Positions 1-64,000 of a DNA stretch of 64,000 bases are shown piece by piece. The stretch is from Tannerellaceae bacterium (GTDB taxonomy: Bacteria > Bacteroidota > Bacteroidia > Bacteroidales > Tannerellaceae). The DNA lies in NCBI GenBank assembly GCA_031257015.1, contig JAIRPK010000022.1:1-64000 (forward strand), in the 5' to 3' direction. The notes below the pieces were generated by a model that was not told where the DNA came from, ran no database searches, and saw only the letters and a list, made by a program, of their open reading frames with translations. A program made the position numbers and the translations under genes. How positions within the stretch are numbered: position 1 is the stretch's first letter; the number at the start of each line of letters is the position of its first letter.

Positions 1-223
1 AAGGCAGGACAAGCGCAGTCAAAAACAGCCTCTGCAAACGCTCTAAATCGTACCCCTTACGATGAAATAAAAGTGTAATTCGCTGTTTTATAAGAGTTTT
101 CTTGTATAGAAATAATTACCTTTGGGAATCATATTGGAAAGACTAGCTTTTTTCTCTATCCGGTGAAATACATGTGCATGTTTTCCACTTTCTCTAGTTG
201 CTCGACATCTGAAGATAAATGCC

Positions 224-231
224 TATCTTTG
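224..231 (+). promoter_or_regulatory. -7 promoter box for tgt
   Basis: TATCTTTG matches the Bacteroidota -7 consensus TAnnTTTG. A TTG at 198-200 is a possible -33 element. The box ends only four bases before the tgt ATG, so transcription would begin at or next to the start codon (a leaderless or nearly leaderless message). A second match, TACCTTTG at 117-124, lies farther upstream. Confidence 0.55.
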
Positions 232-232
232 A

Positions 233-1366
<1,134 letters not shown>

Positions 1367-1367
1367 T

Positions 1368-2456
1368 ATGAGATTTTTAGGACTTAAACGGATAGACGGT
1401 TATATTATTAAGCAATTTCTGGGCACATTCATTTTCGCCATGTGTTTGCTGACGTTAATTTCCGTAGTATTTGATGTTAATGAAAAGATAGATAAGTTTC
1501 TCAAGCCGGAATTGACGTTGAAAGAGATCATCTTTGATTATTATTTTAATTTTATTCCATGGTTTTTCAATATGGTTAGTCCGCTGATTACGTTCATTGC
1601 TGTTATTTTTTTTACATCACGGTTGGCAGCTAATTCGGAGATTATAGCAATGCTGTCGAGTGGAATGAGTTTCCGGAGATTAATAGTTCCTTACTTCGTC
1701 TCGGCTGCGGTTATTGCTTTAGCAACTGCATTGCTGAATGCTTTTGTAATACCGGTCGGCAATGTCAAGCGAATTGATTTTCAGAATAAATATTTCAGGA
1801 ATAGAGCTGTGGAAACGGTTAGAAATATGCAGCTGGAAGTGGAGCCGGGAGTGATTGCCTATTTCGATCAATATATTGACCGTTCACGGATGGGATACCG
1901 TTTCTCGTTAGACCATTTTGAGGACAAAAAACTAGTGTCGCACCTGACTGCTAAAGAAATTAAATATGATACATTATATAAATGGCAGATTATAGATTAT
2001 GTTATTCGAGATTTCGATGGAATGTACGAGCGAATCAGTAGTGGAAGTCGTAAGGACACTACTATTCGTATCATCCCGTCAGACTTTCTCATTGCGGTTG
2101 ATGATTGTGAGACTATGACTACTCCTGAACTTTCTGAATATATAAGTCGACAAAAGAAGCGAGGTATAGCTAACATTCAGACTTTTGAGATAGAATACAA
2201 TAAACGATATGCTGCCATCATGGCTGCTTTTATTCTCACCACCATAGGCGTATCATTATCATCTAAAAAAATGAAAGGAGGAATGGGATTAAAGATTGGA
2301 ATTGGAATAGGTCTTAGTTTTTCGTACATATTATTTACAACGATTTCCTCAACCTTTGCTGTCAGTGGATTAGTCAGTCCAATGGTTGCGGCTTGGATTC
2401 CCAATATATTATATAGCGGTGTTGCCGTTATTTTATATGTAAAAGCCCCGCGATAA
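1368..2456 (+). CDS. LptF/LptG (YjgP/YjgQ) family LPS-export permease
   Basis: Inner-membrane subunit of the LptB2FG transporter that extracts lipopolysaccharide for export. The 362-residue protein has the family layout: an N-terminal membrane pair (roughly residues 14-36 and 58-80), a third helix near 102-126, a periplasmic domain (about 130-275) and three C-terminal helices (about 278-360). The conserved stretch FTSRLAANSEIIAMLSSGMS near 80-100 is typical of the family. It begins one base after tgt. A longer paralogue (636 residues) lies at 16308; I cannot tell which acts as LptF and which as LptG. Confidence 0.9.
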   Translation: MRFLGLKRIDGYIIKQFLGTFIFAMCLLTLISVVFDVNEKIDKFLKPELTLKEIIFDYYFNFIPWFFNMVSPLITFIAVIFFTSRLAANSEIIAMLSSGMSFRRLIVPYFVSAAVIALATALLNAFVIPVGNVKRIDFQNKYFRNRAVETVRNMQLEVEPGVIAYFDQYIDRSRMGYRFSLDHFEDKKLVSHLTAKEIKYDTLYKWQIIDYVIRDFDGMYERISSGSRKDTTIRIIPSDFLIAVDDCETMTTPELSEYISRQKKRGIANIQTFEIEYNKRYAAIMAAFILTTIGVSLSSKKMKGGMGLKIGIGIGLSFSYILFTTISSTFAVSGLVSPMVAAWIPNILYSGVAVILYVKAPR

Positions 2457-2475
2457 TTTGCAGGGCTTTTCTTTT
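2441..2475. terminator. hairpin between the convergent lptF/G and sodB genes
   Basis: AAAAGCCC at 2441-2448 pairs with GGGCTTTT at 2463-2470, followed by CTTTT. The A-run on one side and T-run on the other let it work on both strands. The 5' arm overlaps the permease stop codon. Confidence 0.7.
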
Positions 2476-2496
2476 AAATTTTAACAGGAATAGTTG

Positions 2497-3072
2497 TTAA
2501 TACCTTGATTCTACAACTTTCCAATCAACAATTTTCCATAACTCTTTCAAATGGTCGGCGCGGCGGTTCTGATAGTCCAAATAATAAGAATGTTCCCATA
2601 CGTCAAAACCGAGCAGAGGAGTTAAGCCTTTTGTCAGCGGATTGCCTGCGTTAACTTCCTTCGTAATGGAAAGTTTGCCGTCTTTGTCGGATGCCAACCA
2701 TACCCATCCGGAACCAAAAAGGCCAGTTCCGCTGATTTCAAACTCTTTTTGGAAGTTCTCGAATGTTCCCCAAGCAAGGTTTATCGCTTCGGCCAGTTTG
2801 CCGGATGGCTGCCCTCCGCCTTTGGGAGAGAATTGAGTGAAATACAGATTGTGATTCAGTACTTGGCCGGCGTTGTTAAAGATTGCGCCGTCGGACTCTT
2901 TAACGATTGTTTCTAAATTGGCGTTTTCAAACTTCGTGCCTTGTACGAGATTGTTAAGATTGTTTACATACGTCTGTAAATGCTTGCCATGATGAAACTC
3001 TATGGTCTGTTTACTGATAACTGGCGCTAATTCATCTGCGCCATAACTGAGCTTAACTAATTCAAATTTCAT
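2497..3072 (-). CDS. sodB: superoxide dismutase, Fe/Mn type
   Basis: Converts superoxide to hydrogen peroxide and oxygen in the cytoplasm. Metal-ligand contexts are visible: HHGKHLQTYV (first His), NHNLYF (second His), and FDVWEHSYYLDYQNRR (Asp and third His). I start it at the Met of MKFELVKL, giving 191 residues, the usual length. An upstream in-frame ATG at 3165 would add a hydrophobic 31-residue leader, but it sits on top of the likely -7 box at 3163-3170, so it is probably outside the message. Fe versus Mn use is not decided by what I can see; Fe or cambialistic enzymes are usual in this phylum. Confidence 0.95.
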   Translation of the reverse strand: MKFELVKLSYGADELAPVISKQTIEFHHGKHLQTYVNNLNNLVQGTKFENANLETIVKESDGAIFNNAGQVLNHNLYFTQFSPKGGGQPSGKLAEAINLAWGTFENFQKEFEISGTGLFGSGWVWLASDKDGKLSITKEVNAGNPLTKGLTPLLGFDVWEHSYYLDYQNRRADHLKELWKIVDWKVVESRY

Positions 3073-3162
3073 AACATTTTCTTTTTTAGTCGTTACTTGG
3101 TTATTTGAAATAAATAATAATAAACTTAAAACTAAACATATCATTGTAAATAAATTTTTCTC

Positions 3163-3170
3163 CAAATGTA
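3163..3170 (-). promoter_or_regulatory. -7 promoter box for sodB
   Basis: The minus strand reads TACATTTG, matching TAnnTTTG, about 90 bases before the chosen sodB start. It also argues against the longer upstream start. Confidence 0.45.
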
Positions 3171-3247
3171 ACCTTTTCTTTTCGCTTAGCCTATTTTTTT
3201 ACCTCCTTTTTTATTTATCAACATATAGGCTATTTCAAATTAGTTTG

Positions 3248-3255
3248 TATTTTTG
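3248..3255 (+). promoter_or_regulatory. -7 promoter box for the arginine decarboxylase
   Basis: TATTTTTG matches TAnnTTTG, 47 bases before the ATG at 3303. No clear -33 element. Confidence 0.4.
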
Positions 3256-3302
3256 TCCTCATAGTAGTACTCATATATTAATTATATAAACAAAAATAAC
3301 AA

Positions 3303-3839
3303 ATGGTAAGGAAAGTTGGGAATTTAATACCAAACACCTTTTTTATTACAAAAGGAAGCGGCGAATCGGATTTGGAAAAACATGCAGGTTCTTATCACAT
3401 GGCATTGTACGATGCAGGAATATCCGATTTTAACATCATGACTTACTCGTCCGTAATCCCCGCAACAGCGCATTTAGTAACTATGGATGAGATTGATTTG
3501 CCGCCATTTGGGTCGGAGTTGAAAACTATCATGGCTTCTTCACATGGATACCAGGATGAATTTGTCTCTGCGGGCGTTGTTTATGCCTGGATGTATAAGG
3601 ATGAGAATTTTGACGATAAAGTCGGAGGCCTTGTTTGTGAAGTGAGTGGGAGATACAGGATTGAGGAGCTGGAATCACGCCTCATCCGTGTCATAAATGA
3701 CTTGCATCAAAAAACTTACGGCAAATTCTATCTTGGAGAATTGAATTTCATCACCGAAGGCATGACAATCGAAAAAAGATACGGAACAGCTATCGCCGCG
3801 CTTTGTTTCCTCGACTTCCTAATGCCGGAAATAGAATAA
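3303..3839 (+). CDS. pdaD: pyruvoyl-dependent arginine decarboxylase
   Basis: Decarboxylates arginine to agmatine using a pyruvoyl group made by self-cleavage of the proenzyme; the product feeds polyamine synthesis or acid resistance. The 178-residue length and the motif YSSVIPA fit the family. Cleavage is expected between Ser49 and Ser50, with Ser50 becoming the pyruvoyl residue, by analogy with the archaeal enzyme. The downstream GYQDEF and the glutamate-rich GELNFITEGM segment are family features. Transcribed alone, with a hairpin 170 bases after the stop. No agmatine-using genes lie next to it. Confidence 0.9.
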   Translation: MVRKVGNLIPNTFFITKGSGESDLEKHAGSYHMALYDAGISDFNIMTYSSVIPATAHLVTMDEIDLPPFGSELKTIMASSHGYQDEFVSAGVVYAWMYKDENFDDKVGGLVCEVSGRYRIEELESRLIRVINDLHQKTYGKFYLGELNFITEGMTIEKRYGTAIAALCFLDFLMPEIE

Positions 3840-4005
3840 TACAACAAATGTCCGGAATGACTATTGTGAACATTAAGCAGTGAATACGAAGATTGGAATA
3901 TGATTTTAAAGAAAACTTATGATATTTAATTTACGCAAAGATTTTCAACTCGTTTTTTCAACTTCCACTAATGATCTTTCCGATAAATCCACGGATAAAA
4001 TCATG

Positions 4006-4045
4006 GAAACAGGCGATATCTTCTGCGAGAAGCCTGTTTCTCTTT
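4006..4045 (+). terminator. hairpin downstream of the arginine decarboxylase
   Basis: GAAACAGGC (4006-4014) pairs perfectly with GCCTGTTTC (4032-4040) around a 17-base loop, followed by TCTTT. It lies in the 403-base gene-free stretch 3840-4242, where I see nothing else; a 74-codon frame at 3971-4195 has no recognisable content. Confidence 0.5.
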
Positions 4046-4242
4046 AAAAGCAACTCCACAGGGCGTTTATCACCCCGGATTTTTTCACAATCAATCGCAT
4101 TATTTTGCCGGCACAATATTCTTGCTTTTCAACCTGTGCCGACAAAAAACAGAGGAAGCATCTTTTCGGAAATAATTTGCACCCTTACCGAATAAGACTT
4201 ACCTTAGCCCTGTAAACAAAACTAGCGTAGCATCATTCTTTT

Positions 4243-5148
4243 ATGAGAAACTTATTTTATGTGGGATTCCTCTTGCTCCTATCGTCCTTTTACTCAACAG
4301 CACAACAAGCAAGAATATTAATAGCAAAAGGCGCTAAAGTCGAAAAACTTGCCGACGGATTTGCCTTCACCGAAGGGCCGGCGGCAGACCGGTATGGCAA
4401 CGTCTTTTTTACAGACCAGCCCAATGATCGTATATGGAAATGGTCAATCAAAGGAGAACTGTCACTCTTTGCCGAAAAGCAGGGACGGGCAAATGGATTA
4501 TACTTCGATAAAAAAGGCCGACTGCTTTCGTGTTCAGACCTTGACAACGAAATTTGGAGTATTGGAATGGATGGACAACATGATGTCCTCATAAGTGGTT
4601 ACGATGGAAAACCCTTTAATGGGCCTAATGACCTCTGGCAACATCCGAACGGCGGAATTTATTTCACTGACCCGCTCTATGTTCGTAATTATTGGACAAG
4701 AAATCCGGAAATGCAGCTCACAGGACAGCATCTATACTTCCTCGCTCCGGACGGAAAGCTCAGCAGGATGGATACTGCATATACGCAACCTAACGGAATA
4801 GTCGGAACGCCTGACGGAAAGAAACTTTATGTGGCAGACATAGGAGCACGAAAAACTTTTGTGTACACAATCCAACCAGACGGTTCTCTTGCAGACAGAA
4901 AATTATTCACAGAAATGGGTTCCGACGGAATGACCATCGACAGCGAAGGAAATATTTATCTCACAGGCCGGGGCGTCACCGTTTTTAATCCAGCAGGTGA
5001 GCAAATAGAACATATCGACGTCGATGCACGATGGACAGCTAACGTCTGTTTCGGAGGAAAAGACCGCAAAACGCTCTTTATTACTGCTTCCGAATACCTT
5101 TACGCACTGCGCATGAACGTAAAAGGCGTCAAACAACCTACTCATTAA
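4243..5148 (+). CDS. secreted SMP-30/gluconolactonase-like six-bladed propeller protein
   Basis: The 301-residue protein has a Sec signal peptide (about residues 1-20, hydrophobic core FYVGFLLLLSSFY). The mature part matches the SMP-30/gluconolaconase/LRE family of metal-dependent lactonases: FTEGPAADRYGNVFFTD near 43-59 supplies the Glu ligand, NGPNDLWQHPNGGIYFTDP near 126-144 supplies Asn ligands, and SDGMTIDSEGNIYLT supplies the late Asp. It probably hydrolyses a sugar lactone in the periplasm; the substrate is unknown. The next gene starts ten bases later, so they are likely co-transcribed. Confidence 0.85.
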   Translation: MRNLFYVGFLLLLSSFYSTAQQARILIAKGAKVEKLADGFAFTEGPAADRYGNVFFTDQPNDRIWKWSIKGELSLFAEKQGRANGLYFDKKGRLLSCSDLDNEIWSIGMDGQHDVLISGYDGKPFNGPNDLWQHPNGGIYFTDPLYVRNYWTRNPEMQLTGQHLYFLAPDGKLSRMDTAYTQPNGIVGTPDGKKLYVADIGARKTFVYTIQPDGSLADRKLFTEMGSDGMTIDSEGNIYLTGRGVTVFNPAGEQIEHIDVDARWTANVCFGGKDRKTLFITASEYLYALRMNVKGVKQPTH

Positions 5149-5158
5149 TATATAAGCA

Positions 5159-6295
5159 ATGCAAATTGAAATTAAGCAAGTAAAAAATGGTCGAGAACTC
5201 AAAGAGTTCGTAAAATTTCATAACCGTCTCTACGACAAATGTCAATATCACGTCCCCGTCCTTATCGCCGACGAGCTTATTACGCTCGACAGCAATCGCA
5301 ATCCGGCTTTTGAAACGTCAGAAGCAATTTATTTCCTCGCATATCGCAAAGGGAAAATTGTCGGGCGCATCGCCGGCATTATCAATTACAAAACCAATCA
5401 GGTGTGGAAACAAAAGAACGCACGATTCGGATTCGTGGACTTCATTGATGATGAACAGGTCGTTAACGAACTCTTCAATGCAGTGGAAAAATGGGCTAAA
5501 GAACGGGGAATGGAGGAAATTCACGGACCGTTGGGATTCACCGACTTCGATCCGGAAGGAATGTTAATACACGGCTTTGACCAAATGGGGACGATGGCAA
5601 CCATCTACAATTTTCCCTACTATCCGCAGCATCTACAACGGCTAGGATACACGAAAGCAACCGACTGGAACGAGTACAAAATCTATATTCCTGATGCCAT
5701 TCCGGAAAAACACATCAGAATCGGCGAAATCGTCAAGCAAAAATATGGCCTCAAAGTCGTCAAGTTTCAGAAGCGCAGTGAGATTTGGCCATACGCCTAC
5801 AAAATATTCCATGCCCTCAACGCCGCTTATGCTCCACTCTACGGTACAAGCCCGCTTAGCGAAAAACAGATCGATTTTTACGTGAAAATGTACATCCCAA
5901 TGTTGAGACTCGACATGGTAACAGTCATTGCACGTGAAGAAGACGATACAGTCGTCGGGTTCGGCATTACACTGCCTCATCTCACCGAGGCTTTACGAAA
6001 GGCTAACGGCAGACTTTTGCCATTCGGAGCATTTCATCTGCTCAAAGCCCTGTACACAAAACCCAAAATCGTTGATCTTTATCTCATCGGCATCCTGCCT
6101 GAGTACCAAGGAAAGGGAGTAAACGCACTGCTCTTCAATGATCTCATCCCAATCTATCAAAGCTTCGGAACCATATACGCGGAGAGCAATCCGGAACTCG
6201 AAACCAACAATGCCGTACAAGCGCAATGGGAATACTTCAAACGCGAACATCACAAAACGCGCAGAGCCTTCATGAAAAAATTAAGCGAAAAATAA
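5159..6295 (+). CDS. GNAT-superfamily N-acetyltransferase-like protein
   Basis: 378 residues, cytoplasmic, no signal. An N-terminal domain (about 1-200, with FGFVDFIDDEQVVNELF near 90 and GPLGFTDFDPEGMLIHGFD near 123) is joined to a C-terminal GNAT fold. The acetyl-CoA loop is visible as LPEYQGKGVNALLF near 316-329 (Q-x-x-G-x-G/A type). This large form is common in Bacteroidales, but I know no established substrate. It follows the SMP-30 gene by ten bases. Confident as to superfamily, not reaction. Confidence 0.8.
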   Translation: MQIEIKQVKNGRELKEFVKFHNRLYDKCQYHVPVLIADELITLDSNRNPAFETSEAIYFLAYRKGKIVGRIAGIINYKTNQVWKQKNARFGFVDFIDDEQVVNELFNAVEKWAKERGMEEIHGPLGFTDFDPEGMLIHGFDQMGTMATIYNFPYYPQHLQRLGYTKATDWNEYKIYIPDAIPEKHIRIGEIVKQKYGLKVVKFQKRSEIWPYAYKIFHALNAAYAPLYGTSPLSEKQIDFYVKMYIPMLRLDMVTVIAREEDDTVVGFGITLPHLTEALRKANGRLLPFGAFHLLKALYTKPKIVDLYLIGILPEYQGKGVNALLFNDLIPIYQSFGTIYAESNPELETNNAVQAQWEYFKREHHKTRRAFMKKLSEK

Positions 6296-6688
6296 AAGCC
6301 CTTTGACAATAGCTAACTCTTCGCCGGCAACAACCGGGATGAAGCGCTTTTTCAAGACGGATAAACAACCGCCAACAGAAAAAAAACAACGAAGAGCAGA
6401 TCTTTCACGTTAGCGCACGGCAAAAAAAACATTGCTCAACAACTAATTATGACAAATAAATAATAATCATGCAAAAATGAACTCCTCCAATAAAAACAAC
6501 AGCAACAAAACGGACTTTCTGAAAATAACTGCGCCTGCGCCTGGTGACAGAAGAAGCAGAATAACACAGTTTATTAAATAAATATCTTAACGACGGAGAA
6601 AAACAATGACAATCATTTTTTTAGAACACAATTCAAAAACAATTCAAGAAAATAGACCAAACAAAGTATATAACTCCTTATCATCAAT
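6296..6688. other. 393-base intergenic stretch, nothing recognised
   Basis: A-rich on the plus strand; no ORF of note, no strong hairpin with a T-run, no repeat array and no clear TAnnTTTG box. It must hold the promoter of the M49 peptidase gene unless that is read from upstream. Confidence 0.5.
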
Positions 6689-8776
6689 ATGAAACAAATA
6701 TTTTTTATTCTTATGAGCTTAACATTCTTCAATGCCTGCAACAGCAAACAGGCCTACTCAAACACCGCCACGGCGGAAAACAACTCTTTAGACTACGTAG
6801 TTGACAAATTTGCAGACACGCAGGTTCTACGTTACAAGGTCCCCGGATTCGAAGATTTGTCGCTGCAGCAAAAACAATTGCTCTTCCACCTTTCCGAAGC
6901 CGCACTCATAGGCAGAGACATCCTTTACGACCAGAACTGCCGCTACAATCTCGCCATCAGGCGGATGCTCGAACAGATTTTCCTCGACAGCAAATGCGAC
7001 AGGAATGACCGGCAATTCAAGGAACTCGAAATCTACCTCAAGCGCGTCTGGTTCGCCAACGGCATCCATCACCATTACGCCGAGGACAAGTTCACTCCGG
7101 GTTTCTCACAGGACTTCCTCGCCGACAGGCTGCAGGAAATCGCCGGCAACACATCCGGAGAAGCATCTCTGACATTCCTGCGCAAGGGCCAGTCTCTACA
7201 ACAGTTTATCGACGAGATCTTCCCTGTGATTTTTTCGCCGGACGTCCTCGCCAAACGCACCGTACAAAGCGGAGATGGGGATATTATCCTTGCTTCCGCA
7301 AATAACTACTATGCGGGAGGAATCACCCAAAAGGAAGTAGAGGACTTTTATGAAAAACAGCGTCAACCCGACGACCTCACGCCGCCTTCCTACGGATTGA
7401 ACAGCCGACTTGTAAAGGAACCGGACGGACGAATAACCGAAAAGACATGGAAAATCGGAGGCCTATACTCCGATGCCATCGAAAAAATAGTCGAGCAACT
7501 CGAAAAAGCCCTCCCATTCGCCGAAAACCAGGCGCAAAAGGCTGTCATCGTCAAGCTTATCGCATTCTACCGGACAGGCGACCTGCGCACTTTCGACGCA
7601 TACGCCATTCTCTGGCTCAAAGACACCGCCTCAGAAATCGACTTTGTCAACGGATTCACAGAAACATACGGAGACCCACTCGGCATCAAGGCCAGCTGGG
7701 AATCAACCGTCAATTTCATTAACAAGGAAGCAACAAAGCGAACGAAAATCATCAGCGACAATGCACAATGGTTTGAAGACCACTCGCCAGTCGATCCCAG
7801 ATTCAAAAAAACAACCGTAAAAGGAATCAGCGCAAAAGTTATTACCGTCGTAATGCTGGGAGGAGACTGCTATCCATCGACGCCGATTGGAATAAACCTC
7901 CCCAATGCCGAATGGATTCGACGCGACCATGGCTCCAAATCCGTAACAATCGAAAACATAACGGAAGCATACGACCAGGCGGCGCTCGGCAACGGATTCA
8001 ACGACGAATTTGTACGCAGCGACGTCGAAAAAGAACTGATCGAAAAATATGGCTTCCTCGCCGACAATCTACATACGGACCTTCACGAGTGTCTGGGGCA
8101 CGGCTCAGGGCAAATTCTTCCGGGAATCTCGCCGGATACGCTCAAATCTTATGGCGCGACACTCGAAGAAGCAAGAGCTGACCTCTTCGGACTATACTAT
8201 ATCGCCGACCCGAAGCTTGTTGAACTCGGCGTCATGCCGGACAGCGAAGCTTTCAAGGCAGAGTACTACCGGTTTATGATGAACGGCCTTATCACCCAGC
8301 TCGTTCGCATCGAACCAGGGAAAGATATTGAAGAGGCTCACATGCGAAACCGTCAGCTCATCGCAAAATGGGTTTACGAAAAGGGCAAAACAAGCAACAT
8401 TCCTGTTGTCGAGCTGATAAAAAGCAATCAGAAAACCTATGTCAGGATTAACGACTATAACGCCCTGCGAAACCTCTTCGGAAAGCTTCTCGCCGAAGTA
8501 CAGCGAATCAAGAGCGAAGGAGACTACCAGGCAGGAAAAGCCCTCGTTGAGACTTATGGCGTCAAAGTCGATCAGGATATACACGCCGAAACGCTCGAAC
8601 GATACAGAAAGCTCAATCTTTCGCCATACAAGGGATTTGTTAACCCGACAATGAAACTCATCCGCAACGATAAGGGAGAAGCCGTCGATGTCACCCTCGA
8701 CTACTCCGAAAACTACACGCAACAAATGCTGAGATACAGCCGCGATTATTCATTTCTCCCAACTTACAATGAATGA
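6689..8776 (+). CDS. M49 (dipeptidyl-peptidase III family) zinc metallopeptidase lipoprotein
   Basis: The 695-residue protein begins with a lipoprotein signal; the lipobox FFNAC puts the modified Cys at about residue 17, so it is probably anchored in the envelope. The M49 zinc motif HEXXGH appears as HECLGH near residue 470, and the second motif EEARAD, carrying the third ligand, follows about 30 residues later. M49 enzymes remove dipeptides from peptide N-termini. Lipoprotein M49 members are common in Bacteroidales. Typical length, no missing active-site residue. No terminator is evident before array A. Confidence 0.92.
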   Translation: MKQIFFILMSLTFFNACNSKQAYSNTATAENNSLDYVVDKFADTQVLRYKVPGFEDLSLQQKQLLFHLSEAALIGRDILYDQNCRYNLAIRRMLEQIFLDSKCDRNDRQFKELEIYLKRVWFANGIHHHYAEDKFTPGFSQDFLADRLQEIAGNTSGEASLTFLRKGQSLQQFIDEIFPVIFSPDVLAKRTVQSGDGDIILASANNYYAGGITQKEVEDFYEKQRQPDDLTPPSYGLNSRLVKEPDGRITEKTWKIGGLYSDAIEKIVEQLEKALPFAENQAQKAVIVKLIAFYRTGDLRTFDAYAILWLKDTASEIDFVNGFTETYGDPLGIKASWESTVNFINKEATKRTKIISDNAQWFEDHSPVDPRFKKTTVKGISAKVITVVMLGGDCYPSTPIGINLPNAEWIRRDHGSKSVTIENITEAYDQAALGNGFNDEFVRSDVEKELIEKYGFLADNLHTDLHECLGHGSGQILPGISPDTLKSYGATLEEARADLFGLYYIADPKLVELGVMPDSEAFKAEYYRFMMNGLITQLVRIEPGKDIEEAHMRNRQLIAKWVYEKGKTSNIPVVELIKSNQKTYVRINDYNALRNLFGKLLAEVQRIKSEGDYQAGKALVETYGVKVDQDIHAETLERYRKLNLSPYKGFVNPTMKLIRNDKGEAVDVTLDYSENYTQQMLRYSRDYSFLPTYNE

Positions 8777-9089
8777 AACTGTTTGAACAGGAAATGAAAA
8801 CGGGGGAAAGGACAAACCATTACCGGACAGTCCGAAATATTATCGCGGAAATTACGGAAAACACATCTTTCGCCTTTTGCGACGCTGTTAATGCCGGTGT
8901 TTACAACTGTAAACCGGAGCCTCGCAGCAGGCGCACGGCGGCTAAAGAGACATTTTCGGCAACTTGCACTTGAGAATCGAATAATTAAGATATACATATA
9001 ATTATTTTTTGTGACCGGATACGGAATGAGCATAAACTTTCGACAGAATGACAGGATTAGCGTACAGATGTGCGCTATTCCCTGGACCT
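8777..9089. other. gene-free stretch before array A
   Basis: A 66-codon frame (8773-8973) overlaps the M49 stop as ATGA, but its translation resembles nothing I know and has no supporting signal. The rest is AT-rich. I see no RNA gene or strong terminator. Confidence 0.4.
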
Positions 9090-9518
9090 GTGACATATTT
9101 TCCGGCAGATTGAACATGTATTCCTGGCGATTGAACATGTATTTCTCACAATTGTACATGTATTCCCGGCAATTGAACATGTATTCCTGGCAATACAACA
9201 TGTATTCCTGCGGATTGAACATGTTTTCTTACGTATTGAACATGTTTTTTGAGCAATTTTACATGTTTTGTACTCACGAAATCATGCGAAATCGCGGGAA
9301 AAACATGTTGTATCGCCAGAAAAACATGTACAATCGCCAAGAAAACATGTACAATTGTGAGAAATACATGTACAATCGCCAGAAAAACATGTACAATCAT
9401 GAGGAAAACATGTACAATCGCCAGAAATACATGTACAATCACGAGAAAAACATGTTCAATTGCCGAAAAAACATGTTCAATCACAAGGAAAACATGTTTT
9501 TCTGTCCTGCATACATGA
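9090..9518. repeat. Array A: 21-bp tandem repeat with ACATGT core, inverted at its midpoint
   Basis: The palindromic hexamer ACATGT sits at 9114 and then every 21 bases exactly to 9492: 19 phased positions, 18 perfect. The exception, TCATGC at 9282, marks a change of orientation. Left units carry TTGA before the core and ATTCCTGGC after it; right units are the reverse complement (GAAAA before, ACAATCGCC after). Phase continues into decayed copies: ACATAT at 9093, ACATGA at 9513, GCATGT at 9597, ACATGA at 9639 and 9660, and AAATGT at 9723. The two arms could fold into a long imperfect hairpin. It lies between the M49 gene and fur. Function unknown. Confidence 0.95.
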
Positions 9519-9936
9519 CTGACAGCTGCGGAAACAGGCGTTCCGGCCGGGAGAAAATAAACACTCGCCCGTTGAAGAAATTGCATTGCCGCAGAAGCAT
9601 GTTTTCCGACCGGGGCACAGGGTTAGACTGTTTGCATGACATGATAAATTGGCAGCGCGACATGATTGCATGTCAAAAAGACCTGATGATTTGTCACGAC
9701 AGGAAGATGTCGCAGCCTCAAAAAATGTTAACAGTCCGGAAAAATAAGTTAATGTGTTCATGCGGAGGTTTTAACCTGCCGGAAAACAATAAAAAATCAC
9801 GATTCGCAAGTCTTAAATCCCAGACGGCGGCGTCTAATAATCAACGCTTTATGACAAATAACGCCGCAAAAAACGGAATCCGCTCATCCCACGTTTTTTT
9901 CTCTCATTTCCTGTTGAAAAGTTCATCTTTTATTGT

Positions 9937-9944
9937 TACCTTTG
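9937..9944 (+). promoter_or_regulatory. promoter for fur
   Basis: TACCTTTG matches TAnnTTTG, with TTG at 9914-9916 twenty bases upstream as a -33 element. It lies 20 bases before the ATG at 9965 and fixes that start for the Fur protein. Confidence 0.6.
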
Positions 9945-9964
9945 GGACATTAGTCTATAAGTCA

Positions 9965-10426
9965 ATGCAAGAAGATCATGAATTGCCGAAAAAGATAGAG
10001 AACCTCTATTTGGATTATCTAAAGGCAAATAACTTAAAAAGAACAAAAGAGCGGGATTTTATCTTAATAAGCCTTTGCAGAGAGAAAGGGCACACAGATG
10101 CCGAGGCTCTTTACAAAAAACTTTGCGATAATCCGCAATTTCGTGTCAGCAAGTCGGCTATTTACGATGCGTTGAACCTTTTCGTCAGCGCAGGAATAGC
10201 CAGCAAACATGTTAATAACAAAACGGCTGAATACGAACTGGCAGAAAACTCGAAAAAACATGTGCACCTTAAATGTATTCATTGCGGAAAAATCATAGAG
10301 GCGAGGGTTAACCCTACAATGTTTGAAAACAGCATAAATGCTGCAAAATATAACTTTTCGCCGTGCTATTTCTCCTTCTTTTCTTATGGAATATGCCATG
10401 AATGTGAAACAAAACAGAAAAAATAG
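9965..10426 (+). CDS. fur: Fur-family metal-responsive transcriptional regulator
   Basis: 153-residue DNA-binding repressor that senses Fe(II) or another metal. An N-terminal winged helix (about 15-85, including RTKERDFILISLCREKGH and SKSAIYDALNLF) is followed by a C-terminal dimer/metal domain with Cys pairs CIHCGK and CHEC, the usual structural zinc site. The reading frame stays open upstream to 9011 through array A, but the promoter at 9937-9944 and normal family length place the start at 9965. purA begins 27 bases after the stop. The pairing with purA is known in Bacteroidales. Fur, Zur and PerR cannot be separated with certainty. Confidence 0.9.
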   Translation: MQEDHELPKKIENLYLDYLKANNLKRTKERDFILISLCREKGHTDAEALYKKLCDNPQFRVSKSAIYDALNLFVSAGIASKHVNNKTAEYELAENSKKHVHLKCIHCGKIIEARVNPTMFENSINAAKYNFSPCYFSFFSYGICHECETKQKK

Positions 10427-10453
10427 ATTAAAATCAGATATATTATGCTGTAT

Positions 10454-11743
10454 ATGAAAGTTGATGTGATATTAGGTCTCCAGTGGGGGGACGAAGGGAA
10501 AGGGAAAATCGTCGATGTTCTCGCTCCCGATTATGATGCGGTAGCGCGTTTCCAGGGCGGCCCCAATGCGGGGCATACTTTGGAGATTGAAGACCGGAAA
10601 TATGTCCTGAGGTCGATTCCTTCCGGCATCTTGCAGGAGGATACGTACAACATTATCGGCAGCGGCGTCGTTATCGACCCGCTATTGTTCAAGGAAGAAG
10701 CCGAAGCGTTGATGAACGACTGTACGGATATGACAAACCGGTTGTTCATCTCAAAGAAGGCGCACTTGATTCTCCCGACGCATCGTCTTCTCGACGCGGC
10801 TTACGAATCGGCCAAAAAGACCGGACGCATCGGAACAACCGGAAAGGGCATAGGCCCGGCCTACGGAGATAAAATCGGACGGTGCGGCCTGCGAGTCGGC
10901 GATACGCTGGAACCGGATTTCCACGAGAGATACGAGGCGGCAAAGCTTCGCCACATCGAAATCCTTAAATCTCTCGGACAGGATTGCGACATCGCCGAAC
11001 TGGAAAAGAAATGGATGGAGGGAATCGCTTATCTCCAGAAGTTCAGCCTTGTGGACAGCGAGTATGTCATTAACGACTATCTGGCAGACTGTTACTCGGT
11101 GCTCGCGGAAGGTGCGCAGGGGACGATGCTTGATGTGGATTTCGGATCTTACCCCTTCGTTACCTCGTCGAACACGATGTGCGGCGGATGTTGCACGGGT
11201 TTGGGCATCTCGCCGCGGAGCATCGGTGAGGTTTACGGCGTTTTCAAGGCCTATTGCACGAGAGTGGGCGCCGGTCCTTTTCCTACGGAGCTTCACGACG
11301 AGACGGGCGAGACGCTGTGCCGGCTGGGGAATGAATATGGTTCGGTGACGGGGCGCAAACGCCGTTGCGGATGGATCGACCTCGTTGCGCTTCGTTACGC
11401 CATCATGATTAATGGGGTAACTTGCCTTGTTATGACCAAGAGCGACGTTTTGGATACGTTCGACACAATAAAGGTTTGTGTGGCTTACAAGAGAGGAGAC
11501 GAAACTTTTGAGCGTTTGCCTTACAGTATTGACGAAAGTTATGAACCGGTTTATACAGAGATTCCCGGTTGGAAGACGGATATGTCAGGAATGGAGAAAG
11601 AGGATGAATTTCCAGAGGAATTTAACGCTTATCTCGACTTTTTGGAGAATGAATTGGAGACGCCCATATATATTGTCTCTGTCGGGCCGAACCGCGCACA
11701 GACTATTCGGCGATATGATGAAGAGGAGGATGAATGTTCCTGA
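10454..11743 (+). CDS. purA: adenylosuccinate synthetase
   Basis: Joins IMP and aspartate using GTP to make adenylosuccinate, the first AMP-specific step of purine synthesis. The 429-residue frame starts MKVDVILGLQWGDEGKGK, containing the P-loop-like GDEGKGK; QGGPNAGHTLE, GTTGKGIGPAY, AEGAQGTMLDVDFG and VTGRKRRCGWID are all conserved blocks. An ATG three codons earlier (10445) is possible, but family members usually begin at MKVD. It sits directly after fur and is probably co-transcribed. The acidic end (EEEDE) is unremarkable. Confidence 0.97.
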   Translation: MKVDVILGLQWGDEGKGKIVDVLAPDYDAVARFQGGPNAGHTLEIEDRKYVLRSIPSGILQEDTYNIIGSGVVIDPLLFKEEAEALMNDCTDMTNRLFISKKAHLILPTHRLLDAAYESAKKTGRIGTTGKGIGPAYGDKIGRCGLRVGDTLEPDFHERYEAAKLRHIEILKSLGQDCDIAELEKKWMEGIAYLQKFSLVDSEYVINDYLADCYSVLAEGAQGTMLDVDFGSYPFVTSSNTMCGGCCTGLGISPRSIGEVYGVFKAYCTRVGAGPFPTELHDETGETLCRLGNEYGSVTGRKRRCGWIDLVALRYAIMINGVTCLVMTKSDVLDTFDTIKVCVAYKRGDETFERLPYSIDESYEPVYTEIPGWKTDMSGMEKEDEFPEEFNAYLDFLENELETPIYIVSVGPNRAQTIRRYDEEEDECS

Positions 11744-11803
11744 AAATTTTCGGCAAGCTTTTTGTTAGTTTGCATAACATAAACTAAAAAAAAGAACGAA
11801 CTT

Positions 11804-12484
11804 ATGTATATGCAATGGATTTTATTTATTGGAATAGCCCTCATCAGTTGGCTGGTTTCCTCCAACTTGAAGAGGAAGTTTGAGAAGTACTCCAGAATAC
11901 CTCTCCCAAGTGGTTTGACCGGACGGGATGTTGCCGAGCGGATGCTACACGAGAACGGGATATACGATGTCAAGGTGATTTCCACTCCGGGCCGTTTGAC
12001 TGACCATTATAATCCGACGGACAAGACGGTGAACCTGAGTGAGGATGTTTATTTAAGTAATAGCGTTGCCGCGGCGGCTGTAGCGGCTCATGAATGTGGG
12101 CACGCAGTGCAACATGCTGTTGCGTATGGGCCGTTGACAATGCGCTCGGCGCTTGTGCCGGTGGTAAATTTCTCGTCAAGCATAATGACGTGGATATTGC
12201 TGGGAGGAATATTGTTGCTGAACACCTTTCCTTATCTTTTGCTTATTGGCATTGCGCTGTTTGCCATGACGACGCTGTTCGCTTTTGTGACGCTGCCGGT
12301 AGAGATCGATGCAAGTCATCGGGCAGTCGTGTGGTTGAACCGTTCGGGCATAACGAATGTCAGTACGCACGATAAGGCTGTGGATGCTCTCCGTTCGGCA
12401 GCTTATACATATGTGGTTGCAGCCCTCGGCTCGCTGGCTACATTAATATATTACATAATGATTTATTTAGGACGAAGAGATTAA
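11804..12484 (+). CDS. YugP-type membrane zinc metallopeptidase
   Basis: 226 residues with an N-terminal membrane segment (about 3-20), the zinc motif HECGH near residue 96 (AAHECGHAVQHA), and hydrophobic helices at roughly 125-165 and 195-220. This is the neutral zinc metallopeptidase family of Bacillus subtilis YugP, whose substrates are not established. It lies 60 bases after purA with a weak possible promoter between, and a long-loop hairpin follows. Confidence 0.88.
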   Translation: MYMQWILFIGIALISWLVSSNLKRKFEKYSRIPLPSGLTGRDVAERMLHENGIYDVKVISTPGRLTDHYNPTDKTVNLSEDVYLSNSVAAAAVAAHECGHAVQHAVAYGPLTMRSALVPVVNFSSSIMTWILLGGILLLNTFPYLLLIGIALFAMTTLFAFVTLPVEIDASHRAVVWLNRSGITNVSTHDKAVDALRSAAYTYVVAALGSLATLIYYIMIYLGRRD

Positions 12485-12506
12485 AATCAATTTATAAGTT
12501 TGAATT

Positions 12507-12565
12507 GGGAGCCGGGAGATTTTTCGTTGTATGAAAAGTATTTTCTTTATGGCTCCCATTTTTTT
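12507..12565 (+). terminator. hairpin after the YugP-type gene
   Basis: GGGAGCC (12507-12513) pairs with GGCTCCC (12551-12557) and is followed by a run of seven Ts. The loop is 37 bases, longer than usual. The next gene starts 17 bases later, so it could also act as an attenuator for that gene. Confidence 0.5.
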
Positions 12566-12582
12566 ATGCCCGGTTATGCAAT

Positions 12583-13329
12583 ATGAAAGAGTGTCTGGAT
12601 GAGTATGTAGCCTTAATCAATACACCGGAATTTGTTAGCCATGATCCTGTACAGTTTCCTAAACGATATATAAAGAAACAAGATATTGAAATCGCTGCTT
12701 TTGTAACGGCGATTATCAGTTGGGGGCAGCGCAAGACGATTCTTCGTGATGCCGAGCGGGTATTACAAAAAATGGGCGACAGTCCATATGATTATGTTAT
12801 GAATGGCGAATATGAGGGATTAGGTTCTGCGAATGTTCACCGCACGTTTTTTGAGACTGATTTGGCCTATATGCTGCGCGGATTCAGAGGAATTTATGAT
12901 GAGTTCGACAGTGTGGAGGATTTTCTTGCATGTAAAACCGTGGGGACGGAGGCAGATACGGCTTGGGCGGTGATTGAAACACTTCGCTCCGAGGCTGCCC
13001 GTGTTAATGGAAGGGATAACAGTAAATGTTTCCCGGCGAATCTTGAAAAATCTGCCTCAAAGCGTTATCATCTGGCGCTTAGATGGCTTGTCCGAAATGA
13101 TAATATTGTCGATCTTGGCATTTGGACATTTCTTAAACCATTTCAACTTTACATTCCATTGGATGTTCATGTCGGCAACACTGCACGACGTCTCGGACTG
13201 CTGACGCGCAAGGCGAATGACCGGAAATCAGTGGAAGAACTGACGGGTATTCTCCGACAATACTGTCCGGAAGACCCTGTAAAGTATGATTTTGCGCTGT
13301 TTGGAATAGGCGTGAACGGGAAGGAATGA
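12583..13329 (+). CDS. TIGR02757 family protein
   Basis: 248-residue soluble protein of the TIGR02757 family, found mainly in Bacteroidota and of unknown function. The pattern AAFVTAIISWGQRKTILRDAERV near residue 38, then LDVHVGNTARRLGLL (about 197-211) and DPVKYDFALFGIGVNG at the end, resembles helix-hairpin-helix glycosylase-like folds, but I see no proven catalytic motif. No signal peptide. Probably transcribed with or just downstream of the YugP-type gene. Confidence 0.8.
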   Translation: MKECLDEYVALINTPEFVSHDPVQFPKRYIKKQDIEIAAFVTAIISWGQRKTILRDAERVLQKMGDSPYDYVMNGEYEGLGSANVHRTFFETDLAYMLRGFRGIYDEFDSVEDFLACKTVGTEADTAWAVIETLRSEAARVNGRDNSKCFPANLEKSASKRYHLALRWLVRNDNIVDLGIWTFLKPFQLYIPLDVHVGNTARRLGLLTRKANDRKSVEELTGILRQYCPEDPVKYDFALFGIGVNGKE

Positions 13330-13513
13330 GCTGCGATGAATTAATTGAGAATATCCCCTGATGTTTTGCTTCCGGCTTGGTGGTTGTTGCCGAAAAAGAT
13401 ATTATGTATATAAATGTTAAGAAGGGAGACGGAGGTATTGTGTTTTATGCCGGAGGATAGGTGTCGAGGAGGAAGATGTTATAGTTGTTGGCTTGTAAAT
13501 CAATATGTTTTAG

Positions 13514-13521
13514 TATATTTG
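13514..13521 (+). promoter_or_regulatory. -7 promoter box for the Tat-exported oxidoreductase
   Basis: TATATTTG matches TAnnTTTG, 47 bases before the ATG at 13569. The gap 13330-13568 holds no other feature that I can support. Confidence 0.45.
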
Positions 13522-13568
13522 CTGAGTTTCGAATATATAATCATAAACAAATAATAAGTTTAAGAAAA

Positions 13569-14927
13569 ATGAAAAGACGAGATTTTTTAACAAACACTGC
13601 ACTCATTGGCGCAGGATTGCCGCTGGGAATGGCGCCGGCCTTAAATTCATGCAGTGGAGCATCTCAAACCACAGCTGCCTCTGCTAAAACTTATACTCCC
13701 GAAGAACTTGGAATGTACTCATTCGTCGATATAGCCCCCGATGGCAAGCCGCTAAAGGCGGCGCTCGTCGGTAATGGCGATCGCGGCACCGGTGCAGCCA
13801 CGCAATTTCTCAGCGCAGGACCGAACGTATCCATCATAGCCCTTGCAGACATTTTTGCCGACAGGCAGGCCAATTGCCGAAAAGTCTTGAAAGAGAAGTT
13901 TAATAATGAAGTGCCTGATGCGAATTGTTTTCTTGGCTTCGACGCATACAAGAAAGTACTTGATATGCCTGAAATTGACGTTGTGCTGCTTTGTACGCCG
14001 ACGCATTTCCGTCCGGAGCATTTCAAGGCGGCTGTTGATGCAGGCAAGCATGTTTTTATGGAAAAACCCTGCGCGGTTGACCCAACCGGAATACGCACAG
14101 TTATTGCAGCGGCCAAGGCGGCTACCTCAAAAGGCCTGACAGTCGTCACCGGCAACCAGCGTCGCCATTCCAAAGCATATTGGGAAGCATACGTGCAAGT
14201 GAGAAATGGCGCTATCGGCGAAATTGTCTCCGGCTCGGCTCATTGGGATCAGGGAGCATGGTGGAATAAGAAGAAACGCCCGGAATGGAGCGATATGGAA
14301 TACTGTATCCGCAACTGGTTCAATATCAAATGGCTTAGTGGAGACCATATCCTTGACCAGGCGATCCATAACATTGACGTAGTAACATGGTTCATGGGGA
14401 TGAGACCAATTAGCGCCGCCGGATTCGGAGGACGTGCTCAACGGCTGACGGGAGACATATTCGACTTTTTCAGCGTGGACTATTATTACGAGAATAACCG
14501 CAAGATGTTGACTACTGCACGCCAAATAGACGGATGTGAAGGAAACGTCTCCGAACAGGTCTATGGCTCCAAAGGAATGTTTACAACCAAGAACGGTGTA
14601 CACCTGGAGGACTATAACGGAAATACCATCTGGGCATACGATTATAAGGCTAATCCAGAAAAGGGACATTACGAGCAGGAACATATTCACCTGGTCGAAT
14701 CTATTCGACTGGACAAGAAAATCAATCAAGCCGAGGACCTTGCCTATTCCACATTAATAGCAATACTCGGTCGCGAAGCCGCATATACCGGCAACATGAT
14801 TACGTGGGATGAGATAATGAGTTCATCATTACGATATGGACCCGAAGCATATTCGCTCGGCCCCATCCCGGATTATAAAGAAGGCGTAGCGCCTGTTCCA
14901 GGCAAGGCGCCGGCAGATCCTATGTAA
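13569..14927 (+). CDS. Gfo/Idh/MocA family oxidoreductase with Tat signal
   Basis: The 452-residue protein starts MKRRDFLTNTALIGAG, a twin-arginine signal, followed by LNSC with Cys28 as a possible lipidation site; it may be a Tat-exported lipoprotein. The Rossmann fold begins near KAALVGNGDRGTGAATQFL, and the family motif EKPCAVDP (typical EKP) near residue 163 marks the nicotinamide pocket. Exported members in Bacteroidota commonly act on sugars or polyols and can carry a tightly bound NAD; the substrate here is unknown. Upstream in-frame codons from 13485 precede the likely promoter and are excluded. Single-gene unit closed by a strong terminator. Confidence 0.9.
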   Translation: MKRRDFLTNTALIGAGLPLGMAPALNSCSGASQTTAASAKTYTPEELGMYSFVDIAPDGKPLKAALVGNGDRGTGAATQFLSAGPNVSIIALADIFADRQANCRKVLKEKFNNEVPDANCFLGFDAYKKVLDMPEIDVVLLCTPTHFRPEHFKAAVDAGKHVFMEKPCAVDPTGIRTVIAAAKAATSKGLTVVTGNQRRHSKAYWEAYVQVRNGAIGEIVSGSAHWDQGAWWNKKKRPEWSDMEYCIRNWFNIKWLSGDHILDQAIHNIDVVTWFMGMRPISAAGFGGRAQRLTGDIFDFFSVDYYYENNRKMLTTARQIDGCEGNVSEQVYGSKGMFTTKNGVHLEDYNGNTIWAYDYKANPEKGHYEQEHIHLVESIRLDKKINQAEDLAYSTLIAILGREAAYTGNMITWDEIMSSSLRYGPEAYSLGPIPDYKEGVAPVPGKAPADPM

Positions 14928-14972
14928 ACATATTTATTTTCATTATTATAAATTTGTTTAGTTTAATATTGG

Positions 14973-15006
14973 GTGCGTACTCGTTTAGGCGGGTACGCAC
15001 TTTTTT
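14973..15006 (+). terminator. strong terminator after the Gfo/Idh/MocA gene
   Basis: GTGCGTACTCG (14973-14983) pairs with CGGGTACGCAC (14990-15000) with one G-T pair, followed by six Ts. The converging luxR-type gene ends at 15015. Confidence 0.85.
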
Positions 15007-15014
15007 GTGCAACA

Positions 15015-15668
15015 TTAAATAATGTAGTCGTCGGCATCGACAATCCCGGCGCGTAAGGCATATTTTGTCGCCTCATAAGCATTGTTCACACCCACTTTAC
15101 GATAAATGTTCTTGCGATGCGTCGTAATTGTATGCACGCTTGAAAAACGCTCCTCGGCAATTTGGATGTTCGTTCGCCCAAGAGCGATGAGCTTGAGGAT
15201 TTCGGTCTCGACAGGGGTCAAATTTGACTGCTCCTCTGTTTCAGGCGAGGCATATCGCTTATGCGTAACGGCGTTCGCAACGCGGCTGCATACATAACGC
15301 TCGGAACGAAGACTTGCCGTTATTGCCGCCTCAATCTCCTCCTGCATACATTCCTTGAGCACGATCGAAAAGGAACTGCTCCGGAGGTACAGTTGACGCA
15401 TGAAATCCACTCTCAGCTCATCGCTAAACATAATCCAGTCTGCCGCGCCGAATCGTTCGTGGAGAATAAGTAGCTCTTCAACGCTCACGATGTCGAAAAG
15501 CGTATAGTCCAGCACAATCATCGCATCGGGTGTCGCGCCAAGGGTTAGCGTCAGATCTTTCTTGTTCCTTGCCTGCCGTATTGGCGCATCCTTGAATCTC
15601 AAACCGCACAAGTATCTGATGCCGGCGCATGTTATATCCTGATTGTCAGCAATAATAATCGTTCTCAT
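15015..15668 (-). CDS. LuxR/NarL-type response regulator with atypical receiver
   Basis: 217 residues: an N-terminal receiver-like domain (about 1-120) and a C-terminal LuxR helix-turn-helix (about 145-210), seen in LTPVETEILKLIALGRTNIQIAEE and TITTHRKNIYRKVGV. The receiver has DN at 8-9 and a candidate phosphoacceptor in VLDYTLFD near 54, but the conserved Lys after beta-5 is not visible, so phosphorylation is doubtful. No histidine kinase gene lies nearby. Own promoter at 15696-15703. Confidence 0.85.
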   Translation of the reverse strand: MRTIIIADNQDITCAGIRYLCGLRFKDAPIRQARNKKDLTLTLGATPDAMIVLDYTLFDIVSVEELLILHERFGAADWIMFSDELRVDFMRQLYLRSSSFSIVLKECMQEEIEAAITASLRSERYVCSRVANAVTHKRYASPETEEQSNLTPVETEILKLIALGRTNIQIAEERFSSVHTITTHRKNIYRKVGVNNAYEATKYALRAGIVDADDYII

Positions 15669-15695
15669 TTGATTCTTGAATAGTTAATAATGAAC

Positions 15696-15703
15696 AAAGG
15701 TAT
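15696..15703 (-). promoter_or_regulatory. -7 promoter box for the LuxR-type regulator
   Basis: The minus strand reads TACCTTTG, 28 bases before the start codon. Confidence 0.5.
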
Positions 15704-15846
15704 CGTTTGGCTCCTGATTTAAAATACCATGTGTACGGTATTTCAATCACGCCCTCTTATGAGGCGGCGACTTCGCAGGAAGGCTTCCAGTCCGTTTGTT
15801 TCAGCATCCGTGTCTTGTCATTTTCAAATGGTCTTTCATCATTAAT

Positions 15847-16060
15847 GTTAGTGGGATGTCATCACTAGCGTTAGTGGGATGTCGTCACTAATGTTAGTGA
15901 GATGTCGTCACTAGCGTTAGTGGGATGTCGTCACTAATGTTAGTGAGATGTCGTCACTAGCGTTAGTGGGATGTCATCACTAGCGTTAGTGGGATGTCGT
16001 CACTAATGTTAGTGGGATGTCATCACTAGTGTTAGTGGGGTGTCGTCACCAGTGTTAGTG
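15847..16060. repeat. Array B: 23-bp tandem repeat with TTAGTG/CACTAA dyads
   Basis: GTTAGTG recurs at 15847 and every 23 bases exactly to 16054, giving nine full units and a partial tenth; a decayed half unit (TCATCATTAAT) precedes it. Each unit contains TTAGTG and CACTA(A/G) as inverted arms with a nine-base spacer; adjacent units also form the near-perfect palindrome CACTAATGTTAGTG. Variation is concentrated at a few positions (GGG/GAG, CAT/CGT, AGC/AAT). It lies between the tRNA-CAU terminator and the promoter of the LuxR-type gene. Period 23 is not a multiple of three, so coding is ruled out. Confidence 0.95.
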
Positions 16061-16089
16061 GCGCTCGGAAGCATATGTGGATGTCTCGT

Positions 16090-16128
16090 AAAAATGAGAG
16101 AAGCTTACTTTTTATCGTAAGCTTCTCT
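16090..16128 (-). terminator. terminator of tRNA-CAU
   Basis: AGAGAAGCTTAC (16097-16108) and GTAAGCTTCTCT (16117-16128) form a perfect 12-bp stem. On the minus strand a T-run follows (plus-strand A-run 16090-16094). It is nine bases past the 3' end of the tRNA. Confidence 0.85.
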
Positions 16129-16136
16129 GTTTGGAG

Positions 16137-16210
16137 TAGCGAGAGGGGGACTTGAACCCCCGACCTTCGGATTATGAATCCGACGCTCTAACCAGCTGAG
16201 CTATCTCGCC
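16137..16210 (-). tRNA. tRNA with CAU anticodon (elongator Met or lysidine-modified Ile)
   Basis: 74 bases fold as a cloverleaf: acceptor GGCGAGA with TCTCGCT (terminal G-U pair), D-arm GCTCAGCTGGTTAGAGC, anticodon stem TCGGA/TCCGA with loop TTCATAA giving CAU, variable loop AGGTC, T-arm GGGGG/CCCCC around TTCAAGT. CCA is not encoded. The GG start excludes a typical initiator (C1-A72 mismatch). Elongator Met versus Ile2 cannot be fixed by eye. Confidence 0.95.
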
Positions 16211-16228
16211 ATCTTTTCAATACGGGGG

Positions 16229-16236
16229 CAAAAATA
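16229..16236 (-). promoter_or_regulatory. -7 promoter box for tRNA-CAU
   Basis: The minus strand reads TATTTTTG, 18 bases before the tRNA 5' end. Confidence 0.5.
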
Positions 16237-16279
16237 TAGCTTATTTTTATCCTGTGCAACTCCCCGATGAAAAAGTCAC

Positions 16280-16287
16280 TATCTTTG
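16280..16287 (+). promoter_or_regulatory. -7 promoter box for the second LptF/LptG gene
   Basis: TATCTTTG, 20 bases before the ATG at 16308. Confidence 0.55.
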
Positions 16288-16307
16288 TTTATCAAAACAA
16301 GTAAGAG

Positions 16308-18218
16308 ATGCTGAAATTTAAACGATTATATGCCTTCATGTTGCAAACCTTCCTGCCGCTGTTTATCATGACACTCGGCATCTGCTGGTTTATAGTGCTG
16401 ATGCAGTTCCTTTGGAAATATATAGATGATATGGTCGGGAAGGGCCTTAGCATCACTGTTCTCGGCGAAATGTTCTTCTATGCCGCGCTATCGCTCATCC
16501 CCATGGCGCTGCCGCTTGCAATACTGTTCTCTTCGCTGATGACGTTTGGGAATCTTGGCGAACGGTTTGAGCTGCTTGCAATGAAATCTGCCGGAATATC
16601 TCTTGTACGTATCATGCGGCCGCTGATTGTGCTGGCCGGTTTCATAAGCGTAGGCGCGTTCTATTTCCAGGATGCGGTTATGCCTATTTCGCAGGTGAAA
16701 ATGTGGTCGCTTATCTCCTCAATGAGGATGAAGTCGCCGGAGCTGGATATTCCGGTAGGCGTCTTCTACAACGAGATACAGGGGTACAACCTCTATGTTA
16801 AGGAGAAAAACTCAACGACCGGGCTGCTGAAGAACCTGATGATTTACAATTATTCGTCGGGCTTTAACAATGCAACCATTATCGTTGCTGATTCGGGAAG
16901 ACTGAAAATGTCTGAAGACAAGCTGTTCCTTGTCTTTACACTCTACAACGGGGAGGCTTTCCAGCAGAATATAAAGAAGCAGTCGGCATCTGTTCAGATA
17001 AAAGATGCTGTCCCATACCGGAGGGAAAGTTTTGGTATGAAGGAGATACTGATCGAATTTGATGCGAACTTCAATCGTGTCGACGAATCATTCTTCCAGA
17101 GCCAGTATATCGGGAAGAGCCTCGGCAGCCTCGACAAGTTTGTTGACTCCGTCTCCGTACAGTTAGACAGCATAAGGCAGTTGAACTCTGTTGCCGTATA
17201 CAACTCCTCCTACAAGCGTCTCCTCACCGGCAACATGGCGTCGGGGGCCGAATCGCTGGCGGCTGAAAAAATATCCATCAGCATGGATTCGCTGTTCCAA
17301 AGCTTCGACTCTCAAACAAAGTCCAACCTTCTTGCTCGAACAAAAGCATCTTTTGAAAATACCAAGGCCGACTATTATTTCAAAGGTGCAGTGATAGGAG
17401 ATGAATCAGTCAAGATGAGGAGGCACATGATGGAATGGCATACGCGATTCGCCATCTCCTTCGCCTGCATCATGTTCTTCTTTGTTGGTGCCCCGCTGGG
17501 AGCAATCATTCGTAAGGGAGGACTGGGGATGCCTGTTGTGCTCTCCACTATTATATTCATCAGCTACTACTGTGTCAATAACATCGGCAGTAAAATGGCA
17601 AGGGATGCCGTCTGGCCAGTATGGCAAGGGATGTGGCTAAGCTCCATCGTCTTTACTGCCCTCGGAATATTTATTACATACAAAGCGGTCAAGGATTCTG
17701 CGCTTCTCAATGCCGACACATATCTCAACACCATCAAAAATATCCTCGGCACGCGCGAAATGCGCAAACTCCAATGGAAAGAAGTCATAATGTTCACCCC
17801 CAGGTACTACCTCTTATACGTCCGCCTCACCAACCTTGCCGATGAAGCGCAGGAATACATAAGAAGCAACCGCCGCTGGCAAAACTATATGAGCTACTGG
17901 GAAAAAGCAGGCAGAGACGCTCAAGCTCAACACATATCTGACGAGCTGGAAGAAATCGTAGAGGAGCTTAGCAATTCCGACCATATCCTTATCCTCAATA
18001 AGCTTATTGACTTCCCCATAATCAAAGGATACAACCTCCTCCCGGAGGCAAGCATTAAACCGCGGGTTAGCCTTGCAATCGGCCTCTTCCTTCCAATTGG
18101 CATCCCCGTGTACCTCATTACCGTTTATCGTCGAAAACTACTTTTCAACGACATCCGGACAATCCACAAAGTAAGCGAGGAACTAAAAGACTTAATCGCC
18201 AACATAACCGGCGCATAA
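16308..18218 (+). CDS. LptF/LptG (YjgP/YjgQ) family permease, long form
   Basis: 636 residues, much longer than the 362-residue paralogue at 1368. N-terminal helices lie at about 12-37, 55-85 and 105-125 (with FGNLGERFELLAMKSAGIS between), then a large periplasmic region to about 370, a second membrane block (about 375-470, FAISFACIMFFFVGAPLGAIIRKGG), a polar region of about 110 residues, and a last hydrophobic helix near 585-605. It should be the partner of the shorter permease in the LPS exporter. The C-terminal extension after the usual last helix is typical of some Bacteroidales forms. Followed by array C. Confidence 0.9.
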   Translation: MLKFKRLYAFMLQTFLPLFIMTLGICWFIVLMQFLWKYIDDMVGKGLSITVLGEMFFYAALSLIPMALPLAILFSSLMTFGNLGERFELLAMKSAGISLVRIMRPLIVLAGFISVGAFYFQDAVMPISQVKMWSLISSMRMKSPELDIPVGVFYNEIQGYNLYVKEKNSTTGLLKNLMIYNYSSGFNNATIIVADSGRLKMSEDKLFLVFTLYNGEAFQQNIKKQSASVQIKDAVPYRRESFGMKEILIEFDANFNRVDESFFQSQYIGKSLGSLDKFVDSVSVQLDSIRQLNSVAVYNSSYKRLLTGNMASGAESLAAEKISISMDSLFQSFDSQTKSNLLARTKASFENTKADYYFKGAVIGDESVKMRRHMMEWHTRFAISFACIMFFFVGAPLGAIIRKGGLGMPVVLSTIIFISYYCVNNIGSKMARDAVWPVWQGMWLSSIVFTALGIFITYKAVKDSALLNADTYLNTIKNILGTREMRKLQWKEVIMFTPRYYLLYVRLTNLADEAQEYIRSNRRWQNYMSYWEKAGRDAQAQHISDELEEIVEELSNSDHILILNKLIDFPIIKGYNLLPEASIKPRVSLAIGLFLPIGIPVYLITVYRRKLLFNDIRTIHKVSEELKDLIANITGA

Positions 18219-18359
18219 AAAGACACTGTTATCAGCGAAGCCTGAAAATGAGTAACAATCTGTTCAGAATTATCTGATAACTATTAACTCTATATCTTGT
18301 CCCCACACACTCAAACGAATTATCAATGAATCAACGAATAAAATTGGAACCCTTCGCGA

Positions 18360-18712
18360 CATTCTCCGAGAATCACGCGAGATTCTCCGAGAATCAAACG
18401 AGACTCTCTGAGAATCAAACGAGACTCTCTGAGAATCAAACGGGACTCTCCGAGAATCACGCGGGACTCTCGGAGAATCACGCGAGACTCTCCGAGAATC
18501 AAACGAGACTCTCCGAGAATCAAACGGGACTCTCGGAGAATCACGCGAGACTCTCCGAGAATCACCATGATATTCTCCGAGAATCAAACGAGACTCTCGG
18601 AGAGTCACCACTATATTCTCCGAGAATCACGCGAGACTCTCTGAGAATCACGCGACATTCTCTGAGAATCAAACGAGACTCTCCGAGAATCACGCGAGAC
18701 TCTCGGAGACAA
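18360..18712. repeat. Array C: 21-bp tandem repeat with GATTCTCNGAGAATC-type palindromes
   Basis: Seventeen CTCNGAG cores run from 18364 to 18702; 14 of 16 intervals are 21 bases and two are 22. The full palindrome is about 15 bp. Perfect versions include GATTCTCCGAGAATC at 18381 and GACTCTCGGAGAGTC at 18592. The spacer is six bases, mostly AAACGA, ACGCGA, AAACGG or ACGCGG. The centre base N is C, G or T. It lies between the long LptF/LptG gene and ribBA. Array D at 27 kb is the same family in reverse orientation. Heptapeptide-repeat frames through it (such as 18326-18766) are artefacts of a period divisible by three. Confidence 0.95.
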
Positions 18713-18772
18713 AAATTAGTAACAGACTTATTTTTTAATCTAGCGGACAGCAATAAAGAAGCATAAACTCTC

Positions 18773-20002
18773 ATGACAAATAACACAACAAGCCTCCAGC
18801 TAAACAAAATAGAAGACGCATTAGAAGACATCCGTCAAGGTAAATTCCTTATAGTTGTTGATGACGAAGACCGCGAAAACGAAGGCGATTTCATCATTGC
18901 GGCAGAAAAGATAACTCCCGAAAAAGTAAACTTCATGTTAACATACGGACGGGGACTGCTTTGCGCTCCAATAACTGAAGAACGGTGTCAGGAACTGGAA
19001 CTCAACATGCAGGTCGCCAACAACACTTCCCACCTCGAAACCCCATTTACCGTAACTGTCGATAAAATCGGCAGCGGATGTACAACAGGCGTTTCCATGT
19101 ATGACCGAGCACAAACCATACTCGCTCTTGCCGACCCCAACACTCAACCAACAGACCTCGCTCGCCCCGGACATATCAGCCCTCTTCGCGCACGTTCCAA
19201 AGGCGTCCTCCGTCGCTCCGGACATACCGAAGCAGCCGTTGACCTTGCTCGCCTTGCCGGCCTTTATCCTGCTGCCGCGCTCATCGAAATAATCAATCCT
19301 GACGGAACAATGGCCAGGCTACCGGAACTTTTCCAAATTGCCAAACAATTCAATATCAAAATCATTTCCATTCGCGACCTCATATCTTATCGTCTCCAAA
19401 CAGAGTCTCTCGTAGAAAAAGGCGTCGAAGTCGATATGCCCACCGGCTACGGGCATTTTCGCCTCATTCCATTCAAACAAAAAACCTCCGGCCTTGAACA
19501 CATTGCTCTCATCAAAGGCAATATTGTTCCAGACCAACCGTCTCTCGTCCGCGTTCATTCCTCCTGTGCCACCGGCGACATTTTCGGTTCCCTCCGTTGC
19601 GAATGTGGAGAACAGCTTCACCGGGCTATGCAAATGATTGAACAAGCCGGTCAGGGGGCTATCGTTTATCTTAATCAGGAAGGCCGTGGTATTGGTCTAA
19701 TGGAGAAAATTAAAGCCTACAAACTACAAGAAGATGGTCTGGACACCGTCGAAGCCAACCTCCACCTTGGTCATAAAGCCGACGAACGAGACTATGGCGT
19801 AGGCGCTCAAATCCTTCGCCACATCGGTATCCAGCAAATGAAACTTATAACCAACAATCCTGTTAAACGTATCGGCCTCGAAGCTTACGGCCTGACTGTT
19901 GTGGAAAACATACCAATAGAAATCACTCCTAACCCTCACAATCAGCGTTATATGCAAACAAAAAAAGAACGAATGGGGCATATCCTTCGTAATCTTGAAT
20001 GA
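18773..20002 (+). CDS. ribBA: 3,4-dihydroxy-2-butanone-4-phosphate synthase / GTP cyclohydrolase II
   Basis: Bifunctional enzyme starting both branches of riboflavin synthesis. The RibB half (about 1-205) shows [12 protein letters not shown] with its acidic metal site near 26-37 and [16 protein letters not shown]; the RibA half (about 206-409) shows the zinc site [15 protein letters not shown] and the GTP-binding stretch [20 protein letters not shown]. At 409 residues it is the normal fused length. The ATG lies 61 bases past array C; no clear -7 box is visible, so it may be transcribed through the array. Converges with mutS2. Confidence 0.97.
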
Positions 20003-20136
20003 ATAAAATTGCAGGGACGTGAGTTTTAATTTTCCGGCAGGAAATTCGTGTATTGAGAGAACTAAGGCTTACGAACTTTGCCAAGCTTTAGGAATCCCGG
20101 TTAATTTGTCTTTTATCAGCGATTATGGAAAAATAT

Positions 20137-22611
20137 TTATCCAAGTTCAACAACGGTAATTCCCGTGCCGCCGAACTGAACGTGCTCGTCGCGGAAGCTG
20201 CTTATACCGGAAGTTATGCGGAGGTAGTCACGAACAATTTGGCGCAATACGCCGCTGCCTGTTCCGTGCAAGATTCTCACTGGGGATATGCCGACCATGA
20301 TGGCGTCGTCAATGAAATATGATACGGCCAGTTGTGCTTCGTCGGCACGCATCCCACGGATGTCGAGTTCTTGCTTGAAGTTGAGTTTCTTTTCTCTTAT
20401 GTTTTCGCTTGTTTGAGGGCTAACAAAGGTGTTTTTTTCCAGCTTTTTGATTTGGTTGTTGCTGATTTTTTCGAGTTTGTTCAGTTTTACGAAGCTTTTC
20501 ATTGATCCCAGGGTGATTTGGGCTTCGTTGCCCTGAATGGAGAGGATGGTGGCCGGAGCTGTTTGCCCTTTTATTCGGACGGTATCGCCAGGTGCAAGGG
20601 TTTCTTTATTAGGTTCCGTCTTAAGAAGTTGTTTATTGTTTTTCCGGATTTGTTTCTGCTTGATGCGCTCTATCATTCGATTGATTTTCGCATCGTTCTC
20701 TTCTGCTTTTTCTATCGAGGATTTGAAGTCGTCAAGAGCTTTTCGGGCGAGCTTGGTTTGTTCCTTGTCGGCCTGCGCTTCTTTTATTTCGCGAATGACG
20801 CTTTCTATTTTGGCATTAGTTTGGCTGAGGAGTTGGCGGGCTTCGTCTTTAGCTTGGCGGATGAGTTCCTTTCGTTGCTGGGCGAGAGAGTCCAGATCTG
20901 TTTCGTATTTGTCGGCGAGGTCTGTTATTTTTTTCTCCTGCCGTTTGATGTTTTCGCGCTTGGTTTCCCAGTATCGTTTGTCGCGGGTTATGTCCGAGAG
21001 GTATTTGTCCATGTTTACATAGTCTGCTCCAACTTTTTCGGCAGCACTGTTGATAACTTCAGAAGGAAGCCCAATCTTACGGGCTATTTCGATAGCGAAC
21101 GAGCTGCCGGGATGGCCGACGGCGAGCTTGAACAATGGTTTCATAAGGTGACGGTCATAAAGCATGGCACCATTAACCAAGCCTGGCGTCTGTCCGGCTA
21201 TATGCTTGAGGTTTTGGTAGTGTGTGGTGATGAGGCCGAAGCTGTTCTTCTCGTTGAAGCGCTGGAGGAGGGCTTCTGCTATGGCGCCGCCTATCTGTGG
21301 TTCTGTTCCACTTCCAAATTCGTCTATGAGGAAGAGTGTCTTCTGGTTGGCGTGCCGATCGAAATATTTCATGTTGATAAGATGGGAGCTGTATGTGCTG
21401 AGGTCATTTTCGATGCTTTGCTCGTCGCCGATGTCTATAAATATAGCCTCAAAGATTCCGGCTTGAGAGCGATCTCCAACGGGAATGGGCATCCCGCATT
21501 GAAGCATATATTGTAAGAGACCCACTGTTTTAAGGCAAACGGATTTTCCTCCGGCATTGGGGCCTGAGATGATTAAAATTCTTTGCTCGGAAGTCAACGT
21601 GATGTCGAGTGGTACTGTCTCCTTGTTCTGTGCCTGATGCGAGAGGAACAGAAGGGGATGAACGGCGCATTGCCAGTCTATGTATGGATAATCGATCATT
21701 GTTGGGCGTATTGCATCGAGCTGCTTGGCGAACATTGCCTTGGCGCGGATAAAGTCAATGTCGGCCAGGAAATTGTATGAAAGCATCATGTCGGCAGCCT
21801 CCGGGCGAACAATATCGGTCATGGCTGTAAGGATGCGGATGATTTCCCGCTTCTCTTCGCCTGCGAGTTCACGTATCTTGTTATTAGCTTCTACAACGGC
21901 TTCCGGTTCGATGAATACAGTCTTACCGCTGGAAGATTCGTCATGGACGATGCCGCGGATTCTGCGTTTGAAAGCCGGAGATACTGGAATCATTAATCGA
22001 CCGTCGCGGAGGGTCGGGGTAACATCCTGCTCTACTATTCCTTCGCTTTGGGCGGCACGAAGGGTTGATTGCAACATGCGTGCGATGTTGTTTGTTGTCG
22101 ATACAATTTCCCGGCGTATGTTCATAAGTGCAGGCGAGGCGTTGTCCTTAATGTTTCCCGCCTTGTCGATAATTTTATCTATTTCCATCATGATTCCGGG
22201 AAAGAGGGGGAGAGCGTTGGCAAGTTCGGCCAGTGCAGGGCAGGCTAGGACGTCTTCGCTGTCATTATTGTTGTTTTTGCCGAGAAGGAATCGGACAATC
22301 TCGCTAACAGTCGTCAGCGAGCGTTTGAGGTCGAACATTTCTTTTTCATCAAGGAATGTCCCTTCTGGCCTGATACGTTTCAGTGCCGGACGAAGGTCGA
22401 AGAAGTATGACGTGGGGAAATCCATCTCTCCGTTAATTATCTGGACAAATTCGTTTGTCTGTTCCAGCTGTTTACTGATGAAATCGAAGCTAGTAGAGAA
22501 AGTCATCTCGCTGACACGCTCCTCGCCCATGGTGCTCAGACATTTTTTACACAGCAAGGCACGGACTTTGTCGAAGCCTGCTTTTTGTTCAAAATTTTCA
22601 GGATAGTTCAC
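20137..22611 (-). CDS. mutS2: MutS2 endonuclease/ATPase
   Basis: 824-residue MutS2, linked to suppression of recombination and, in some bacteria, rescue of collided ribosomes. The MutS core and clamp span about 1-310, the ATPase has Walker A GPNAGGKSVCLKT near 345 and Walker B FLIDEFGSGTEP near 425, then a long charged coiled coil (about 520-640), a KOW-like patch, and a C-terminal Smr nuclease domain (about 750-824) with LDIRGMRADEA and HGTGSGVL. It lacks the MutS mismatch domain, as expected. Several long antisense frames inside it are shadows. Probably follows the PDZ gene, 81 bases upstream. Confidence 0.95.
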   Translation of the reverse strand: MNYPENFEQKAGFDKVRALLCKKCLSTMGEERVSEMTFSTSFDFISKQLEQTNEFVQIINGEMDFPTSYFFDLRPALKRIRPEGTFLDEKEMFDLKRSLTTVSEIVRFLLGKNNNNDSEDVLACPALAELANALPLFPGIMMEIDKIIDKAGNIKDNASPALMNIRREIVSTTNNIARMLQSTLRAAQSEGIVEQDVTPTLRDGRLMIPVSPAFKRRIRGIVHDESSSGKTVFIEPEAVVEANNKIRELAGEEKREIIRILTAMTDIVRPEAADMMLSYNFLADIDFIRAKAMFAKQLDAIRPTMIDYPYIDWQCAVHPLLFLSHQAQNKETVPLDITLTSEQRILIISGPNAGGKSVCLKTVGLLQYMLQCGMPIPVGDRSQAGIFEAIFIDIGDEQSIENDLSTYSSHLINMKYFDRHANQKTLFLIDEFGSGTEPQIGGAIAEALLQRFNEKNSFGLITTHYQNLKHIAGQTPGLVNGAMLYDRHLMKPLFKLAVGHPGSSFAIEIARKIGLPSEVINSAAEKVGADYVNMDKYLSDITRDKRYWETKRENIKRQEKKITDLADKYETDLDSLAQQRKELIRQAKDEARQLLSQTNAKIESVIREIKEAQADKEQTKLARKALDDFKSSIEKAEENDAKINRMIERIKQKQIRKNNKQLLKTEPNKETLAPGDTVRIKGQTAPATILSIQGNEAQITLGSMKSFVKLNKLEKISNNQIKKLEKNTFVSPQTSENIREKKLNFKQELDIRGMRADEAQLAVSYFIDDAIMVGISPVRILHGTGSGVLRQIVRDYLRITSGISSFRDEHVQFGGTGITVVELG

Positions 22612-22692
22612 AGTTTTTTTGAAAGTTCTGTTTTCTGTGTTTCTTTTGAAGACAGCGTTGGCAGGAGAATTATTCTGGACATAATGTGGTTT

Positions 22693-24114
22693 TTATTTGA
22701 TCTCTATTGTCATTTCCGAATGGATGGACGGGCGAATGATTACTTCACGCCGATCTTTCCCGCGACGAATGACAAAGATGCAAACATTGGTGCCGGAAGG
22801 ACTGATATATGGTGCATATTTATATATGTAGGCGAAAGCTGTCTTGTTATGTGGATTCTGAATTGCATCCATTACGTCGATATATTTCAGTTTATTCCAA
22901 AACATACATTGTTTGAATCCGTTAGCGTCGGTGAATACAGTACTTTCATCCCTCAATGACATGGTGTTCATGATGAACTGCTTATAGGCAGCAGTGAATT
23001 CTTCTGCCGTGTATTCCATGCTTTGATTGTCTATTTTCTCGACGATGTCGCGCATACGTATTCCGGCTGCATGTGCAGGGGAGTTCAGCTCGACGTTCAG
23101 GATGTGACTCAAATTGGCAGCGTCATAGTTAAGACCAGTATAATTGTATGATTTTTGAGAGTACAGGAAGGTTACGTTCTTGGAATATTTAACGTAGGGA
23201 TATTGCATGAACATAAGCGGAATATGACTTTGAGCATAGCTTTCCAGCTTGAATGGCGCTTCCATCAGCTCGTTAGCCTCCGTTTCCCAGATTGTCCTGC
23301 CCGGCTTAATCTTGCGGTCAATCAGACGGACGCCTAACTGGAGAGTGTATTCCGCATCAGATTCGGGGGTAGTTATGTCGAGGAACGGGAAGCGTTCGAT
23401 TTTATTCAAAGCGAAATCATAACGGTATGTTGCTCTTGCTTCAGTCCGCTGCTGCACGGATGTCTTGCGATAGTTTGGATTACGCTGGTAGGAGTAGTAC
23501 GTCTGGATGCTAATGTCAGGAGAGGAGGCTTGAATGAGGCCTTTTTTCTTTAATTCCTTTTCGATGGCTGAATTTATTGCCAGTTCGATTCTCCTGTTAT
23601 TATCGTCGATTTTTTCAAAGCCGAATGTCCTAAATGTGCGGAAATCGACTGTATCTGCTCTCACGGCTGTCTTGAACGGGCAGACAAACAGGCGTTCGCT
23701 GGTGTTCTCAGGGCTGTACATAGAGAAGGCGACGGCAAGCTGCTCCTCAGTTATGGCGTCGGCACGTTTACAGTCCTTAGTCACAACTATGGTCTTGTCC
23801 AAATCGCGGAGATTGGTTATTCGCAGTGCAACTTCGTTCTTATCCGCAGGATTCATCATGGCCGTGATTTCCGGAGGAGTAAGTTCCGTCACCGGGACAT
23901 TTTCTATCGCCTCGATAATATCATAGACTTGAAGTCCGGCCTGTTCTGCCGAGGAGTAAGGATAAATTTTGGTTATTACAGGCTTGCCTTTTCCCCAGTT
24001 GGGAGACAGGCTAATATCGTAAGCAAATCCCAGCCGGCATACCATCGGATTCTGGCTCCACGTCCGATTCGTTGTCGAGGCCAGCAGAAGAATTAAAAAA
24101 AGAAATTGTTTCAT
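22693..24114 (-). CDS. secreted PDZ / DUF4136-like protein
   Basis: The mature start is at 24114 (MKQFLFLILLLAS..., a Sec signal of about 20 residues ending before QNPMV), giving 473 residues. An N-terminal PDZ-like domain (about 28-100: KGKPVITKIYPYSSAEQAGL, YDIIEAIENVPV) is followed by a DUF4136-like region (about 130-290, with FRTFGFEKIDDNNRR and IQTYYSYQRNP), and a second PDZ-like segment near 360-400 (NSPAHAAGIRMRDIVEKID). Likely a periplasmic or outer-membrane-associated protein; no catalytic residues seen. An open frame upstream to 24369 precedes the signal peptide and is rejected. Confidence 0.75.
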   Translation of the reverse strand: MKQFLFLILLLASTTNRTWSQNPMVCRLGFAYDISLSPNWGKGKPVITKIYPYSSAEQAGLQVYDIIEAIENVPVTELTPPEITAMMNPADKNEVALRITNLRDLDKTIVVTKDCKRADAITEEQLAVAFSMYSPENTSERLFVCPFKTAVRADTVDFRTFRTFGFEKIDDNNRRIELAINSAIEKELKKKGLIQASSPDISIQTYYSYQRNPNYRKTSVQQRTEARATYRYDFALNKIERFPFLDITTPESDAEYTLQLGVRLIDRKIKPGRTIWETEANELMEAPFKLESYAQSHIPLMFMQYPYVKYSKNVTFLYSQKSYNYTGLNYDAANLSHILNVELNSPAHAAGIRMRDIVEKIDNQSMEYTAEEFTAAYKQFIMNTMSLRDESTVFTDANGFKQCMFWNKLKYIDVMDAIQNPHNKTAFAYIYKYAPYISPSGTNVCIFVIRRGKDRREVIIRPSIHSEMTIEIK

Positions 24115-24391
24115 TGTTCGAGAGTCAATATTGATTATAGATTGGACGAAAGTACGAATATTTCTCCAATCTTGCGGCTGACAGGAATGCTTACACTTTA
24201 ACGGACATCTCCCGCAGACATAAACATGAGGATAGAAGAGCACAAAGAATCCAAATTGAAGAATCGGCTGATATATCTTTAGCCGGAAGAGCATCCCGTG
24301 CGTCTCGTGGAAAAAGAACAGCCTCACACGTGTTATACATACTCCCGTTTCAGCCGTAAAGTTTATCACTCAGGATTGATTGAAATAGTTT
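24115..24391. other. intergenic region between divergent envelope genes
   Basis: Holds the promoters of the PDZ gene (minus strand) and the 24428 gene (plus strand). On the minus strand TACTTTCG near 24150-24157 is a weak -7 candidate. No repeat array or RNA gene seen. Confidence 0.35.
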
Positions 24392-24399
24392 TATCTTTG
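24392..24399 (+). promoter_or_regulatory. -7 promoter box for the 24428-27154 gene pair
   Basis: TATCTTTG, 28 bases before the ATG at 24428. Confidence 0.55.
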
Positions 24400-24427
24400 T
24401 TTCCATAATAATTAATTTGGTATCGAA

Positions 24428-25165
24428 ATGGGAAAACTTCCTTCTCTTATTCTTTGCGGCCTGTGTTCTATTACTGCCGTCTTTTCTCAAGAAACTCAAA
24501 TTTTTAAGCACTGGCAACTGGCCTTCCATGCCGGAGCTGAATATTTCCTCGCCTCCTCAAAAGAAGGAGAAAAGCTCATGATCGACCAATTAAACATTTC
24601 TCCCGGACAGGCTAAAAACTATTACCAAAAGCTAAAGCCTGGTAAAGTCCTTGCCGCTGACCTGCATTATCTCTTTAAGGAAACATGGGGAGTCGGACTA
24701 AAGTGTATACATTCATGGCGCACGAATGATGACGACTTTCTTCTCGGTAACAGTGAAGATAAACTCTCATTCCTCGTACTCGGCATAGACGAAAGAATGT
24801 ATGTCACCTACGCCGGACCATCATTCAAGATGCAGCAATGGCTGGGCAGCAATCGCCGATGGATGTGTGCCGCAATTGTATCTCTCGGCTATGTATATTA
24901 TCGTGACGAAGTCAGGTATGCACCCAATCTCCTGGGCTTTGATAATTCTCTTATTACCGGAGAGACCGTCGGAGAGAATATAGAAGTCGCCATTGAATAT
25001 TATACCTCTCCCGGAGTTTCAATATTTGCAAATGCCGGGGCTTTTTTTGCTAATCTGCGCACTCTGCACTTTAACAGCGCTACAACTTCTCGCAGGTTAG
25101 AACCGGAGCAACCTGAAAACATCTCACATCTTGCACTATCACTCGGATTTAAGTTTCATTTCTAA
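24428..25165 (+). CDS. outer-membrane beta-barrel-like protein, unknown function
   Basis: 245 residues with a Sec signal (about 1-21, ending VFSQ). The mature part alternates short amphipathic strands rich in Tyr, Gly and charged residues (WQLAFHAGAEYFLASS, GVGLKCIHSW, MYVTYAGPSFKMQQWLG, CAAIVSLGYVYYRDEVRY) and ends LALSLGFKFHF, a typical barrel end with terminal Phe. It resembles small OmpA-like or porin-fold barrels of Bacteroidales. The lipoprotein gene begins 12 bases later and is likely co-transcribed. Confidence 0.6.
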   Translation: MGKLPSLILCGLCSITAVFSQETQIFKHWQLAFHAGAEYFLASSKEGEKLMIDQLNISPGQAKNYYQKLKPGKVLAADLHYLFKETWGVGLKCIHSWRTNDDDFLLGNSEDKLSFLVLGIDERMYVTYAGPSFKMQQWLGSNRRWMCAAIVSLGYVYYRDEVRYAPNLLGFDNSLITGETVGENIEVAIEYYTSPGVSIFANAGAFFANLRTLHFNSATTSRRLEPEQPENISHLALSLGFKFHF

Positions 25166-25177
25166 CCGACATTTTCA

Positions 25178-27154
25178 ATGAACAGATTAGTCTTAAACAC
25201 CGCCATCGCCACCGTCTGTCTTATCCTCCTTTATCTTACTTCATGCAACAACGATTTTATTGAGCAATCAAACAAAGCTACACTGGCCGCCGAATCAATA
25301 TCTTATCTCTTCCCCGGACAGAAAGTACAAACCTTTACCATCAACATACCAAACACCGAAAACAACAGATTCACCATCCGCAATAAACCGGACTGGTTAA
25401 ATATGTCCGCCACCTCCGGGCAATTAGTCGACGGAAAAGCCGCCATTGAATGTTTGGTCGAAAAACAGGAACACTTCTCCGACGTCGGAATATACTACGA
25501 AGCCGTCATTATTGACATCGACAATATCGGGGCATACAGCATCCCCGTAGCTTATGTCAACGAAGGAGCACCGATAATCTCCATAACGCCGGAAGTAGAG
25601 ATTAAACAGGGAAACAGGAAGGAAATCATCCTCCGAAACGTCGGCAAGGGAATACTCATCTGGACAGTCACAGAATGTCCGGAATGGCTGGCAGTAGACG
25701 AAATTTACCAATCGGGAGTCCTCTCGACCGACGGCGCCCTGACTATCCCAGTTCAAACTGCATATAACCAGGGATTGCCACATGAAGATACAACGGAGCA
25801 CATCCGTATCACCAGCAACGACCCTAATGCAAAAGAAACAGCCGTCATAGTGCATTTCAAAGCATCGCCGCCACATATCTCCTGCAATGAAACGGAAATG
25901 AACTTCGACAGGAAAGACATAAGCAAAAAACTATATTTCATCAATACCGGCAACGGCAACCTCACATGGGAAATCAAGGACATTCCAGAATGGTTGAGCT
26001 TCAACGAAACAGAAGGCACACTCTTCCCATACACAGCCGTCAACCTCACCGCTACATGCAATCGCAACATCATGCCGCCGGGGGAAAACTCCGCCGTCAT
26101 CCATATACTCACAAACGACCCGGAACAACCAGTCTATTCAATCACCGTAACGGCGCGAAACGGTACCCCCGCGACTAATGTCAAACCTGTCACAGGCAGA
26201 ATAGCCGACGCACACTTCGACAAAGCTAACGACATGCTTTACATCGCTACCTCTCAACCGAACCGCTTCTTCGCCTACGATGTAAAAACACGCGCAATAG
26301 TTCATGAAACAGAACTGCCAAAACCACCAACATGCTTCAGCATGGACGGCACAAAGGCCATCGTCGGCCATGATGGCTGCATAAGCTACATCGACCTCGA
26401 ACGCTTTGCCGTCATTAAAATATTCGGCATCGAAGCAAATGTCTATGACATTGAGTGGGGCAACAACAACTGGGTATGCTACACCTCCGCCGGCACAAAC
26501 ACCTCCGCTAAACTTGCATGGATAAACACCGACAGCGGAAAGGAAACAACGAGCGACGGCGACTATATCTCGCAAAATACATTGCTCGGAAGGATTCCAG
26601 GACAAAACTGTATCATCGCATCCAGAACCCTCCTGTCGCCCAGCGGACTGTTCGTCTTCGATGCTGAAAGCCGCAGGCAGCTGCGCTACTTCCACGAGGA
26701 GATTGACTGCTTCTGGTTCTCACCAGACGGGCAATACATGTATAATTCCCATCGCAACGTCTTCAGCACCGCATCATTCCTGTCAAACAGAGACCCAAGC
26801 TCGCTTTCTGCCATCAATACATTTAAATATGACGACTTATATAATGTTGTCGGCTTTGTTGACCATAATGTCGACACCCATTCCATTTGGGCGTTAGTAA
26901 GACTTTACACTTATAACAATTTATACGCCCCCAACACCGTCCTGCAATTTGAGGACAACGACTTCTCACTCGTTAAAACTTATATGTACGATGACTATTA
27001 CCAGGCCACACTTAACGGCATAACAGACGAATACGAGGCTAAAGCCTACTACGTTTTCTCCAACAAAGCCGGAACAGAACTTGTCGTCCTTAAAAGCGCC
27101 GAGGCAGACAATGACCAGGCTTGGGCGATGGAGTTCATCCTCGTAAGCGAATAA
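25178..27154 (+). CDS. surface lipoprotein with BACON-like repeats and a propeller-like C-terminus
   Basis: 658 residues with a lipoprotein signal; the lipobox LYLTSC places Cys at about residue 23. Three Ig-like repeats of roughly 90 residues follow, each with a P-(D/E)-W-L signature (PDWLNMSATSG, PEWLAVDEIYQSG, PEWLSFNETEGTL), resembling BACON domains common in Bacteroidales surface proteins. From about 335 the sequence changes to repeated strands such as DMLYIATSQPNRFFAYDVKTRAI, like a WD/quinoprotein propeller. Probably an outer-membrane lipoprotein binding carbohydrate or protein; no enzyme motif seen. Array D starts 16 bases after its stop. Confidence 0.65.
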   Translation: MNRLVLNTAIATVCLILLYLTSCNNDFIEQSNKATLAAESISYLFPGQKVQTFTINIPNTENNRFTIRNKPDWLNMSATSGQLVDGKAAIECLVEKQEHFSDVGIYYEAVIIDIDNIGAYSIPVAYVNEGAPIISITPEVEIKQGNRKEIILRNVGKGILIWTVTECPEWLAVDEIYQSGVLSTDGALTIPVQTAYNQGLPHEDTTEHIRITSNDPNAKETAVIVHFKASPPHISCNETEMNFDRKDISKKLYFINTGNGNLTWEIKDIPEWLSFNETEGTLFPYTAVNLTATCNRNIMPPGENSAVIHILTNDPEQPVYSITVTARNGTPATNVKPVTGRIADAHFDKANDMLYIATSQPNRFFAYDVKTRAIVHETELPKPPTCFSMDGTKAIVGHDGCISYIDLERFAVIKIFGIEANVYDIEWGNNNWVCYTSAGTNTSAKLAWINTDSGKETTSDGDYISQNTLLGRIPGQNCIIASRTLLSPSGLFVFDAESRRQLRYFHEEIDCFWFSPDGQYMYNSHRNVFSTASFLSNRDPSSLSAINTFKYDDLYNVVGFVDHNVDTHSIWALVRLYTYNNLYAPNTVLQFEDNDFSLVKTYMYDDYYQATLNGITDEYEAKAYYVFSNKAGTELVVLKSAEADNDQAWAMEFILVSE

Positions 27155-27166
27155 ATATTGTTATTG

Positions 27167-27728
27167 ACAGCTCCGAGCATCAAATGAGATGCTCCGAGCG
27201 TCTCGTTTGACACTCCGAGTGTCTTGTTTGACACTCCGAGTGTCTCGTTTGACACTCCGAGCGTCTCGTTTGACACTCCGAGTGTTTCGTTTGATGCTCG
27301 GAGCGTCTCGCGTGACACTCGGAGCGTCTCGTTTGATGCTCGGAGCGTCTCGCGTGACACTTGGAGCGTCTCGTTTGACACTTGGAGCGTCTCGTTTGAC
27401 ACTCGGAGTGTCTCGTTTGACACTCGGAGCGTCTCGCTTGATGCTCGGCGCGTCTCGTTTGATGCTTGGCGCGTCTCGTTTGATGCTTGGAGAATCACCG
27501 TTGATACTCGGAGAATCACGCTTGATACTCTGAGAGTCTCGCGTGATTCTCGGAGAGTCACCGTTGATTCTCTGAGAGTGTCTGGTTGATACTCGGAGAA
27601 TCACCGTTGATTCTCGGAGAGTCTCGCGTGATACTCTGAGAATCACCGTTGATTCTCGGAGAGTCTCGCGTGACACTCGGAGAATCACCGTTGACTCTCT
27701 GAGAGTGTCGCGTGATACTCGGAGAATC
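27167..27728. repeat. Array D: 21-bp tandem repeat, reverse-oriented relative of array C
   Basis: Twenty-seven cores of CTCNGAG type run from 27171 to 27718; 25 of 26 intervals are exactly 21 bases, one is 22. Cores drift along the array: CTCCGAG in the first six, CTCGGAG or CTTGGAG in the middle, CTCGGCG/CTTGGCG at 27444-27465, then CTCGGAG and CTCTGAG. Palindromes include GACACTCCGAGTGTC at 27209-27223. Spacers TCGTTT and TCGCGT are the reverse complements of array C spacers AAACGA and ACGCGA. It fills the gap between two converging genes. No coding function is supported. Confidence 0.95.
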
Positions 27729-27846
27729 ACGCTTCAATCCTTAAGAATGTTTTGAGACCTTCGGAAAATGTTGCAATATCTTCGGAACTAAAAGCAAAAA
27801 ACTCGCAAGACGCTTGTCCGCGAGTTTTGCATACGGCAATGGATAT

Positions 27847-28758
27847 CTATTTGCTGATGCGGTTCTTCCGCCAAAGCTGGTAAGAGTTGATAATGTTCTG
27901 CCAGAGGATATATGTGGCAGGGGCGACGGAGGAGATTGGATTGAGATAAGCTTGAGCCATCCACATGGCAAGGATAGTGTTCTTTTGGCCAAGCCCCTGC
28001 CCGCTGGATACGGGGTCGCCATAATGCTTGCCTATCCGACGGCCGACGAGGAACTGGGCAACACATATTATTAAGGATGCTGCTGCAAGGCTTAGCTCCA
28101 CTGCATAATCGGGATTTTCCTGTTCGGCAAAGAACTTTACCATCTTGCTGGTAACAATGGCAAGAGCAACAGCCCATAAGTAAAAAGTAAGATTGCGTAT
28201 GCCGAGTATAACTGCATTGACTTTAGGAAGCATGTATCGAATGAGCCATGCAAACAAAAGTGGCAACAGCAGAATCGGAGCTACTTCGCGGCATATCCGA
28301 AAGAACGCTTCCCAAAACGGGATGCTCTCGTTATGACCAATAATGGGAAGCAGCAAAGGGGCGGCTATTGCGACTGCTATGTTGCAGAGAAGAACATAAC
28401 TGGCAAGAAAGGCTACATTGCCTCCAAGCAGGCCTGTTATAACCGCCGCTGCTGTCGCCGTAGGGATAATAACACAAATGAATGCCCCTTGAGCAACAAC
28501 CGGGTGGTAAAGGTTAACTGCCGCATATACGGCGAGGCTCCCGAACAGCTGTATGCCCAGCAACAGGAAGTGAGCGGGATGAATACACATCTCGCGGGGA
28601 GACATCTTTGAGAAAGTGACAAACAGCATCAGGAAGATGAGGTGTGGCGTAAGAAAGGAGCAGTAGCTCAATGGGTGATAAGCTACTGCTCCGGTTATCA
28701 TGGCAATGGGCAAAGCCCAGTCCTTAATGAATTTCAACGTTTTCAACCTTGTCAACAA
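27847..28758 (-). CDS. bile acid:sodium symporter (SBF/BASS-like) family transporter
   Basis: 303 residues, almost entirely hydrophobic, with nine or ten membrane segments (for example LIFLMLFVTFSKMSP, AVYAAVNLYHPVVAQGAFICVIIPTATAAAVITGLLGGN). The stretch IPTATAAAVITGLLGGN fits the conserved crossover region of the SBF/BASS fold, and AMWMAQAYLNPISSVAPATYILW near the end resembles the second. Substrate unknown; homologues in Bacteroidales are common next to sugar-amine genes. Its start overlaps the end of the NagB-like/PIG-L gene by seven bases, so the two are translationally coupled. Confidence 0.75.
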   Translation of the reverse strand: MLTRLKTLKFIKDWALPIAMITGAVAYHPLSYCSFLTPHLIFLMLFVTFSKMSPREMCIHPAHFLLLGIQLFGSLAVYAAVNLYHPVVAQGAFICVIIPTATAAAVITGLLGGNVAFLASYVLLCNIAVAIAAPLLLPIIGHNESIPFWEAFFRICREVAPILLLPLLFAWLIRYMLPKVNAVILGIRNLTFYLWAVALAIVTSKMVKFFAEQENPDYAVELSLAAASLIICVAQFLVGRRIGKHYGDPVSSGQGLGQKNTILAMWMAQAYLNPISSVAPATYILWQNIINSYQLWRKNRISK

Positions 28759-30743
28759 ATATTGTTCGGATTGTATCGAACGAAGGCTTCTATTGCTTCG
28801 TATGCAGCTAATCCAAGTTGACGGTACAGTTCGGCTGTCGAACGGTTTCGATCTTCAGCGCGTTGCCAGAACAGACGTTCGTCATTGCCAAGGAAGGGAG
28901 CGCTCTCGGCTTGCGATTGATGCTTGAGGATAGCATTACGTTTGTGACGCAACTCTTCGGGACTCAGAGGGACAGCCATCTCAATATGATCCATTTCCCA
29001 TTCTGCCCATGCTCCGCGATACATCCAGATACGGCATTGTTTCATCCATGGTTCTTTCTTTATTGAATCGACAGCAGCCAGAACAGCGTCGAGACATACC
29101 TTGTGCGTTCCGTGAGGATCGGCCAGGTCGCCGGCTACGAATATCTGGTCGGGCTTAATTTCGTCGAGCAGTTCGAGAATGATGCGGACGTCCTTCTTAC
29201 TTATATCATTCTTTTTCACCATGCCGGTTTCGTAGAATGGAAGGTCGAGGAAGCGGATGCGACTGTCGTCCGTCACGCCGCAGTATCGGGCGGCAGCACG
29301 GGCTTCTTCTCTTCTGATGGTGCCTTTCATAAACAGTACGTCGGGATGCTCGCGCTCTTCGGCTTTCTTGTCAAAATGCAGGTAGCGGATGATTTCTTCG
29401 GCTTTCGTTCTGGAAGGACTATCCGGGGAATAACGGTCGCAGACGTCGCGGAGGTATTCGCAGTAACGGACGACTTCCTCATCGCCTACTGCTATATTGC
29501 CGGATGTCTGATAAGCAACATAAACGTCATGTCCCTGGTCGCAGAGACGACGGAATGTGCCGCCCATGGAAATAACATCATCGTCGGGATGAGGGCTGAA
29601 GATGATAACCTTCTTTGGGAATGGAGTTGCACGTTCCGGGCGATTGGAATCATCAGCGTTGGGCTTGCCGCCTGGCCATCCGGTGATGGTGTGCTGAATG
29701 TCATTGAATATTTGGATGTTCACTGCATAAGCCGAACCATAACGAGCGAGGAGGCCTTCAAGGCCATGTTCGCTGTAATCCTTGTTGGTGAGTTTCAAGA
29801 TGGGCTTGCCGGTTATATGACAAAGCCAAACGATGGCACGGCGAATAAGTTTGTTGTCCCATTCACAATTCGTTACCAGCCAGGGATGACTGATACGGGT
29901 CAGGCTATATGCACCGGAGAGGTCGGTGACTAATCGGGCGTTGGGCTTGTTTTGAAGATAGGAGGCGGGGACGCTGTCTGTTTCTTTCCCTTCGACAGCT
30001 TTGCGGAGGATGTTTGCTTTTCTGTCGCCCCATGCCATCATGACTACTTGCTTTGATTTCAAGATGGTGGATATGCTTAAAGTGATAGCGCCGACAGGAA
30101 CATTTTCGATGTTCTTGAATTGTGTGGAGGCTTCTTTCTTTGAATCGACGTCCATGAGAATGAATCGAGTGGAGGAGCCTGCTGCCGTACCTGGACTGTT
30201 AAGACTGATAGTGCCTGCATGACCGAGGCCGAGGATAACATAATCCAATCCACCGGCGTTCTCAATTGCTTTTTCGTATTCGATGCAGAAATCATATATC
30301 TGTTCCTTTGGCATTTGCCCGTTGGGGCTGTGGATATTGTCATGAGATATGTCCACATGATCAAGGAGATAGTTTTTCAAGTAAGTCAAGTTGCTGAACG
30401 TAGTGGATACAAGTGGATAAAACTCGTATAGGTTAAAGACCACTACGTTTGCGAAGCTAAGACCTTCTTCTTTGTGCATCCGAATCAATTCTCGATAAAG
30501 ACTTTGCGGGCTGCGGCCACCTGGAAGGCCCATCACAAAGGATTTTCCTTCTCTTTGCTTTTCGGCGATTAGGGCGGCTATCTCGGCAGCAACGATACGT
30601 GAGCCTTCTTCAGCTGATTCGTAAATAGTTGTGGGAATGTTTTCGTATTGGGTCAGGATTGACTGCTCGTAAGCATTTTCGGGTCGGTAAAAACGAACGG
30701 GGATTCGCGTAAGGGTTATTTGAGAGCTTAAATTTGTTTTCAT
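28752..30743 (-). CDS. NagB-like / PIG-L (LmbE) deacetylase fusion protein
   Basis: 663 residues. The N-terminal half (about 40-320) has the glucosamine-6-phosphate deaminase fold; the C-terminal half (about 370-650) is a PIG-L zinc deacetylase with SPHPDDDVISMGG. Bacteroidales databases usually call it nagB. The residues equivalent to E. coli NagB Asp72, Asp141, His143 and Glu148 appear here as Tyr106, Ala176, Thr178 and Ser183, so the deaminase reaction is doubtful while sugar-phosphate binding (GLPGGRSPQ) may remain. The PIG-L metal site looks intact (HPDD; DPHGTH later). It may deacetylate an N-acetylated amino sugar. Coupled to the SBF-like transporter downstream. Confidence 0.88.
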   Translation of the reverse strand: MKTNLSSQITLTRIPVRFYRPENAYEQSILTQYENIPTTIYESAEEGSRIVAAEIAALIAEKQREGKSFVMGLPGGRSPQSLYRELIRMHKEEGLSFANVVVFNLYEFYPLVSTTFSNLTYLKNYLLDHVDISHDNIHSPNGQMPKEQIYDFCIEYEKAIENAGGLDYVILGLGHAGTISLNSPGTAAGSSTRFILMDVDSKKEASTQFKNIENVPVGAITLSISTILKSKQVVMMAWGDRKANILRKAVEGKETDSVPASYLQNKPNARLVTDLSGAYSLTRISHPWLVTNCEWDNKLIRRAIVWLCHITGKPILKLTNKDYSEHGLEGLLARYGSAYAVNIQIFNDIQHTITGWPGGKPNADDSNRPERATPFPKKVIIFSPHPDDDVISMGGTFRRLCDQGHDVYVAYQTSGNIAVGDEEVVRYCEYLRDVCDRYSPDSPSRTKAEEIIRYLHFDKKAEEREHPDVLFMKGTIRREEARAAARYCGVTDDSRIRFLDLPFYETGMVKKNDISKKDVRIILELLDEIKPDQIFVAGDLADPHGTHKVCLDAVLAAVDSIKKEPWMKQCRIWMYRGAWAEWEMDHIEMAVPLSPEELRHKRNAILKHQSQAESAPFLGNDERLFWQRAEDRNRSTAELYRQLGLAAYEAIEAFVRYNPNNIC

Positions 30744-30782
30744 TTCTCTATGTCTTTGCTTTATTATATATCATTTAGAAAG

Positions 30783-30790
30783 CAAAAATA
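30783..30790 (-). promoter_or_regulatory. -7 promoter box for the NagB-like/PIG-L operon
   Basis: The minus strand reads TATTTTTG, 39 bases before the start codon. Confidence 0.45.
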
Positions 30791-30894
30791 GCAAAAAAAG
30801 AACGTAAGAATCAGGAATTAGATGGAAGAGGAGTTTCGTTTTTTAGTTTTTAGAGAGAAAAAACATATAAATCGACTGCGTAACAGCAAAAAAA

Positions 30895-31995
30895 TTAATT
30901 CAGCTTCAAATAACACCAGACGGGATAGTGATCAGAATATTTCACCTTGTCTACCGTACAATTAAAAACTTCCATGTTGGGAGAAAAAAGGATGTGGTCT
31001 ATGCGGAACCAGAAGTAGTTTTGATTGTATGTGCCTGACGGCCCCCATCCGGAATCGGCATAGGCGTCGCGAAGGTTTCCCTGGATGGTGCGATGGGCGT
31101 ATGAGATGGGCGTGTCGTTGAAGTCGCCGCATACGATGGTATAGTCGCTGCGTATTTTTCGTATTTCTTCGGCAATGATGCGAGCTTGCTTGGCGCGGAG
31201 GAGAAAGGCGGGGCCTAGTTTTTGGCGCATTGTGCCACGGAGTTCATCGAAGTGCTCCGGGCCTGGCTCGGTGATGAAGTCGGAATAGTGGCTTTTGTCG
31301 CGAGATGTAAGCTTGAAGGATTCCAGGTGATTATTGATGAGCGTTAATGTTTTTCCGTTTATGTTAATCAAGTGTATGGAGGAGCCGTTGTTGTGGCTGC
31401 TGTAAAGGATAGGACGCGACAGGAGAATTGGGTATTTGGAATATATGGCAAGGCTGTTGTTGAGATTTTTGAGCCTAACGACGGAGTAGTATGGATACAT
31501 GCTAAGGGCTTCGTTCAGTTTTTGACTAGTCAGGCGCTTGTCGTTGCCCTCACGAACGGTATATTCTTGAAGACAAACGATGTCGGCACCTGATTGGGCT
31601 ATGTAACGGACGATTCGGTTGGGGACTTTATCTGTATGGACTGCGTTGGCGAATCCCATGACATTGTAGGTAAGAACTTTAATGACGTCTGTATCGGGAA
31701 CTTCACGATTGGGGTGGAGTGGGAAATAGTTGCGCGTTGGCTCCCAGCAAACGAGAAAGGAGAACAGGCTGATGAGCAAGAACCATTTCCGTGCAAGAAG
31801 CCAATAAAAAATGAATAACATGTTGGCCATGCAAATAAACGGATATACAAGTCCCAGATAAGAAAAGAAAATTTCCTGTTCGGGCGATATACGGTCGGAG
31901 TAAGCGGAAAAGATTAGCAGGATGGAAACGAGGATATTGGTAGCAAGCAGAATATACCTTAATATATTATGGAGGATATTTTTTCTTTTCTTCAT
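30895..31995 (-). CDS. membrane-anchored endonuclease/exonuclease/phosphatase (EEP) family protein
   Basis: 366 residues: about two or three hydrophobic helices in the first 85 residues, then an EEP domain with the conserved pattern LTYNVMGFAN (Asn), VCLQEYT (Glu), VCGDFNDTPISYAHR (Asp/Asn) and SDHYPVWC (Asp-His). The fold covers DNases, phosphodiesterases and lipid phosphatases; the membrane anchor suggests an envelope substrate. It overlaps the preceding rhomboid gene by four bases (ATGA) and ends the rhomboid-rhomboid-EEP operon, a common Bacteroidales arrangement. Confidence 0.88.
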   Translation of the reverse strand: MKKRKNILHNILRYILLATNILVSILLIFSAYSDRISPEQEIFFSYLGLVYPFICMANMLFIFYWLLARKWFLLISLFSFLVCWEPTRNYFPLHPNREVPDTDVIKVLTYNVMGFANAVHTDKVPNRIVRYIAQSGADIVCLQEYTVREGNDKRLTSQKLNEALSMYPYYSVVRLKNLNNSLAIYSKYPILLSRPILYSSHNNGSSIHLININGKTLTLINNHLESFKLTSRDKSHYSDFITEPGPEHFDELRGTMRQKLGPAFLLRAKQARIIAEEIRKIRSDYTIVCGDFNDTPISYAHRTIQGNLRDAYADSGWGPSGTYNQNYFWFRIDHILFSPNMEVFNCTVDKVKYSDHYPVWCYLKLN

Positions 31996-32876
31996 AATTT
32001 TTTGCTTGAGTCAAATAGTTTTTTCTTTTCTTCGGCGGAGAGGCTTGAATATCCTGATTGTTTGACTTTGTCGAGGATAGAATCCATTTCGGCAATTTCT
32101 GCGTTGCGCCGTGCATTGAAGTCGTATTTAGTTTCGGCTCTTCGGAATGTTGATTTTGACTTGGGTTTGCGCTTGCCAAGATTGATAATGCGGTCAAGGA
32201 GGCGGTTTAGGGGGGCGGTCATGTCTTTTCCTCTGCCAAGAAGCCGGCATGCGAAGCCGATGCCTAGCAATGCGCCGCCGATATGGGCAATGTGGCCGCC
32301 GGCGTTGGAGGATGTTATGGAAAGGAGATCGACCAGGAAGACGGCCAAGGCTATGTAGATGAGCTTGAGCCTGCCAAGAAGGACGAGATGTATTTCGTAT
32401 TCCTTACGATAAAAGGAGACTGCAAAAACGATAGCCATTACCGATGCGGATGCCCCCATTAGCTTGGCCGGCGCATCCTCTGAAAAATAAGGAACAAGAT
32501 TGTAGGCAAGGATGTATAACATGCCGCCTGCTATGCCTCCAAGTAGATAAACGCCACACATCTGGCGCAGGTTGAGGAACAGAAGGAATATGCGCCCGAA
32601 ACCGTAGAGAAGGAGCATATTAAAACCGATATGCCAAAAGTCGAAATGCGTGAACATATAAGTTATGATTGTCCACGGGCGATGTAGAAACAGTTCGATA
32701 GATGAAGGAAGCTGTAGCTGCGGAAGGGCAGACAGGCTGGGGATATTAAATAATGTAATAAATACGTCCGAAAGACGGATAAGGATAAATACTCCGGCGT
32801 TGATAAAGATGAGCTTTGCGAGAATGTTCCCGTTTTTGAACAGTCTTTTCAGACGGTTAAAAATATCCTCCATCAT
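31992..32876 (-). CDS. rhomboid-family intramembrane serine protease (second of pair)
   Basis: 294 residues with about six membrane helices followed by a charged cytoplasmic tail of about 80 residues (RGKDMTAPLNRLLDRI onward). The catalytic dyad is visible: Ser in KLMGASASVM and His in GGHIAHIGGALLG. The GxSx motif has Ala after Ser rather than Gly. Upstream, HFDFWHIGFNMLLLYGFG supplies the oxyanion-hole His/Asn pattern. Starts inside the end of the first rhomboid gene (20-base overlap). Confidence 0.9.
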   Translation of the reverse strand: MMEDIFNRLKRLFKNGNILAKLIFINAGVFILIRLSDVFITLFNIPSLSALPQLQLPSSIELFLHRPWTIITYMFTHFDFWHIGFNMLLLYGFGRIFLLFLNLRQMCGVYLLGGIAGGMLYILAYNLVPYFSEDAPAKLMGASASVMAIVFAVSFYRKEYEIHLVLLGRLKLIYIALAVFLVDLLSITSSNAGGHIAHIGGALLGIGFACRLLGRGKDMTAPLNRLLDRIINLGKRKPKSKSTFRRAETKYDFNARRNAEIAEMDSILDKVKQSGYSSLSAEEKKKLFDSSKKL

Positions 32877-33582
32877 TACTGCGGTATTTCTTTTTCCAAT
32901 AGATAATCATTATAAAACCGAATAACATTCCGCCAAGATGTGCGAAGTGGGCTATAGGATCGCCTCTAAATCCGACAATTCCTGCAAAGAGTTCGATTAA
33001 GCCGTAACCAGCAACAACGTATTTGGCCTTGACCGGGATAGGGATGAACATAATAAACAATGGAGTGTTGGGGAAATACATGCCAAAGGCTAGGAGAATA
33101 CCAAAAACCGCTCCGGAGGCACCGACAGTGATGAAGAGGTCGAAATATTCTGCTTTGCTTATTATTTGCTCGCCATTGAGGTTTATCATTTCTATGGTTG
33201 CATTAGCGAAAATGTCACGAAGGCTCCATATCCATGTCAATTCCTGTATCAGTCCAGCGCCGACACCTGTAACAAGATAGAAGATTAGGAAGCGGCGACT
33301 GCCCCAAAACATCTCTAACGAACGACCGAACATAAAGACTGCAAACATGTTGAAGAACAAGTGCGTTATCGAACCTGTGTCGTGAAGAAACATGTAAGTG
33401 ACTAATTGTACCGGATTGAAATGTTTGGCTGCGAAAAAATGCAAACCGAGGAGTTCGGTCAAATCAACGCCGACTTTCGGCAGAACCAGACTTGCTACCC
33501 AGAATAGGGCGTTAATGATTATCAAATTTTTGGTGACGGGGGGAAGGCTGCTCAAAAAACCTCCATTTTGCTGATTTATCAT
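32857..33582 (-). CDS. rhomboid-family intramembrane serine protease (first of pair)
   Basis: 241 residues, six predicted helices, close to the minimal rhomboid core. The Ser of VGASGAVFG and the His of IAHFAHLGGMLFG form the dyad; HDTGSITHLFFNMFAVFMFG is the conserved loop and second helix with HxxxN. It has no extension, unlike its neighbour. First gene of the rhomboid-rhomboid-EEP operon. Substrates cannot be inferred. Confidence 0.92.
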   Translation of the reverse strand: MINQQNGGFLSSLPPVTKNLIIINALFWVASLVLPKVGVDLTELLGLHFFAAKHFNPVQLVTYMFLHDTGSITHLFFNMFAVFMFGRSLEMFWGSRRFLIFYLVTGVGAGLIQELTWIWSLRDIFANATIEMINLNGEQIISKAEYFDLFITVGASGAVFGILLAFGMYFPNTPLFIMFIPIPVKAKYVVAGYGLIELFAGIVGFRGDPIAHFAHLGGMLFGFIMIIYWKKKYRSNDGGYF

Positions 33583-33605
33583 ACTTTAAAATTACATTAT
33601 GCTTG

Positions 33606-33613
33606 CAAAGATA
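33606..33613 (-). promoter_or_regulatory. -7 promoter box for the rhomboid operon
   Basis: The minus strand reads TATCTTTG, 23 bases before the start codon. Confidence 0.55.
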
Positions 33614-33656
33614 ATTTTTTTTAGTTTCTATGGTATTGCAGGAACCAAAATTTAAT

Positions 33657-33664
33657 TACTTTTG
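33657..33664 (+). promoter_or_regulatory. -7 promoter box for tRNA-Val
   Basis: TACTTTTG, 11 bases before the tRNA 5' end; divergent from the rhomboid promoter. Confidence 0.5.
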
Positions 33665-33675
33665 TCGCCGTATTG

Positions 33676-33750
33676 GAACTGTTAGCTCAGTTGGTTCAGA
33701 GCGCTGCCTTGACAGGGCAGAGGTCGTCGGTTCGAACCCGTCACAGTTCA
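33676..33750 (+). tRNA. tRNA-Val (GAC anticodon)
   Basis: 75 bases: acceptor GAACTGT/ACAGTTC, D-arm GCTC/GAGC, anticodon stem CTGCC/GGCAG with loop TTGACAG giving GAC, variable AGGTC, T-arm GTCGG/CCGTC around TTCGAAC, discriminator A. The T-stem has one T-T mismatch (second pair). CCA is not encoded. A strong terminator follows. Confidence 0.95.
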
Positions 33751-33781
33751 CACAAATATTGAAATAAAATAAAGAAGACAG

Positions 33782-33820
33782 ATACGGCTTGACCTAGTTA
33801 AAGGTCGAGCCGTATTTTTT
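33782..33820 (+). terminator. terminator of tRNA-Val
   Basis: ATACGGCTTGACCT (33782-33795) pairs with AGGTCGAGCCGTAT (33802-33815) with one G-T pair, followed by a six-T run. The rest of the gene-free stretch to 34126 shows only the promoter at 34088. Confidence 0.88.
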
Positions 33821-34087
33821 GTGCGCATTTAAATTGCTTTATTGTTCTATTCTGTTCGTCACTGTTTATTACGCCTCTAGCGGCTTTTTGTCTGAGAAAA
33901 TGTCCTCTTTCTTTTCACCTTGCTACTATGAATGACCAGATGCAAATTCGTTACAGTCGGCTTAATTTATAATTGCTTTTTTGCGAATATATGGAGAAAA
34001 CCGTGTTGGGTTACTGGCTATTTTGATATGTTGCGAGGCGTAGGGAACAGTACTGTCCGCCTGTTTAAGATGGTTGGATAAATTTTC

Positions 34088-34095
34088 TATCTTTG
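34088..34095 (+). promoter_or_regulatory. -7 promoter box for the 34127-36449 operon
   Basis: TATCTTTG, 31 bases before the ATG at 34127. Confidence 0.55.
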
Positions 34096-34126
34096 TAGAT
34101 ATAACATTTATAATTATTACTATATT

Positions 34127-34717
34127 ATGAACAGGATCATTTCTATAATTTGTATGATAGGTATCGCTTTCCTTCCCGCCGGATGCGACGTGGCTAAACA
34201 GTTGGGCGGAGCATATAATATGTCGCAATGCAAATACTCTTACAATTCGCTATCGAATCTAAATGTTGGCGGGATTGATTTATCCAAAGGTCTATCGCTT
34301 GCGTCCATACCGATGGTCACGGCCATATTGACAGGGACAGCACAGTCGGTTCCGCTAAACTTTACTCTTAATCTGGATGTAAACAATCCGAACAAGGCAG
34401 AGGCCATGCTTAATGGCTTGCAGTACATTCTCAGCATTGACAATGTTGAATTTACGTCCGGAACAGTGAACAAGCCGATGAACATTCCTGCCGGCGGAAC
34501 ACAGATTTTGCCTCTTGCCATTGGTTTTGACCTGGCGACGTTGCTGAAAGGCGAAAGTAAGGATGCAGTGCTGAATATTGCAAAGAACTTCCTTGGCGTT
34601 GGAGACAAGGCCTCGAACGTCACGTTCCGTATAAAGCCAACGTTTATGATTGGAACTGTTCCGGTCGTTTCGCCGTCCTATATTCCGATAACGTTTTCGT
34701 TTGGAGGTAAAAAATAG
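34127..34717 (+). CDS. LEA14/WHy-like lipoprotein, unknown function
   Basis: 196 residues with a lipoprotein signal (MNRIISIICMIGIAFLPAGC, Cys20). The mature domain has the pattern of LEA type 2 / water-stress-hypersensitive-response domains: VPLNFTLNLDVNNPNKAEAMLNGLQYILSIDN, a beta-rich segment in which asparagines and prolines mark strand turns, followed by a matching late strand set (VTFRIKPTFMIGTVPVVSP). Such lipoproteins are frequent in Bacteroidota, with no assigned role. First gene of a likely operon; the next starts 18 bases after its stop. Confidence 0.65.
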   Translation: MNRIISIICMIGIAFLPAGCDVAKQLGGAYNMSQCKYSYNSLSNLNVGGIDLSKGLSLASIPMVTAILTGTAQSVPLNFTLNLDVNNPNKAEAMLNGLQYILSIDNVEFTSGTVNKPMNIPAGGTQILPLAIGFDLATLLKGESKDAVLNIAKNFLGVGDKASNVTFRIKPTFMIGTVPVVSPSYIPITFSFGGKK

Positions 34718-34735
34718 AAAGGAGACACATTAACC

Positions 34736-35383
34736 ATGGATAATTACACAAAAAACATCACACTTAGCGGCGAGCTTGGAAGCGGAAAAAGCTCCGTCGC
34801 CTCCGAACTTGGGCGAGCACTTGGTTTTGAAGTCATATCCGTCGGAGCTGTACAGCGGAGGCTTGCAGAAAAGCATAATCTTGATGCGGCGGCATTCAAC
34901 AAATATATGGAGACGCATCCGGAACTGGACATTGAATGTGACAAGATGGTTGCAGAGCTGGGGAAGGGCAAGAAGCGGATATTCGATTCCCGTCTGGCCT
35001 GGCATTTTGTTAAGGATTCATACAAAGTATATCTCAAGGTTGATGAGAATATTGCCGCGAAACGCATCCTGGGAGATAAGAAGCGTATTAGCGAGCGATT
35101 CTTCGCACTGAAGGAGGCGAAGGCATCAATTGCCGAAAGGCGGGCAAGCGAGTTGCTTCGTTTCAAGACGCAGTATAACATAATGCTAGATAACGATTCA
35201 AATTACGATCTGATTATTCATACCGACAAGATAAAACCGTATGATACGGCAATGCTGATTGTCTTCCTTTACATTAATCATCTTACGGACAATTACGACT
35301 ATCCGAAATATTACCGAACGGTTAGCGAATCGTTTATATCCGAAGCCAAAGAATATTTGGAAATCAATGAAAACATCAGTTAA
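34736..35383 (+). CDS. cytidylate-kinase-like P-loop protein
   Basis: 215 residues. The P-loop GELGSGKSSVASELG begins near residue 12 and the rest fits the archaeal-type/AAA cytidylate-kinase-like family (RIFDSRLAWHFVKDSYKVYLKVD, then a basic lid RISERFFALKEAKASIAERRASE). It probably phosphorylates a nucleoside monophosphate or related substrate, but it is distinct from the canonical Cmk and its substrate is open. Overlaps the next gene by 17 bases. Confidence 0.7.
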   Translation: MDNYTKNITLSGELGSGKSSVASELGRALGFEVISVGAVQRRLAEKHNLDAAAFNKYMETHPELDIECDKMVAELGKGKKRIFDSRLAWHFVKDSYKVYLKVDENIAAKRILGDKKRISERFFALKEAKASIAERRASELLRFKTQYNIMLDNDSNYDLIIHTDKIKPYDTAMLIVFLYINHLTDNYDYPKYYRTVSESFISEAKEYLEINENIS

Positions 35384-36449
35384 GATTGCATCTTTTGCAT
35401 TATTGCTTCTTTCCTCTGCATTTCCAGCCATGTCGGCAGATAAGGAGAAGTCGCCGTTAAGGTTAGCCGTTGCCGGATTGTCGCACGGTCATCTGGCCGA
35501 AGTTGTAAGACGTGTTGACAGAGGCGACTTTATTATCGTCGGCGTTTACGAAGCTGACAAGTTAATCAGGGAAAACTCGCCGCTGCGCAGGAAGGTGGAT
35601 GGAAAACTCTTCTATGCCGATCTTGGCGAGATGCTGGACAAAACAAAACCGGAGGCTGTCGTGGCTTACGGCTCAACTTTTGAGCACTTGAGCGTGACGG
35701 AGTCATGCGCACCTCGCGGAATACATATCATGGTAGAGAAGCCTCTGGCGGTCAGCTCTGCACATGCCCGGCGAATGGCTGAACTCGCGAGAAAGCACAA
35801 TATCTTTTTGCTTACTAATTATGAAACGACTTGGTATGCAACCAACCACGAAGCTCGTCGCCTTATTCTCGAAGGCAAGATAGGAGACATTACGCGCATC
35901 AACGTATACGACGGTCATCAGGGGCCAATCGAAATAGGCTGCTCACAAGAATTTCTTTCCTGGCTTACCGATCCTGTTGAGAATGGAGGCGGGGCGGTGA
36001 TGGATTTCGGCTGCTACGGAGCCAATCTGGCCACATGGTTGTTAAAAGGCAGTAAACCTGTTGCCGTGCAGAGCGTACTTCAGCATCAAAAGCCTGATAA
36101 ATACCCGAAAGTGGATGACGATGCGACAATTCTTGTGCAATATCCAGATGCGACGGTCTTAATAATGGCATCGTGGAATTGGCCGATGAACAGGAAAGAT
36201 ATGCACATATACGGCACGAAGGGATATATCTATCAAGATTCGCCGACGTCGATGCGCGTCTATGAAAGCAAGGCGGCAAAGGTCGAGACTGTTGTTACGC
36301 CTGCTCCTCTGCCTCCGCCTTACAATGATTCGTTCTATTATCTCAAAGCCGCCGTTCGCGGAGAAATATCCGTTCGGTCGGACGACCTCTCTTCGCTGGA
36401 GAATAATCTGACCGTGATTGAAATTCTTGACAGGGCACGGCAGAAGTAA
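35367..36449 (+). CDS. secreted Gfo/Idh/MocA family oxidoreductase
   Basis: 360 residues from MKTSVKIASFALLLLSS, a Sec signal peptide of about 23 residues. The Rossmann domain starts LRLAVAGLSHGHLAEVVRR, and EKPLAVSSAHARRMAEL is the family EKP motif; the C-terminal domain includes DGHQGPIEIG and GGGAVMDFGCYGANLATWLL. It has a Sec signal, unlike the Tat-type paralogue at 13569, which is odd for an NAD-binding protein. Substrate unknown. The frame is open upstream to 35259, but the signal peptide fixes the start inside the end of the kinase gene. Confidence 0.88.
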   Translation: MKTSVKIASFALLLLSSAFPAMSADKEKSPLRLAVAGLSHGHLAEVVRRVDRGDFIIVGVYEADKLIRENSPLRRKVDGKLFYADLGEMLDKTKPEAVVAYGSTFEHLSVTESCAPRGIHIMVEKPLAVSSAHARRMAELARKHNIFLLTNYETTWYATNHEARRLILEGKIGDITRINVYDGHQGPIEIGCSQEFLSWLTDPVENGGGAVMDFGCYGANLATWLLKGSKPVAVQSVLQHQKPDKYPKVDDDATILVQYPDATVLIMASWNWPMNRKDMHIYGTKGYIYQDSPTSMRVYESKAAKVETVVTPAPLPPPYNDSFYYLKAAVRGEISVRSDDLSSLENNLTVIEILDRARQK

Positions 36450-36469
36450 GGCCTGCGTTTAACAACAAC

Positions 36470-36504
36470 AAAAAATCCGGCGGTAAGATTTTTTACCGCC
36501 GGAT
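36470..36504 (-). terminator. terminator between the Gfo/Idh/MocA gene and rsgA
   Basis: ATCCGGCGGTAA (36475-36486) pairs perfectly with TTACCGCCGGAT (36493-36504). On the minus strand a T-run follows (plus A-run 36470-36475), so it best serves frr-rsgA; it may also stop plus-strand transcripts. Confidence 0.8.
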
Positions 36505-36559
36505 GTGCTCCCAGGAAGGGGCTGCAAGCATTTCTTTTAACAATACACAATAACGTTCC

Positions 36560-37489
36560 TTAATCTAATCTGTATTTCCCGCCTTCTCCATCTTTCATTA
36601 AGCTCAAGTAGCTTTTATATCGAGAAAGACTTATCCGATTTTCCTCTACCGCCTTGACAACGGCGCAGTTCGGCTCGTGCCTGTGTGTGCAGTTACTGAA
36701 CTTGCAGAGCTTTGATTCGGCAAATATTTCCCGGAAGTAGTGAGAGATCTCAATTTCATTCATGGCAAATGAACCGAACCCTTTTATGCCGGGCGTGTCG
36801 ATAATGTAACCGCTCTGCGGCAGGGGAATCATCTCGGAGAAGGTCGTCGTGTGCATCCCCTTGTTGTGATATTCGGATATGTTTCTCGTGCGGAGTTGCA
36901 GGCCGGGAATCAGGGCGTTGATGATCGTTGACTTGCCTACGCCGGAATGGCCGGACAGCAGCGTCACCTTGCCGGACAGTTCCGACTGGAGCTGCTCGAC
37001 GCCTTCGCCGGAACGGGCGCATGTTTTGAAGCATGGATAGCCCAGCTCTGCATATAGGTCAATGAGCATCTCCATGTTCTCGCGGTCTTCCTCGCGGTAA
37101 CGATCTATCTTGTTAAAGATAAGGCTGACCGGAACGGAGTAGGCTTCGGCGGTTGCAAGGAAACGGTCGATGAAGATAGTAGTTGTGACCGGATAGTTGA
37201 TGGTAATGATGAGCATCGCCAAGTCAAGATTCGCGGCTATGACGTGCGACTGCTTCGACAGATTGGAGGCTCTTCTTATCATATAGTTCTTACGCTCCTC
37301 GATTTCTGTTATGAACGCAGTCCCCTCGGAGTTTATATCAATCTGCACTCTGTCGCCTACGGCTATGGGATTCGTGCTTTTAATCCCGCGAAGGCGGAAG
37401 TTCCCCTTGACTTTACATTCAATCTGGCGGCCATCCTCTGTTTGCACCGAGTACCAGCTTCCGGTATTTTTGATGACAAGCCCTTTCAC
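36560..37489 (-). CDS. rsgA: ribosome small subunit-dependent GTPase A
   Basis: 309-residue circularly permuted GTPase that checks 30S maturation. An OB-fold (about 1-75) is followed by the permuted G domain with NKID near 126, then [14 protein letters not shown] near 178 and DTPGIKGFG near 217, and a C-terminal zinc finger [16 protein letters not shown] near 262-277. All motifs are in the expected order and length. Overlaps frr by four bases, so the two ribosome factors are co-transcribed and coupled. Confidence 0.97.
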
Positions 37490-38049
37490 ACGGTCATAAT
37501 TTCTTTTTCTTTAACGACGTAGAGTTCGTCCACCTTCTTGATATACTTGTCATGCACTTTTTGCACGTCTGCCTCGGCATCCTTTTCAACATCTTCCGGC
37601 ACGGATTCGGCCTTGACGGCCTTCTTGAGCGTCTCGATAGCATCGCGCCGCGCATTGCGTATGCTAATTTTGGCGTTCTCTGCTTCCTGCTTCGATTGCT
37701 TGACGAGGTTGCGTCTCCGTTCTTCGGTTAGCGGAGGTATGCCCAGGCGTATTGTCTCACCGTTATTTTCAGGCGTGATGCCTACGTCGGAGTTAAGGAT
37801 TGCTTTTTCTATTTCCTTAATCAGCGACTTCTCCCAGGGGGTGATGAGAATTGTTTTTGCATCGGGCGTTGTCACGGTTGCTACACCGGTGAGCGGCGTT
37901 TGGTTTCCATAGTAGAGAACCCGCACGCCGTCCAGAATTTTTGGGTTGGCTTTCCCGGCGCGAATATGCGCCAACTGTTCGTCTAAATGTGTGAGTGCGT
38001 CATTCATTTTTGATTCCGCTGCCTTAACATATTGTTTAATATCTACCAT
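37486..38049 (-). CDS. frr: ribosome recycling factor
   Basis: 187 residues, the standard RRF length. With EF-G it splits post-termination ribosomes. Conserved pieces are visible: [23 protein letters not shown] near 18-40, the domain II strand [18 protein letters not shown], and the domain I helix [26 protein letters not shown]. First gene of the frr-rsgA unit. Confidence 0.97.
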
Positions 38050-38071
38050 AATATTATGAATTAATTTATTG

Positions 38072-38079
38072 CAAAGATA
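38072..38079 (-). promoter_or_regulatory. -7 promoter box for frr-rsgA
   Basis: The minus strand reads TATCTTTG, 22 bases before the frr start. Confidence 0.55.
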
Positions 38080-38660
38080 GGGAAAAATTAAACCGTTTAT
38101 TTATGATTGGCCTCTTTGGAGCGGTGTAAACGCATCAGGGCGGAGGGTAATTCATGGTTGAACATCTGCTTTTACGCCGAATATTTTATATGTATTATTT
38201 CTAACAGCCGACTTTTGATGACCTTCGAGCATGATAATCATACACATGGCTTGAACAGGGCTAATTTGCCGCAGGGCATGATGACCAACAACCGTTTCTC
38301 GGCGCCGGACGTGAAACGGAGATATTGCCGGTTATGCAAAGCTTCCGGGTCTTTATTTCCGGTCGGTTCAGACTGCGAAATAACTTCGGCGGAGTCGTCC
38401 GGTTTCGTTTATTTCTTATGTCTAATTGTCGCGTTGGCCGACGGGAATTGTATGAATGAGGCTGGTGGCAGGAGAATCTTGTTGCTCTGCATGTGTTATT
38501 TTGTTATTTGAATCGGCTTTAAATCAGGTTTATATATAAATAAAAGTTGGTTGCTCACTGGAAATCGGGGGGGGGATTTTTCCGTGGAGATGAACATAAG
38601 TTATAAAAGAGTGGAGGATTTTAAATCCATGCTTTGTGTCTTTATTATTTTATGTTTCAA
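38080..38660. other. gene-free stretch upstream of frr and before array E
   Basis: A 134-codon plus-strand frame (38107-38511) has no recognisable content, no promoter box and an odd Cys-rich translation; I do not call it. A run of nine Gs lies at 38567-38575, a possible slippage or sequencing-error spot. Nothing else seen. Confidence 0.4.
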
Positions 38661-38662
38661 TT

Positions 38663-39262
38663 CCAGTATGAGGGAAATGCTCCCGAAAATTTCTGGAGGT
38701 TTTCCCCGCGAAGGAAATGCTTCAAAAAAAAATATTGAGATTTTCCCCCTTGAGGGAAAGTGTGCTGAAAATTTCTAGAGGCTTTCCCCGCGAAGGAAAT
38801 GCTTCAAAAAAAAATATTTAGATTTTCCCCCTTGATGGAAAGTGTGCTGAAAATTTCTGGAGGCTTTCCCCGCGAAGGGAATGCTTCAAAAAAAAATTAT
38901 TTAGTTTTTCCCCCTTGAGGGAAAGTGTGCTGAAAATTTCTGGAGGTTTTCCCCGCGAAGGGAATGCTTCAAAAAAACTTCATTTAGATTTTCCCCCTTG
39001 AGGGAAAGTGTGCTGAAAATTTCTGGGAGCTTTCCCCGCGAAGGGAATGCTTCAAAAAAAAATATTGAGTTTTTCCCCCTTGAGGGAAAGTGTGCTGAAA
39101 ATTTCTGGAGGCTTTCCCCGCGAAGGGAATGTGTCAAAAAAAAAATATTTAGTTTTTCCCCCTTGAGGGAAATGCACCTGAAAATTTCGGGAAGCGTTCC
39201 CCCATGGGGGAAAGGCTCAATATTTTTTCAGGAGGGTTTCCACCTTTGGGGAAAGTGTCAGG
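38663..39262. repeat. Array E: 82-83-bp composite repeat, two alternating hairpins 41-42 bp apart
   Basis: Fourteen C-run hairpin cores are spaced 41 or 42 bases (C-runs start at 38704, 38745, 38786, 38827, 38868, 38910, 38951, 38993, 39034, 39075, 39116, 39158, 39199 and 39240). Two kinds alternate: TTCCC-CGCGAA-GGGAA and TTTCCC-CCTTGA-GGGAAA, each with a six-base loop. They are linked by A-run segments (CTTCAAAAAAAAATATT) or by GTGTGCTGAAAATTTCTGG. The last two copies are decayed. It lies between frr and the 3' end of the HhH/barrel gene. The period is close to four helical turns or two 21-bp steps. Confidence 0.93.
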
Positions 39263-39298
39263 AAAAAGTTTCGGGAGTGTTTTTCTTATGTGCGGGGG

Positions 39299-41350
39299 CT
39301 AGATTTTCCATCGCATAAGGATTTGTATGTCGGTCTTGTCTTGACCTTCGATTTCTTCGAGGTCGGAGTTGATGGTTTCTCTGTCGGAGTAATGGCTGTT
39401 GCCGATTTTCATGGTGAGGGCGAGGCACTTGAGGATGTCCCAGCGGATGAGGGTTGCGAGGCGGAGGCCTTTTCCGCAGAGTTGCGGGCGACTGTATGCG
39501 TGTGTAGCGCTCTTTTCGAGCGAGATGAGGCGGGTGGCGCCGTCGGGGGCGTTGAACCATGCGGCGTAGAGGTTTATTTGTAATGGCTGGCGGGGAATGG
39601 CGCATCCGGCGCTTTGCGATATGGCGATGCCTCGGCTGAGGGTTTCTGCTTCGGAGTATGCAACGCCGTCGGCGGCGGTTTTGAGGTCAATTGCGCCGAG
39701 GCGATATTGAGAGTGAAGGCGAAGACTGCGGCGGGAGCATGGCATGGTGGGGTGGGGGGCTGATGCAGAGGCGGCGTTCTTTTCCTTTTGCCGGTATTTG
39801 TATCGGATATAAAATGTGAGTTCGTCGGATTGCGGGTAATCGACTTGCGCCATATATTCGATGCCGGTGGATGGCGCGTCAATGCCGAACTTGAGCCATG
39901 GGTGGCGGAAGCTGTCGATGTAGGCTGACAGCAGGAGGTCGGCGAAGGGGTTGAAGCGCATGGCGGCATAGAATCCTTCTTCGTTTTGAGTTGTGGTGCT
40001 TTGGCTGAAGGCGTTGGCGAAAAATGCCTGGTATTGCCTGTCATAGTATCGGTGCAGGAACAGGAGTTCGAGCCTTGAGGTTGGGTAGTATTTGATGGCG
40101 TTGAGCGTTGCGATGGCTTTATTTGCCGAGATGGCTGTTTCGCCGAATATCATGATGTTGCGCTTGCGAATGGTATAGTCGGCGCTGATGTTTGTGTTTT
40201 CATGCCCGCGGAAGAGGAAGATGTTGCGTGGCTGCGGTTTGGGAATGATTTTGTGGTTGACGAAGCGGTAGTTTATGGCTGTGAGGCCGACGGAGAGTTC
40301 GGCGGAGGAGTAGAGGATGTTGCCTCCGATGGTTTGCATCTTCAGTGTATGTTTTTTTTGCATTTCGCGGGGAAGGTTGTGGAGGCCGTCCGTTTTTATG
40401 GATGCGATGTAGTTACTGTCGGTCACGGCTGCGTCGAGATGGCGGAGGGAATAGAAGGCGCTAATGTTTATGTTCTTGCAGTCCAGGGTGAGGGCTGCTC
40501 CGCGCAGGAAGTCGTATTCGTTAGCGGATGCGTGGCGTGTGAATCCGTGTGTTCGCTTTTCCTGCCGGACGAGTGTTGACGTATGGCTGGGAACAAACTC
40601 CGAGCTGATCGTCAGTCCTTGTCCGAACGTGGCTTTGTAGTCGCCCAGGGCGATGCTTTGAAGTATGCCTGTGTTTTTAAGGAGGAAGTGAGCGGAGTAG
40701 AAATCGTATCCCTTGTTGTTTTTGTTGAGAAGGGCTTCGCCTGCATCTTTCTCTGCCGTTATGCCGGCTTGCAGTTTGTCGCGCAGGCTAACCGTGTACC
40801 TGAGCGAGTGGTAGAACTGTTCGCCGAGATATTTCCGGTTGGGGTATTGGGCGGCGATACTGTCCGGCAGGTCGCGGTAGCCCTTCTTTTGTTGCAGGCA
40901 GCGATCGTATCTCAACAGTATCTCATGGCGACCGTATTTCGGTAGATATTTGAGGGGAAGTGGCGGTCGGCCTCCTTCTTTTTCAGGAACGTGGACGAAA
41001 GGCAGGAGAAGTTCGCGCGTGGCATGATTTAATCCTTTAACGTCTTTAAGTTCATAAATGCTCACCATCTTGCCGTAACGTTTTATATGGGAAAGGATGC
41101 TGTTAATATGTTCGTCGGTGAGGAACGGAAGGCGTCGCAAGTCGCCGGCCTTAACGGTGTTGAGGTCAAATGGATGTTCGGAAATGTCCGACAGTTCGGA
41201 GTAGAGCATTTCCATGCGGGTGTCATCCTCATCGTCGCCGGCCATTTCGTTAACATACTCGATCCATTTCCCGGAATGTTCAACCGTTTGGCTACGGCTT
41301 GCGGGGTAGCAGGCAAATAGCACGCTACATATTAATATACAGTGTCGCAT
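39299..41350 (-). CDS. secreted helix-hairpin-helix / beta-barrel protein
   Basis: 683 residues with a Sec signal (about 1-20, ending SRSQ). An N-terminal helix-hairpin-helix part (about 50-115) shows two ComEA-like copies: PFDLNTVKAGDLRRLPFLTDE and MVSIYELKDVKGLNHATRE. From about 140 to the end it has alternating strands typical of an outer-membrane barrel (SLRYTVSLRDKLQAGITAEK, FYSAHFLLKNTG, ILMRWKI at the end). This combination is known in Bacteroidota as an uncharacterised HhH-containing outer-membrane protein. The next gene (PorV-like) lies eight bases upstream, so they form an operon. Confidence 0.7.
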   Translation of the reverse strand: MRHCILICSVLFACYPASRSQTVEHSGKWIEYVNEMAGDDEDDTRMEMLYSELSDISEHPFDLNTVKAGDLRRLPFLTDEHINSILSHIKRYGKMVSIYELKDVKGLNHATRELLLPFVHVPEKEGGRPPLPLKYLPKYGRHEILLRYDRCLQQKKGYRDLPDSIAAQYPNRKYLGEQFYHSLRYTVSLRDKLQAGITAEKDAGEALLNKNNKGYDFYSAHFLLKNTGILQSIALGDYKATFGQGLTISSEFVPSHTSTLVRQEKRTHGFTRHASANEYDFLRGAALTLDCKNINISAFYSLRHLDAAVTDSNYIASIKTDGLHNLPREMQKKHTLKMQTIGGNILYSSAELSVGLTAINYRFVNHKIIPKPQPRNIFLFRGHENTNISADYTIRKRNIMIFGETAISANKAIATLNAIKYYPTSRLELLFLHRYYDRQYQAFFANAFSQSTTTQNEEGFYAAMRFNPFADLLLSAYIDSFRHPWLKFGIDAPSTGIEYMAQVDYPQSDELTFYIRYKYRQKEKNAASASAPHPTMPCSRRSLRLHSQYRLGAIDLKTAADGVAYSEAETLSRGIAISQSAGCAIPRQPLQINLYAAWFNAPDGATRLISLEKSATHAYSRPQLCGKGLRLATLIRWDILKCLALTMKIGNSHYSDRETINSDLEEIEGQDKTDIQILMRWKI

Positions 41351-41358
41351 GATTCGCG

Positions 41359-42177
41359 TTAAAAAAAGTATGAAACGCCCATCCCGCTGCTTGCTCCCAG
41401 CAGGGGATGAAGGACGCCGGCTACGTCAATGCCGAATCGTAAATACTTGTATCCTATTCCGAAAGATGGGAGCGGCGGCGAGAGTTTCATTCCTCCCCTG
41501 ATATGGAAGTCGTTGAACGCGGTACATTCCAGTCCGATGCCGCAGTCCAGCGCCTGGCCTTCCGCGTATCCGATATTTCCCGACACTAACACGGCCTCAG
41601 TCATCGTCCATTGGGCGCCGGCCTGAACTGTTCCGGGCGTAAACTTCTCTCGGCTGTGTTTTTCTCCAATGTCTGCCGAAGGATAATTCATAATCGTCAG
41701 TCCCAGCAGCAATCTCTCACTGCAATACCAGCTCAATCCGACATCGGCAGCGAGCGCCGACCGGCGATCTTCTTCATCCGTAGCGGTCTGTATCATTGCA
41801 TACTCGACTGCCACGCCGAGCGCCCAGCGTTTGCCCAGTTGCCTGGCAGTTGCCCAGCGAAAGAGGCTTTCCCGATAATCATCATAGCCGAAAGATGCAA
41901 CATGCAAGCCTGTCGAGACGAAATGCCCCGGCAGTATGCCTCCCGCATTGAGCGTGCATAGTTCTTTCAGCGAGTACCGGTTAAAACAGTTCATTTCCAG
42001 GCGTGCCCCTTCAGCCCAAGCCGCCAGCGAGGGGTTGAACAGAACGCTCGTGACCGTTTCGCTGCCGCCCAGCCCCAAGCTGCGCATGTCTCCGGTGCGG
42101 AGATTATCAAGAGAAAATAAGTGCGTATGAAAACATGTAAGGAATAAAAAACATAGAAGGTTTGGTCGTATATTCAT
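41359..42177 (-). CDS. PorV/PorQ-like outer-membrane beta-barrel protein
   Basis: 272 residues with a Sec signal (about 1-21, LLCFLFLTCFHTHLFS). The start of the mature part (RSLGLGGSETVTSVLFNPSLAAWA) resembles the FadL-superfamily PorV/PorQ group, in which a small-residue-rich segment ending in NPA/NPS is conserved. Repeated amphipathic strands follow (GLHVASFGYDDYRES, GYKYLRFGIDVAGVLHP, MGVSYFF). Terminal Phe fits a barrel end. A role in type IX secretion is only a possibility. Operon with the HhH/barrel gene. Confidence 0.65.
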   Translation of the reverse strand: MNIRPNLLCFLFLTCFHTHLFSLDNLRTGDMRSLGLGGSETVTSVLFNPSLAAWAEGARLEMNCFNRYSLKELCTLNAGGILPGHFVSTGLHVASFGYDDYRESLFRWATARQLGKRWALGVAVEYAMIQTATDEEDRRSALAADVGLSWYCSERLLLGLTIMNYPSADIGEKHSREKFTPGTVQAGAQWTMTEAVLVSGNIGYAEGQALDCGIGLECTAFNDFHIRGGMKLSPPLPSFGIGYKYLRFGIDVAGVLHPLLGASSGMGVSYFF

Positions 42178-42201
42178 CTCATTATTATATTAAAAATCGT
42201 G

Positions 42202-42209
42202 CAAATATA
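42202..42209 (-). promoter_or_regulatory. -7 promoter box for the PorV-like operon
   Basis: The minus strand reads TATATTTG, 24 bases before the start codon at 42177. Confidence 0.45.
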
Positions 42210-42367
42210 GGCCGGAAAGTTCATTCTGGCAAGCGCGGAGAAGCTTTCGCGACCGTGTTCTTGCGTCTGGGGGCGTAATTTCTCTCATTTTCAGGAATAA
42301 GTTTAGCGGTAATAATATAATGTGTATCTCGCTTGCTTTCCTGTTGTGAATGGAAATGACGGGAAAC

Positions 42368-42405
42368 AAAAATCTCCGCAAGGACATGGTCTTTTGCGGA
42401 GATTT
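42368..42405 (-). terminator. terminator of the TPR gene
   Basis: AAATCTCCGCAA (42370-42381) pairs perfectly with TTGCGGAGATTT (42394-42405); on the minus strand a five-T run follows (plus A-run 42368-42372). Confidence 0.85.
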
Positions 42406-42457
42406 CCGGATGCTGGGGGGACTGAATGTCTTGTTCTTTTCCGAGGGGACGAAGAGA

Positions 42458-44662
42458 TTAGTCCATCATATACCGTAGCTGGTCGAACATGAAGGGAACG
42501 TCGTTTTTGTCTATCCCGGCGGCGACGAGGTATGGGAGGTCTTTTTCAAAGTATTCGATGAAGGTGTCCATATCGACTTTGAAGTCATATTCTTCGTCTC
42601 CTTCCTGGCTTTTAATGGCGAGGAAGTAGTAGTTAATTGCTTCGGAGAATTTCTTTCTTGCCCAGGAGGTGTGGCCTGCATTGATGAAGTCGTGTACGGC
42701 GAGCGTGTCATTGTTCGCTCCTTCTTCCAGTAATTTCTTATAGTATTCAAAGGCTTGGTCATACTTGCCGGCGAGGAAGAGCGCCCATGCCAAAGGACGC
42801 CATGCACGATGAGTTTTTGTGTCCAGATAATCTACTTTGAAATAGTATTTGAGTGATTCTGCGTGCTCGCCGAGTTCGAGGTAGCAATGGCCGATGCTTA
42901 ACTGGATAGATAGATTGTCGGGGTTCATACTTTCAAGTCTGCGATAGTACTCCAGCGCTTGGGCGGGGCGTCCTGTTGCACGGTAGCATCCGGCAATTCG
43001 TTTGATGAGCCATTTGCTCTGGGTGTTGATGAGGTCAGCCTGTATGTATTCGGCAATGGCGGCGTCGATGTCTCCTTTCATTTGCTGGCAGTATCCGGCT
43101 TTCTGCATGAGCATGTCGTTGTTTGGGTCTGCGATTTTCAGCTTCATGAATAAGTCGAAGGCTTCGTCGAAGTAGTTTTTTTTCAGATAGTATTCGGCTA
43201 TGATGGAGAGGCTTTCGTTGTCGGACAGGTATGGACGGAGGATGGGAAGGTTATAAAAGTCGAGGGGCAAGAGGAAAATGTCGTTGTAGTCTCCGCGGAA
43301 GTGATGAAGCTTGAAGAACCGGTAGAGGTCTTGGATACATTGGCTGACGATAACGTCGAATTTGCCCTTTTCGCCGACGATTATGTCCTTGAATTGCGAC
43401 ATGGCTTCTATCGTGTTGCCGTGCAGCTGGCTGAGGAAGCGTTGTCGTTCGGGCGACGGCTGTCTGATAATGGAGAGGAGGAAGGAATATTTGTCGGAGT
43501 TGCAGAGGAAGATTAGGGCGTCGGTTATTGACCGCAGGCCGTTTCGTGTATCGTCATCTTCTAGTTCTTCGAGGTTGGAGTGGTTGGACATGAATGGGAG
43601 GAACCAGTTGCTCATGTCGCGGAAGAAATCGAAGTGTTTTAGATAGGCAAATGTAGAGTGCATTACGTCGGCTCCTTCCATTTGAAGTTCGTTGTATTCT
43701 TCGATTGATTTTCCGAGAGCTGTATCTTCCAGCATTTCTTGCCATTCGGGATTTTCCTCCTCGAACATTTCGGGGTTAAAGTCATGGATATTCATCTTGT
43801 TCATGTTGGGGACGTATTTTGTCATTTTGGGAATGATTTCATCATGAAGCTTGCGCGTTATTTTGTCCGTTTCCTTGGCAAGGATGAATTTCAGGGTGAT
43901 GGTACGCAGGCGTTTGGCGAATCCGGGAGTTTCGGCCAGGGCTGCCAGCCGATTGCTTATTTGTGGATAAAACCCAGTGCGTTTGTGATGTATATATAGC
44001 ATGATTAAGAGGCCTATCAGCGCTCTGGCACGCACTTCTTCATGTTTTCCTTCGTCGGAGGCATGGAGAAGGAGCAGAAACTTTTCCTTGTCAAAGTAGG
44101 AGAAGAGGCTTAACACCAGGGCTGAGACTACCTGGCAGCCGGTCGTGCAGGGAAGTTTTTCATCATCCAATATCTCGGTGATGTCATTGTATTCATCATG
44201 GGAAATCCGAGCAGAGAGCCATATACGGTTAAATATTTGTATCAGGGTCTTCTCGTAATAGTAGTTAGATTCGTATTCACATACGACGGATACTCTATTA
44301 TACAGATCTTTAATAGCCTGGTTGCCGTCAAAGTATGAACGGTTCTTCCTCAACGCATAATAAACCGGCGGGGCTTCACATTCTTCCATCAGGCGCAGCT
44401 TGGTTAGTTCCGCAATTTCGTACAGCGAGCTTAGCATATCGTCATATATTTGCTTCTGCATAGGATCCGGCGCATAGATAAGGCGATAGTTCAACATCCG
44501 TTTATATGTTTCTTCCAGTTCAAGAACCTTGTCGAGGGAAATCGCATCGGGAGCATGATTCAGGAAACTTTGCAGGCAACCAAAAGCATTTTTGAGTTCT
44601 TTCTTGTCGAGCAACTCCATTATTCGCTCATAAGAAAGGTTTATGTTCTGTTTTGTTATCAT
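42458..44662 (-). CDS. tetratricopeptide-repeat protein
   Basis: 734 residues, no signal peptide, all-helical and acidic. The first 470 residues are helical with no motif I recognise; from about 475 to 680 there are TPR-like units (YYLKKNYFDEAFDLFMKLKIADPNNDMLMQKAGYC, IQLSIGHCYLELGEHAESLKYYFKVDYLD, ALFLAGKYDQAFEYYKKLLEEGANN). Likely a cytoplasmic scaffold. Homologues of this length are usual in Bacteroidales, unnamed. Divergent from lepA, with promoters for both in the 82-base gap. Confidence 0.75.
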   Translation of the reverse strand: MITKQNINLSYERIMELLDKKELKNAFGCLQSFLNHAPDAISLDKVLELEETYKRMLNYRLIYAPDPMQKQIYDDMLSSLYEIAELTKLRLMEECEAPPVYYALRKNRSYFDGNQAIKDLYNRVSVVCEYESNYYYEKTLIQIFNRIWLSARISHDEYNDITEILDDEKLPCTTGCQVVSALVLSLFSYFDKEKFLLLLHASDEGKHEEVRARALIGLLIMLYIHHKRTGFYPQISNRLAALAETPGFAKRLRTITLKFILAKETDKITRKLHDEIIPKMTKYVPNMNKMNIHDFNPEMFEEENPEWQEMLEDTALGKSIEEYNELQMEGADVMHSTFAYLKHFDFFRDMSNWFLPFMSNHSNLEELEDDDTRNGLRSITDALIFLCNSDKYSFLLSIIRQPSPERQRFLSQLHGNTIEAMSQFKDIIVGEKGKFDVIVSQCIQDLYRFFKLHHFRGDYNDIFLLPLDFYNLPILRPYLSDNESLSIIAEYYLKKNYFDEAFDLFMKLKIADPNNDMLMQKAGYCQQMKGDIDAAIAEYIQADLINTQSKWLIKRIAGCYRATGRPAQALEYYRRLESMNPDNLSIQLSIGHCYLELGEHAESLKYYFKVDYLDTKTHRAWRPLAWALFLAGKYDQAFEYYKKLLEEGANNDTLAVHDFINAGHTSWARKKFSEAINYYFLAIKSQEGDEEYDFKVDMDTFIEYFEKDLPYLVAAGIDKNDVPFMFDQLRYMMD

Positions 44663-44690
44663 ATCTACTAAAATTCGTGTATTTAATGTC

Positions 44691-44698
44691 CAAAAGTA
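44691..44698 (-). promoter_or_regulatory. -7 promoter box for the TPR gene
   Basis: The minus strand reads TACTTTTG, 28 bases before the start codon; back-to-back with the lepA promoter. Confidence 0.45.
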
Positions 44699-44719
44699 AA
44701 GGTTTCCACTCTAAATTCC

Positions 44720-44727
44720 TATCTTTG
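44720..44727 (+). promoter_or_regulatory. -7 promoter box for lepA
   Basis: TATCTTTG, 17 bases before the ATG at 44745. Confidence 0.55.
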
Positions 44728-44744
44728 CGACAAAATAACAAGCA

Positions 44745-46532
44745 ATGAAAAATATTCGTAACTTTTGTATTATAGCTCACATTGATCATGGAAAAAGCAC
44801 TTTGGCCGACCGCCTGCTTGAATATACCAAAACCATTGAAGCGAATAACTTACAAGCGCAAATTCTGGACGATATGGACTTGGAACGTGAACGCGGAATA
44901 ACAATCAAGAGCCATGCCATACAAATGGAATACATATATAATAATGAAACTTACACTCTCAATCTAATAGATACTCCGGGGCACGTGGATTTCTCCTACG
45001 AAGTCTCTCGCTCCATCGCTGCATGTGAAGGGGCTTTGCTTATTGTGGACGCCGCGCAAGGCATACAGGCTCAAACAATCTCCAACCTTTACATGGCTAT
45101 TGAGCATGACCTGGAAATCATCCCTGTCATTAACAAAATTGACCTCCCAAGCGCTATGCCTGACGAAGTGGAAGACCAAATAATCGAACTCCTCGGATGT
45201 TCACGCGAAAGTATCCTCCGCGCCAGCGGAAAAACAGGGGAAGGCGTATATCAAATACTTGAGGCTATCGTAAAGAAAGTCCCATCTCCCGCCGGAAATC
45301 CGGATGCGCCGCTACAATGCCTGATATTCGACTCGGTTTTCAATTCTTTCAGAGGCATAATCGCATATTTCAAAGTGGTAAATGGCATAATCCGCAAAGG
45401 AGACATGGTTAAATTCATTGCTACCGGCAAAGAATATGATGCCGACGAGGTAGGCATCCTGAAACTCGAAATGTCCCCACGCAACGAAATAAGAACGGGC
45501 GACGTCGGCTACATTATTTCAGGTATCAAATCGTCAAATGAAGTAAGAGTAGGAGACACAATCACGCATATCAAAGGCGGAGCAACAGAAGGAATCGCCG
45601 GTTTTGAAGAAGTCAAACCGATGGTCTTCGCAGGTGTTTATCCAATCGAAAGCGAAGACTTTGAGAATCTACGTTCATCGCTCGAAAAACTCCAGCTCAA
45701 CGACGCATCGCTTACATTTCAGCCGGAAAGTTCCGTTGCGCTCGGATTCGGCTTCCGTTGCGGATTCCTTGGATTGCTGCACATGGAAATTGTACAGGAA
45801 AGGCTTGAACGGGAGTTTGACATGAATGTAATCACAACTGTGCCTAACGTTTCTTACCATGTTTATGACAAAAAGGGCAATTGTATCGAAGTCCACAACC
45901 CAGGCGGCCTTCCTGACCCTACGCTAATAGATCGTATCGAAGAACCTTATATTCGCGCCTCCGTTATCACTAATACGACTTATATAGGCCCGATTATGAC
46001 GCTATGTCTGGGCAAACGTGGAATCCTGGTCAAACAAGATTATATCTCCGGCGACAGGGTTGAAATCTTTTATGACCTTCCTCTTGGCGAAATCGTAATT
46101 GACTTTTACGATAAGCTGAAAAGCATATCCAAGGGGTATGCCTCTTTCGACTATCATTTGCATGACTTCAGACCGGGAAAGCTAATCAAGCTGGACATCC
46201 TTCTTAATGGCGAACCGGTTGACGCTCTTTCCACATTAACGCACGTTGACAACAGCGTTTCCTTCGGACGGAAAATGTGCGAAAAATTAAAAGAACTCAT
46301 TCCTCGCCAGCAATTCGACATAGCTGTGCAAGCAGCCATCGGATCAAAAATCATCGCCCGCGAAACAATTAAAGCCGTTCGCAAAGACGTAACTGCCAAA
46401 TGCTATGGCGGCGATATTTCCCGCAAACGCAAACTTTTGGAAAAACAAAAGGAAGGCAAAAAACGCATGAAGCAAATTGGAACCGTCGAAGTTCCGCAAA
46501 AAGCCTTCCTCGCCGTTTTGAAACTGGACTGA
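44745..46532 (+). CDS. lepA: elongation factor 4 (LepA)
   Basis: 595-residue translational GTPase that acts on ribosomes during initiation or under ionic stress. G1 [19 protein letters not shown] near 10, G3 [12 protein letters not shown] near 76 and G4 NKIDLP near 130 are present, and the LepA-specific C-terminal domain ends [20 protein letters not shown], which distinguishes it from EF-G and TypA. Normal length. Transcribed alone; no clear T-run hairpin follows before array F. Confidence 0.97.
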
Positions 46533-46859
46533 TCTTTCTAATCGCGTGCCGGCTTCAATTTTTACAGTTTTTCCTTGAAGCAAAAGGTTCGCGTTTTTTT
46601 TATGTCTTATTTTTCGCCATATTCTCTTTTATCTATAAAAATGCTGGCTCGGAGCTTGGGATCTCGTCAAACAATATTTACAGTCGGTGTCCCTAAATAT
46701 AATTTTAGAATTATAACCAATCCATGGCATCACAAATATTAAGACGCGGAATAAGCGATGCGAATTTTTGATATAAATAATAAAGTTATTGCCAGCCAGG
46801 CCATTAATTTTTCATTCAACAGTTTACCGATTGATTTTCTGAAATAACTCTACGGCACT
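46533..46859. other. gene-free stretch between lepA and array F
   Basis: AT-rich, no supported ORF and no strong hairpin. It forms the 3' flank of lepA. Confidence 0.4.
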
Positions 46860-46945
46860 TTCCACACCGATGCGCGAACTTCCGTCACCGGTGCGCGAAC
46901 TTCCGTCACCGGTGCGCAGACTTTCCGCACCGGTGCGGAAATCTT
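46860..46945. repeat. Array F: short 21-bp tandem repeat with CACCGGTG core
   Basis: Four cores lie 21 bases apart: CACCGATG at 46865, then CACCGGTG at 46886, 46907 and 46928. The last extends to a perfect 20-bp palindrome TTTCCGCACCGGTGCGGAAA (46922-46941). The others are near-palindromes with TTCCG before the core and CGCGAA or CGCAGA after it. GC-rich within AT-rich surroundings. It lies between the converging lepA and queF genes. This is the smallest array. Confidence 0.9.
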
Positions 46946-47385
46946 CGGAACACACGACAATACCCCCGGTGATAATTCTAATTTTAATGTTCCAGGATTG
47001 CTGAGAAATGTTCGGCATTTCTTTTTCAGATTCGCTTGCGATTCTCCTTTTCCGTGAAATTCCTGCGCCAAGAAAAAGACTGAATTTTACTGATGATTGC
47101 CAAATACTCAGGAATAAATTATGATTTATGTTTATGCCTAATTGACAGTTCCGTTTTAAAATACATGAATCAGCTCCAGGTTGCAAACAAGACTTCTTGC
47201 AAACAGAGGCTATGGCTATACATTTTTATTGAAAGATGTTTACAGAAATATGCGATTCTCCCTTAATATTCAATCTGGCTGCTACGGTTTGTAACCTTAA
47301 TTTTGACGGTAAACGATTTTTGGAAGAGTAATAGTTTCACGAAATCACGTTGCATCTCCAAGCGCGATTGTCATGTTTGACACAC
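46946..47385. other. gene-free stretch between array F and the queF terminator
   Basis: No supported ORF; a 120-codon minus-strand frame (46824-47186) merely reads through array F. No RNA gene recognised. Confidence 0.4.
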
Positions 47386-47422
47386 AAAAAGGCCGTTGCT
47401 TCAGTATGTTTCGCAACGGCCT
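47386..47422 (-). terminator. terminator of queF
   Basis: AGGCCGTTGC (47390-47399) pairs with GCAACGGCCT (47413-47422); on the minus strand five Ts follow (plus A-run 47386-47390). Confidence 0.85.
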
Positions 47423-47456
47423 CCTGTTAGATATATTTAAATAAAAGAATACTGAT

Positions 47457-47912
47457 TCAAAAAGTTGATTTCATGTTGAAAAGCCTGGTTTGCGCAAGGG
47501 ATTCATATTTACTCCCCGGTTCGCCGTAGTTGGCATAAGGGTGGATGCTGATTCCTCCGCGGGAATTAAACAGCCCGGTCACTTCGATATAGCGTGGTTT
47601 CATGAGGCTTTCAAGGTCGCGCAGGATGATATTTACGCAGTCTTCATGGAAAGCGCCATGATTGCGAAAGCTGAAGAGGTATAGCTTGAGGCTTTTGCTT
47701 TCCACCAGCTTTTGGGCGGCGATATAATTAATGTGCATGGTTGCGAAATCAGGCTGCCCGGTGACGGGGCAGAGGGATGTGAACTCCGTGCAGACGAGGC
47801 TCACCCAATAGTCCCTGTCCGGGTGCGGATTTTCAAACGCTTCAAGCAATTGCGGGGAGTATTGCGCGGCGTAGTCGGTTTTCTTGCCTAGGAGGTTTAG
47901 GTTGTGCTCCAT
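47457..47912 (-). CDS. queF: NADPH-dependent 7-cyano-7-deazaguanine reductase
   Basis: 151-residue short-form (YkvM-type) QueF that reduces preQ0 to preQ1, the base Tgt inserts into tRNA. The catalytic Cys and Asp sit in [11 protein letters not shown], and the QueF motif [21 protein letters not shown] follows. tgt lies at the other end of this window. The start is 13 bases after the fucosidase stop, so they may be co-transcribed although unrelated in function. Confidence 0.96.
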
Positions 47913-47924
47913 TGCTAGTTTTAT

Positions 47925-49367
47925 TTACGAGACATTAAACAGTCCGACCCGGTTGATTATGGGAGAGGCAAGAGAACTGGTGATACGTAATCTGATTTTA
48001 CTTCCTTTGGCCGGCGCGAAACGGAGAATGCGCTTGTATCCGATTGTTGTTCCTTCGGCGATTTGCGTCCATTGCCCATTTGCGGCATCCCAATTGTCGA
48101 TGGCAAATCCTGAGATTCGTTGTCCGAGCGTGATATATTCCTGGAGGACGATGCAGTTGAACTCTTTTTCTTCGCGAAGATTTATTTCTATCGAGGGCGA
48201 AGCGTCGTTGTCCATGGGGCACCAGAAGGAATCGTAGTCTGAACTGTTTACGTTTTGAGCGGCATGAGCTTTATGTGGCCTTCTGACGCTGGACGCTTTA
48301 AATTCGCCATAACGGAGGAAGTTGTCGGCAAAGGCCATGTCTCTCTCCTTCTTAAATTCCATGAGGCTGATGGAGTCGATTGGCGAAATGCGCCCTTCGC
48401 GGTTTGGCGGGACATTGAGGAGAAGGTTTGAATTTCTGCCGACGGAGGTATAGTATATATCCATAAGTTGGCGTCCGGTTTTCACTTCGTTATCCGTGGA
48501 GGCGCTGTAAAACCATCCGGGGCGGATGGATATGTCTGTTTCGACCGGCACCCATGCGTTTCCGTAGATATTTCCCCGTTGAAGAGTGTCCACTGGCGGC
48601 GCACCTTTTCCCGGTTCAAAGCCTGCGATATTTAAGCGCCCCCAATTGGTTTCGGATGCAACGCCTCTTTCGTTGCCGACCCATCTGCATCCAGGACCGA
48701 CATCGCTAAAGATGACGATGTCAGGTTGATTTGCGTATATCGTCCGGTGGAAGAGCGGCCAGTCGTAGATTTGCCTTAATTGCCCTTTGTCTGCGTCACC
48801 ATTAGCGCCGTCGAGCCATTGTTCAAAGACGGGGCCATATTGGGAAAGAACTTCGTTCAGTGTTCCGGCAAAGACTTCGTTGTACTGTGGCGTTCCGTAG
48901 TCTGGATGGTTTCTGTCCCACGGAGAGACATATACGCCGAAGTCAAGGCCATGCCGCTTGCACGCTTCGGAGAGTTCGCGTAGCACGTCTCCTTTTCCGT
49001 CTCTCCAGCTGCTTTCTCTAACGGTATGTTTGCTGTATTTGCTTGGCCACAAACAGAATCCGTCATGATGTTTAGCAGTTAAGATGATTCCTTTCATATC
49101 CGCGGCGATTGCAGTTCGCACCCATTGTTCACAATCAAGGGCGACGGGGTTAAATACATTGGGGTCTTCTTGTCCGTCTCCCCATTCCTTGTCTGTGAAA
49201 GTATTAGGGCCGAAGTGCACGAACATGTAGTATTCTCGCTTTTGCCATTGCAATTGTTGAGGTGTTGGCGTTGGGCCGTATGGAAGAAGAGGGGCGGTAA
49301 TGCCGCAGGATGCGAGCAGGATGAGCAGGAGAGGTAATGTAGCTGTTTTTAACAGTTTGTGTTTCAT
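47925..49367 (-). CDS. alpha-L-fucosidase lipoprotein (GH29)
   Basis: 480 residues with a lipoprotein signal (LLASC, Cys21). The GH29 TIM barrel (about 40-335) shows YYMFVHFGPNTFTDKEWG, LTAKHHDGFCLWPSKYSKH and, at the nucleophile, FEQWLDGANG with Asp186. A C-terminal F5/8-type-C-like domain (about 375-480: SIEINLREEKEFNCIVLQEY to RLRITSS) probably binds sugar. It should release fucose from glycans at the cell surface or in the periplasm. No SusC/SusD pair or other fucose genes are nearby, so it is not in a visible polysaccharide-utilisation locus. Confidence 0.9.
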   Translation of the reverse strand: MKHKLLKTATLPLLLILLASCGITAPLLPYGPTPTPQQLQWQKREYYMFVHFGPNTFTDKEWGDGQEDPNVFNPVALDCEQWVRTAIAADMKGIILTAKHHDGFCLWPSKYSKHTVRESSWRDGKGDVLRELSEACKRHGLDFGVYVSPWDRNHPDYGTPQYNEVFAGTLNEVLSQYGPVFEQWLDGANGDADKGQLRQIYDWPLFHRTIYANQPDIVIFSDVGPGCRWVGNERGVASETNWGRLNIAGFEPGKGAPPVDTLQRGNIYGNAWVPVETDISIRPGWFYSASTDNEVKTGRQLMDIYYTSVGRNSNLLLNVPPNREGRISPIDSISLMEFKKERDMAFADNFLRYGEFKASSVRRPHKAHAAQNVNSSDYDSFWCPMDNDASPSIEINLREEKEFNCIVLQEYITLGQRISGFAIDNWDAANGQWTQIAEGTTIGYKRILRFAPAKGSKIRLRITSSLASPIINRVGLFNVS

Positions 49368-49394
49368 GAATAATTACGAGAGTATAAATTAATA

Positions 49395-49844
49395 CTAGTT
49401 GAGAAGCTTTTTGACGATTTCGGCAATTGCTTTGCCTTCTGCTTTACCGGCCAAAGCTTTATTGGCTGCCCCGATGACTTTTCCCATCTCTTTTGGGTCT
49501 TGCGCACCGGTTTGTTTGATGATGTCAGCAATTGCGCTTTCGAGTTCGTCGGCAGATAGTTGTTTGGGAAGGTATTCCTCGATGACGGCTATTTCTGCCA
49601 ATTCGTTTTCTGCCAATTCGGGCCGTCCTTGTGATACAAATATGTTTGCGCTGTCTTTGCGCTGTTTAACCATCTTTTGTAGAATCTTCACGGCTGATTC
49701 ATCATTTAGATCGCCATCGCTGCCTTTGGCAGTTTTCGCTTCTATAAATTCCTTTTTTACTCCGCGCAATGCTTGGAGGCGTATTTTTTCTTTAGCCAGC
49801 ATGGCTGCTTTGATGTCTTCGCTTACTTGTTCAAATAAATTCAT
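49395..49844 (-). CDS. GatB/YqeY domain protein
   Basis: 149 residues matching the YqeY family, a tRNA-binding domain shared with GatB: MNLFEQVSEDIKAAMLAKEK, RLQALRGVKKEFIEAK and the end KALAGKAEGKAIAEIVKKLL. Its cellular role is not settled. It follows ftsZ by 24 bases, the usual place at the end of the Bacteroidales dcw cluster. Confidence 0.88.
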   Translation of the reverse strand: MNLFEQVSEDIKAAMLAKEKIRLQALRGVKKEFIEAKTAKGSDGDLNDESAVKILQKMVKQRKDSANIFVSQGRPELAENELAEIAVIEEYLPKQLSADELESAIADIIKQTGAQDPKEMGKVIGAANKALAGKAEGKAIAEIVKKLLN

Positions 49845-49868
49845 ATTCAGAGTGTTTTTAATTGTTTT

Positions 49869-51173
49869 TTAAAATGATATTGCTTGATCGCTTCTGCCAC
49901 TCTCCTCGACAGGGGCGGATACACAGGGATACCATTTGGCTTTAGCATTATCCCGTTGTGTTTTTAATTTTTTTAATGTTTTATAATCCTGCTTGTAGGC
50001 GGGAGTATTTTCAAGCATTACAATAATCTCGTCATTGTCTAAATCTTCCTCTGCCAGGATGTAGGACTGGAAGCGAATTCCAAGTTGCGCTGTTGGTGTA
50101 AAGTCTTCACCGTAGTATTTGCCTATCAGCTTTTGTTCATTTTCTTTTATTTCCTCCTCCTTCTCCGCTGTTTCCTTATCAATTATATCTATGTCCGGGA
50201 TTGCGTCCTTGGAGAAGCCTGATGCAAGGATAGTAACTTTCAGCCTGTTGCCTAATGTATCATCATCGCATCTACCCCACTTTGTTTCAATCTTGGTTTG
50301 ATCGAAACGTGCCATAAATGCCCCTATCTCTTTCACTTCCTTTATGCTTAGCTTATGTTGTTTAGAGGTGGCTACATTTAGTAACATGCGCTGTGCTGCG
50401 TAAATATTATTATTATTCAACAGAGGAGAGTTGACGGCTTCATCAAGAGCAGTTTGCAGTCGCGTTGCCCCTTCTCCGTGTCCGTTGCTTATTAATGCGA
50501 CGCCGCTATCGCAAAGAGTTGCTTTTACATCAGCAAGATCCAAGTTCATTTTACCTGGCACTGTAATAAGCTCTGCTATGCTTTTAGCAGCAATATGCAA
50601 GGTGTCATCAGCTTTTGCAAAACCATTGTCTGCGTCATCATCATCGTCAAAGACCTCAAGCAGACGGTCATTGCATATCACCAATATGGCATCTACATTC
50701 TTACGCATTTCCTCCACTCCTTTCAGGGCCTTTAATACTCGAGGTCGTCCTTCCCAGATAAAAGGGATTGTCACAATACTTACCGTCAGAATTTCCTTAT
50801 TTTTCGCAATATTAGCTATTATTGGAGCGGCTCCCGTGCCTGTTCCTCCCCCCATTCCTGCAGTAATAAAAACCATCTTTGTCCCATCGCTTAGACGTTG
50901 CCCGATTTCATCTTTGCTTTCAATTGCTGCCAAGCGGGCTTTTTCAGGATCACCGCCGGCTCCTTCGCCGTTTCCCAATACAAGTTTGTCCGGCACTTTT
51001 GACTTTTCCAAATCTTGTTTATCTGTATTGCAAAGTAAAAATGTAACATCGCCTATCCCTTTGTCATACATGTGAGATACAGCATTCCCACCACCGCCAC
51101 CTACACCTATTACTTTTATGATTTTAGGGTTTTCTGTGGTTAATACAAATCCATCTTCTATTGAGTCATCCAT
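49869..51173 (-). CDS. ftsZ: cell division protein FtsZ
   Basis: 434-residue tubulin-like GTPase that forms the division ring. The tubulin signature GGGTGTGAAP is at 108-117, with NTDKQDL near 49. Unusual points: an acidic run at 176-182 (DDDDDAD) in the helix H7 region, and about 45 residues after the Bacteroidota-type C-terminal peptide (IIVMLENTPAYKQ), ending in a Lys- and Ser-rich tail. The standard FtsA-binding tail may therefore be internal. Downstream of ftsA in the dcw cluster. Confidence 0.97.
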   Translation of the reverse strand: MDDSIEDGFVLTTENPKIIKVIGVGGGGGNAVSHMYDKGIGDVTFLLCNTDKQDLEKSKVPDKLVLGNGEGAGGDPEKARLAAIESKDEIGQRLSDGTKMVFITAGMGGGTGTGAAPIIANIAKNKEILTVSIVTIPFIWEGRPRVLKALKGVEEMRKNVDAILVICNDRLLEVFDDDDDADNGFAKADDTLHIAAKSIAELITVPGKMNLDLADVKATLCDSGVALISNGHGEGATRLQTALDEAVNSPLLNNNNIYAAQRMLLNVATSKQHKLSIKEVKEIGAFMARFDQTKIETKWGRCDDDTLGNRLKVTILASGFSKDAIPDIDIIDKETAEKEEEIKENEQKLIGKYYGEDFTPTAQLGIRFQSYILAEEDLDNDEIIVMLENTPAYKQDYKTLKKLKTQRDNAKAKWYPCVSAPVEESGRSDQAISF

Positions 51174-51223
51174 TTTATTCCTACTTTAAATTATTCTTTC
51201 TTTTCTTATTCTTTCTCTTCGTC

Positions 51224-52642
51224 CTAATCATCTTTGAAAATCCAGTCCATAATGCTACCGCCCTTTTCCTTGGGTTCCTTGGGTTCCTTGTTTTTTTTGC
51301 GATTGCGTCCCCACTTTTCTACTTTTACCTTTTTCCCATCTTTTGTTTCATTGTCGTCACTAGTAGCAGTAGTTTGCTTCTCAATTGCAACCTTTTCAAT
51401 ATCTGGAAAAAGGTCTCTCCCGCTCGGCGGCGGTGCTGGCATGGCCGAACAATTCATGTAGTTCTTATCTCCATGCAGTAACAAGCCGATGGATACGTAA
51501 TCCGGGGCTATGTTGGGGGATTGTCTCTTGAGGATGATATTCCTCCGATAAGATGAGACTTTACGGACCTCCACTTTCAAACAATCCTCAATGAATTTAT
51601 CCAGCTGCGGAAGAGACGCGGCTTTGCCAGTGATGAAGATTCCCGACTTCAGGAATGTCCCCAAATTGTCTGCCTCGCGGCGATTCTCTGCTCTGACTAT
51701 TTCTCTTAAGCAATGTTCCGCATTTGCGATAATCTCATATTGTCGCGCCATTATTACTTCATAAAAAGATTTCGGGTCTATTGAGCGTAACTCTGACTTG
51801 TCAGGAGTGTTCACGCTGATGAAAGAGCTTTTATTCTCGTCAGCAATAGCGCAGCCGTGCTCAAGTTTGAGTTTCTCGGCCTCGACTTCGGATAACCCGA
51901 ACCGTTCAGCGATATCCCTGGTTATTAGATTGGCACCCAGCGGGATAGTTCTAAGCCCCAGCAACCGCCCTTTCTTGTAAACGCTTACCGATGTCACTCC
52001 ACTTCCAAAATCAATCAGGGCGCACCCCAATTCTTTGTCATTTTCGCTCAAAACCGCATCCGACAGAGCCAAGGGTGTGACAATTATGCCTGCCAATCCG
52101 TTCTTCAGACCAGCAGCCTTGACTGTCTCCAACACATCTCTACGCAAGGTATGTCGCGCAAGTATGAGCGGATATTTAGCCTCAATCATTGAGCAAACGC
52201 TTCCGACCGGATTAGGATCCAATTGTCCATTCAAATAGCAGGCCGGCTCCAAAATATCCAATACATCTTCCTCCGTTGGCAATTGGTGCTCAATTTCGTT
52301 CTTTAACTCGTCCATTAAAGCGTCAGTCACTTTTCCGTGAGATTCCAATGAGTGAGAGATACTTATTTCTTCTGATCGCACTGACTGCCCGCCAATGCCT
52401 ATAAACACTTTTCCGATGCGTGAGCCTGGAATCTTATTCTCCAACTTCCTGATTAGCGATTTCAGCCTTTCAGACGTTTCATTCACGTTCCTAATACATC
52501 CACGCCGGATACATCCTTCCGAATCCTCAGTCTCGTAAGACAAGACGGTGAATCCGTCACCTGTTTGCTCACGCCGACCTACGATTCCCGTTAAGATGGA
52601 ACTTCCTAATTGTATTGCTGCTATAAACTCCGTGTATGGCAT
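51224..52642 (-). CDS. ftsA: cell division protein FtsA
   Basis: 472-residue actin-like protein that ties FtsZ to the membrane. AIQLGSSILTGIVGRRE near the start is the phosphate-1 loop; ALIDFGSGVTSVSVYKKG near 213 is phosphate-2; the 1C insertion follows the usual order. The C-terminus has a charged linker (about 410-460) ending GGSIMDWIFKDD, an amphipathic membrane-targeting helix as expected. Between ftsQ and ftsZ. Confidence 0.95.
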   Translation of the reverse strand: MPYTEFIAAIQLGSSILTGIVGRREQTGDGFTVLSYETEDSEGCIRRGCIRNVNETSERLKSLIRKLENKIPGSRIGKVFIGIGGQSVRSEEISISHSLESHGKVTDALMDELKNEIEHQLPTEEDVLDILEPACYLNGQLDPNPVGSVCSMIEAKYPLILARHTLRRDVLETVKAAGLKNGLAGIIVTPLALSDAVLSENDKELGCALIDFGSGVTSVSVYKKGRLLGLRTIPLGANLITRDIAERFGLSEVEAEKLKLEHGCAIADENKSSFISVNTPDKSELRSIDPKSFYEVIMARQYEIIANAEHCLREIVRAENRREADNLGTFLKSGIFITGKAASLPQLDKFIEDCLKVEVRKVSSYRRNIILKRQSPNIAPDYVSIGLLLHGDKNYMNCSAMPAPPPSGRDLFPDIEKVAIEKQTTATSDDNETKDGKKVKVEKWGRNRKKNKEPKEPKEKGGSIMDWIFKDD

Positions 52643-52648
52643 AAATTC

Positions 52649-53392
52649 CTATTTTTTCGTACAAACAATCTGATTCTTATATTTCAAGTTAATGATCCCA
52701 TATTTATTCCATCCTATTTTCGGAATCGCCTGCTCGTAAAAGAGGCGCAAGTTGGACAGTTTTTCTTTAAAATTATCAAACGACCCCAGCAATATCCGAT
52801 GATCCCCTACTCGCGGAATAAGTTCTACCTCTTTGTCGGGACGGATATAGATCTGTTCGATTTGATTATTCCAAAATTCATTTTCCAGCAAAAATAATGA
52901 AAATTCATACAAGTTGGTTCGCGCATAATCTTTTTCAATATTGCCGCTTGCAACAGGCGTATATGCGGCGTATTTGCCGCTTGCAGGCATGATCTCGCCC
53001 TTTCTGTCAACATAATAATCGGACGAACCGGTAATGATTCGTAACACTGGTGTTTTCTCCATCACTTTTATTTTAATCATATCCGATGGAGTTTTATATA
53101 CATCAACGTCGGAAACTAATCCGTTACGCCTGATTTCCAGCTTGATTTTATTCGTATTTATCTCGTTCATCGGTTTCCCGTTCGGGTGAAGACCGGCATT
53201 CTTCAGTGCTAGGACGATTTCGGACTCGGTCAGGAATGTTTTGCCGTTTTCGCTCTTAATCGTGACGGACAGTCCGCGGCATTGATCGTCCTGCTTCGTA
53301 TCCTTGAAGCGCACGGCAACAATAATGATATATATCATCAGTAATAGCGTTAGAACCGCTGCGAACAGGCGAATGGTGCGGAGGCGCTTCAT
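52649..53392 (-). CDS. ftsQ: cell division protein FtsQ/DivIB-like
   Basis: 247 residues: a short basic cytoplasmic start, one membrane helix (about 9-28, LFAAVLTLLLMIYIIIVAV) and a periplasmic POTRA/FtsQ domain (GLSVTIKSENGKTFLTESEIVLALKN, then MIKIKVMEKTPVLRI). The stop is six bases before ftsA, and its ATG overlaps the murG-murC stop by four bases (ATGA). Sequence is weakly conserved as usual; position and topology support it. Confidence 0.88.
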   Translation of the reverse strand: MKRLRTIRLFAAVLTLLLMIYIIIVAVRFKDTKQDDQCRGLSVTIKSENGKTFLTESEIVLALKNAGLHPNGKPMNEINTNKIKLEIRRNGLVSDVDVYKTPSDMIKIKVMEKTPVLRIITGSSDYYVDRKGEIMPASGKYAAYTPVASGNIEKDYARTNLYEFSLFLLENEFWNNQIEQIYIRPDKEVELIPRVGDHRILLGSFDNFKEKLSNLRLFYEQAIPKIGWNKYGIINLKYKNQIVCTKK

Positions 53393-55842
53393 CTCGGTCT
53401 GGTTAAAAGGATTTCCTTTACCGGCTTGACAAGACGGTCTATATCTCCGGCGCCAGCCATCAGGACAACATCGTAATCAGCTTTTTTCATCACGGCTACA
53501 AGTTCATCTTTCGTGCATAACGTTTTCCTCGGAGCTGTTACTCTGTCGAATATAATTTGAGATGTTATGCCTGGAATAGCTTCTTCACGAGCCGGATAGA
53601 TGTCCAAAAGAATCAGTTCGTCGGCCAATGAAAGAGCCTCGGCGAAATCCGCTGCAAAATCGCGTGTCCGCGAATAGAGATGAGGTTGAAAAACAACGGT
53701 AAGTCTTCTTCCTGCATACAATTCTTTTACAGACCGTATGCTCTCCCTTATTTCCGACGGATGATGGGCATAATCGTCAATCAGTGCAATATCCTTGTTA
53801 TTTATATGTATATCAAACCGTCGCCCGGAGCCGCCAAAAGTAGCCATAGCGTTCTTAACCTCCGCTGCACTAACTCCATTCAAGGTCGCAATAGCAATAG
53901 CAGCTACGGCATTTTCAATATTTATCCTCACCGGAACGCCGAGTTTAATATCATCAATGCGGAAGTCGGGAGCTATGAAATCAAAATGTATTTCTCCGTT
54001 ACTGATACAAATATTCCCGGCATGAAAATCACCATCATCGGTTGAGTATGTATAAAGCTTAACGCCACGCTTTAGTCGAGGATTAATGTTTATTCCCTTT
54101 TTCATCACCAGCGTCCCACCCGGAACGACAAGCGAACTGAAATGGGCGAAACTCTCGCGATATGCGTCGCCAGTACCATAAATATCAAGATGGTCTTCGT
54201 CAGCCGAGGTTATAACTGCCATATATGGAGTAAGGCAATGGAAAGAACGGTCATATTCGTCTGCCTCCACGACTGTAAACTCGCTCTTTGCGGATAGAAG
54301 CAGGTTTGAATTATAATTTTTCAGAATCCCCCCAAGGAACGCCGTACAATCAACGGTTGATTGTTTCAGCAGATGGGCGACCATGGACGAAGTAGTAGTC
54401 TTACCATGTGTCCCGGCGATACATAGCGCTTTCGACGTAGCTGTAATACGCCCTAGCGCCTCGCTCCGCTTTATGATTTCAAAGCCATTTTCCCTGAACC
54501 AGCATAGTTCGCGATGCGAATCTGGTACCGCCGGTGTATATATAATTAATGTATGAACCGGAGAACGAAATTTTTCCGGAATAAGAGCAACGCTATCTTC
54601 ATAATGAATCTCCGCCCCCTCCTGCCGAATACTTTCAGTGAGCGGCGAGGCCGTCCGATCGTAGCCGCCAACGCTTTTTCCTTTCGACAAATAATAACGT
54701 ACCAGGGCGCTCATTCCGATTCCACCTATCCCGATGAAATAAACGGACTTCTTGATTATGTTATCAATTTCGTTGACAATACGCCCAGCGCTATCGGAAC
54801 AACCCAGGGCCAACATGCGTTCACTCATTTTCTCAAGTATATCATTATTTTTAATCATATCCACCGCCTTGACCAATTCTCCGTACAGTTTATTTTCATG
54901 AATAACGACTGCACCACCGTTTAATCCTACTGCCAGCGCATTTTTAGTCTGGTGATTGGCAGTGACATTAGGTGAAGGAACCAGGATGGCCGGCTTGCCC
55001 AAGAGCGTCAATTCGGAAATCGTCCCGGCTCCCGCACGGGAAATAACCAAGTCCGCCGCCGCATAAGCATAGTCCATGCGCGTAATAAATGCCTCAACCC
55101 AAATTGACGACGTATTGCTATACACGGCAACTTTTTCTCTCATGGATTCAATATAGCGACTTCCGGCCTGCCAGATAAGCTGGACGTCCGCCCCAATTAT
55201 GTTCGGGAGAATATCGGCGACGGCATAATTTATTTCTCTTGCTCCCAGGCTACCGCCGATTATAAGCAACGTTCTGCGTGCAGGCGACAAGCCGAAATAG
55301 GAAAAAGCCTCATTTCTGTTTACATCAAAATTCTCAATGTCGTGTCTTACCGGATTGCCGGTAAGGACGATGTTCTTCGCTGGGAAATATCGTTCCAAAT
55401 CCTTGTATGCCACGCAAATTTTTGCAGCCTTATTAGCGAAAAGGCGGTTTGTAATGCCTGGAAACGAGTTTTGCTCCTGAATCAGGAAGGGAATCCCCAA
55501 AGCCGACGCTGCCCACATCACCGGCGAGCTGGCATAGCCTCCAGTTCCTACAACTATATCCGGCTTAAATTCAAGGATAATTTCCTTTGCCCGGCGTCTG
55601 CTTGTAATAAAAAAAGTCTTAATAGCCTTCAAGGCTTTCCATGGATTGGTTCGGCTAATGCCGCTAACAGGAATCCCGACAATGTGATAGCCCGCATCGG
55701 GAACCATCTTCATTTCCATCCTTCCCTCTGCTCCGACAAAGAGGATCTCCACTCCAGGATAACGCTCCGTCAGTTTTCCGGCAATTGCAATGGCAGGGAA
55801 AATATGCCCGCCTGTTCCACCTCCGCTAATGATTACTTTCAT
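53389..55842 (-). CDS. MurG-MurC fusion: lipid II synthase plus UDP-MurNAc:L-alanine ligase
   Basis: One 817-codon frame without a stop carries two complete enzymes. Residues 1 to about 363 are MurG (GGGTGGHIFPAIAIA at 7-21, GTGGYASSPVMWAA near 99, IGGSLGAREIN near 195, SRAGAGTISELTLLGKPAI near 268), which adds GlcNAc to lipid I at the membrane. About 364-817 are MurC (FIGIGGIGMSALVRYYLSKG at 369-388, P-loop GTHGKTTTS near 477, DDYAHHPSEIR), a cytoplasmic ligase adding L-Ala to UDP-MurNAc. The join (NEIDNIIKKSVYF, about 54745-54760) has no Met or stop. In most relatives these are two adjacent genes. A base-calling error could mimic the fusion, but no frame disturbance is visible on either side. 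Confidence 0.93.
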   Translation of the reverse strand: MKVIISGGGTGGHIFPAIAIAGKLTERYPGVEILFVGAEGRMEMKMVPDAGYHIVGIPVSGISRTNPWKALKAIKTFFITSRRRAKEIILEFKPDIVVGTGGYASSPVMWAASALGIPFLIQEQNSFPGITNRLFANKAAKICVAYKDLERYFPAKNIVLTGNPVRHDIENFDVNRNEAFSYFGLSPARRTLLIIGGSLGAREINYAVADILPNIIGADVQLIWQAGSRYIESMREKVAVYSNTSSIWVEAFITRMDYAYAAADLVISRAGAGTISELTLLGKPAILVPSPNVTANHQTKNALAVGLNGGAVVIHENKLYGELVKAVDMIKNNDILEKMSERMLALGCSDSAGRIVNEIDNIIKKSVYFIGIGGIGMSALVRYYLSKGKSVGGYDRTASPLTESIRQEGAEIHYEDSVALIPEKFRSPVHTLIIYTPAVPDSHRELCWFRENGFEIIKRSEALGRITATSKALCIAGTHGKTTTSSMVAHLLKQSTVDCTAFLGGILKNYNSNLLLSAKSEFTVVEADEYDRSFHCLTPYMAVITSADEDHLDIYGTGDAYRESFAHFSSLVVPGGTLVMKKGININPRLKRGVKLYTYSTDDGDFHAGNICISNGEIHFDFIAPDFRIDDIKLGVPVRINIENAVAAIAIATLNGVSAAEVKNAMATFGGSGRRFDIHINNKDIALIDDYAHHPSEIRESIRSVKELYAGRRLTVVFQPHLYSRTRDFAADFAEALSLADELILLDIYPAREEAIPGITSQIIFDRVTAPRKTLCTKDELVAVMKKADYDVVLMAGAGDIDRLVKPVKEILLTRPR

Positions 55843-55859
55843 GATGGCATATATATAAT

Positions 55860-57113
55860 TTATTTATCTTTTAACGCTGCCAAAGGCGTATCTTCGGAGC
55901 TGCCGGCTTCTGCTTCCAGAACTTCATCATCTCCTTCTTCCACCTCCTCTTCAACATCTTCTTCATTCCCTATGCCTGCTCCGAAACGGCTTACACTCAG
56001 TATAATACCGATATATACGCAGGTGATAACCGTTGATGTCCCTCCGCGACTGATTAACGGTAGCGGCTGGCCGGCTATGGGAAATAGATCGACAACAACT
56101 GCCATGTTGAGAAAGGCTTGCATACAAATCAATAAACTGCATCCCAGGACAAGATACTTTGGAAATAGTTTTTCGCATTTACGGGCAATCACTCCGGCTC
56201 GGATTAATATAATAATATATAGAATCATCACAATTATACCTCCGATTACTCCCATCTCCTCAACTATTATCGCGAATATATAATCTGCATATGCCAGAGG
56301 AAGAGTTTCTCGCTGTTGCCCCAGTCCGGGGAATTTTCCCAGACCTCCGTTAGCAATTGCAATCTTGGAATATACAGTTTGTCTGTTATCATCATCTATA
56401 ACAAACGATTTTACATCCTGCTTAGGCTCCGGCTCAACATACATCGTCAACCGGTGTTTTATTTTCGCCAAAATAGCATGATCGTTCAAGTCCTTCTGAG
56501 GCAATGCAAATATAACAGCCACTCCCAGCGCCAGCAACAACATAAGAACGAATGTTAATGAAAGCATCCGCTTCCACGACACTTGACCGATAAACATAAA
56601 CAGAACCATAAAGACGAGAATAATCCCCCCGGTCGAAAAATTTTCCAACATAATAAGCCCGACAACAGGCAGAACTCCCAAAATAACAAACCAAAATCTT
56701 TGGGCTTCCGTAAATTTTTTCCGTTTGCTAAGACAAAAGGCCATAAATATGACACAGGCGAGCTTGGCTACTTCTGATGGCTGGAAACTTATTCCAAACA
56801 GTCTGTACCAGCGATATGAACCGTTTATCTCTACTCCCCCAACAAGCGTCAGGACTAGAAGAAGGATGGATATAGGCAGCAACAGCGCTCCTATCGACAG
56901 CCAGCGGCATGGGATATGATGAATAATGACGGCCGCAACCATTCCTATAAATATCATTTGCTCATGACGGATTATAAATGACCAATAATTATCGGCCTTA
57001 TATGCCAGTACACTTGATGCACTAAACACTTCAATCGTCGAGACGATCGCTAAAAGCATGAATGTAATCCATATTGACCTGTCGCCTTTAAATATTCTAT
57101 TGACTAATTCCAT
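55860..57113 (-). CDS. ftsW: lipid II flippase/SEDS protein FtsW
   Basis: 417 residues of the SEDS family, with about ten membrane helices. Conserved pieces are WYRLFGISFQPSEVAKLACVIF, GGLGKFPGLGQQRETLPLAYADYIFAIIVEEMG and PLPLISRGGTSTV. SEDS proteins are septal glycan polymerases. The last 35 or so residues are strongly acidic (EEDVEEEVEEGDDEVLEAE), a cytoplasmic tail I do not recall from family members. Its upstream gap to murD, 646 bases, holds a promoter and array G. Confidence 0.93.
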   Translation of the reverse strand: MELVNRIFKGDRSIWITFMLLAIVSTIEVFSASSVLAYKADNYWSFIIRHEQMIFIGMVAAVIIHHIPCRWLSIGALLLPISILLLVLTLVGGVEINGSYRWYRLFGISFQPSEVAKLACVIFMAFCLSKRKKFTEAQRFWFVILGVLPVVGLIMLENFSTGGIILVFMVLFMFIGQVSWKRMLSLTFVLMLLLALGVAVIFALPQKDLNDHAILAKIKHRLTMYVEPEPKQDVKSFVIDDDNRQTVYSKIAIANGGLGKFPGLGQQRETLPLAYADYIFAIIVEEMGVIGGIIVMILYIIILIRAGVIARKCEKLFPKYLVLGCSLLICMQAFLNMAVVVDLFPIAGQPLPLISRGGTSTVITCVYIGIILSVSRFGAGIGNEEDVEEEVEEGDDEVLEAEAGSSEDTPLAALKDK

Positions 57114-57200
57114 TGTAAAACTTAACGTTTAGAGTTAGAAATTATGAATAATCCGCCTCTTTCCTTCAGGTTTCGGCCGGACATTACACCGTATCTTCTG

Positions 57201-57208
57201 CAAATTTA
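57201..57208 (-). promoter_or_regulatory. possible -7 promoter box for ftsW and downstream dcw genes
   Basis: The minus strand reads TAAATTTG, 87 bases before the ftsW start. It would restart transcription after array G. Confidence 0.4.
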
Positions 57209-57307
57209 ATGAATCTAATGAAGAGATTACAATTGTCTGTTTTATTTCAATCTTGACTTTCTTGTCGAAAACAAATATTATTTTCATTTGGATGTTTATT
57301 ATTTTTG

Positions 57308-57315
57308 TATATTTG
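57308..57315 (+). promoter_or_regulatory. plus-strand promoter pointing into array G
   Basis: TATATTTG with TTTG at 57287-57290, 17 bases upstream, makes one of the better two-part Bacteroidota promoter matches in the window. It faces array G and murD antisense to the dcw cluster. A 72-codon frame of heptapeptide repeats (57346-57564) follows, but I do not call it a gene. Confidence 0.45.
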
Positions 57316-57375
57316 TACAGTTTTAACAGTATATCAATAGTTTAAATGAACTTTATTTATAATAAAATAAATTAT

Positions 57376-57660
57376 ATGGGTCCTCGAATGAGTTGCATAG
57401 GTACTCAAATGATTCATACGGGCACTCGAACAAGCAGAACGGGTACTCAAATGAGTCGGAGGGGTACTCGAATGAATTGTACGGGTACTAAAATAAACCA
57501 GACGGGTACTCGAACAATTTATATGGGTACTCAAATAAATTGGACGAGTACTCGAATGAATTAAACGAGTACTAAAATGAATCGGATGAGTACCCGTTTA
57601 AATCGAACGAGTACTCGAATAAGTTAAATTAGTACTAATCCAAGCTCTTCTAATACTGGA
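57376..57660. repeat. Array G: 21-bp tandem repeat with GAGTACTC/GGGTACTC core, inside the dcw cluster
   Basis: Thirteen GTAC-type cores lie exactly 21 bases apart from 57380 to 57632 (first GTCC, third GCAC, the rest GTAC), with a decayed ATAC at 57653. Palindromes of 8-12 bp surround the core, such as CGAGTACTCG at 57545 and 57608 and ATTAGTACTAAT at 57628. The core shifts along the array from GGGTACTC to GAGTACTC. It separates murD from ftsW, genes that normally sit end to end. Confidence 0.95.
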
Positions 57661-57759
57661 ATAAAACCGCCGGATGCTCCTCTTCCTTCAATAGATGTTA
57701 AATAAAATCAGCCAACAGGCTGTCGCAACTAAACAGAGTTTTTTTCAATCATCATAGAT

Positions 57760-59100
57760 TCACAAATTAAGAACGCAGGCCTTAAACTGATTTCCTCTAT
57801 CCTCATAGTTCTTAAAAAGGTCAAAGCTTGCGCAGCAAGGGGAGAGCAAAACTGTTTGCCCTTTCTCCGCCACGTTGTAAGCTTTATCCACAGCTTCCTG
57901 CATAGAACCTGCATCTTCAATGATGGCTACTTTACGGTCAAAAAAATTATGTAACTTACTGTTATCAACTCCGAGGAAGATTAGAGCATGTACTTTTTCC
58001 TTCACGATGGCCTCGATTTCCGAGTAATTGTTGCCCTTGTCTGTTCCGCCCAGAATAAGAATGATTTTTGTAGGAATACTTTTTAGCGCATACCAGCAAG
58101 AGTTGACGTTTGTAGCTTTTGAATCGTTTATATAGTCAACTCCGCGAACGCGGGCGACTTTCTCCAGGCGATGCTCTACGCCGGTGAAATCACTAAGGGC
58201 TGCACGGATTTTTTCATCACTTATGTTGACTGCCTTGGCGGCAATGGCGGCGGCCAAAGAGTTATAAATGTTATGTTCTCCAGTTAGAGATAGTAGTTGT
58301 GTATCCATATTAAAATTCTCATTATTAGTTTCTATTACAATTTGATTATTATTAACGTATCCTTTGACATTGCTCTTTTTGTCGAGAGCGAAAGGGTATA
58401 GATTTGCTGTAAACGTATATTTATGCAGTTCTCCTGCGATAATCGGATCATCATTCCAAAAGATGAACATGTCGTCCGCGGTTTGATTCCTTATTATTCT
58501 GAATTTTGAATCGACATAATTCTGCATCCGGTGGTCATAACGGTCGAGATGGTCGGGGGTTATATTGAGCAAAACGGCAATGTTCGCCCTGAAATCGTAC
58601 ATGTTGTCAAGCTGGAAGCTGCTAAGCTCAATAACATAGTAACTATGCGGACTCTCCGCGACCTGTAAAGCCAAACTGCTACCGATATTCCCGGCAAGAC
58701 CTACGTCTAGCCCGGCGTTCTTGAGTATGTGGTAAATGAGCGAGGTTGTCGTCGTCTTTCCATTGCTTCCGGTAATGCAAATCATGAATGATTGAGAATA
58801 CCGACAGGCAAACTCTATTTCCGAAATGGCGGGTATTCCCTGTTTCCTGACTTTTTGCATGATAGACGTAGAATCTGCTATCCCTGGACTTTTAATGATG
58901 AGCGAGGATGAGAGGATAATATCCTCCGAATGTTTGCCTTCCTCCCAGGGAATACCTCTTGCATCCAGCATTTTTTTATAATTCGCGCGTATGGAAGAAT
59001 AATCGGAGACAAAAACGTCGAAACCCTTGCTCTTGGCGAGTATCGCCGCGCCTGTTCCGCTTTCTCCGGCTCCGAGAATGGTTATTTTTTCGCTTCTCAT
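57760..59100 (-). CDS. murD: UDP-N-acetylmuramoyl-L-alanine--D-glutamate ligase
   Basis: 446-residue Mur ligase adding D-Glu to UDP-MurNAc-L-Ala. Motifs: a Rossmann start ITILGAGESGTGAAILAKSKG, P-loop ITGSNGKTTTTSLIYHIL near 109, LNITPDHLDRYDH near 179, GEHNIYNSLAAAIAAKAV and NDSKATNVNSCWYAL. Two bases separate its start from the mraY stop, so they are one transcript. Array G begins about 100 bases past its stop. Confidence 0.97.
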   Translation of the reverse strand: MRSEKITILGAGESGTGAAILAKSKGFDVFVSDYSSIRANYKKMLDARGIPWEEGKHSEDIILSSSLIIKSPGIADSTSIMQKVRKQGIPAISEIEFACRYSQSFMICITGSNGKTTTTSLIYHILKNAGLDVGLAGNIGSSLALQVAESPHSYYVIELSSFQLDNMYDFRANIAVLLNITPDHLDRYDHRMQNYVDSKFRIIRNQTADDMFIFWNDDPIIAGELHKYTFTANLYPFALDKKSNVKGYVNNNQIVIETNNENFNMDTQLLSLTGEHNIYNSLAAAIAAKAVNISDEKIRAALSDFTGVEHRLEKVARVRGVDYINDSKATNVNSCWYALKSIPTKIILILGGTDKGNNYSEIEAIVKEKVHALIFLGVDNSKLHNFFDRKVAIIEDAGSMQEAVDKAYNVAEKGQTVLLSPCCASFDLFKNYEDRGNQFKACVLNL

Positions 59101-59102
59101 GA

Positions 59103-60365
59103 TTATCGCATTTTGAGTGTGACTATTGTTATGACGGCAAGGAGGATGCCTATAAGCCAGAAGCGAACGACGATCTTTGATTCGGGCACTATGCGAACGG
59201 GGCGTTGGATTAGCGCGTCGATGCCGGCATGTCCTGCTTTCTGGAAATGATGATGGAGTGGCGTCATTTTGAATATCCGTTTTCCGACGCCATACCGCCG
59301 TCGCGTGATTTTAAAATATACAACCTGTATGAGCACTGACAGGCTTTCGGTAAGGAATATTCCGCACAGGATGGGAATAAGCAACTCTTTGCGAATGATT
59401 ATTGCAAAGACGGCTATTATCCCGCCGAGCGTGAGGCTTCCCGTATCGCCCATGAATACCTGAGCCGGATGGGCGTTGTACCACAGGAAGCCGATAGTAG
59501 CTCCTATGAAGGCAGAGGCGAATACTGCCAACTCCTCCGCTCCCGGTATAAACATTATATTAAGAAAAGATGCAAATTCGGCATGAGCCGATGTATAACC
59601 TAATATTCCTAAGGCAAGACCGATTATGGCGGAGCTTCCGGCTGCCAGTCCGTCAAGACCGTCGGTGAGGTTCGCTCCGTTGGAGACTGCCGTTACTATG
59701 AAAATAACGATAAGCACGAAGGCTACCCAGGTCGCCTCCGCTTGATATTTTCCTGTCCATTTCACCAGGTTTGCATAATCGAAGTTGTTGTTTTTCATAA
59801 ACGGAATAGTTGTTTTGGTCGATTTTGTCGCTGCAGAATGTATCCGCACATGTTCTACGGCATTGTCTTTATTAAGCACCTCCCTGTTTTCACGAATTAC
59901 GACGTCGGGACTAAAAAAAAGCACTAATCCGACGATGAGGCCAAGCCCGACCTGCCCGATTATTTTGAATAAGCCGTGCAAGCCTTTCTTGTTTTTGCGA
60001 AACACCTTAATATAATCGTCTGCAAACCCCAATGTGCCCAGCCAAACAGTCGTTATGAGCATAAGGATGACATAAATGTTATTCAGTCGTGCGCATAGGA
60101 GTGTCGGGATAAGAATAGCAACAATGATGATGATGCCGCCCATCGTTGGTGTTCCCTTTTTGGATGCCTGTCCTTCCAGTCCAAGTTCCCGGACGAGTTC
60201 TCCGATTTGTAACTGCTTCAACATGTCGATAATTCGTCGCCCAAAGACCGTCGCAATGAACAGTGAAAAGATAAGGGCAATGCCTGAGCGAAAGGACACA
60301 TAACGGAACATTCCTGCGCCTGGCAAATCCATGTGGTCTAAGTAAGTAAAAAGATGATAGAGCAT
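59103..60365 (-). CDS. mraY: phospho-N-acetylmuramoyl-pentapeptide transferase
   Basis: 420 residues with about ten helices. MraY moves phospho-MurNAc-pentapeptide onto undecaprenyl phosphate to make lipid I. Conserved blocks: [13 protein letters not shown] near 70, the metal site [11 protein letters not shown] near 113, [12 protein letters not shown] near 232, and the late [13 protein letters not shown]. The periplasmic loop (about 165-200) is longer than in E. coli, a Bacteroidota feature. Separated from murE by 339 bases, unlike the usual tight spacing. Confidence 0.97.
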
Positions 60366-60704
60366 AAGTCCTTTGTTTGTATATATATTAATGTAAATAA
60401 TTTATTTTTCGCTATGCGGCTTGCTTTTCCTTCCGGAGCTTGACGCAAGATGTGCTTTTGTCCGGTTTCTTAATCTCGTTTCCTTGTCCCATAATGCCGC
60501 TTATGCAAATAGTAGTCTGGTTGTCGTTAAATCCTCTTCGCCCGTCCCAAAAGACGAAGAAGACAGGTTTAAATTAAATCTCTTTCGCTTCTCCCTTTCG
60601 CGAATAGCTAACAGAACTCGCTGTACAAGAATGAGCATATACCATCGTTCAAAATGATGGAATGACTTTCTGCCGCCTGCTTCTATTCGGGTTGGCATAT
60701 ATTC
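60366..60704. other. 339-base gap between murE and mraY
   Basis: Holds a 65-codon minus-strand frame (60698-60501) six bases after the murE stop, basic and with a hydrophobic stretch (YMLILVQRVLLAI). It has no recognised homologue and could be chance or decayed coding sequence. No array with a 21-bp phase and no clear terminator. Confidence 0.35.
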
Positions 60705-62156
60705 TTATTGAGCATTGAATATTTCTCTGATTTGCTCACGATCATCAAAGTGATGCTTTACGCCGCGTATTTCCTGATAATCTTCATGCCCCTTGCCGGC
60801 CACAAGGATTACGTCTCCCTTTTGTGCAATTAAAGCGGCGGTTTTTATCGCTTGAGCGCGGTCGGGAATAAGGAGAGTGCGCGTTTTGTACTCGACGGTC
60901 AGTCCGGATGCCATGTCGTTGATGATTTCGTCCGGTTCTTCAAAGCGGGGATTGTCGGATGTTAGTATCAGTTGGTCACTGAGGCGGGCAGATGCCTCGG
61001 CCATTAGAGGCCGCTTACCTTTGTCGCGATTGCCTCCCGCACCGACGACGGTGATGATGCGTCCGTTCCCGCACTGAACGTCGCGGATTGTTTTCAGAAC
61101 GTTAATCAGAGCATCGGGCGTATGGGCGTAATCGACTATGGCCGTATAGCCCAGCGGAGATTGCAATGTCTCAAAGCGACCTGCCACCGGGGGCATTTCG
61201 CTAAGCGCGACGAGCGTCTCCAACGGTTCCTTCCCCAGGGCGACGGCCGTGCCATAGACTGCTAAGAGATTGTAGGCGTTGAAATGCCCGACGAAGCGGA
61301 CGGCAACTTCCCGCCCGTTTATTTCCAGTTCAGTCCCGTCGAAGTAGGATGCTAGGATTTTCCCTTTGGTATCCGCCAGAGAATATAAGGAGTATGTTAG
61401 TTTGCGAGCTGATGTATTTTGCAGCATGACCAGCCCGTTTTTATCGTCAATATTCGTCAGCGCGAAGGCAGTGGAAGGCAGTTCGTCAAAGAATCGCTTC
61501 TTGGTGCGCAGATAATTTTCTACGGTTTTATGATAATCCAAATGATCGCGGGTGAGGTTCGTGAAAATAGCTCCGTCAAACGCCAGCCCGCTTATCCGTT
61601 TCTGCTCGACGGCGTGCGAGCTGACTTCCATAAAAACATATTCGCATCCGGCATTGACCATCTGCGCCAGGAGCGCTTGCAGTTCCACAGGATCGGGGGT
61701 CGTATGCGTCGCTGCCACAGCTTTTCCATCTATGTAGTTGCATACGGTCGATAGCAGTCCGGCCTTATGTCCCATACGACGGAACATTTCATAAAGGAGA
61801 GTGGCCGTTGTGGTCTTCCCATTGGTTCCGGTGACGCCGACCAGGATGAGCTTTTCCGACGGATAGTCAAACCAAGCTGCCATGAGCAAACCCAGAGCCT
61901 TGGCTGAATCGCCGACTTTGACAAAGGGGATTTCGGCAGGATGATCAGTCGGGCGGCGTTCGCCGACAATGGCTGCGGCTCCCAAAGCGATTGCCTTGTC
62001 GATAAATTCATGCCCGTCGGAGGCCGTACCCTTTATTGCAACGAACAATGCGCCCGGTTCTATTTTACGAGAATCAGACTGTATGCCCGTTATATCCGGG
62101 TTGGAGGCCGATTCGGTAGAGATGCCCAATGTTTCAATTAATTTGTTCAGTTTCAT
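60705..62156 (-). CDS. murE: UDP-MurNAc-tripeptide synthetase MurE (meso-DAP type)
   Basis: 483 residues. Adds the third amino acid to UDP-MurNAc-L-Ala-D-Glu. P-loop [19 protein letters not shown] near 107, [15 protein letters not shown] near 337 and the specificity motif DNPR ([15 protein letters not shown] near 396) point to meso-diaminopimelate rather than lysine. The start is three bases from the ftsI stop. All regions are present. Confidence 0.96.
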
Positions 62157-62159
62157 TCT

Positions 62160-64000
62160 TTATATTTTAAGCGCGAGTGTTATTGTTTGCCCTTTCTCTA
62201 TTTTCTCCCCAGCCTGAATGGATTGGGAGACTACGCGGCCTGTGCCGCTTAGCTTTACGCGCAATCCGACGGATTCCAATATGTAGACGGCATCCTTGGC
62301 GCCCATGCCGAGCACTTGCGGGACAACCTCTCTGGATATGGTTACATCCTCAAACATAATGCGTCCGTTCTCGTCGGAAACAAGTTCTACCCAGGGTGAT
62401 TTGACATCCTTCCGTTGAACTTTAACATCCAGCTTGTTCAGAACATGTTTAAGAGAGTGCATATCGCCCGGTTTTGCAGGAGGAAGGGTTGAGACGGGGC
62501 TTGTCGATTTGTATTTCCGTATGTCCACCGGTGCGCGGGATGTATAGATGGCTTCGGCTATTTCTTTTACTGTCCGACCGGCTGTTCCACCTCCGGAGGC
62601 TACCCCGACTTGCGGACGACGGACGACGACAATGCAAGAGTACTCCGGATTCTCTGCCGGGAAATAACCGGCAAAGGAGACTTGCTTCCCGTTGCCCGTA
62701 TAACTTCCGTTTTCACCTATCAGGGCTGTCCCGGTCTTTCCGGCTATGCGGACGATGCTTGAACGGGCTGGCCGGCCTGTTCCGCTTTCGTCTTCGACAA
62801 CGCCTTCGAGCATGCTGCGTATGGCGCTGAGCGTTGCCGGAGTGCAAATGGATTCCTTGATGACCTCAGGCTCAAAGCGGTGAACTGTTTCATTGTCATT
62901 CCGAGCTTCGCGGACGAAGATGGGGCGCATCATCCGTCCGTTATTGGCTATGGCATTATAGAATGTAAGCATATAGATTGGCGGAATGCTTGTGACATAG
63001 CCGTAGGCCATTGATGGGAGATCGGACATGGTCCATTTCTTCTCGTCCGGCCTGCGTATGGTCGGATGTCCGGCTCCGGGAATTTCGAGGCGAAGGTCTT
63101 CGCCGAATCCCAGGCGTAAAATGCCATCGACAAAACGTTTCGGGTCTTTTTCATATCCACGGATGATGACTTTGGACACGCCTATGTTGGAGGAACGGTA
63201 CATCGCTTCCGCCAGAGAGATAACACTGTTGCCGCCATTGTCGCGGTTATGGTCGGTGATGAGTCTTCCCTTGTAGGAAAAGATGCCGTTGCCGGTATCG
63301 ACCATTTCGTCGGGCGTACATACGCCGTCGTCGAGCGCGACCATGAGAGACGCTGTCTTGAACGTCGAGCCGGGTTCAATCTGGTCTGATACGGCATAAT
63401 TTTTCTTTTCGACATAGCCTCCCGAAGGTTCCTGCCCCAAGTTTGCCATCGCCTTTATCGCCCCGGTCTTGACTTCCATGACGACTGCGGAGCCGGAATA
63501 GGCTTTGGTCTGCGTCATGATGTTTCTCAAGGCTCTTTCGACGGAGTATTGCATTTCGAGGTCGAGAGTCGTTATTATGTCCAGCCCGCGAACGGCTTTG
63601 CGCAGCGGAACGTCCATCCATCGGCCTCCGATGCGCCGTCGGGCTTTGAGGCCGGCTTCGCCGCGCAGCAGGGAATCATATTGCAGCTCGAGGCCATTCT
63701 TCCCGTGAGAATAGCCCGATGTGTCCAGCGTGGCATATACGTTGCCAATCGTCCGGGCTGCAAGTGAAGCATAAGGGTTCCGGCGCTCGATGAATGTTTC
63801 GGATACCATACCGCTTGCGTTCCTGCCGAGGCGAAAGAACGGGTAGTTGCGGATTTCCTTCAAGTCGGAGTAGGTGATGCGAGTATCGGTTATCCGGAAG
63901 CGGCGGTCTTTCCGGCGGAAGGCGCGAACGAGTTCTTCCCGAAGTTGCTGCCTGTCCCTGTTTAACTTTCTGGAAAGATGGAAGGCCAGCGAATCAACGC
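62160..64000 (-). CDS. ftsI: FtsI/PBP2-type penicillin-binding protein, 5' end outside the window
   Basis: At least 613 residues; the frame stays open to the window edge, and a TTG at 63863 is internal, so the true start lies beyond 64000. The visible part has the dimerisation domain (FFRLGRNASGMVSETFIERRNPYASLAARTIG), then the transpeptidase with PGSTFK (SxxK), SSN and AGKTGTA (KTG), and ends with one PASTA domain (VVPQVLGMGAKDAVYILESVGL). It cross-links septal peptidoglycan with FtsW. Gene order ftsI-murE fits the dcw cluster. Confidence 0.95.
   Translation of the reverse strand, partial: VDSLAFHLSRKLNRDRQQLREELVRAFRRKDRRFRITDTRITYSDLKEIRNYPFFRLGRNASGMVSETFIERRNPYASLAARTIGNVYATLDTSGYSHGKNGLELQYDSLLRGEAGLKARRRIGGRWMDVPLRKAVRGLDIITTLDLEMQYSVERALRNIMTQTKAYSGSAVVMEVKTGAIKAMANLGQEPSGGYVEKKNYAVSDQIEPGSTFKTASLMVALDDGVCTPDEMVDTGNGIFSYKGRLITDHNRDNGGNSVISLAEAMYRSSNIGVSKVIIRGYEKDPKRFVDGILRLGFGEDLRLEIPGAGHPTIRRPDEKKWTMSDLPSMAYGYVTSIPPIYMLTFYNAIANNGRMMRPIFVREARNDNETVHRFEPEVIKESICTPATLSAIRSMLEGVVEDESGTGRPARSSIVRIAGKTGTALIGENGSYTGNGKQVSFAGYFPAENPEYSCIVVVRRPQVGVASGGGTAGRTVKEIAEAIYTSRAPVDIRKYKSTSPVSTLPPAKPGDMHSLKHVLNKLDVKVQRKDVKSPWVELVSDENGRIMFEDVTISREVVPQVLGMGAKDAVYILESVGLRVKLSGTGRVVSQSIQAGEKIEKGQTITLALKI

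Follow-up and report, generated by a model that had tools for sequence, protein, structure and literature searches.

The closest described counterparts of the repeats analysed here are the repeat-bearing elements of Porphyromonas gingivalis, BrickBuilt and MITE464/PgRS, which were the only close kin to turn up in an open-access literature search. In the part of the published account used here (PMC4596501), BrickBuilt is an intergenic minisatellite of 23-nt units, present in 1 to 22.8 copies per element; 19 dispersed copies are described, with a leader and a tail flank that have frequently lost their outer part, and this single 23-nt family, with IS5-type terminal inverted repeats (TIRs) at its ends, makes up 0.44% of the genome. 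The same part describes the P. gingivalis elements MITE464/PgRS, whose TIRs are almost identical to those of BrickBuilt, and tandem repeats of this species with units of 22 and 41 nt. A more distant counterpart is REP/BIME, i.e. extragenic palindromes of 20-40 bp with GTAG or CGTC tags, which lie mostly downstream of genes and are linked with RAYT transposases (PMC3733652, again the part used here).

In this study, 64,000 nt of a Tannerellaceae bacterium (assembly GCA_031257015.1, 93% complete, genome size 3.12 Mb; contig JAIRPK010000022.1, positions 1 to 64,000) were read, and this whole stretch is referred to as the window. Its arrays and those of the remaining genome resemble BrickBuilt, as far as it is covered by that account, in the order of bacteria, in intergenic tandem units of approximately 22-23 or 41 nt (with 8 of 139 arrays inside a called ORF) and in dispersed copies with common non-repeat flanks (5 of 35 groups); the 22- and 41-nt unit sizes of the P. 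gingivalis tandem repeats (PMC4596501) also recur among the classes found here. Unlike BrickBuilt as described there, they form 35 groups, follow a rule of one palindrome per two helical turns and have no TIR that we could find. With REP/BIME, in the portion of the literature consulted (PMC3733652), they share numerous extragenic palindromes, several families per genome and some species-specific sequences, and differ from it in their long tandem arrays, in occurring in all gene contexts and in the lack of a Y1 transposase in the genome. We consider, with a probability of about 0.5, that the arrays are the bodies of dispersed, non-autonomous MITE-like elements, whose palindromes would most likely act as a phased platform for a dimeric protein.

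Arrays of the window and their families

Seven arrays had been claimed in a sequence-only reading of the window, and all of them proved real when searched with TRF and printed unit by unit in register. Array A (9093-9497 by TRF, to 9532 with the last site, added by eye) carries ACATGT every 21 bp in about 20 units. Array B (15839..16061; TRF, 9.7 copies) has a CACTAAnnnTTAGTG-type palindrome per 23 bp, while array C (18363..18709; TRF, 16.4 copies, with a 1-bp phase slip before 18577) and array D (27167..27734, left edge by eye; 26 copies, with convergent genes on either side) both have a CTCsGAG palindrome per 21 bp. Array E (38669..39202) has a period of 83 bp with 41-42-bp half-units and TTTCCCC/GGGGAAA palindromes recognized by eye. 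Array F (46857..46937; TRF, 3.9 copies) repeats CACCGGTG every 21 bp, and array G (57378..57622) consists of degenerate GAGTACTC-like sites per 21 bp with a higher order of 42 and 84 bp. The periods first given (21 bp in A, C, D, F and G, 23 bp in B) were reproduced, except that the 41-42 bp of E is a half-unit; the summed span is about 2.4 kb instead of 2 kb, and the cores, judged by eye, are as described save that C and D are one family.

Arrays were detected with TRF, leaving out clusters of fewer than 2.8 copies in this genome and in its relatives, and in one of the counts also three tiny contigs of G019 (2.9 kb). The density sample comprised 781 kb including the window, its contigs being picked by number and length, although three of them (C25, C47 and C33) were already known at that time to carry CTCsGAG arrays. 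In this sample, 86 of the 93 tandem arrays have a period of 21-23, 41-43 or 83 bp (two, four or eight helical turns), 79 of these 86 come from the 717 kb that the sample covers beyond the window, and the density is one array per approximately 9 kb. Many arrays with sharp periods, which the earlier reading had named as its expected support, were thus found. By contrast, among 80 named Bacteroidales loci (1.0 Mb in total), all of which surround murD, in a gene-dense region, only 7 of 37 arrays had a period of 21-22 bp.

A further 359 kb, picked for its arrays, was kept out of the density figures and used in the family analysis of 1.14 Mb, which is hence partly array-selected and from which arrays with a period below 20 were dropped (6 of 93 in 781 kb; 8 of 151 in 1.14 Mb). 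Grouping by BLAST with single linkage, by which some groups chain different cores, yielded 35 groups, 20 of which contain at least two copies and 3 of which are singletons of other periods, and array DNA totals 43.6 kb of this partly array-chosen 1.14 Mb. The family of array B has 8 arrays there and about 18 places genome-wide, and a search of 17 further genomes of the genus gave no match to it. The group of array F holds 24 arrays by single linkage, 16 of them with the CACCGGTG core. Array C, used as a BLAST query, gave 111 matches across the genome, array D among them, and these matches, together with the 86 of 93 arrays in the three period classes, exclude chance.

Sister species follow the same rule with private sequences: 32 of their 37 arrays fall into the two-turn classes, and 20 of the 32 tested have dyad symmetry. 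When three families were searched across the genus, one weak CTCsGAG hit was the sole match in another genome. The claim of shared geometry without shared sequence therefore holds more strongly than it was made, in periods, in palindromy and in the different sequences of sister species. A single general process acting throughout the genus, which would read geometry (a dyad every two turns) and no particular motif, and which would give birth to palindromic arrays, phase them and spread them so that each species has its private families, is a tentative idea that we think rather unlikely.

The number of families also bears on sites for segregation or replication proteins. The F-plasmid centromere sopC is built of 43-bp tandem units, every one of which contains a palindromic site for a protein, at one plasmid locus with its own ParB, and tandem palindromic sites of centromeres or iterons, with spacings of 21-23 or 43 bp, look alike. 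The arrays described here, unlike sopC, occur at many loci and in many families (dozens of groups, about one array per 9 kb), whereas plasmid centromere and iteron systems, to our knowledge, use one site family, and we judge this explanation highly improbable. When 18 proteins of the window, most of them encoded next to arrays, were scanned with Pfam, none proved to be a ParB or Rep. A CRISPR origin was rejected on repeat layout, as the period is 21-23 bp and the spacers are related, not unique.

Palindromes, spacing and inverted units

Dyad symmetry was compared with a column-permutation null (p<=0.05; two 83-bp arrays left out), which most arrays (55 of 85) exceeded, in agreement with the palindromy initially proposed. 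The 30 arrays that did not exceed it include all 12 tested of the CACCGGTG group; in the window, arrays A, B, C and D were significant (p 0.005-0.035), and arrays F (p 0.22) and G (p 0.19) were not. Among arrays with units of 41-43 bp, 16 of 28 have two palindromes, of alternating type, half a period apart, and no dyad was detected in the two CCGGAAG-type 42-bp arrays; the 83-bp units probably comprise four palindromes, again of alternating type. The rule common to the families, observed for many and not all of them, is that a palindrome recurs with every two helical turns (20.5-23 bp). Spacing is narrow: 117 of 118 neighbouring CACCGGTG sites (within 110 bp) are 21 bp apart, and for ACATGT 66 of 104 spacings equal 21 and 22 of 104 equal 42, with 20 and 22 absent from the ten commonest values. 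Counting against a two-turn platform are the arrays that do not exceed the dyad null, the CTCsGAG sites, which are spaced by 22 bp in 29 cases beside 186 at 21 bp, and the periods of 22-23 bp, which deviate from exactly two turns of B-DNA.

Units also occur inverted without loss of phase. In array A the spacer orientation is opposite in the left and right halves (the switch lies between 9261 and 9303), and each of the three ACATGT arrays concerned (A and two sister arrays) has one main switch; in CTCsGAG arrays all ten confident flips between neighbours fall at exactly 21 bp. Strand switching at palindromes would account for such flips, and this is one of several points in favour of neutral minisatellites, in which slippage during replication, together with strand switching at the palindrome, would multiply a palindrome that arose by chance, with a period set by the replication or repair machinery or by the helix, and with no function. 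The species-private sequences agree with such an origin, as do two families whose units are more alike inside an array than from one array to another (identity 0.77 vs 0.71 and 0.89 vs 0.79). So does the outcome of a search for a partner protein: when 729 called proteins, covering roughly one third of the genome, were sorted into paralog groups, no expanded family of DNA-binding proteins was found, and the two largest groups (9 members each) are, judging from their sequences, presumably ABC ATPases and TonB-type receptors. Duplication alone, however, would homogenize all positions, and this is contradicted by the ACATGT arrays, in which neighbouring units share 90-97% identity in the core and about 53-66% in the spacer at near-exact spacing; unit identity in this family is, moreover, nearly equal within and between arrays (0.689 vs 0.674). 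We hold the neutral origin to be rather unlikely.

Dispersal and gene context

Flanks shared between loci point to dispersal and not to local growth only. Of 41 cross-locus flank matches, 39 are within a family, 38 of them in the same outward orientation; they occur in 5 of the 35 groups and were seen in none of the others. The right flank module of array F (46938..47121, plus strand) matches flank sequence of two further CACCGGTG arrays (C7 and C36) at 71-72%. In one pair of CACCGGTG arrays the common stretch measures about 800 bp, has abrupt ends and is 89% and 97% identical in the two flanks. On the evidence of these sequence comparisons, the dispersal of families may be taken as shown. The statement that the arrays do not stem from simple duplication of one element is consequently valid between families, but the larger families do duplicate and disperse with shared flanks.

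At the ends of the best-matching CACCGGTG pair no TIR or target-site duplication was seen. IS5-type TIR 12-mers (<=2 mismatches) within 500 bp of arrays gave 11, 16 and 4 hits where about 14 were expected by our own estimate, and TIRs of the P. gingivalis type were rejected as array ends, being at about chance level. A transposase search returned only one partial DDE_Tnp_1 match, and Y1 transposase (PF01797) had 0 matches in this genome (93% complete), the control search being positive in 5 of 14 genomes.

Two of the arrays, G and C, interrupt operons whose genes are closely spaced in relatives. The murD-ftsW gap of the dcw cluster, which holds array G (57114..57759, minus strand), measures 646 nt, whereas all 17 relatives of the same genus have 3-25 nt there. 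The lptG-ribBA gap with array C (18219..18772) is 554 nt long, against -14 to 33 nt in 10 of the 11 relatives with both genes on the locus (not counting three lptG matches, L170-L172, which were lower or lay off the locus); a second insertion in the eleventh, G009, was rejected because its 329-nt gap is without an array. At both loci the junctions of relatives are array-free, and with a MurD identity of 70-74% they are too diverged for a target-site duplication to be read.

Gene context was called with a simple purpose-made gene caller and ARAGORN tRNAs for 139 arrays (four of period 26, 63, 66 or 108 left out): 63 lie between co-directional, 25 between divergent and 22 between convergent genes, 21 at a sequence edge and 8 inside a called gene. 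The contexts given for the window were correct, i.e. co-directional for A, B, C, E and G (for B counting tRNA-Met, 16136-16210) and convergent for D and F. The generalization that arrays lie 3' of a gene and never between divergent promoters fails genome-wide (25 of 110 placeable arrays are between divergent genes), and an enrichment 3' of genes is unsupported: of the gaps of at least 100 bp in the first sample, 34 of 143 co-directional, 19 of 51 divergent and 15 of 42 convergent ones were occupied by an array. TAnnTTTG motifs in array flanks point mostly outward (57 vs 20 inward); inward promoters were rejected, and the motifs presumably belong to ordinary promoters of genes on the far side of the flank from the array.

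Coding repeats, with 21 bp as seven codons of a seven-residue protein repeat, would suit the open frames kept by several 21-bp arrays and the 8 arrays inside called ORFs, but periods of 22, 23, 41 and 43 bp and the slip in array C break the frame, and the 32 two-turn arrays of the relatives have zero overlap with called ORFs, so we give this explanation practically no credence. The called start of the gene that follows array A falls inside that array.

RNA-structure elements (REP/BIME-like or 3'-UTR hairpins) that end or stabilize transcripts could draw on palindromes able to form hairpins and on the co-directional and convergent arrays, yet the 25 divergent arrays speak against them, hairpins need no near-exact helical spacing and Rfam matches in the window are two tRNAs only. 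Selection on hairpins was rejected since mirror pairs lack unit-level compensation (56 arrays, total z -3.9, which is the wrong sign; off-mirror control z -2.7) and because, of 30 arrays compared, 26 were informative and in 21 of these A.C outnumbers G.U among the sense-strand mismatches. Sense folds are weaker than antisense folds in 46 of 60 arrays, but array-free gaps show most of this bias (107 of 167; excess marginal, p 0.035), and it was dropped as evidence. An RNA role thus appears improbable, and REP/BIME with RAYT in particular was rejected for want of a Y1 transposase and of mirror-pair compensation and because of the divergent arrays.

A putative platform and its significance

For MITE-like elements carrying a protein platform, the following course may be proposed. 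Families, each composed of an array and, in the larger ones, family-specific flank modules, have been copied to many intergenic sites of this one genome, landing even in tight operons, after which the arrays would gain and lose units and invert locally, one unit at a time. Each palindrome would be a putative site of a dimeric DNA-binding protein, and, with neighbouring palindromes on the same face of the helix, a row of dimers could bind cooperatively. Such a platform could serve the element, in its mobilization or in the protection of its array, or the host, in local chromatin or in insulation between transcription units.

By analogy, the arrays resemble mobile elements with repeats, of the kind known from P. 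gingivalis, that have multiplied to an extreme degree, and such a density, with dozens of unrelated sequences under one helical rule, looks unusual for a bacterium. In practice, assemblies of such genomes can break within arrays, and gene callers read some arrays as proteins. Should a protein underlie the two-turn rule, this would point to an unrecognized nucleoid or element-encoded factor in a common bacterial order; should the rule stem from a mutational process, that process would be a route by which ordered repeats arise and their units become inverted.

Tandem arrays in the window and in the source genome

The source genome assembly comprises 3.12 Mb in 73 contigs (93% complete, with 0 contamination), and one of its contigs, 95 kb long, starts with the 64 kb of the window. 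In a MurD comparison, the ten named relatives listed first in the searched collection were mostly Tannerellaceae and Parabacteroides (69–73% amino-acid identity). All seven intergenic arrays noticed in the sequence-only reading (A at 9093, B at 15839, C at 18363, D at 27167, E at 38669, F at 46857 and G at 57378) were found with their periods by the tandem-repeat finder TRF and by printing in register. At least two further arrays follow shortly after the window on this contig (C23:65961 and C23:72096, within stretch L251, C23:64001-84000), including one 41-bp array and one long CACCGGTG array. Array C used as a query gave 111 matches within the source genome, and therefore the window arrays are not isolated curiosities.

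A census of 780,902 bases of the source genome, window included (TRF clusters of at least 2.8 copies), revealed 93 clusters: 38 with a period of 21 bp, 14 of 22, 9 of 23, 7 of 41, 6 of 42, 10 of 43 and 2 of 83, the remaining 7 having periods of 9, 15, 16 or 20. The expectation of many arrays with sharp periods was thereby borne out, as 86 of the 93 clusters fell at 21–23, 41–43 or 83 bp (7 of these 86 lie in the window). Adding 359 kb that had been selected for holding arrays brought the total to 151 clusters. Those with a period of at least 20 formed 35 groups by single-linkage BLAST, of which 20 contained two to thirty arrays and three were singletons of other periods (26, 63 and 108). The cores in the window had been considered unrelated, but arrays C and D belong to a single family (CTCsGAG). 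The period is mostly fixed per group: 21 in CTCsGAG (30/30 arrays) and in the CACCGGTG group of array F (24/24), 23 in CACTAA, the family of array B (8/8), 22 in GACTGnnCAGTC (7/7) and 43 in the CCACCTTGG group (11/12), with mixed periods in some smaller groups (21 and 42; 41 and 83; 20 and 41–42; 21, 22 and 66). Since contigs start or stop within CACCGGTG arrays (C2, C6, C13, C40, C42, C43, C44, C47 and C59), where the assembly breaks, the arrays are probably more numerous and longer than counted here.

Genes predicted by a simple caller, together with tRNAs from ARAGORN, placed 139 arrays in context: 63 were co-directional, 25 divergent, 22 convergent, 21 at a sequence edge and 8 within a called gene (some of these eight genes being weak). 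Among gaps of at least 100 bp in the first sample, an array was present in 34/143 co-directional, 19/51 divergent and 15/42 convergent ones. Each window array does lie 3' of a gene or tRNA, but with 25 of 139 arrays divergent genome-wide, this rule is a property of the window. Open frames annotatable as proteins run through 21-bp arrays (9011-10426 and 18326-18766 on the forward strand, 27161-27730 on the reverse), and a three-member protein 'family' of about 79 aa, among the proteins called in a third of the genome, resembles translated 21-bp arrays.

Palindromes on a two-turn grid

A dyad axis was sought in the column profile of each array and scored against 200 column permutations, which gave p<=0.05 in 55 and p<=0.01 in 38 of 85 arrays. 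Within the window, the proposed palindromic cores were significant in A, B, C and D, and not in F and G (E was left out). None of the 12 CACCGGTG-group arrays tested had a significant dyad, perhaps because the palindrome is short and the units are nearly identical. Of the 28 arrays with 41–43-bp units, 16 had a pair of dyads offset by roughly half a period (e.g. L241:9311, with two clear palindromes separated by 20.5 bp). The simplest description is one palindrome per 20.5–23 bp (approximately two helical turns); in some families, palindromes of two or more types alternate along this grid. Spacing, counted for sites within 110 bp (ten commonest values), was nearly exact: CACCGGTG gave 117/118 at 21, CTCsGAG 186/311 at 21, 54 at 42 and 29 at 22, and ACATGT, the family of array A, 66/104 at 21 and 22 at 42. 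In neighbouring ACATGT units, cores agreed at 90–97% and spacers at 53–66%.

A palindromic core allows a unit to flip while staying in phase. Each of the three ACATGT arrays, array A among them, falls into two parts whose spacers run in opposite orientations, with one main internal switch (9 versus 9, 9 versus 5 and 8 versus 10 units, the first having one further odd unit at its left end), and phase is maintained through the degenerate centre. In CTCsGAG, all 10 confident switches between neighbours retained 21 bp, 101 neighbouring pairs being too symmetric to call; the CACCGGTG and GACTGnnCAGTC groups yielded no switch that could be called with confidence. Most arrays follow a two-turn palindrome grid, and flips preserve its phase. 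Such inversion goes beyond simple slippage; it would result from recombination at the palindrome or from strand switching there.

The grid may represent dimeric proteins bound next to one another along a single face of the helix, a reading to which a neutral minisatellite model is a serious rival. The absence, in a third of the genome, of any DNA-binding family expanded alongside the array families speaks against a repressor-type explanation. A role in RNA structure is argued against by mirror positions lacking compensation, by arrays in divergent locations and by the fact that the weaker folding tendency of the sense strand is largely common to array-free gaps. In the sampled genome, sense RNA folded more weakly than antisense in 107 of 167 array-free co-directional gaps.

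Insertion and family-wise dispersal

The murD-ftsW gap, with array G inside, measures 646 nt here and 3–25 nt in 17/17 relatives. The lptG-ribBA gap, containing array C, measures 554 nt here and -14 to 33 nt in 10 of the 11 relatives whose locus includes both genes (ribBA did not appear there in five more); in the eleventh it is 329 nt and array-free. At these two junctions, which are all that the comparison covers, long array-bearing gaps occupy operons that are tight in relatives.

The arrays have dispersed family-wise: 39 of 41 cross-locus flank similarities fell within one family, 38 of these 39 in the same outward sense, with 5 of the 35 groups involved. CACCGGTG arrays of contigs C7 and C36 have in common an approximately 800-bp element with abrupt ends; other flank alignments likewise stop abruptly, and three arrays terminate at ...GGGCGGGC. 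Neither terminal inverted repeats nor target duplications were observed.

Known elements and related genomes

BrickBuilt of Porphyromonas gingivalis is described as a 23-nt minisatellite within an intergenic IS5-type MITE of 19 copies, with a leader and a tail, whose flanks show promoter activity in E. coli; MITE464/PgRS has 41-nt units, and 22-nt repeats are noted too (PMC4596501). These 22-, 23- and 41-nt unit sizes match classes of the present arrays, which differ in scale, in family number, in having no detectable terminal inverted repeat and, as far as the descriptions go, in the two-turn palindrome rule. The passages mentioning BrickBuilt in a review of prokaryotic MITEs (PMC10969869) and in a P. 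gingivalis repeat study (PMC5771137) contain no two-turn rule, and no report of the pattern was found in the open-access literature, judged at listing level.

Across 279 kb from four further genera in the family, 1 of 6 arrays fits the period classes, and in named Bacteroidales 7 of 37 do (80 loci, 1.0 Mb, all around murD). A Tannerella sp. Nm470_bin147 MAG carries a 21-bp array of 12.8 copies with a GGAACGTTCC palindrome (L021:3202-3469), about 2.5 kb away from its murD. Eight same-genus genomes (543 kb) gave 32 of 37 arrays at 21–23 or 40–42 bp, of which 20 passed the dyad test and none overlapped a called ORF; density ranged from 1 in 70 kb up to 7 in 52 kb. Period use differs by species: all five arrays of genome G017 (stretches L266-L269) are at 40–41 bp, and G001 (L262-L265) has two at 21 bp and five at 23 bp. 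Only two weak cross-species matches were found in total among the eight genomes. Against 17 other same-genus genomes, the CTCsGAG array gave one weak match, and the CACCGGTG and CACTAA arrays gave none. Each species therefore carries its own private set of array families.

Follow-up and report, generated by a model that had tools for sequence, protein, structure and literature searches.

With a probability of roughly 0.5, the intergenic array analyzed here belongs to a dispersed minisatellite of the foldback type, present in four copies, whose core and pitch are constrained at the DNA level. It is located in a window of 64,000 nucleotides (the whole stretch of DNA that was analyzed) from an uncultured Tannerellaceae bacterium, contig JAIRPK010000022.1. 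The element consists of two mutually inverted arms, each built of about 5-11 21-bp units, around a centre of roughly 36-57 bp that contains one or two degenerate cores, and all parts share one lattice. The presence of four such blocks, in a genome rich in two-turn repeat arrays, suggests that the block is a DNA element that spreads and not an RNA structure of local significance.

Positional analysis of the window placed ACATGT cores on a 21-bp grid at 9114+21k, for k=0-7 and k=9-18, exactly where the sequence-only reading had located them. The k=8 core (TCATGC, 9282-9287) is the sole broken core among k=0-18, and the single orientation flip of the array occurs at this unit. The left arm (9114-9266, minus strand) carries eight cores (k=0-7) at exact 21-bp pitch with ATTCCTGGCGATTGA-like spacers, and the right arm (9303-9497, plus strand) carries ten cores (k=9-18) with ACAATCGCCAGAAAA-like spacers, each spacer type being the reverse complement of the other. 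Between them the centre (9267-9302, no strand assigned) consists of two spacers around the degenerate core and leaves the lattice unbroken. A minus-strand DNA match of 9093-9269 to the right arm showed 77 % identity. Eight left and ten right units had been proposed to be reverse complements of each other. The opposed spacer types were confirmed, but the clean arms comprise just 7 and 9 spacers, because the spacers following k=7 and k=18 match neither type well. The consensus unit of the array family is ACATGTTTTTCTGGCGATTGA.

Weak in-phase cores reported at 9093 (ACATAT), 9513 (ACATGA), 9597 (GCATGT), 9639 and 9660 (both ACATGA) and 9723 (AAATGT) are all present. Retention of phase through the flip and into the decayed flank, as had been claimed, was borne out: the 12 decayed units of the right flank (k=19-30; 9498-9764, plus strand) gave 47 of 72 core matches in phase 0, compared to 32 for the best other phase, a score reached by 0 of 5000 dinucleotide shuffles (p<2e-4). 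The spacers of this flank scored 6.0/15 against a null of 4.05. A weaker phase signal was found in the left flank (k=-4 to -1; p=0.003), which includes the decayed unit k=-1 (9093-9113, no strand assigned), and past k=30 the phase test of the window found no signal. Core and flank conservation were expected to differ in case of selection on the cores. Window cores were invariant (identity 1.00), whereas spacer identity was 0.62 in the left and 0.71 in the right arm, with a column permutation p of about 0.003 for a core that was picked post hoc. Cores were likewise better conserved than spacers in the ACATGT arrays of contigs C33, C21, C25 and C45, and the difference fell short of significance in the C35 array (p 0.14). 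Most ACATGT arrays combine a core identity of 1.00 with spacer identities of 0.58-0.75.

The array sits in the gap between a gene of peptidase family M49 (6689-8776, plus strand; PF03571, E=3e-49) and a fur family regulator gene (9968-10426, plus strand, start near 9964-9968; PF01475, E=1e-16), which is followed by purA, encoding adenylosuccinate synthetase (10445-11743, plus strand; PF00709). A pattern scan revealed a match to the Bacteroidales-type promoter TTG-N20-TAnnTTTG before fur (9914-9944, plus strand), a pattern with 5 matches in the window against 1.05 expected; fur thus has a predicted promoter of its own, downstream of the array. The M49-fur gap measures 1192 bp here and 35-69 bp in three genomes of the same genus. 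Comparison with relatives shows that M49-(alkD)-fur-purA is the ancestral gene order, alkD having been lost here; the Fur proteins of the nearest relatives are 39 % identical. The array as a remnant of the lost alkD gene was rejected, as tblastn gave no match in the gap better than E=0.5. An imperfect 25-bp inverted repeat (88 %; 8773-8797 and 9904-9926) bounds the entire gap and possibly represents insertion ends, a weak candidate that has no counterpart at the other copies. In a closely knit trio among the relatives (L066, L067, L069) a 22-bp array of CATTATAATG dyads is found upstream of alkD-fur. This array also flips in phase, and it is absent from G017, a near relative of the trio.

A DNA search of the entire genome revealed three further copies of the element, C33:6379-6800, C37:94088-94491 and C47:109729-110050. 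All four copies begin with left-type units, change orientation precisely at a point marked by one or two degenerate cores, and continue with right-type units on a single unbroken 21-bp lattice; the degenerate flip cores outside the window are CCATGA (C33), ACCTGC (C37) and GCATGT/AACGGT (C47). Since the four copies share this two-armed design with a degenerate centre, the flip is inherited family architecture and not a local accident. Homology between the centres is weak (19-23 of 36 positions), and the 600-bp flanks of the copies share just short matches at chance level. The location at unrelated sites without common flanks argues that the two-armed block dispersed as a unit, which is favoured over the alternative that dispersed seeds grew again into the same design. 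The array ends are decayed, and neither a mobilising enzyme nor a terminal inverted repeat, a target duplication or an empty site could be identified for the four-copy element. The assembly consists of 73 contigs without a close relative, and the numbers of repeat units may be off if it was built from short reads. The C47 copy is placed between two divergent genes, of which the left one reads like nqrA, as judged by eye. The C33 copy (L045:6290-6880) lies within an open frame; this frame overlaps the upstream gene's stop and terminates 20 bp short of the next gene.

Across the four copies none of the 63 units is off the lattice and no indel occurs, against 255 spacer substitutions from the consensus, a number that overstates independent events because the units share ancestry. 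The lack of shifted units while the spacers vary freely supports a constraint on both the dyad core and the two-turn pitch that acts on double-stranded DNA. Retained phase had been taken to imply either selection on core spacing or an old array dying from one side. The counts above support a constraint on core spacing, and the long decayed right flank would fit an array that dies from one side. Shared descent of the units followed by homogenisation could also purge length variants without selection. The two-armed block would have spread by a MITE-like or recombination route, with units gained or lost in whole 21-bp steps via slippage or unequal exchange. Exchange between arms or strands would likewise preserve the lattice, given that the core is palindromic. 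The constraint would most likely be exerted by a dimeric DNA-binding protein that reads the phased cores, or through the curved DNA path of the lattice. A wedge model predicted strong curvature for all four copies, with a predicted bend across the flip that is maximal at the native spacing or within 1 bp of it. Curvature is possibly a selected trait of the four-copy family. It may also be a by-product of the period, because a predicted curvature of z>3 was obtained for 18 of 40 random 21-bp units, compared to 26 of 43 real arrays.

The foldback (FB) transposons of eukaryotes have long inverted arms, composed of short tandem subrepeats, on either side of a centre. The window family resembles these in arm structure, but differs in being bacterial and in its exact helical lattice, and no transposase, terminal structure or target duplication was found for it. 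BrickBuilt, a minisatellite-bearing MITE of Porphyromonas gingivalis, is the nearest described relative of the four-copy element (PMC4596501). BrickBuilt has tandem 23-nt units without spacers, in most cases a leader and a tail whose ends are small inverted repeats, and, in the part of the description consulted, direct repeats only (PMC4596501). Both occur in Bacteroidales between genes, as tandem units of about two turns, with copy number varying among dispersed copies. The unit lengths are 2 nt apart (23 nt against 21 bp), and no leader, tail or terminal repeats were found in the window family, whose copies share no flanks and have arms inverted to each other on a single lattice. An element in the related genus represented by G030, with conserved leader and tail, is closer to BrickBuilt than the window family is. 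REP units are hairpins of 20-40 bp with GTAG or CGTC tags that are found mostly downstream of genes and are linked to RAYT transposases (PMC3733652). Dispersed intergenic palindromic units, frequently in opposite orientations, are common to REP/BIME sequences (PMC3733652) and the window family, but what is conserved in the latter is a 6-bp core placed on a 21-bp lattice. A REP/BIME system with RAYT was rejected, since the consensus unit lacks a GTAG/CGTC tag and no match to PF01797 (Y1, RAYT-type transposase) was found in the 93 % complete assembly. A CRISPR array was rejected as well, the spacers being variants of one sequence.

In a tentative alternative, a dimeric chromosomal protein would bind ACATGT as its symmetric site, and spread would be secondary. 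Two-turn spacing would put the dimers on one side of the DNA, to polymerise or to bend it, and the orientation of the spacers would be irrelevant because the site is a palindrome. The invariant dyad core, exact pitch and divergent spacers agree with such binding, as do the predicted flip bends that peak within 1 bp of native spacing in the four copies, and the independent variation of flanking bases in F2. Further support comes from relatives: the 16-bp dyad TTAGASGTACSTCTAA, repeated there at a pitch of 22 bp, is conserved between genera, with variable 6-bp linkers. Exact TTAGASGTACSTCTAA sites number 322 in G030, 31 in G007 (a member of the window's genus) and 6 in G026, compared to 0 in each of these genomes for a reversed-letter control. 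The TTAGASGTACSTCTAA element mostly consists of four 22-bp units and is dispersed over many sites (L292-L306 in G030, L307-L311 in G007); the G030 copies carry the conserved leader and tail. Forward and reverse forms coexist in one array with the 22-bp lattice intact. As these 22-bp elements also flip on the lattice, in-phase change of orientation is a repeated design rule and not a local peculiarity. Against a functional binding site, however, one genome harbours at least 10 unrelated cores, related species differ in whether a given locus carries an array, there is no candidate protein, and curvature comes free with a 21-bp repeat, as the random units showed.

Stretches totalling 609 kb, about 20 % of the genome, were read; arrays beyond these were counted by pattern, and gene calls were crude. 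The sampled 609 kb harbour about 13 intergenic tandem arrays per 100 kb, occupying 3.3 % of bases, and stretches not selected for arrays (473 kb) gave 12.9 per 100 kb. Among 61 arrays with a period of at least 10, the period is 21 bp in 33 and falls at 21-23, 41-43 or 63 in 55. Taken genome-wide, units in arrays with at least 5 copies measure 21 bp in 457 cases, 22 bp in 32, 23 bp in 23 and 24 bp in one, and two apparent 20-bp lengths arise from the choice of motif at 9290. An exact 21 bp is therefore not obligatory, because other arrays here tolerate 22-bp and 23-bp units. The cores differ between arrays, e.g. ACATGT, CTCSGAG, CACCGGTG, GAGCTAGCTC, ATACGTAT and CACTAGTG. Dyad symmetry is over-represented, with a palindrome of at least 8 in 24 of 34 consensus units against 15 % expected, a count in which arrays within one family are not independent. 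Some arrays are two joined sub-arrays that stay near one lattice. Arrays occur in tandem, convergent and divergent gene gaps, the divergent ones hosting 12 of 38 arrays according to the crude gene calls.

Similar periods were found in relatives of the same family (32 genomes, about 0.9 Mb sampled), where 34 of 42 arrays have a period of 21-23 or 41-42, 22 being the most frequent. ACATGT arrays were found in none of 60 relatives, and ACATGT trios are rare, occurring in 9 genomes of 395 evenly drawn Bacteroidota. When named genomes were scanned for four ACATGT cores spaced at 21 bp, at least 80 loci were obtained (L081-L160). Among the 80 matches listed, 38 are JAIR/JAIS/JAIT records from several phyla, probably termite-gut MAGs, and almost every genome has spacers of its own. 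After masking of the seed arrays, the loci listed again showed a period peak at 21 bp (12 of 34).

Intergenic repeats in bacteria are commonly regarded as hairpin RNAs, as debris of transposons or as VNTR markers. The arrays described here have period and phase in common, but not sequence: their dyad cores, found in several genera, are numerous and unrelated, and almost all of them recur at 21-23 or 41-43 bp. This raises the testable question whether something reads helical phase along intergenic DNA, or whether a copying process favours two-turn units. Each of these outcomes would account for a genome-wide property of this group that, judging from the searchable literature, seems not to have been described; no direct description of two-turn or 21-bp intergenic arrays in Bacteroidetes was found there. 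Rather speculatively, the chromosomes of the family might carry hundreds of intergenic arrays with dyad cores at two or four helical turns, read by one or more DNA-binding proteins as a phased scaffold. Core families would spread and replace each other while the lattice is kept, amounting to a bacterial satellite system for chromosome architecture.

A neutral satellite, maintained by slippage and unequal exchange alone, is unlikely. The 21-bp unit would then be a mechanistic preference and the core a trace of recent descent or an exchange site. Arrays are indeed labile between close species and intergenic in every context, and turnover within the genus, together with the 0 of 60 relatives that carry ACATGT arrays, fits such a process. 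Drift of this kind is hard to reconcile with cores that stay intact despite 25-40 % spacer divergence, with the lack of any indel beside 255 substitutions in the four copies, with an identical two-armed design at four loci and with lengths that cluster at 21-23 in many genomes.

It is highly improbable that the array acts as an RNA element, in which the two arms would pair within a transcript to form a hairpin of about 400 nt, with a role in terminating, stabilising or insulating transcripts between M49 and fur. Such a hairpin had been proposed, and strong folding was indeed predicted for the window copy (-175 kcal/mol against -87 +/- 5 for shuffles; z -17), as well as for the C33 copy (-192, z -22). 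A function in 3' UTR RNA is nevertheless unsupported, because A-C outnumber G-U pairs, the C47 copy lies between divergent genes, as do the 12 of 38 arrays in the crude calls, and arrays occur in all intergenic contexts. In the best inverted registers of two arrays, G-U against A-C counts on the plus strand were 3 against 8 and 10 against 19; with G-U not enriched, a plus-strand hairpin under selection was rejected. A hairpin of the single unit was rejected too, the flanking bases not covarying because those of F2 vary independently. An intrinsic terminator found no support, with 0 sites in 8700-10000 and array contexts that include divergent gene pairs, and no Rfam family reached its threshold, the sub-threshold matches being miRNA hairpin models. 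The predicted fur promoter beyond the array also argues against an RNA role.

A coding repeat is equally improbable. Units of 21 bp would equal seven codons and specify a heptad-repeat peptide, as in palindromic repeat-coding elements (PARCELs), which encode a conserved amphipathic protein repeat of 25 residues and are likewise dyad-symmetric tandem repeats with a patchy distribution across phyla (PMC2996958). An open frame (9011-10426) traverses the window array into fur, open frames also exist at C47 (into the downstream gene) and at C33 (overlapping the upstream stop), the fur-frame stretch 9498-9967 is stop-free (P=0.001), and one of six frames shows a synonymous excess (P=0.016). This excess, however, fails in the other arm and is not significant after six tests, and arrays of 22 and 41 bp are common elsewhere in this genome and in relatives. 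Both a coding function and a PARCEL were rejected, as substitutions in the fur frame are not synonymous beyond expectation and the open frame differs from copy to copy.

Several other arrays were observed in the window. A 23-bp array with a CACTAGTG-type dyad (15839-16061; 9.7 copies) adjoins a tRNA-Met gene, and 23-bp arrays of the same type occur in C33 (L283:316 and 5730). The CTCSGAG dyad arrays at 18363-18709 and 27188-27734 consist mainly of 21-bp units with a few of 22 bp and none of 20 bp; the array at 27188 is a composite, and the same two sub-arrays are found together at L048, L053 and L055. The genes murD and ftsW are usually neighbours in one operon; here a 21-bp GGTACTC array (57378-57622) lies between them. 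A short 21-bp array with a CACCGGTG core is located at 46857-46937. L058 and L047 also have the CACCGGTG core with a period of 21 bp, and G001, a genome of the same genus, has it with one of 23 bp (L072:12395-12807). An array of a different kind, with an 83-bp repeat in 6.5 copies, is present at 38669-39202.
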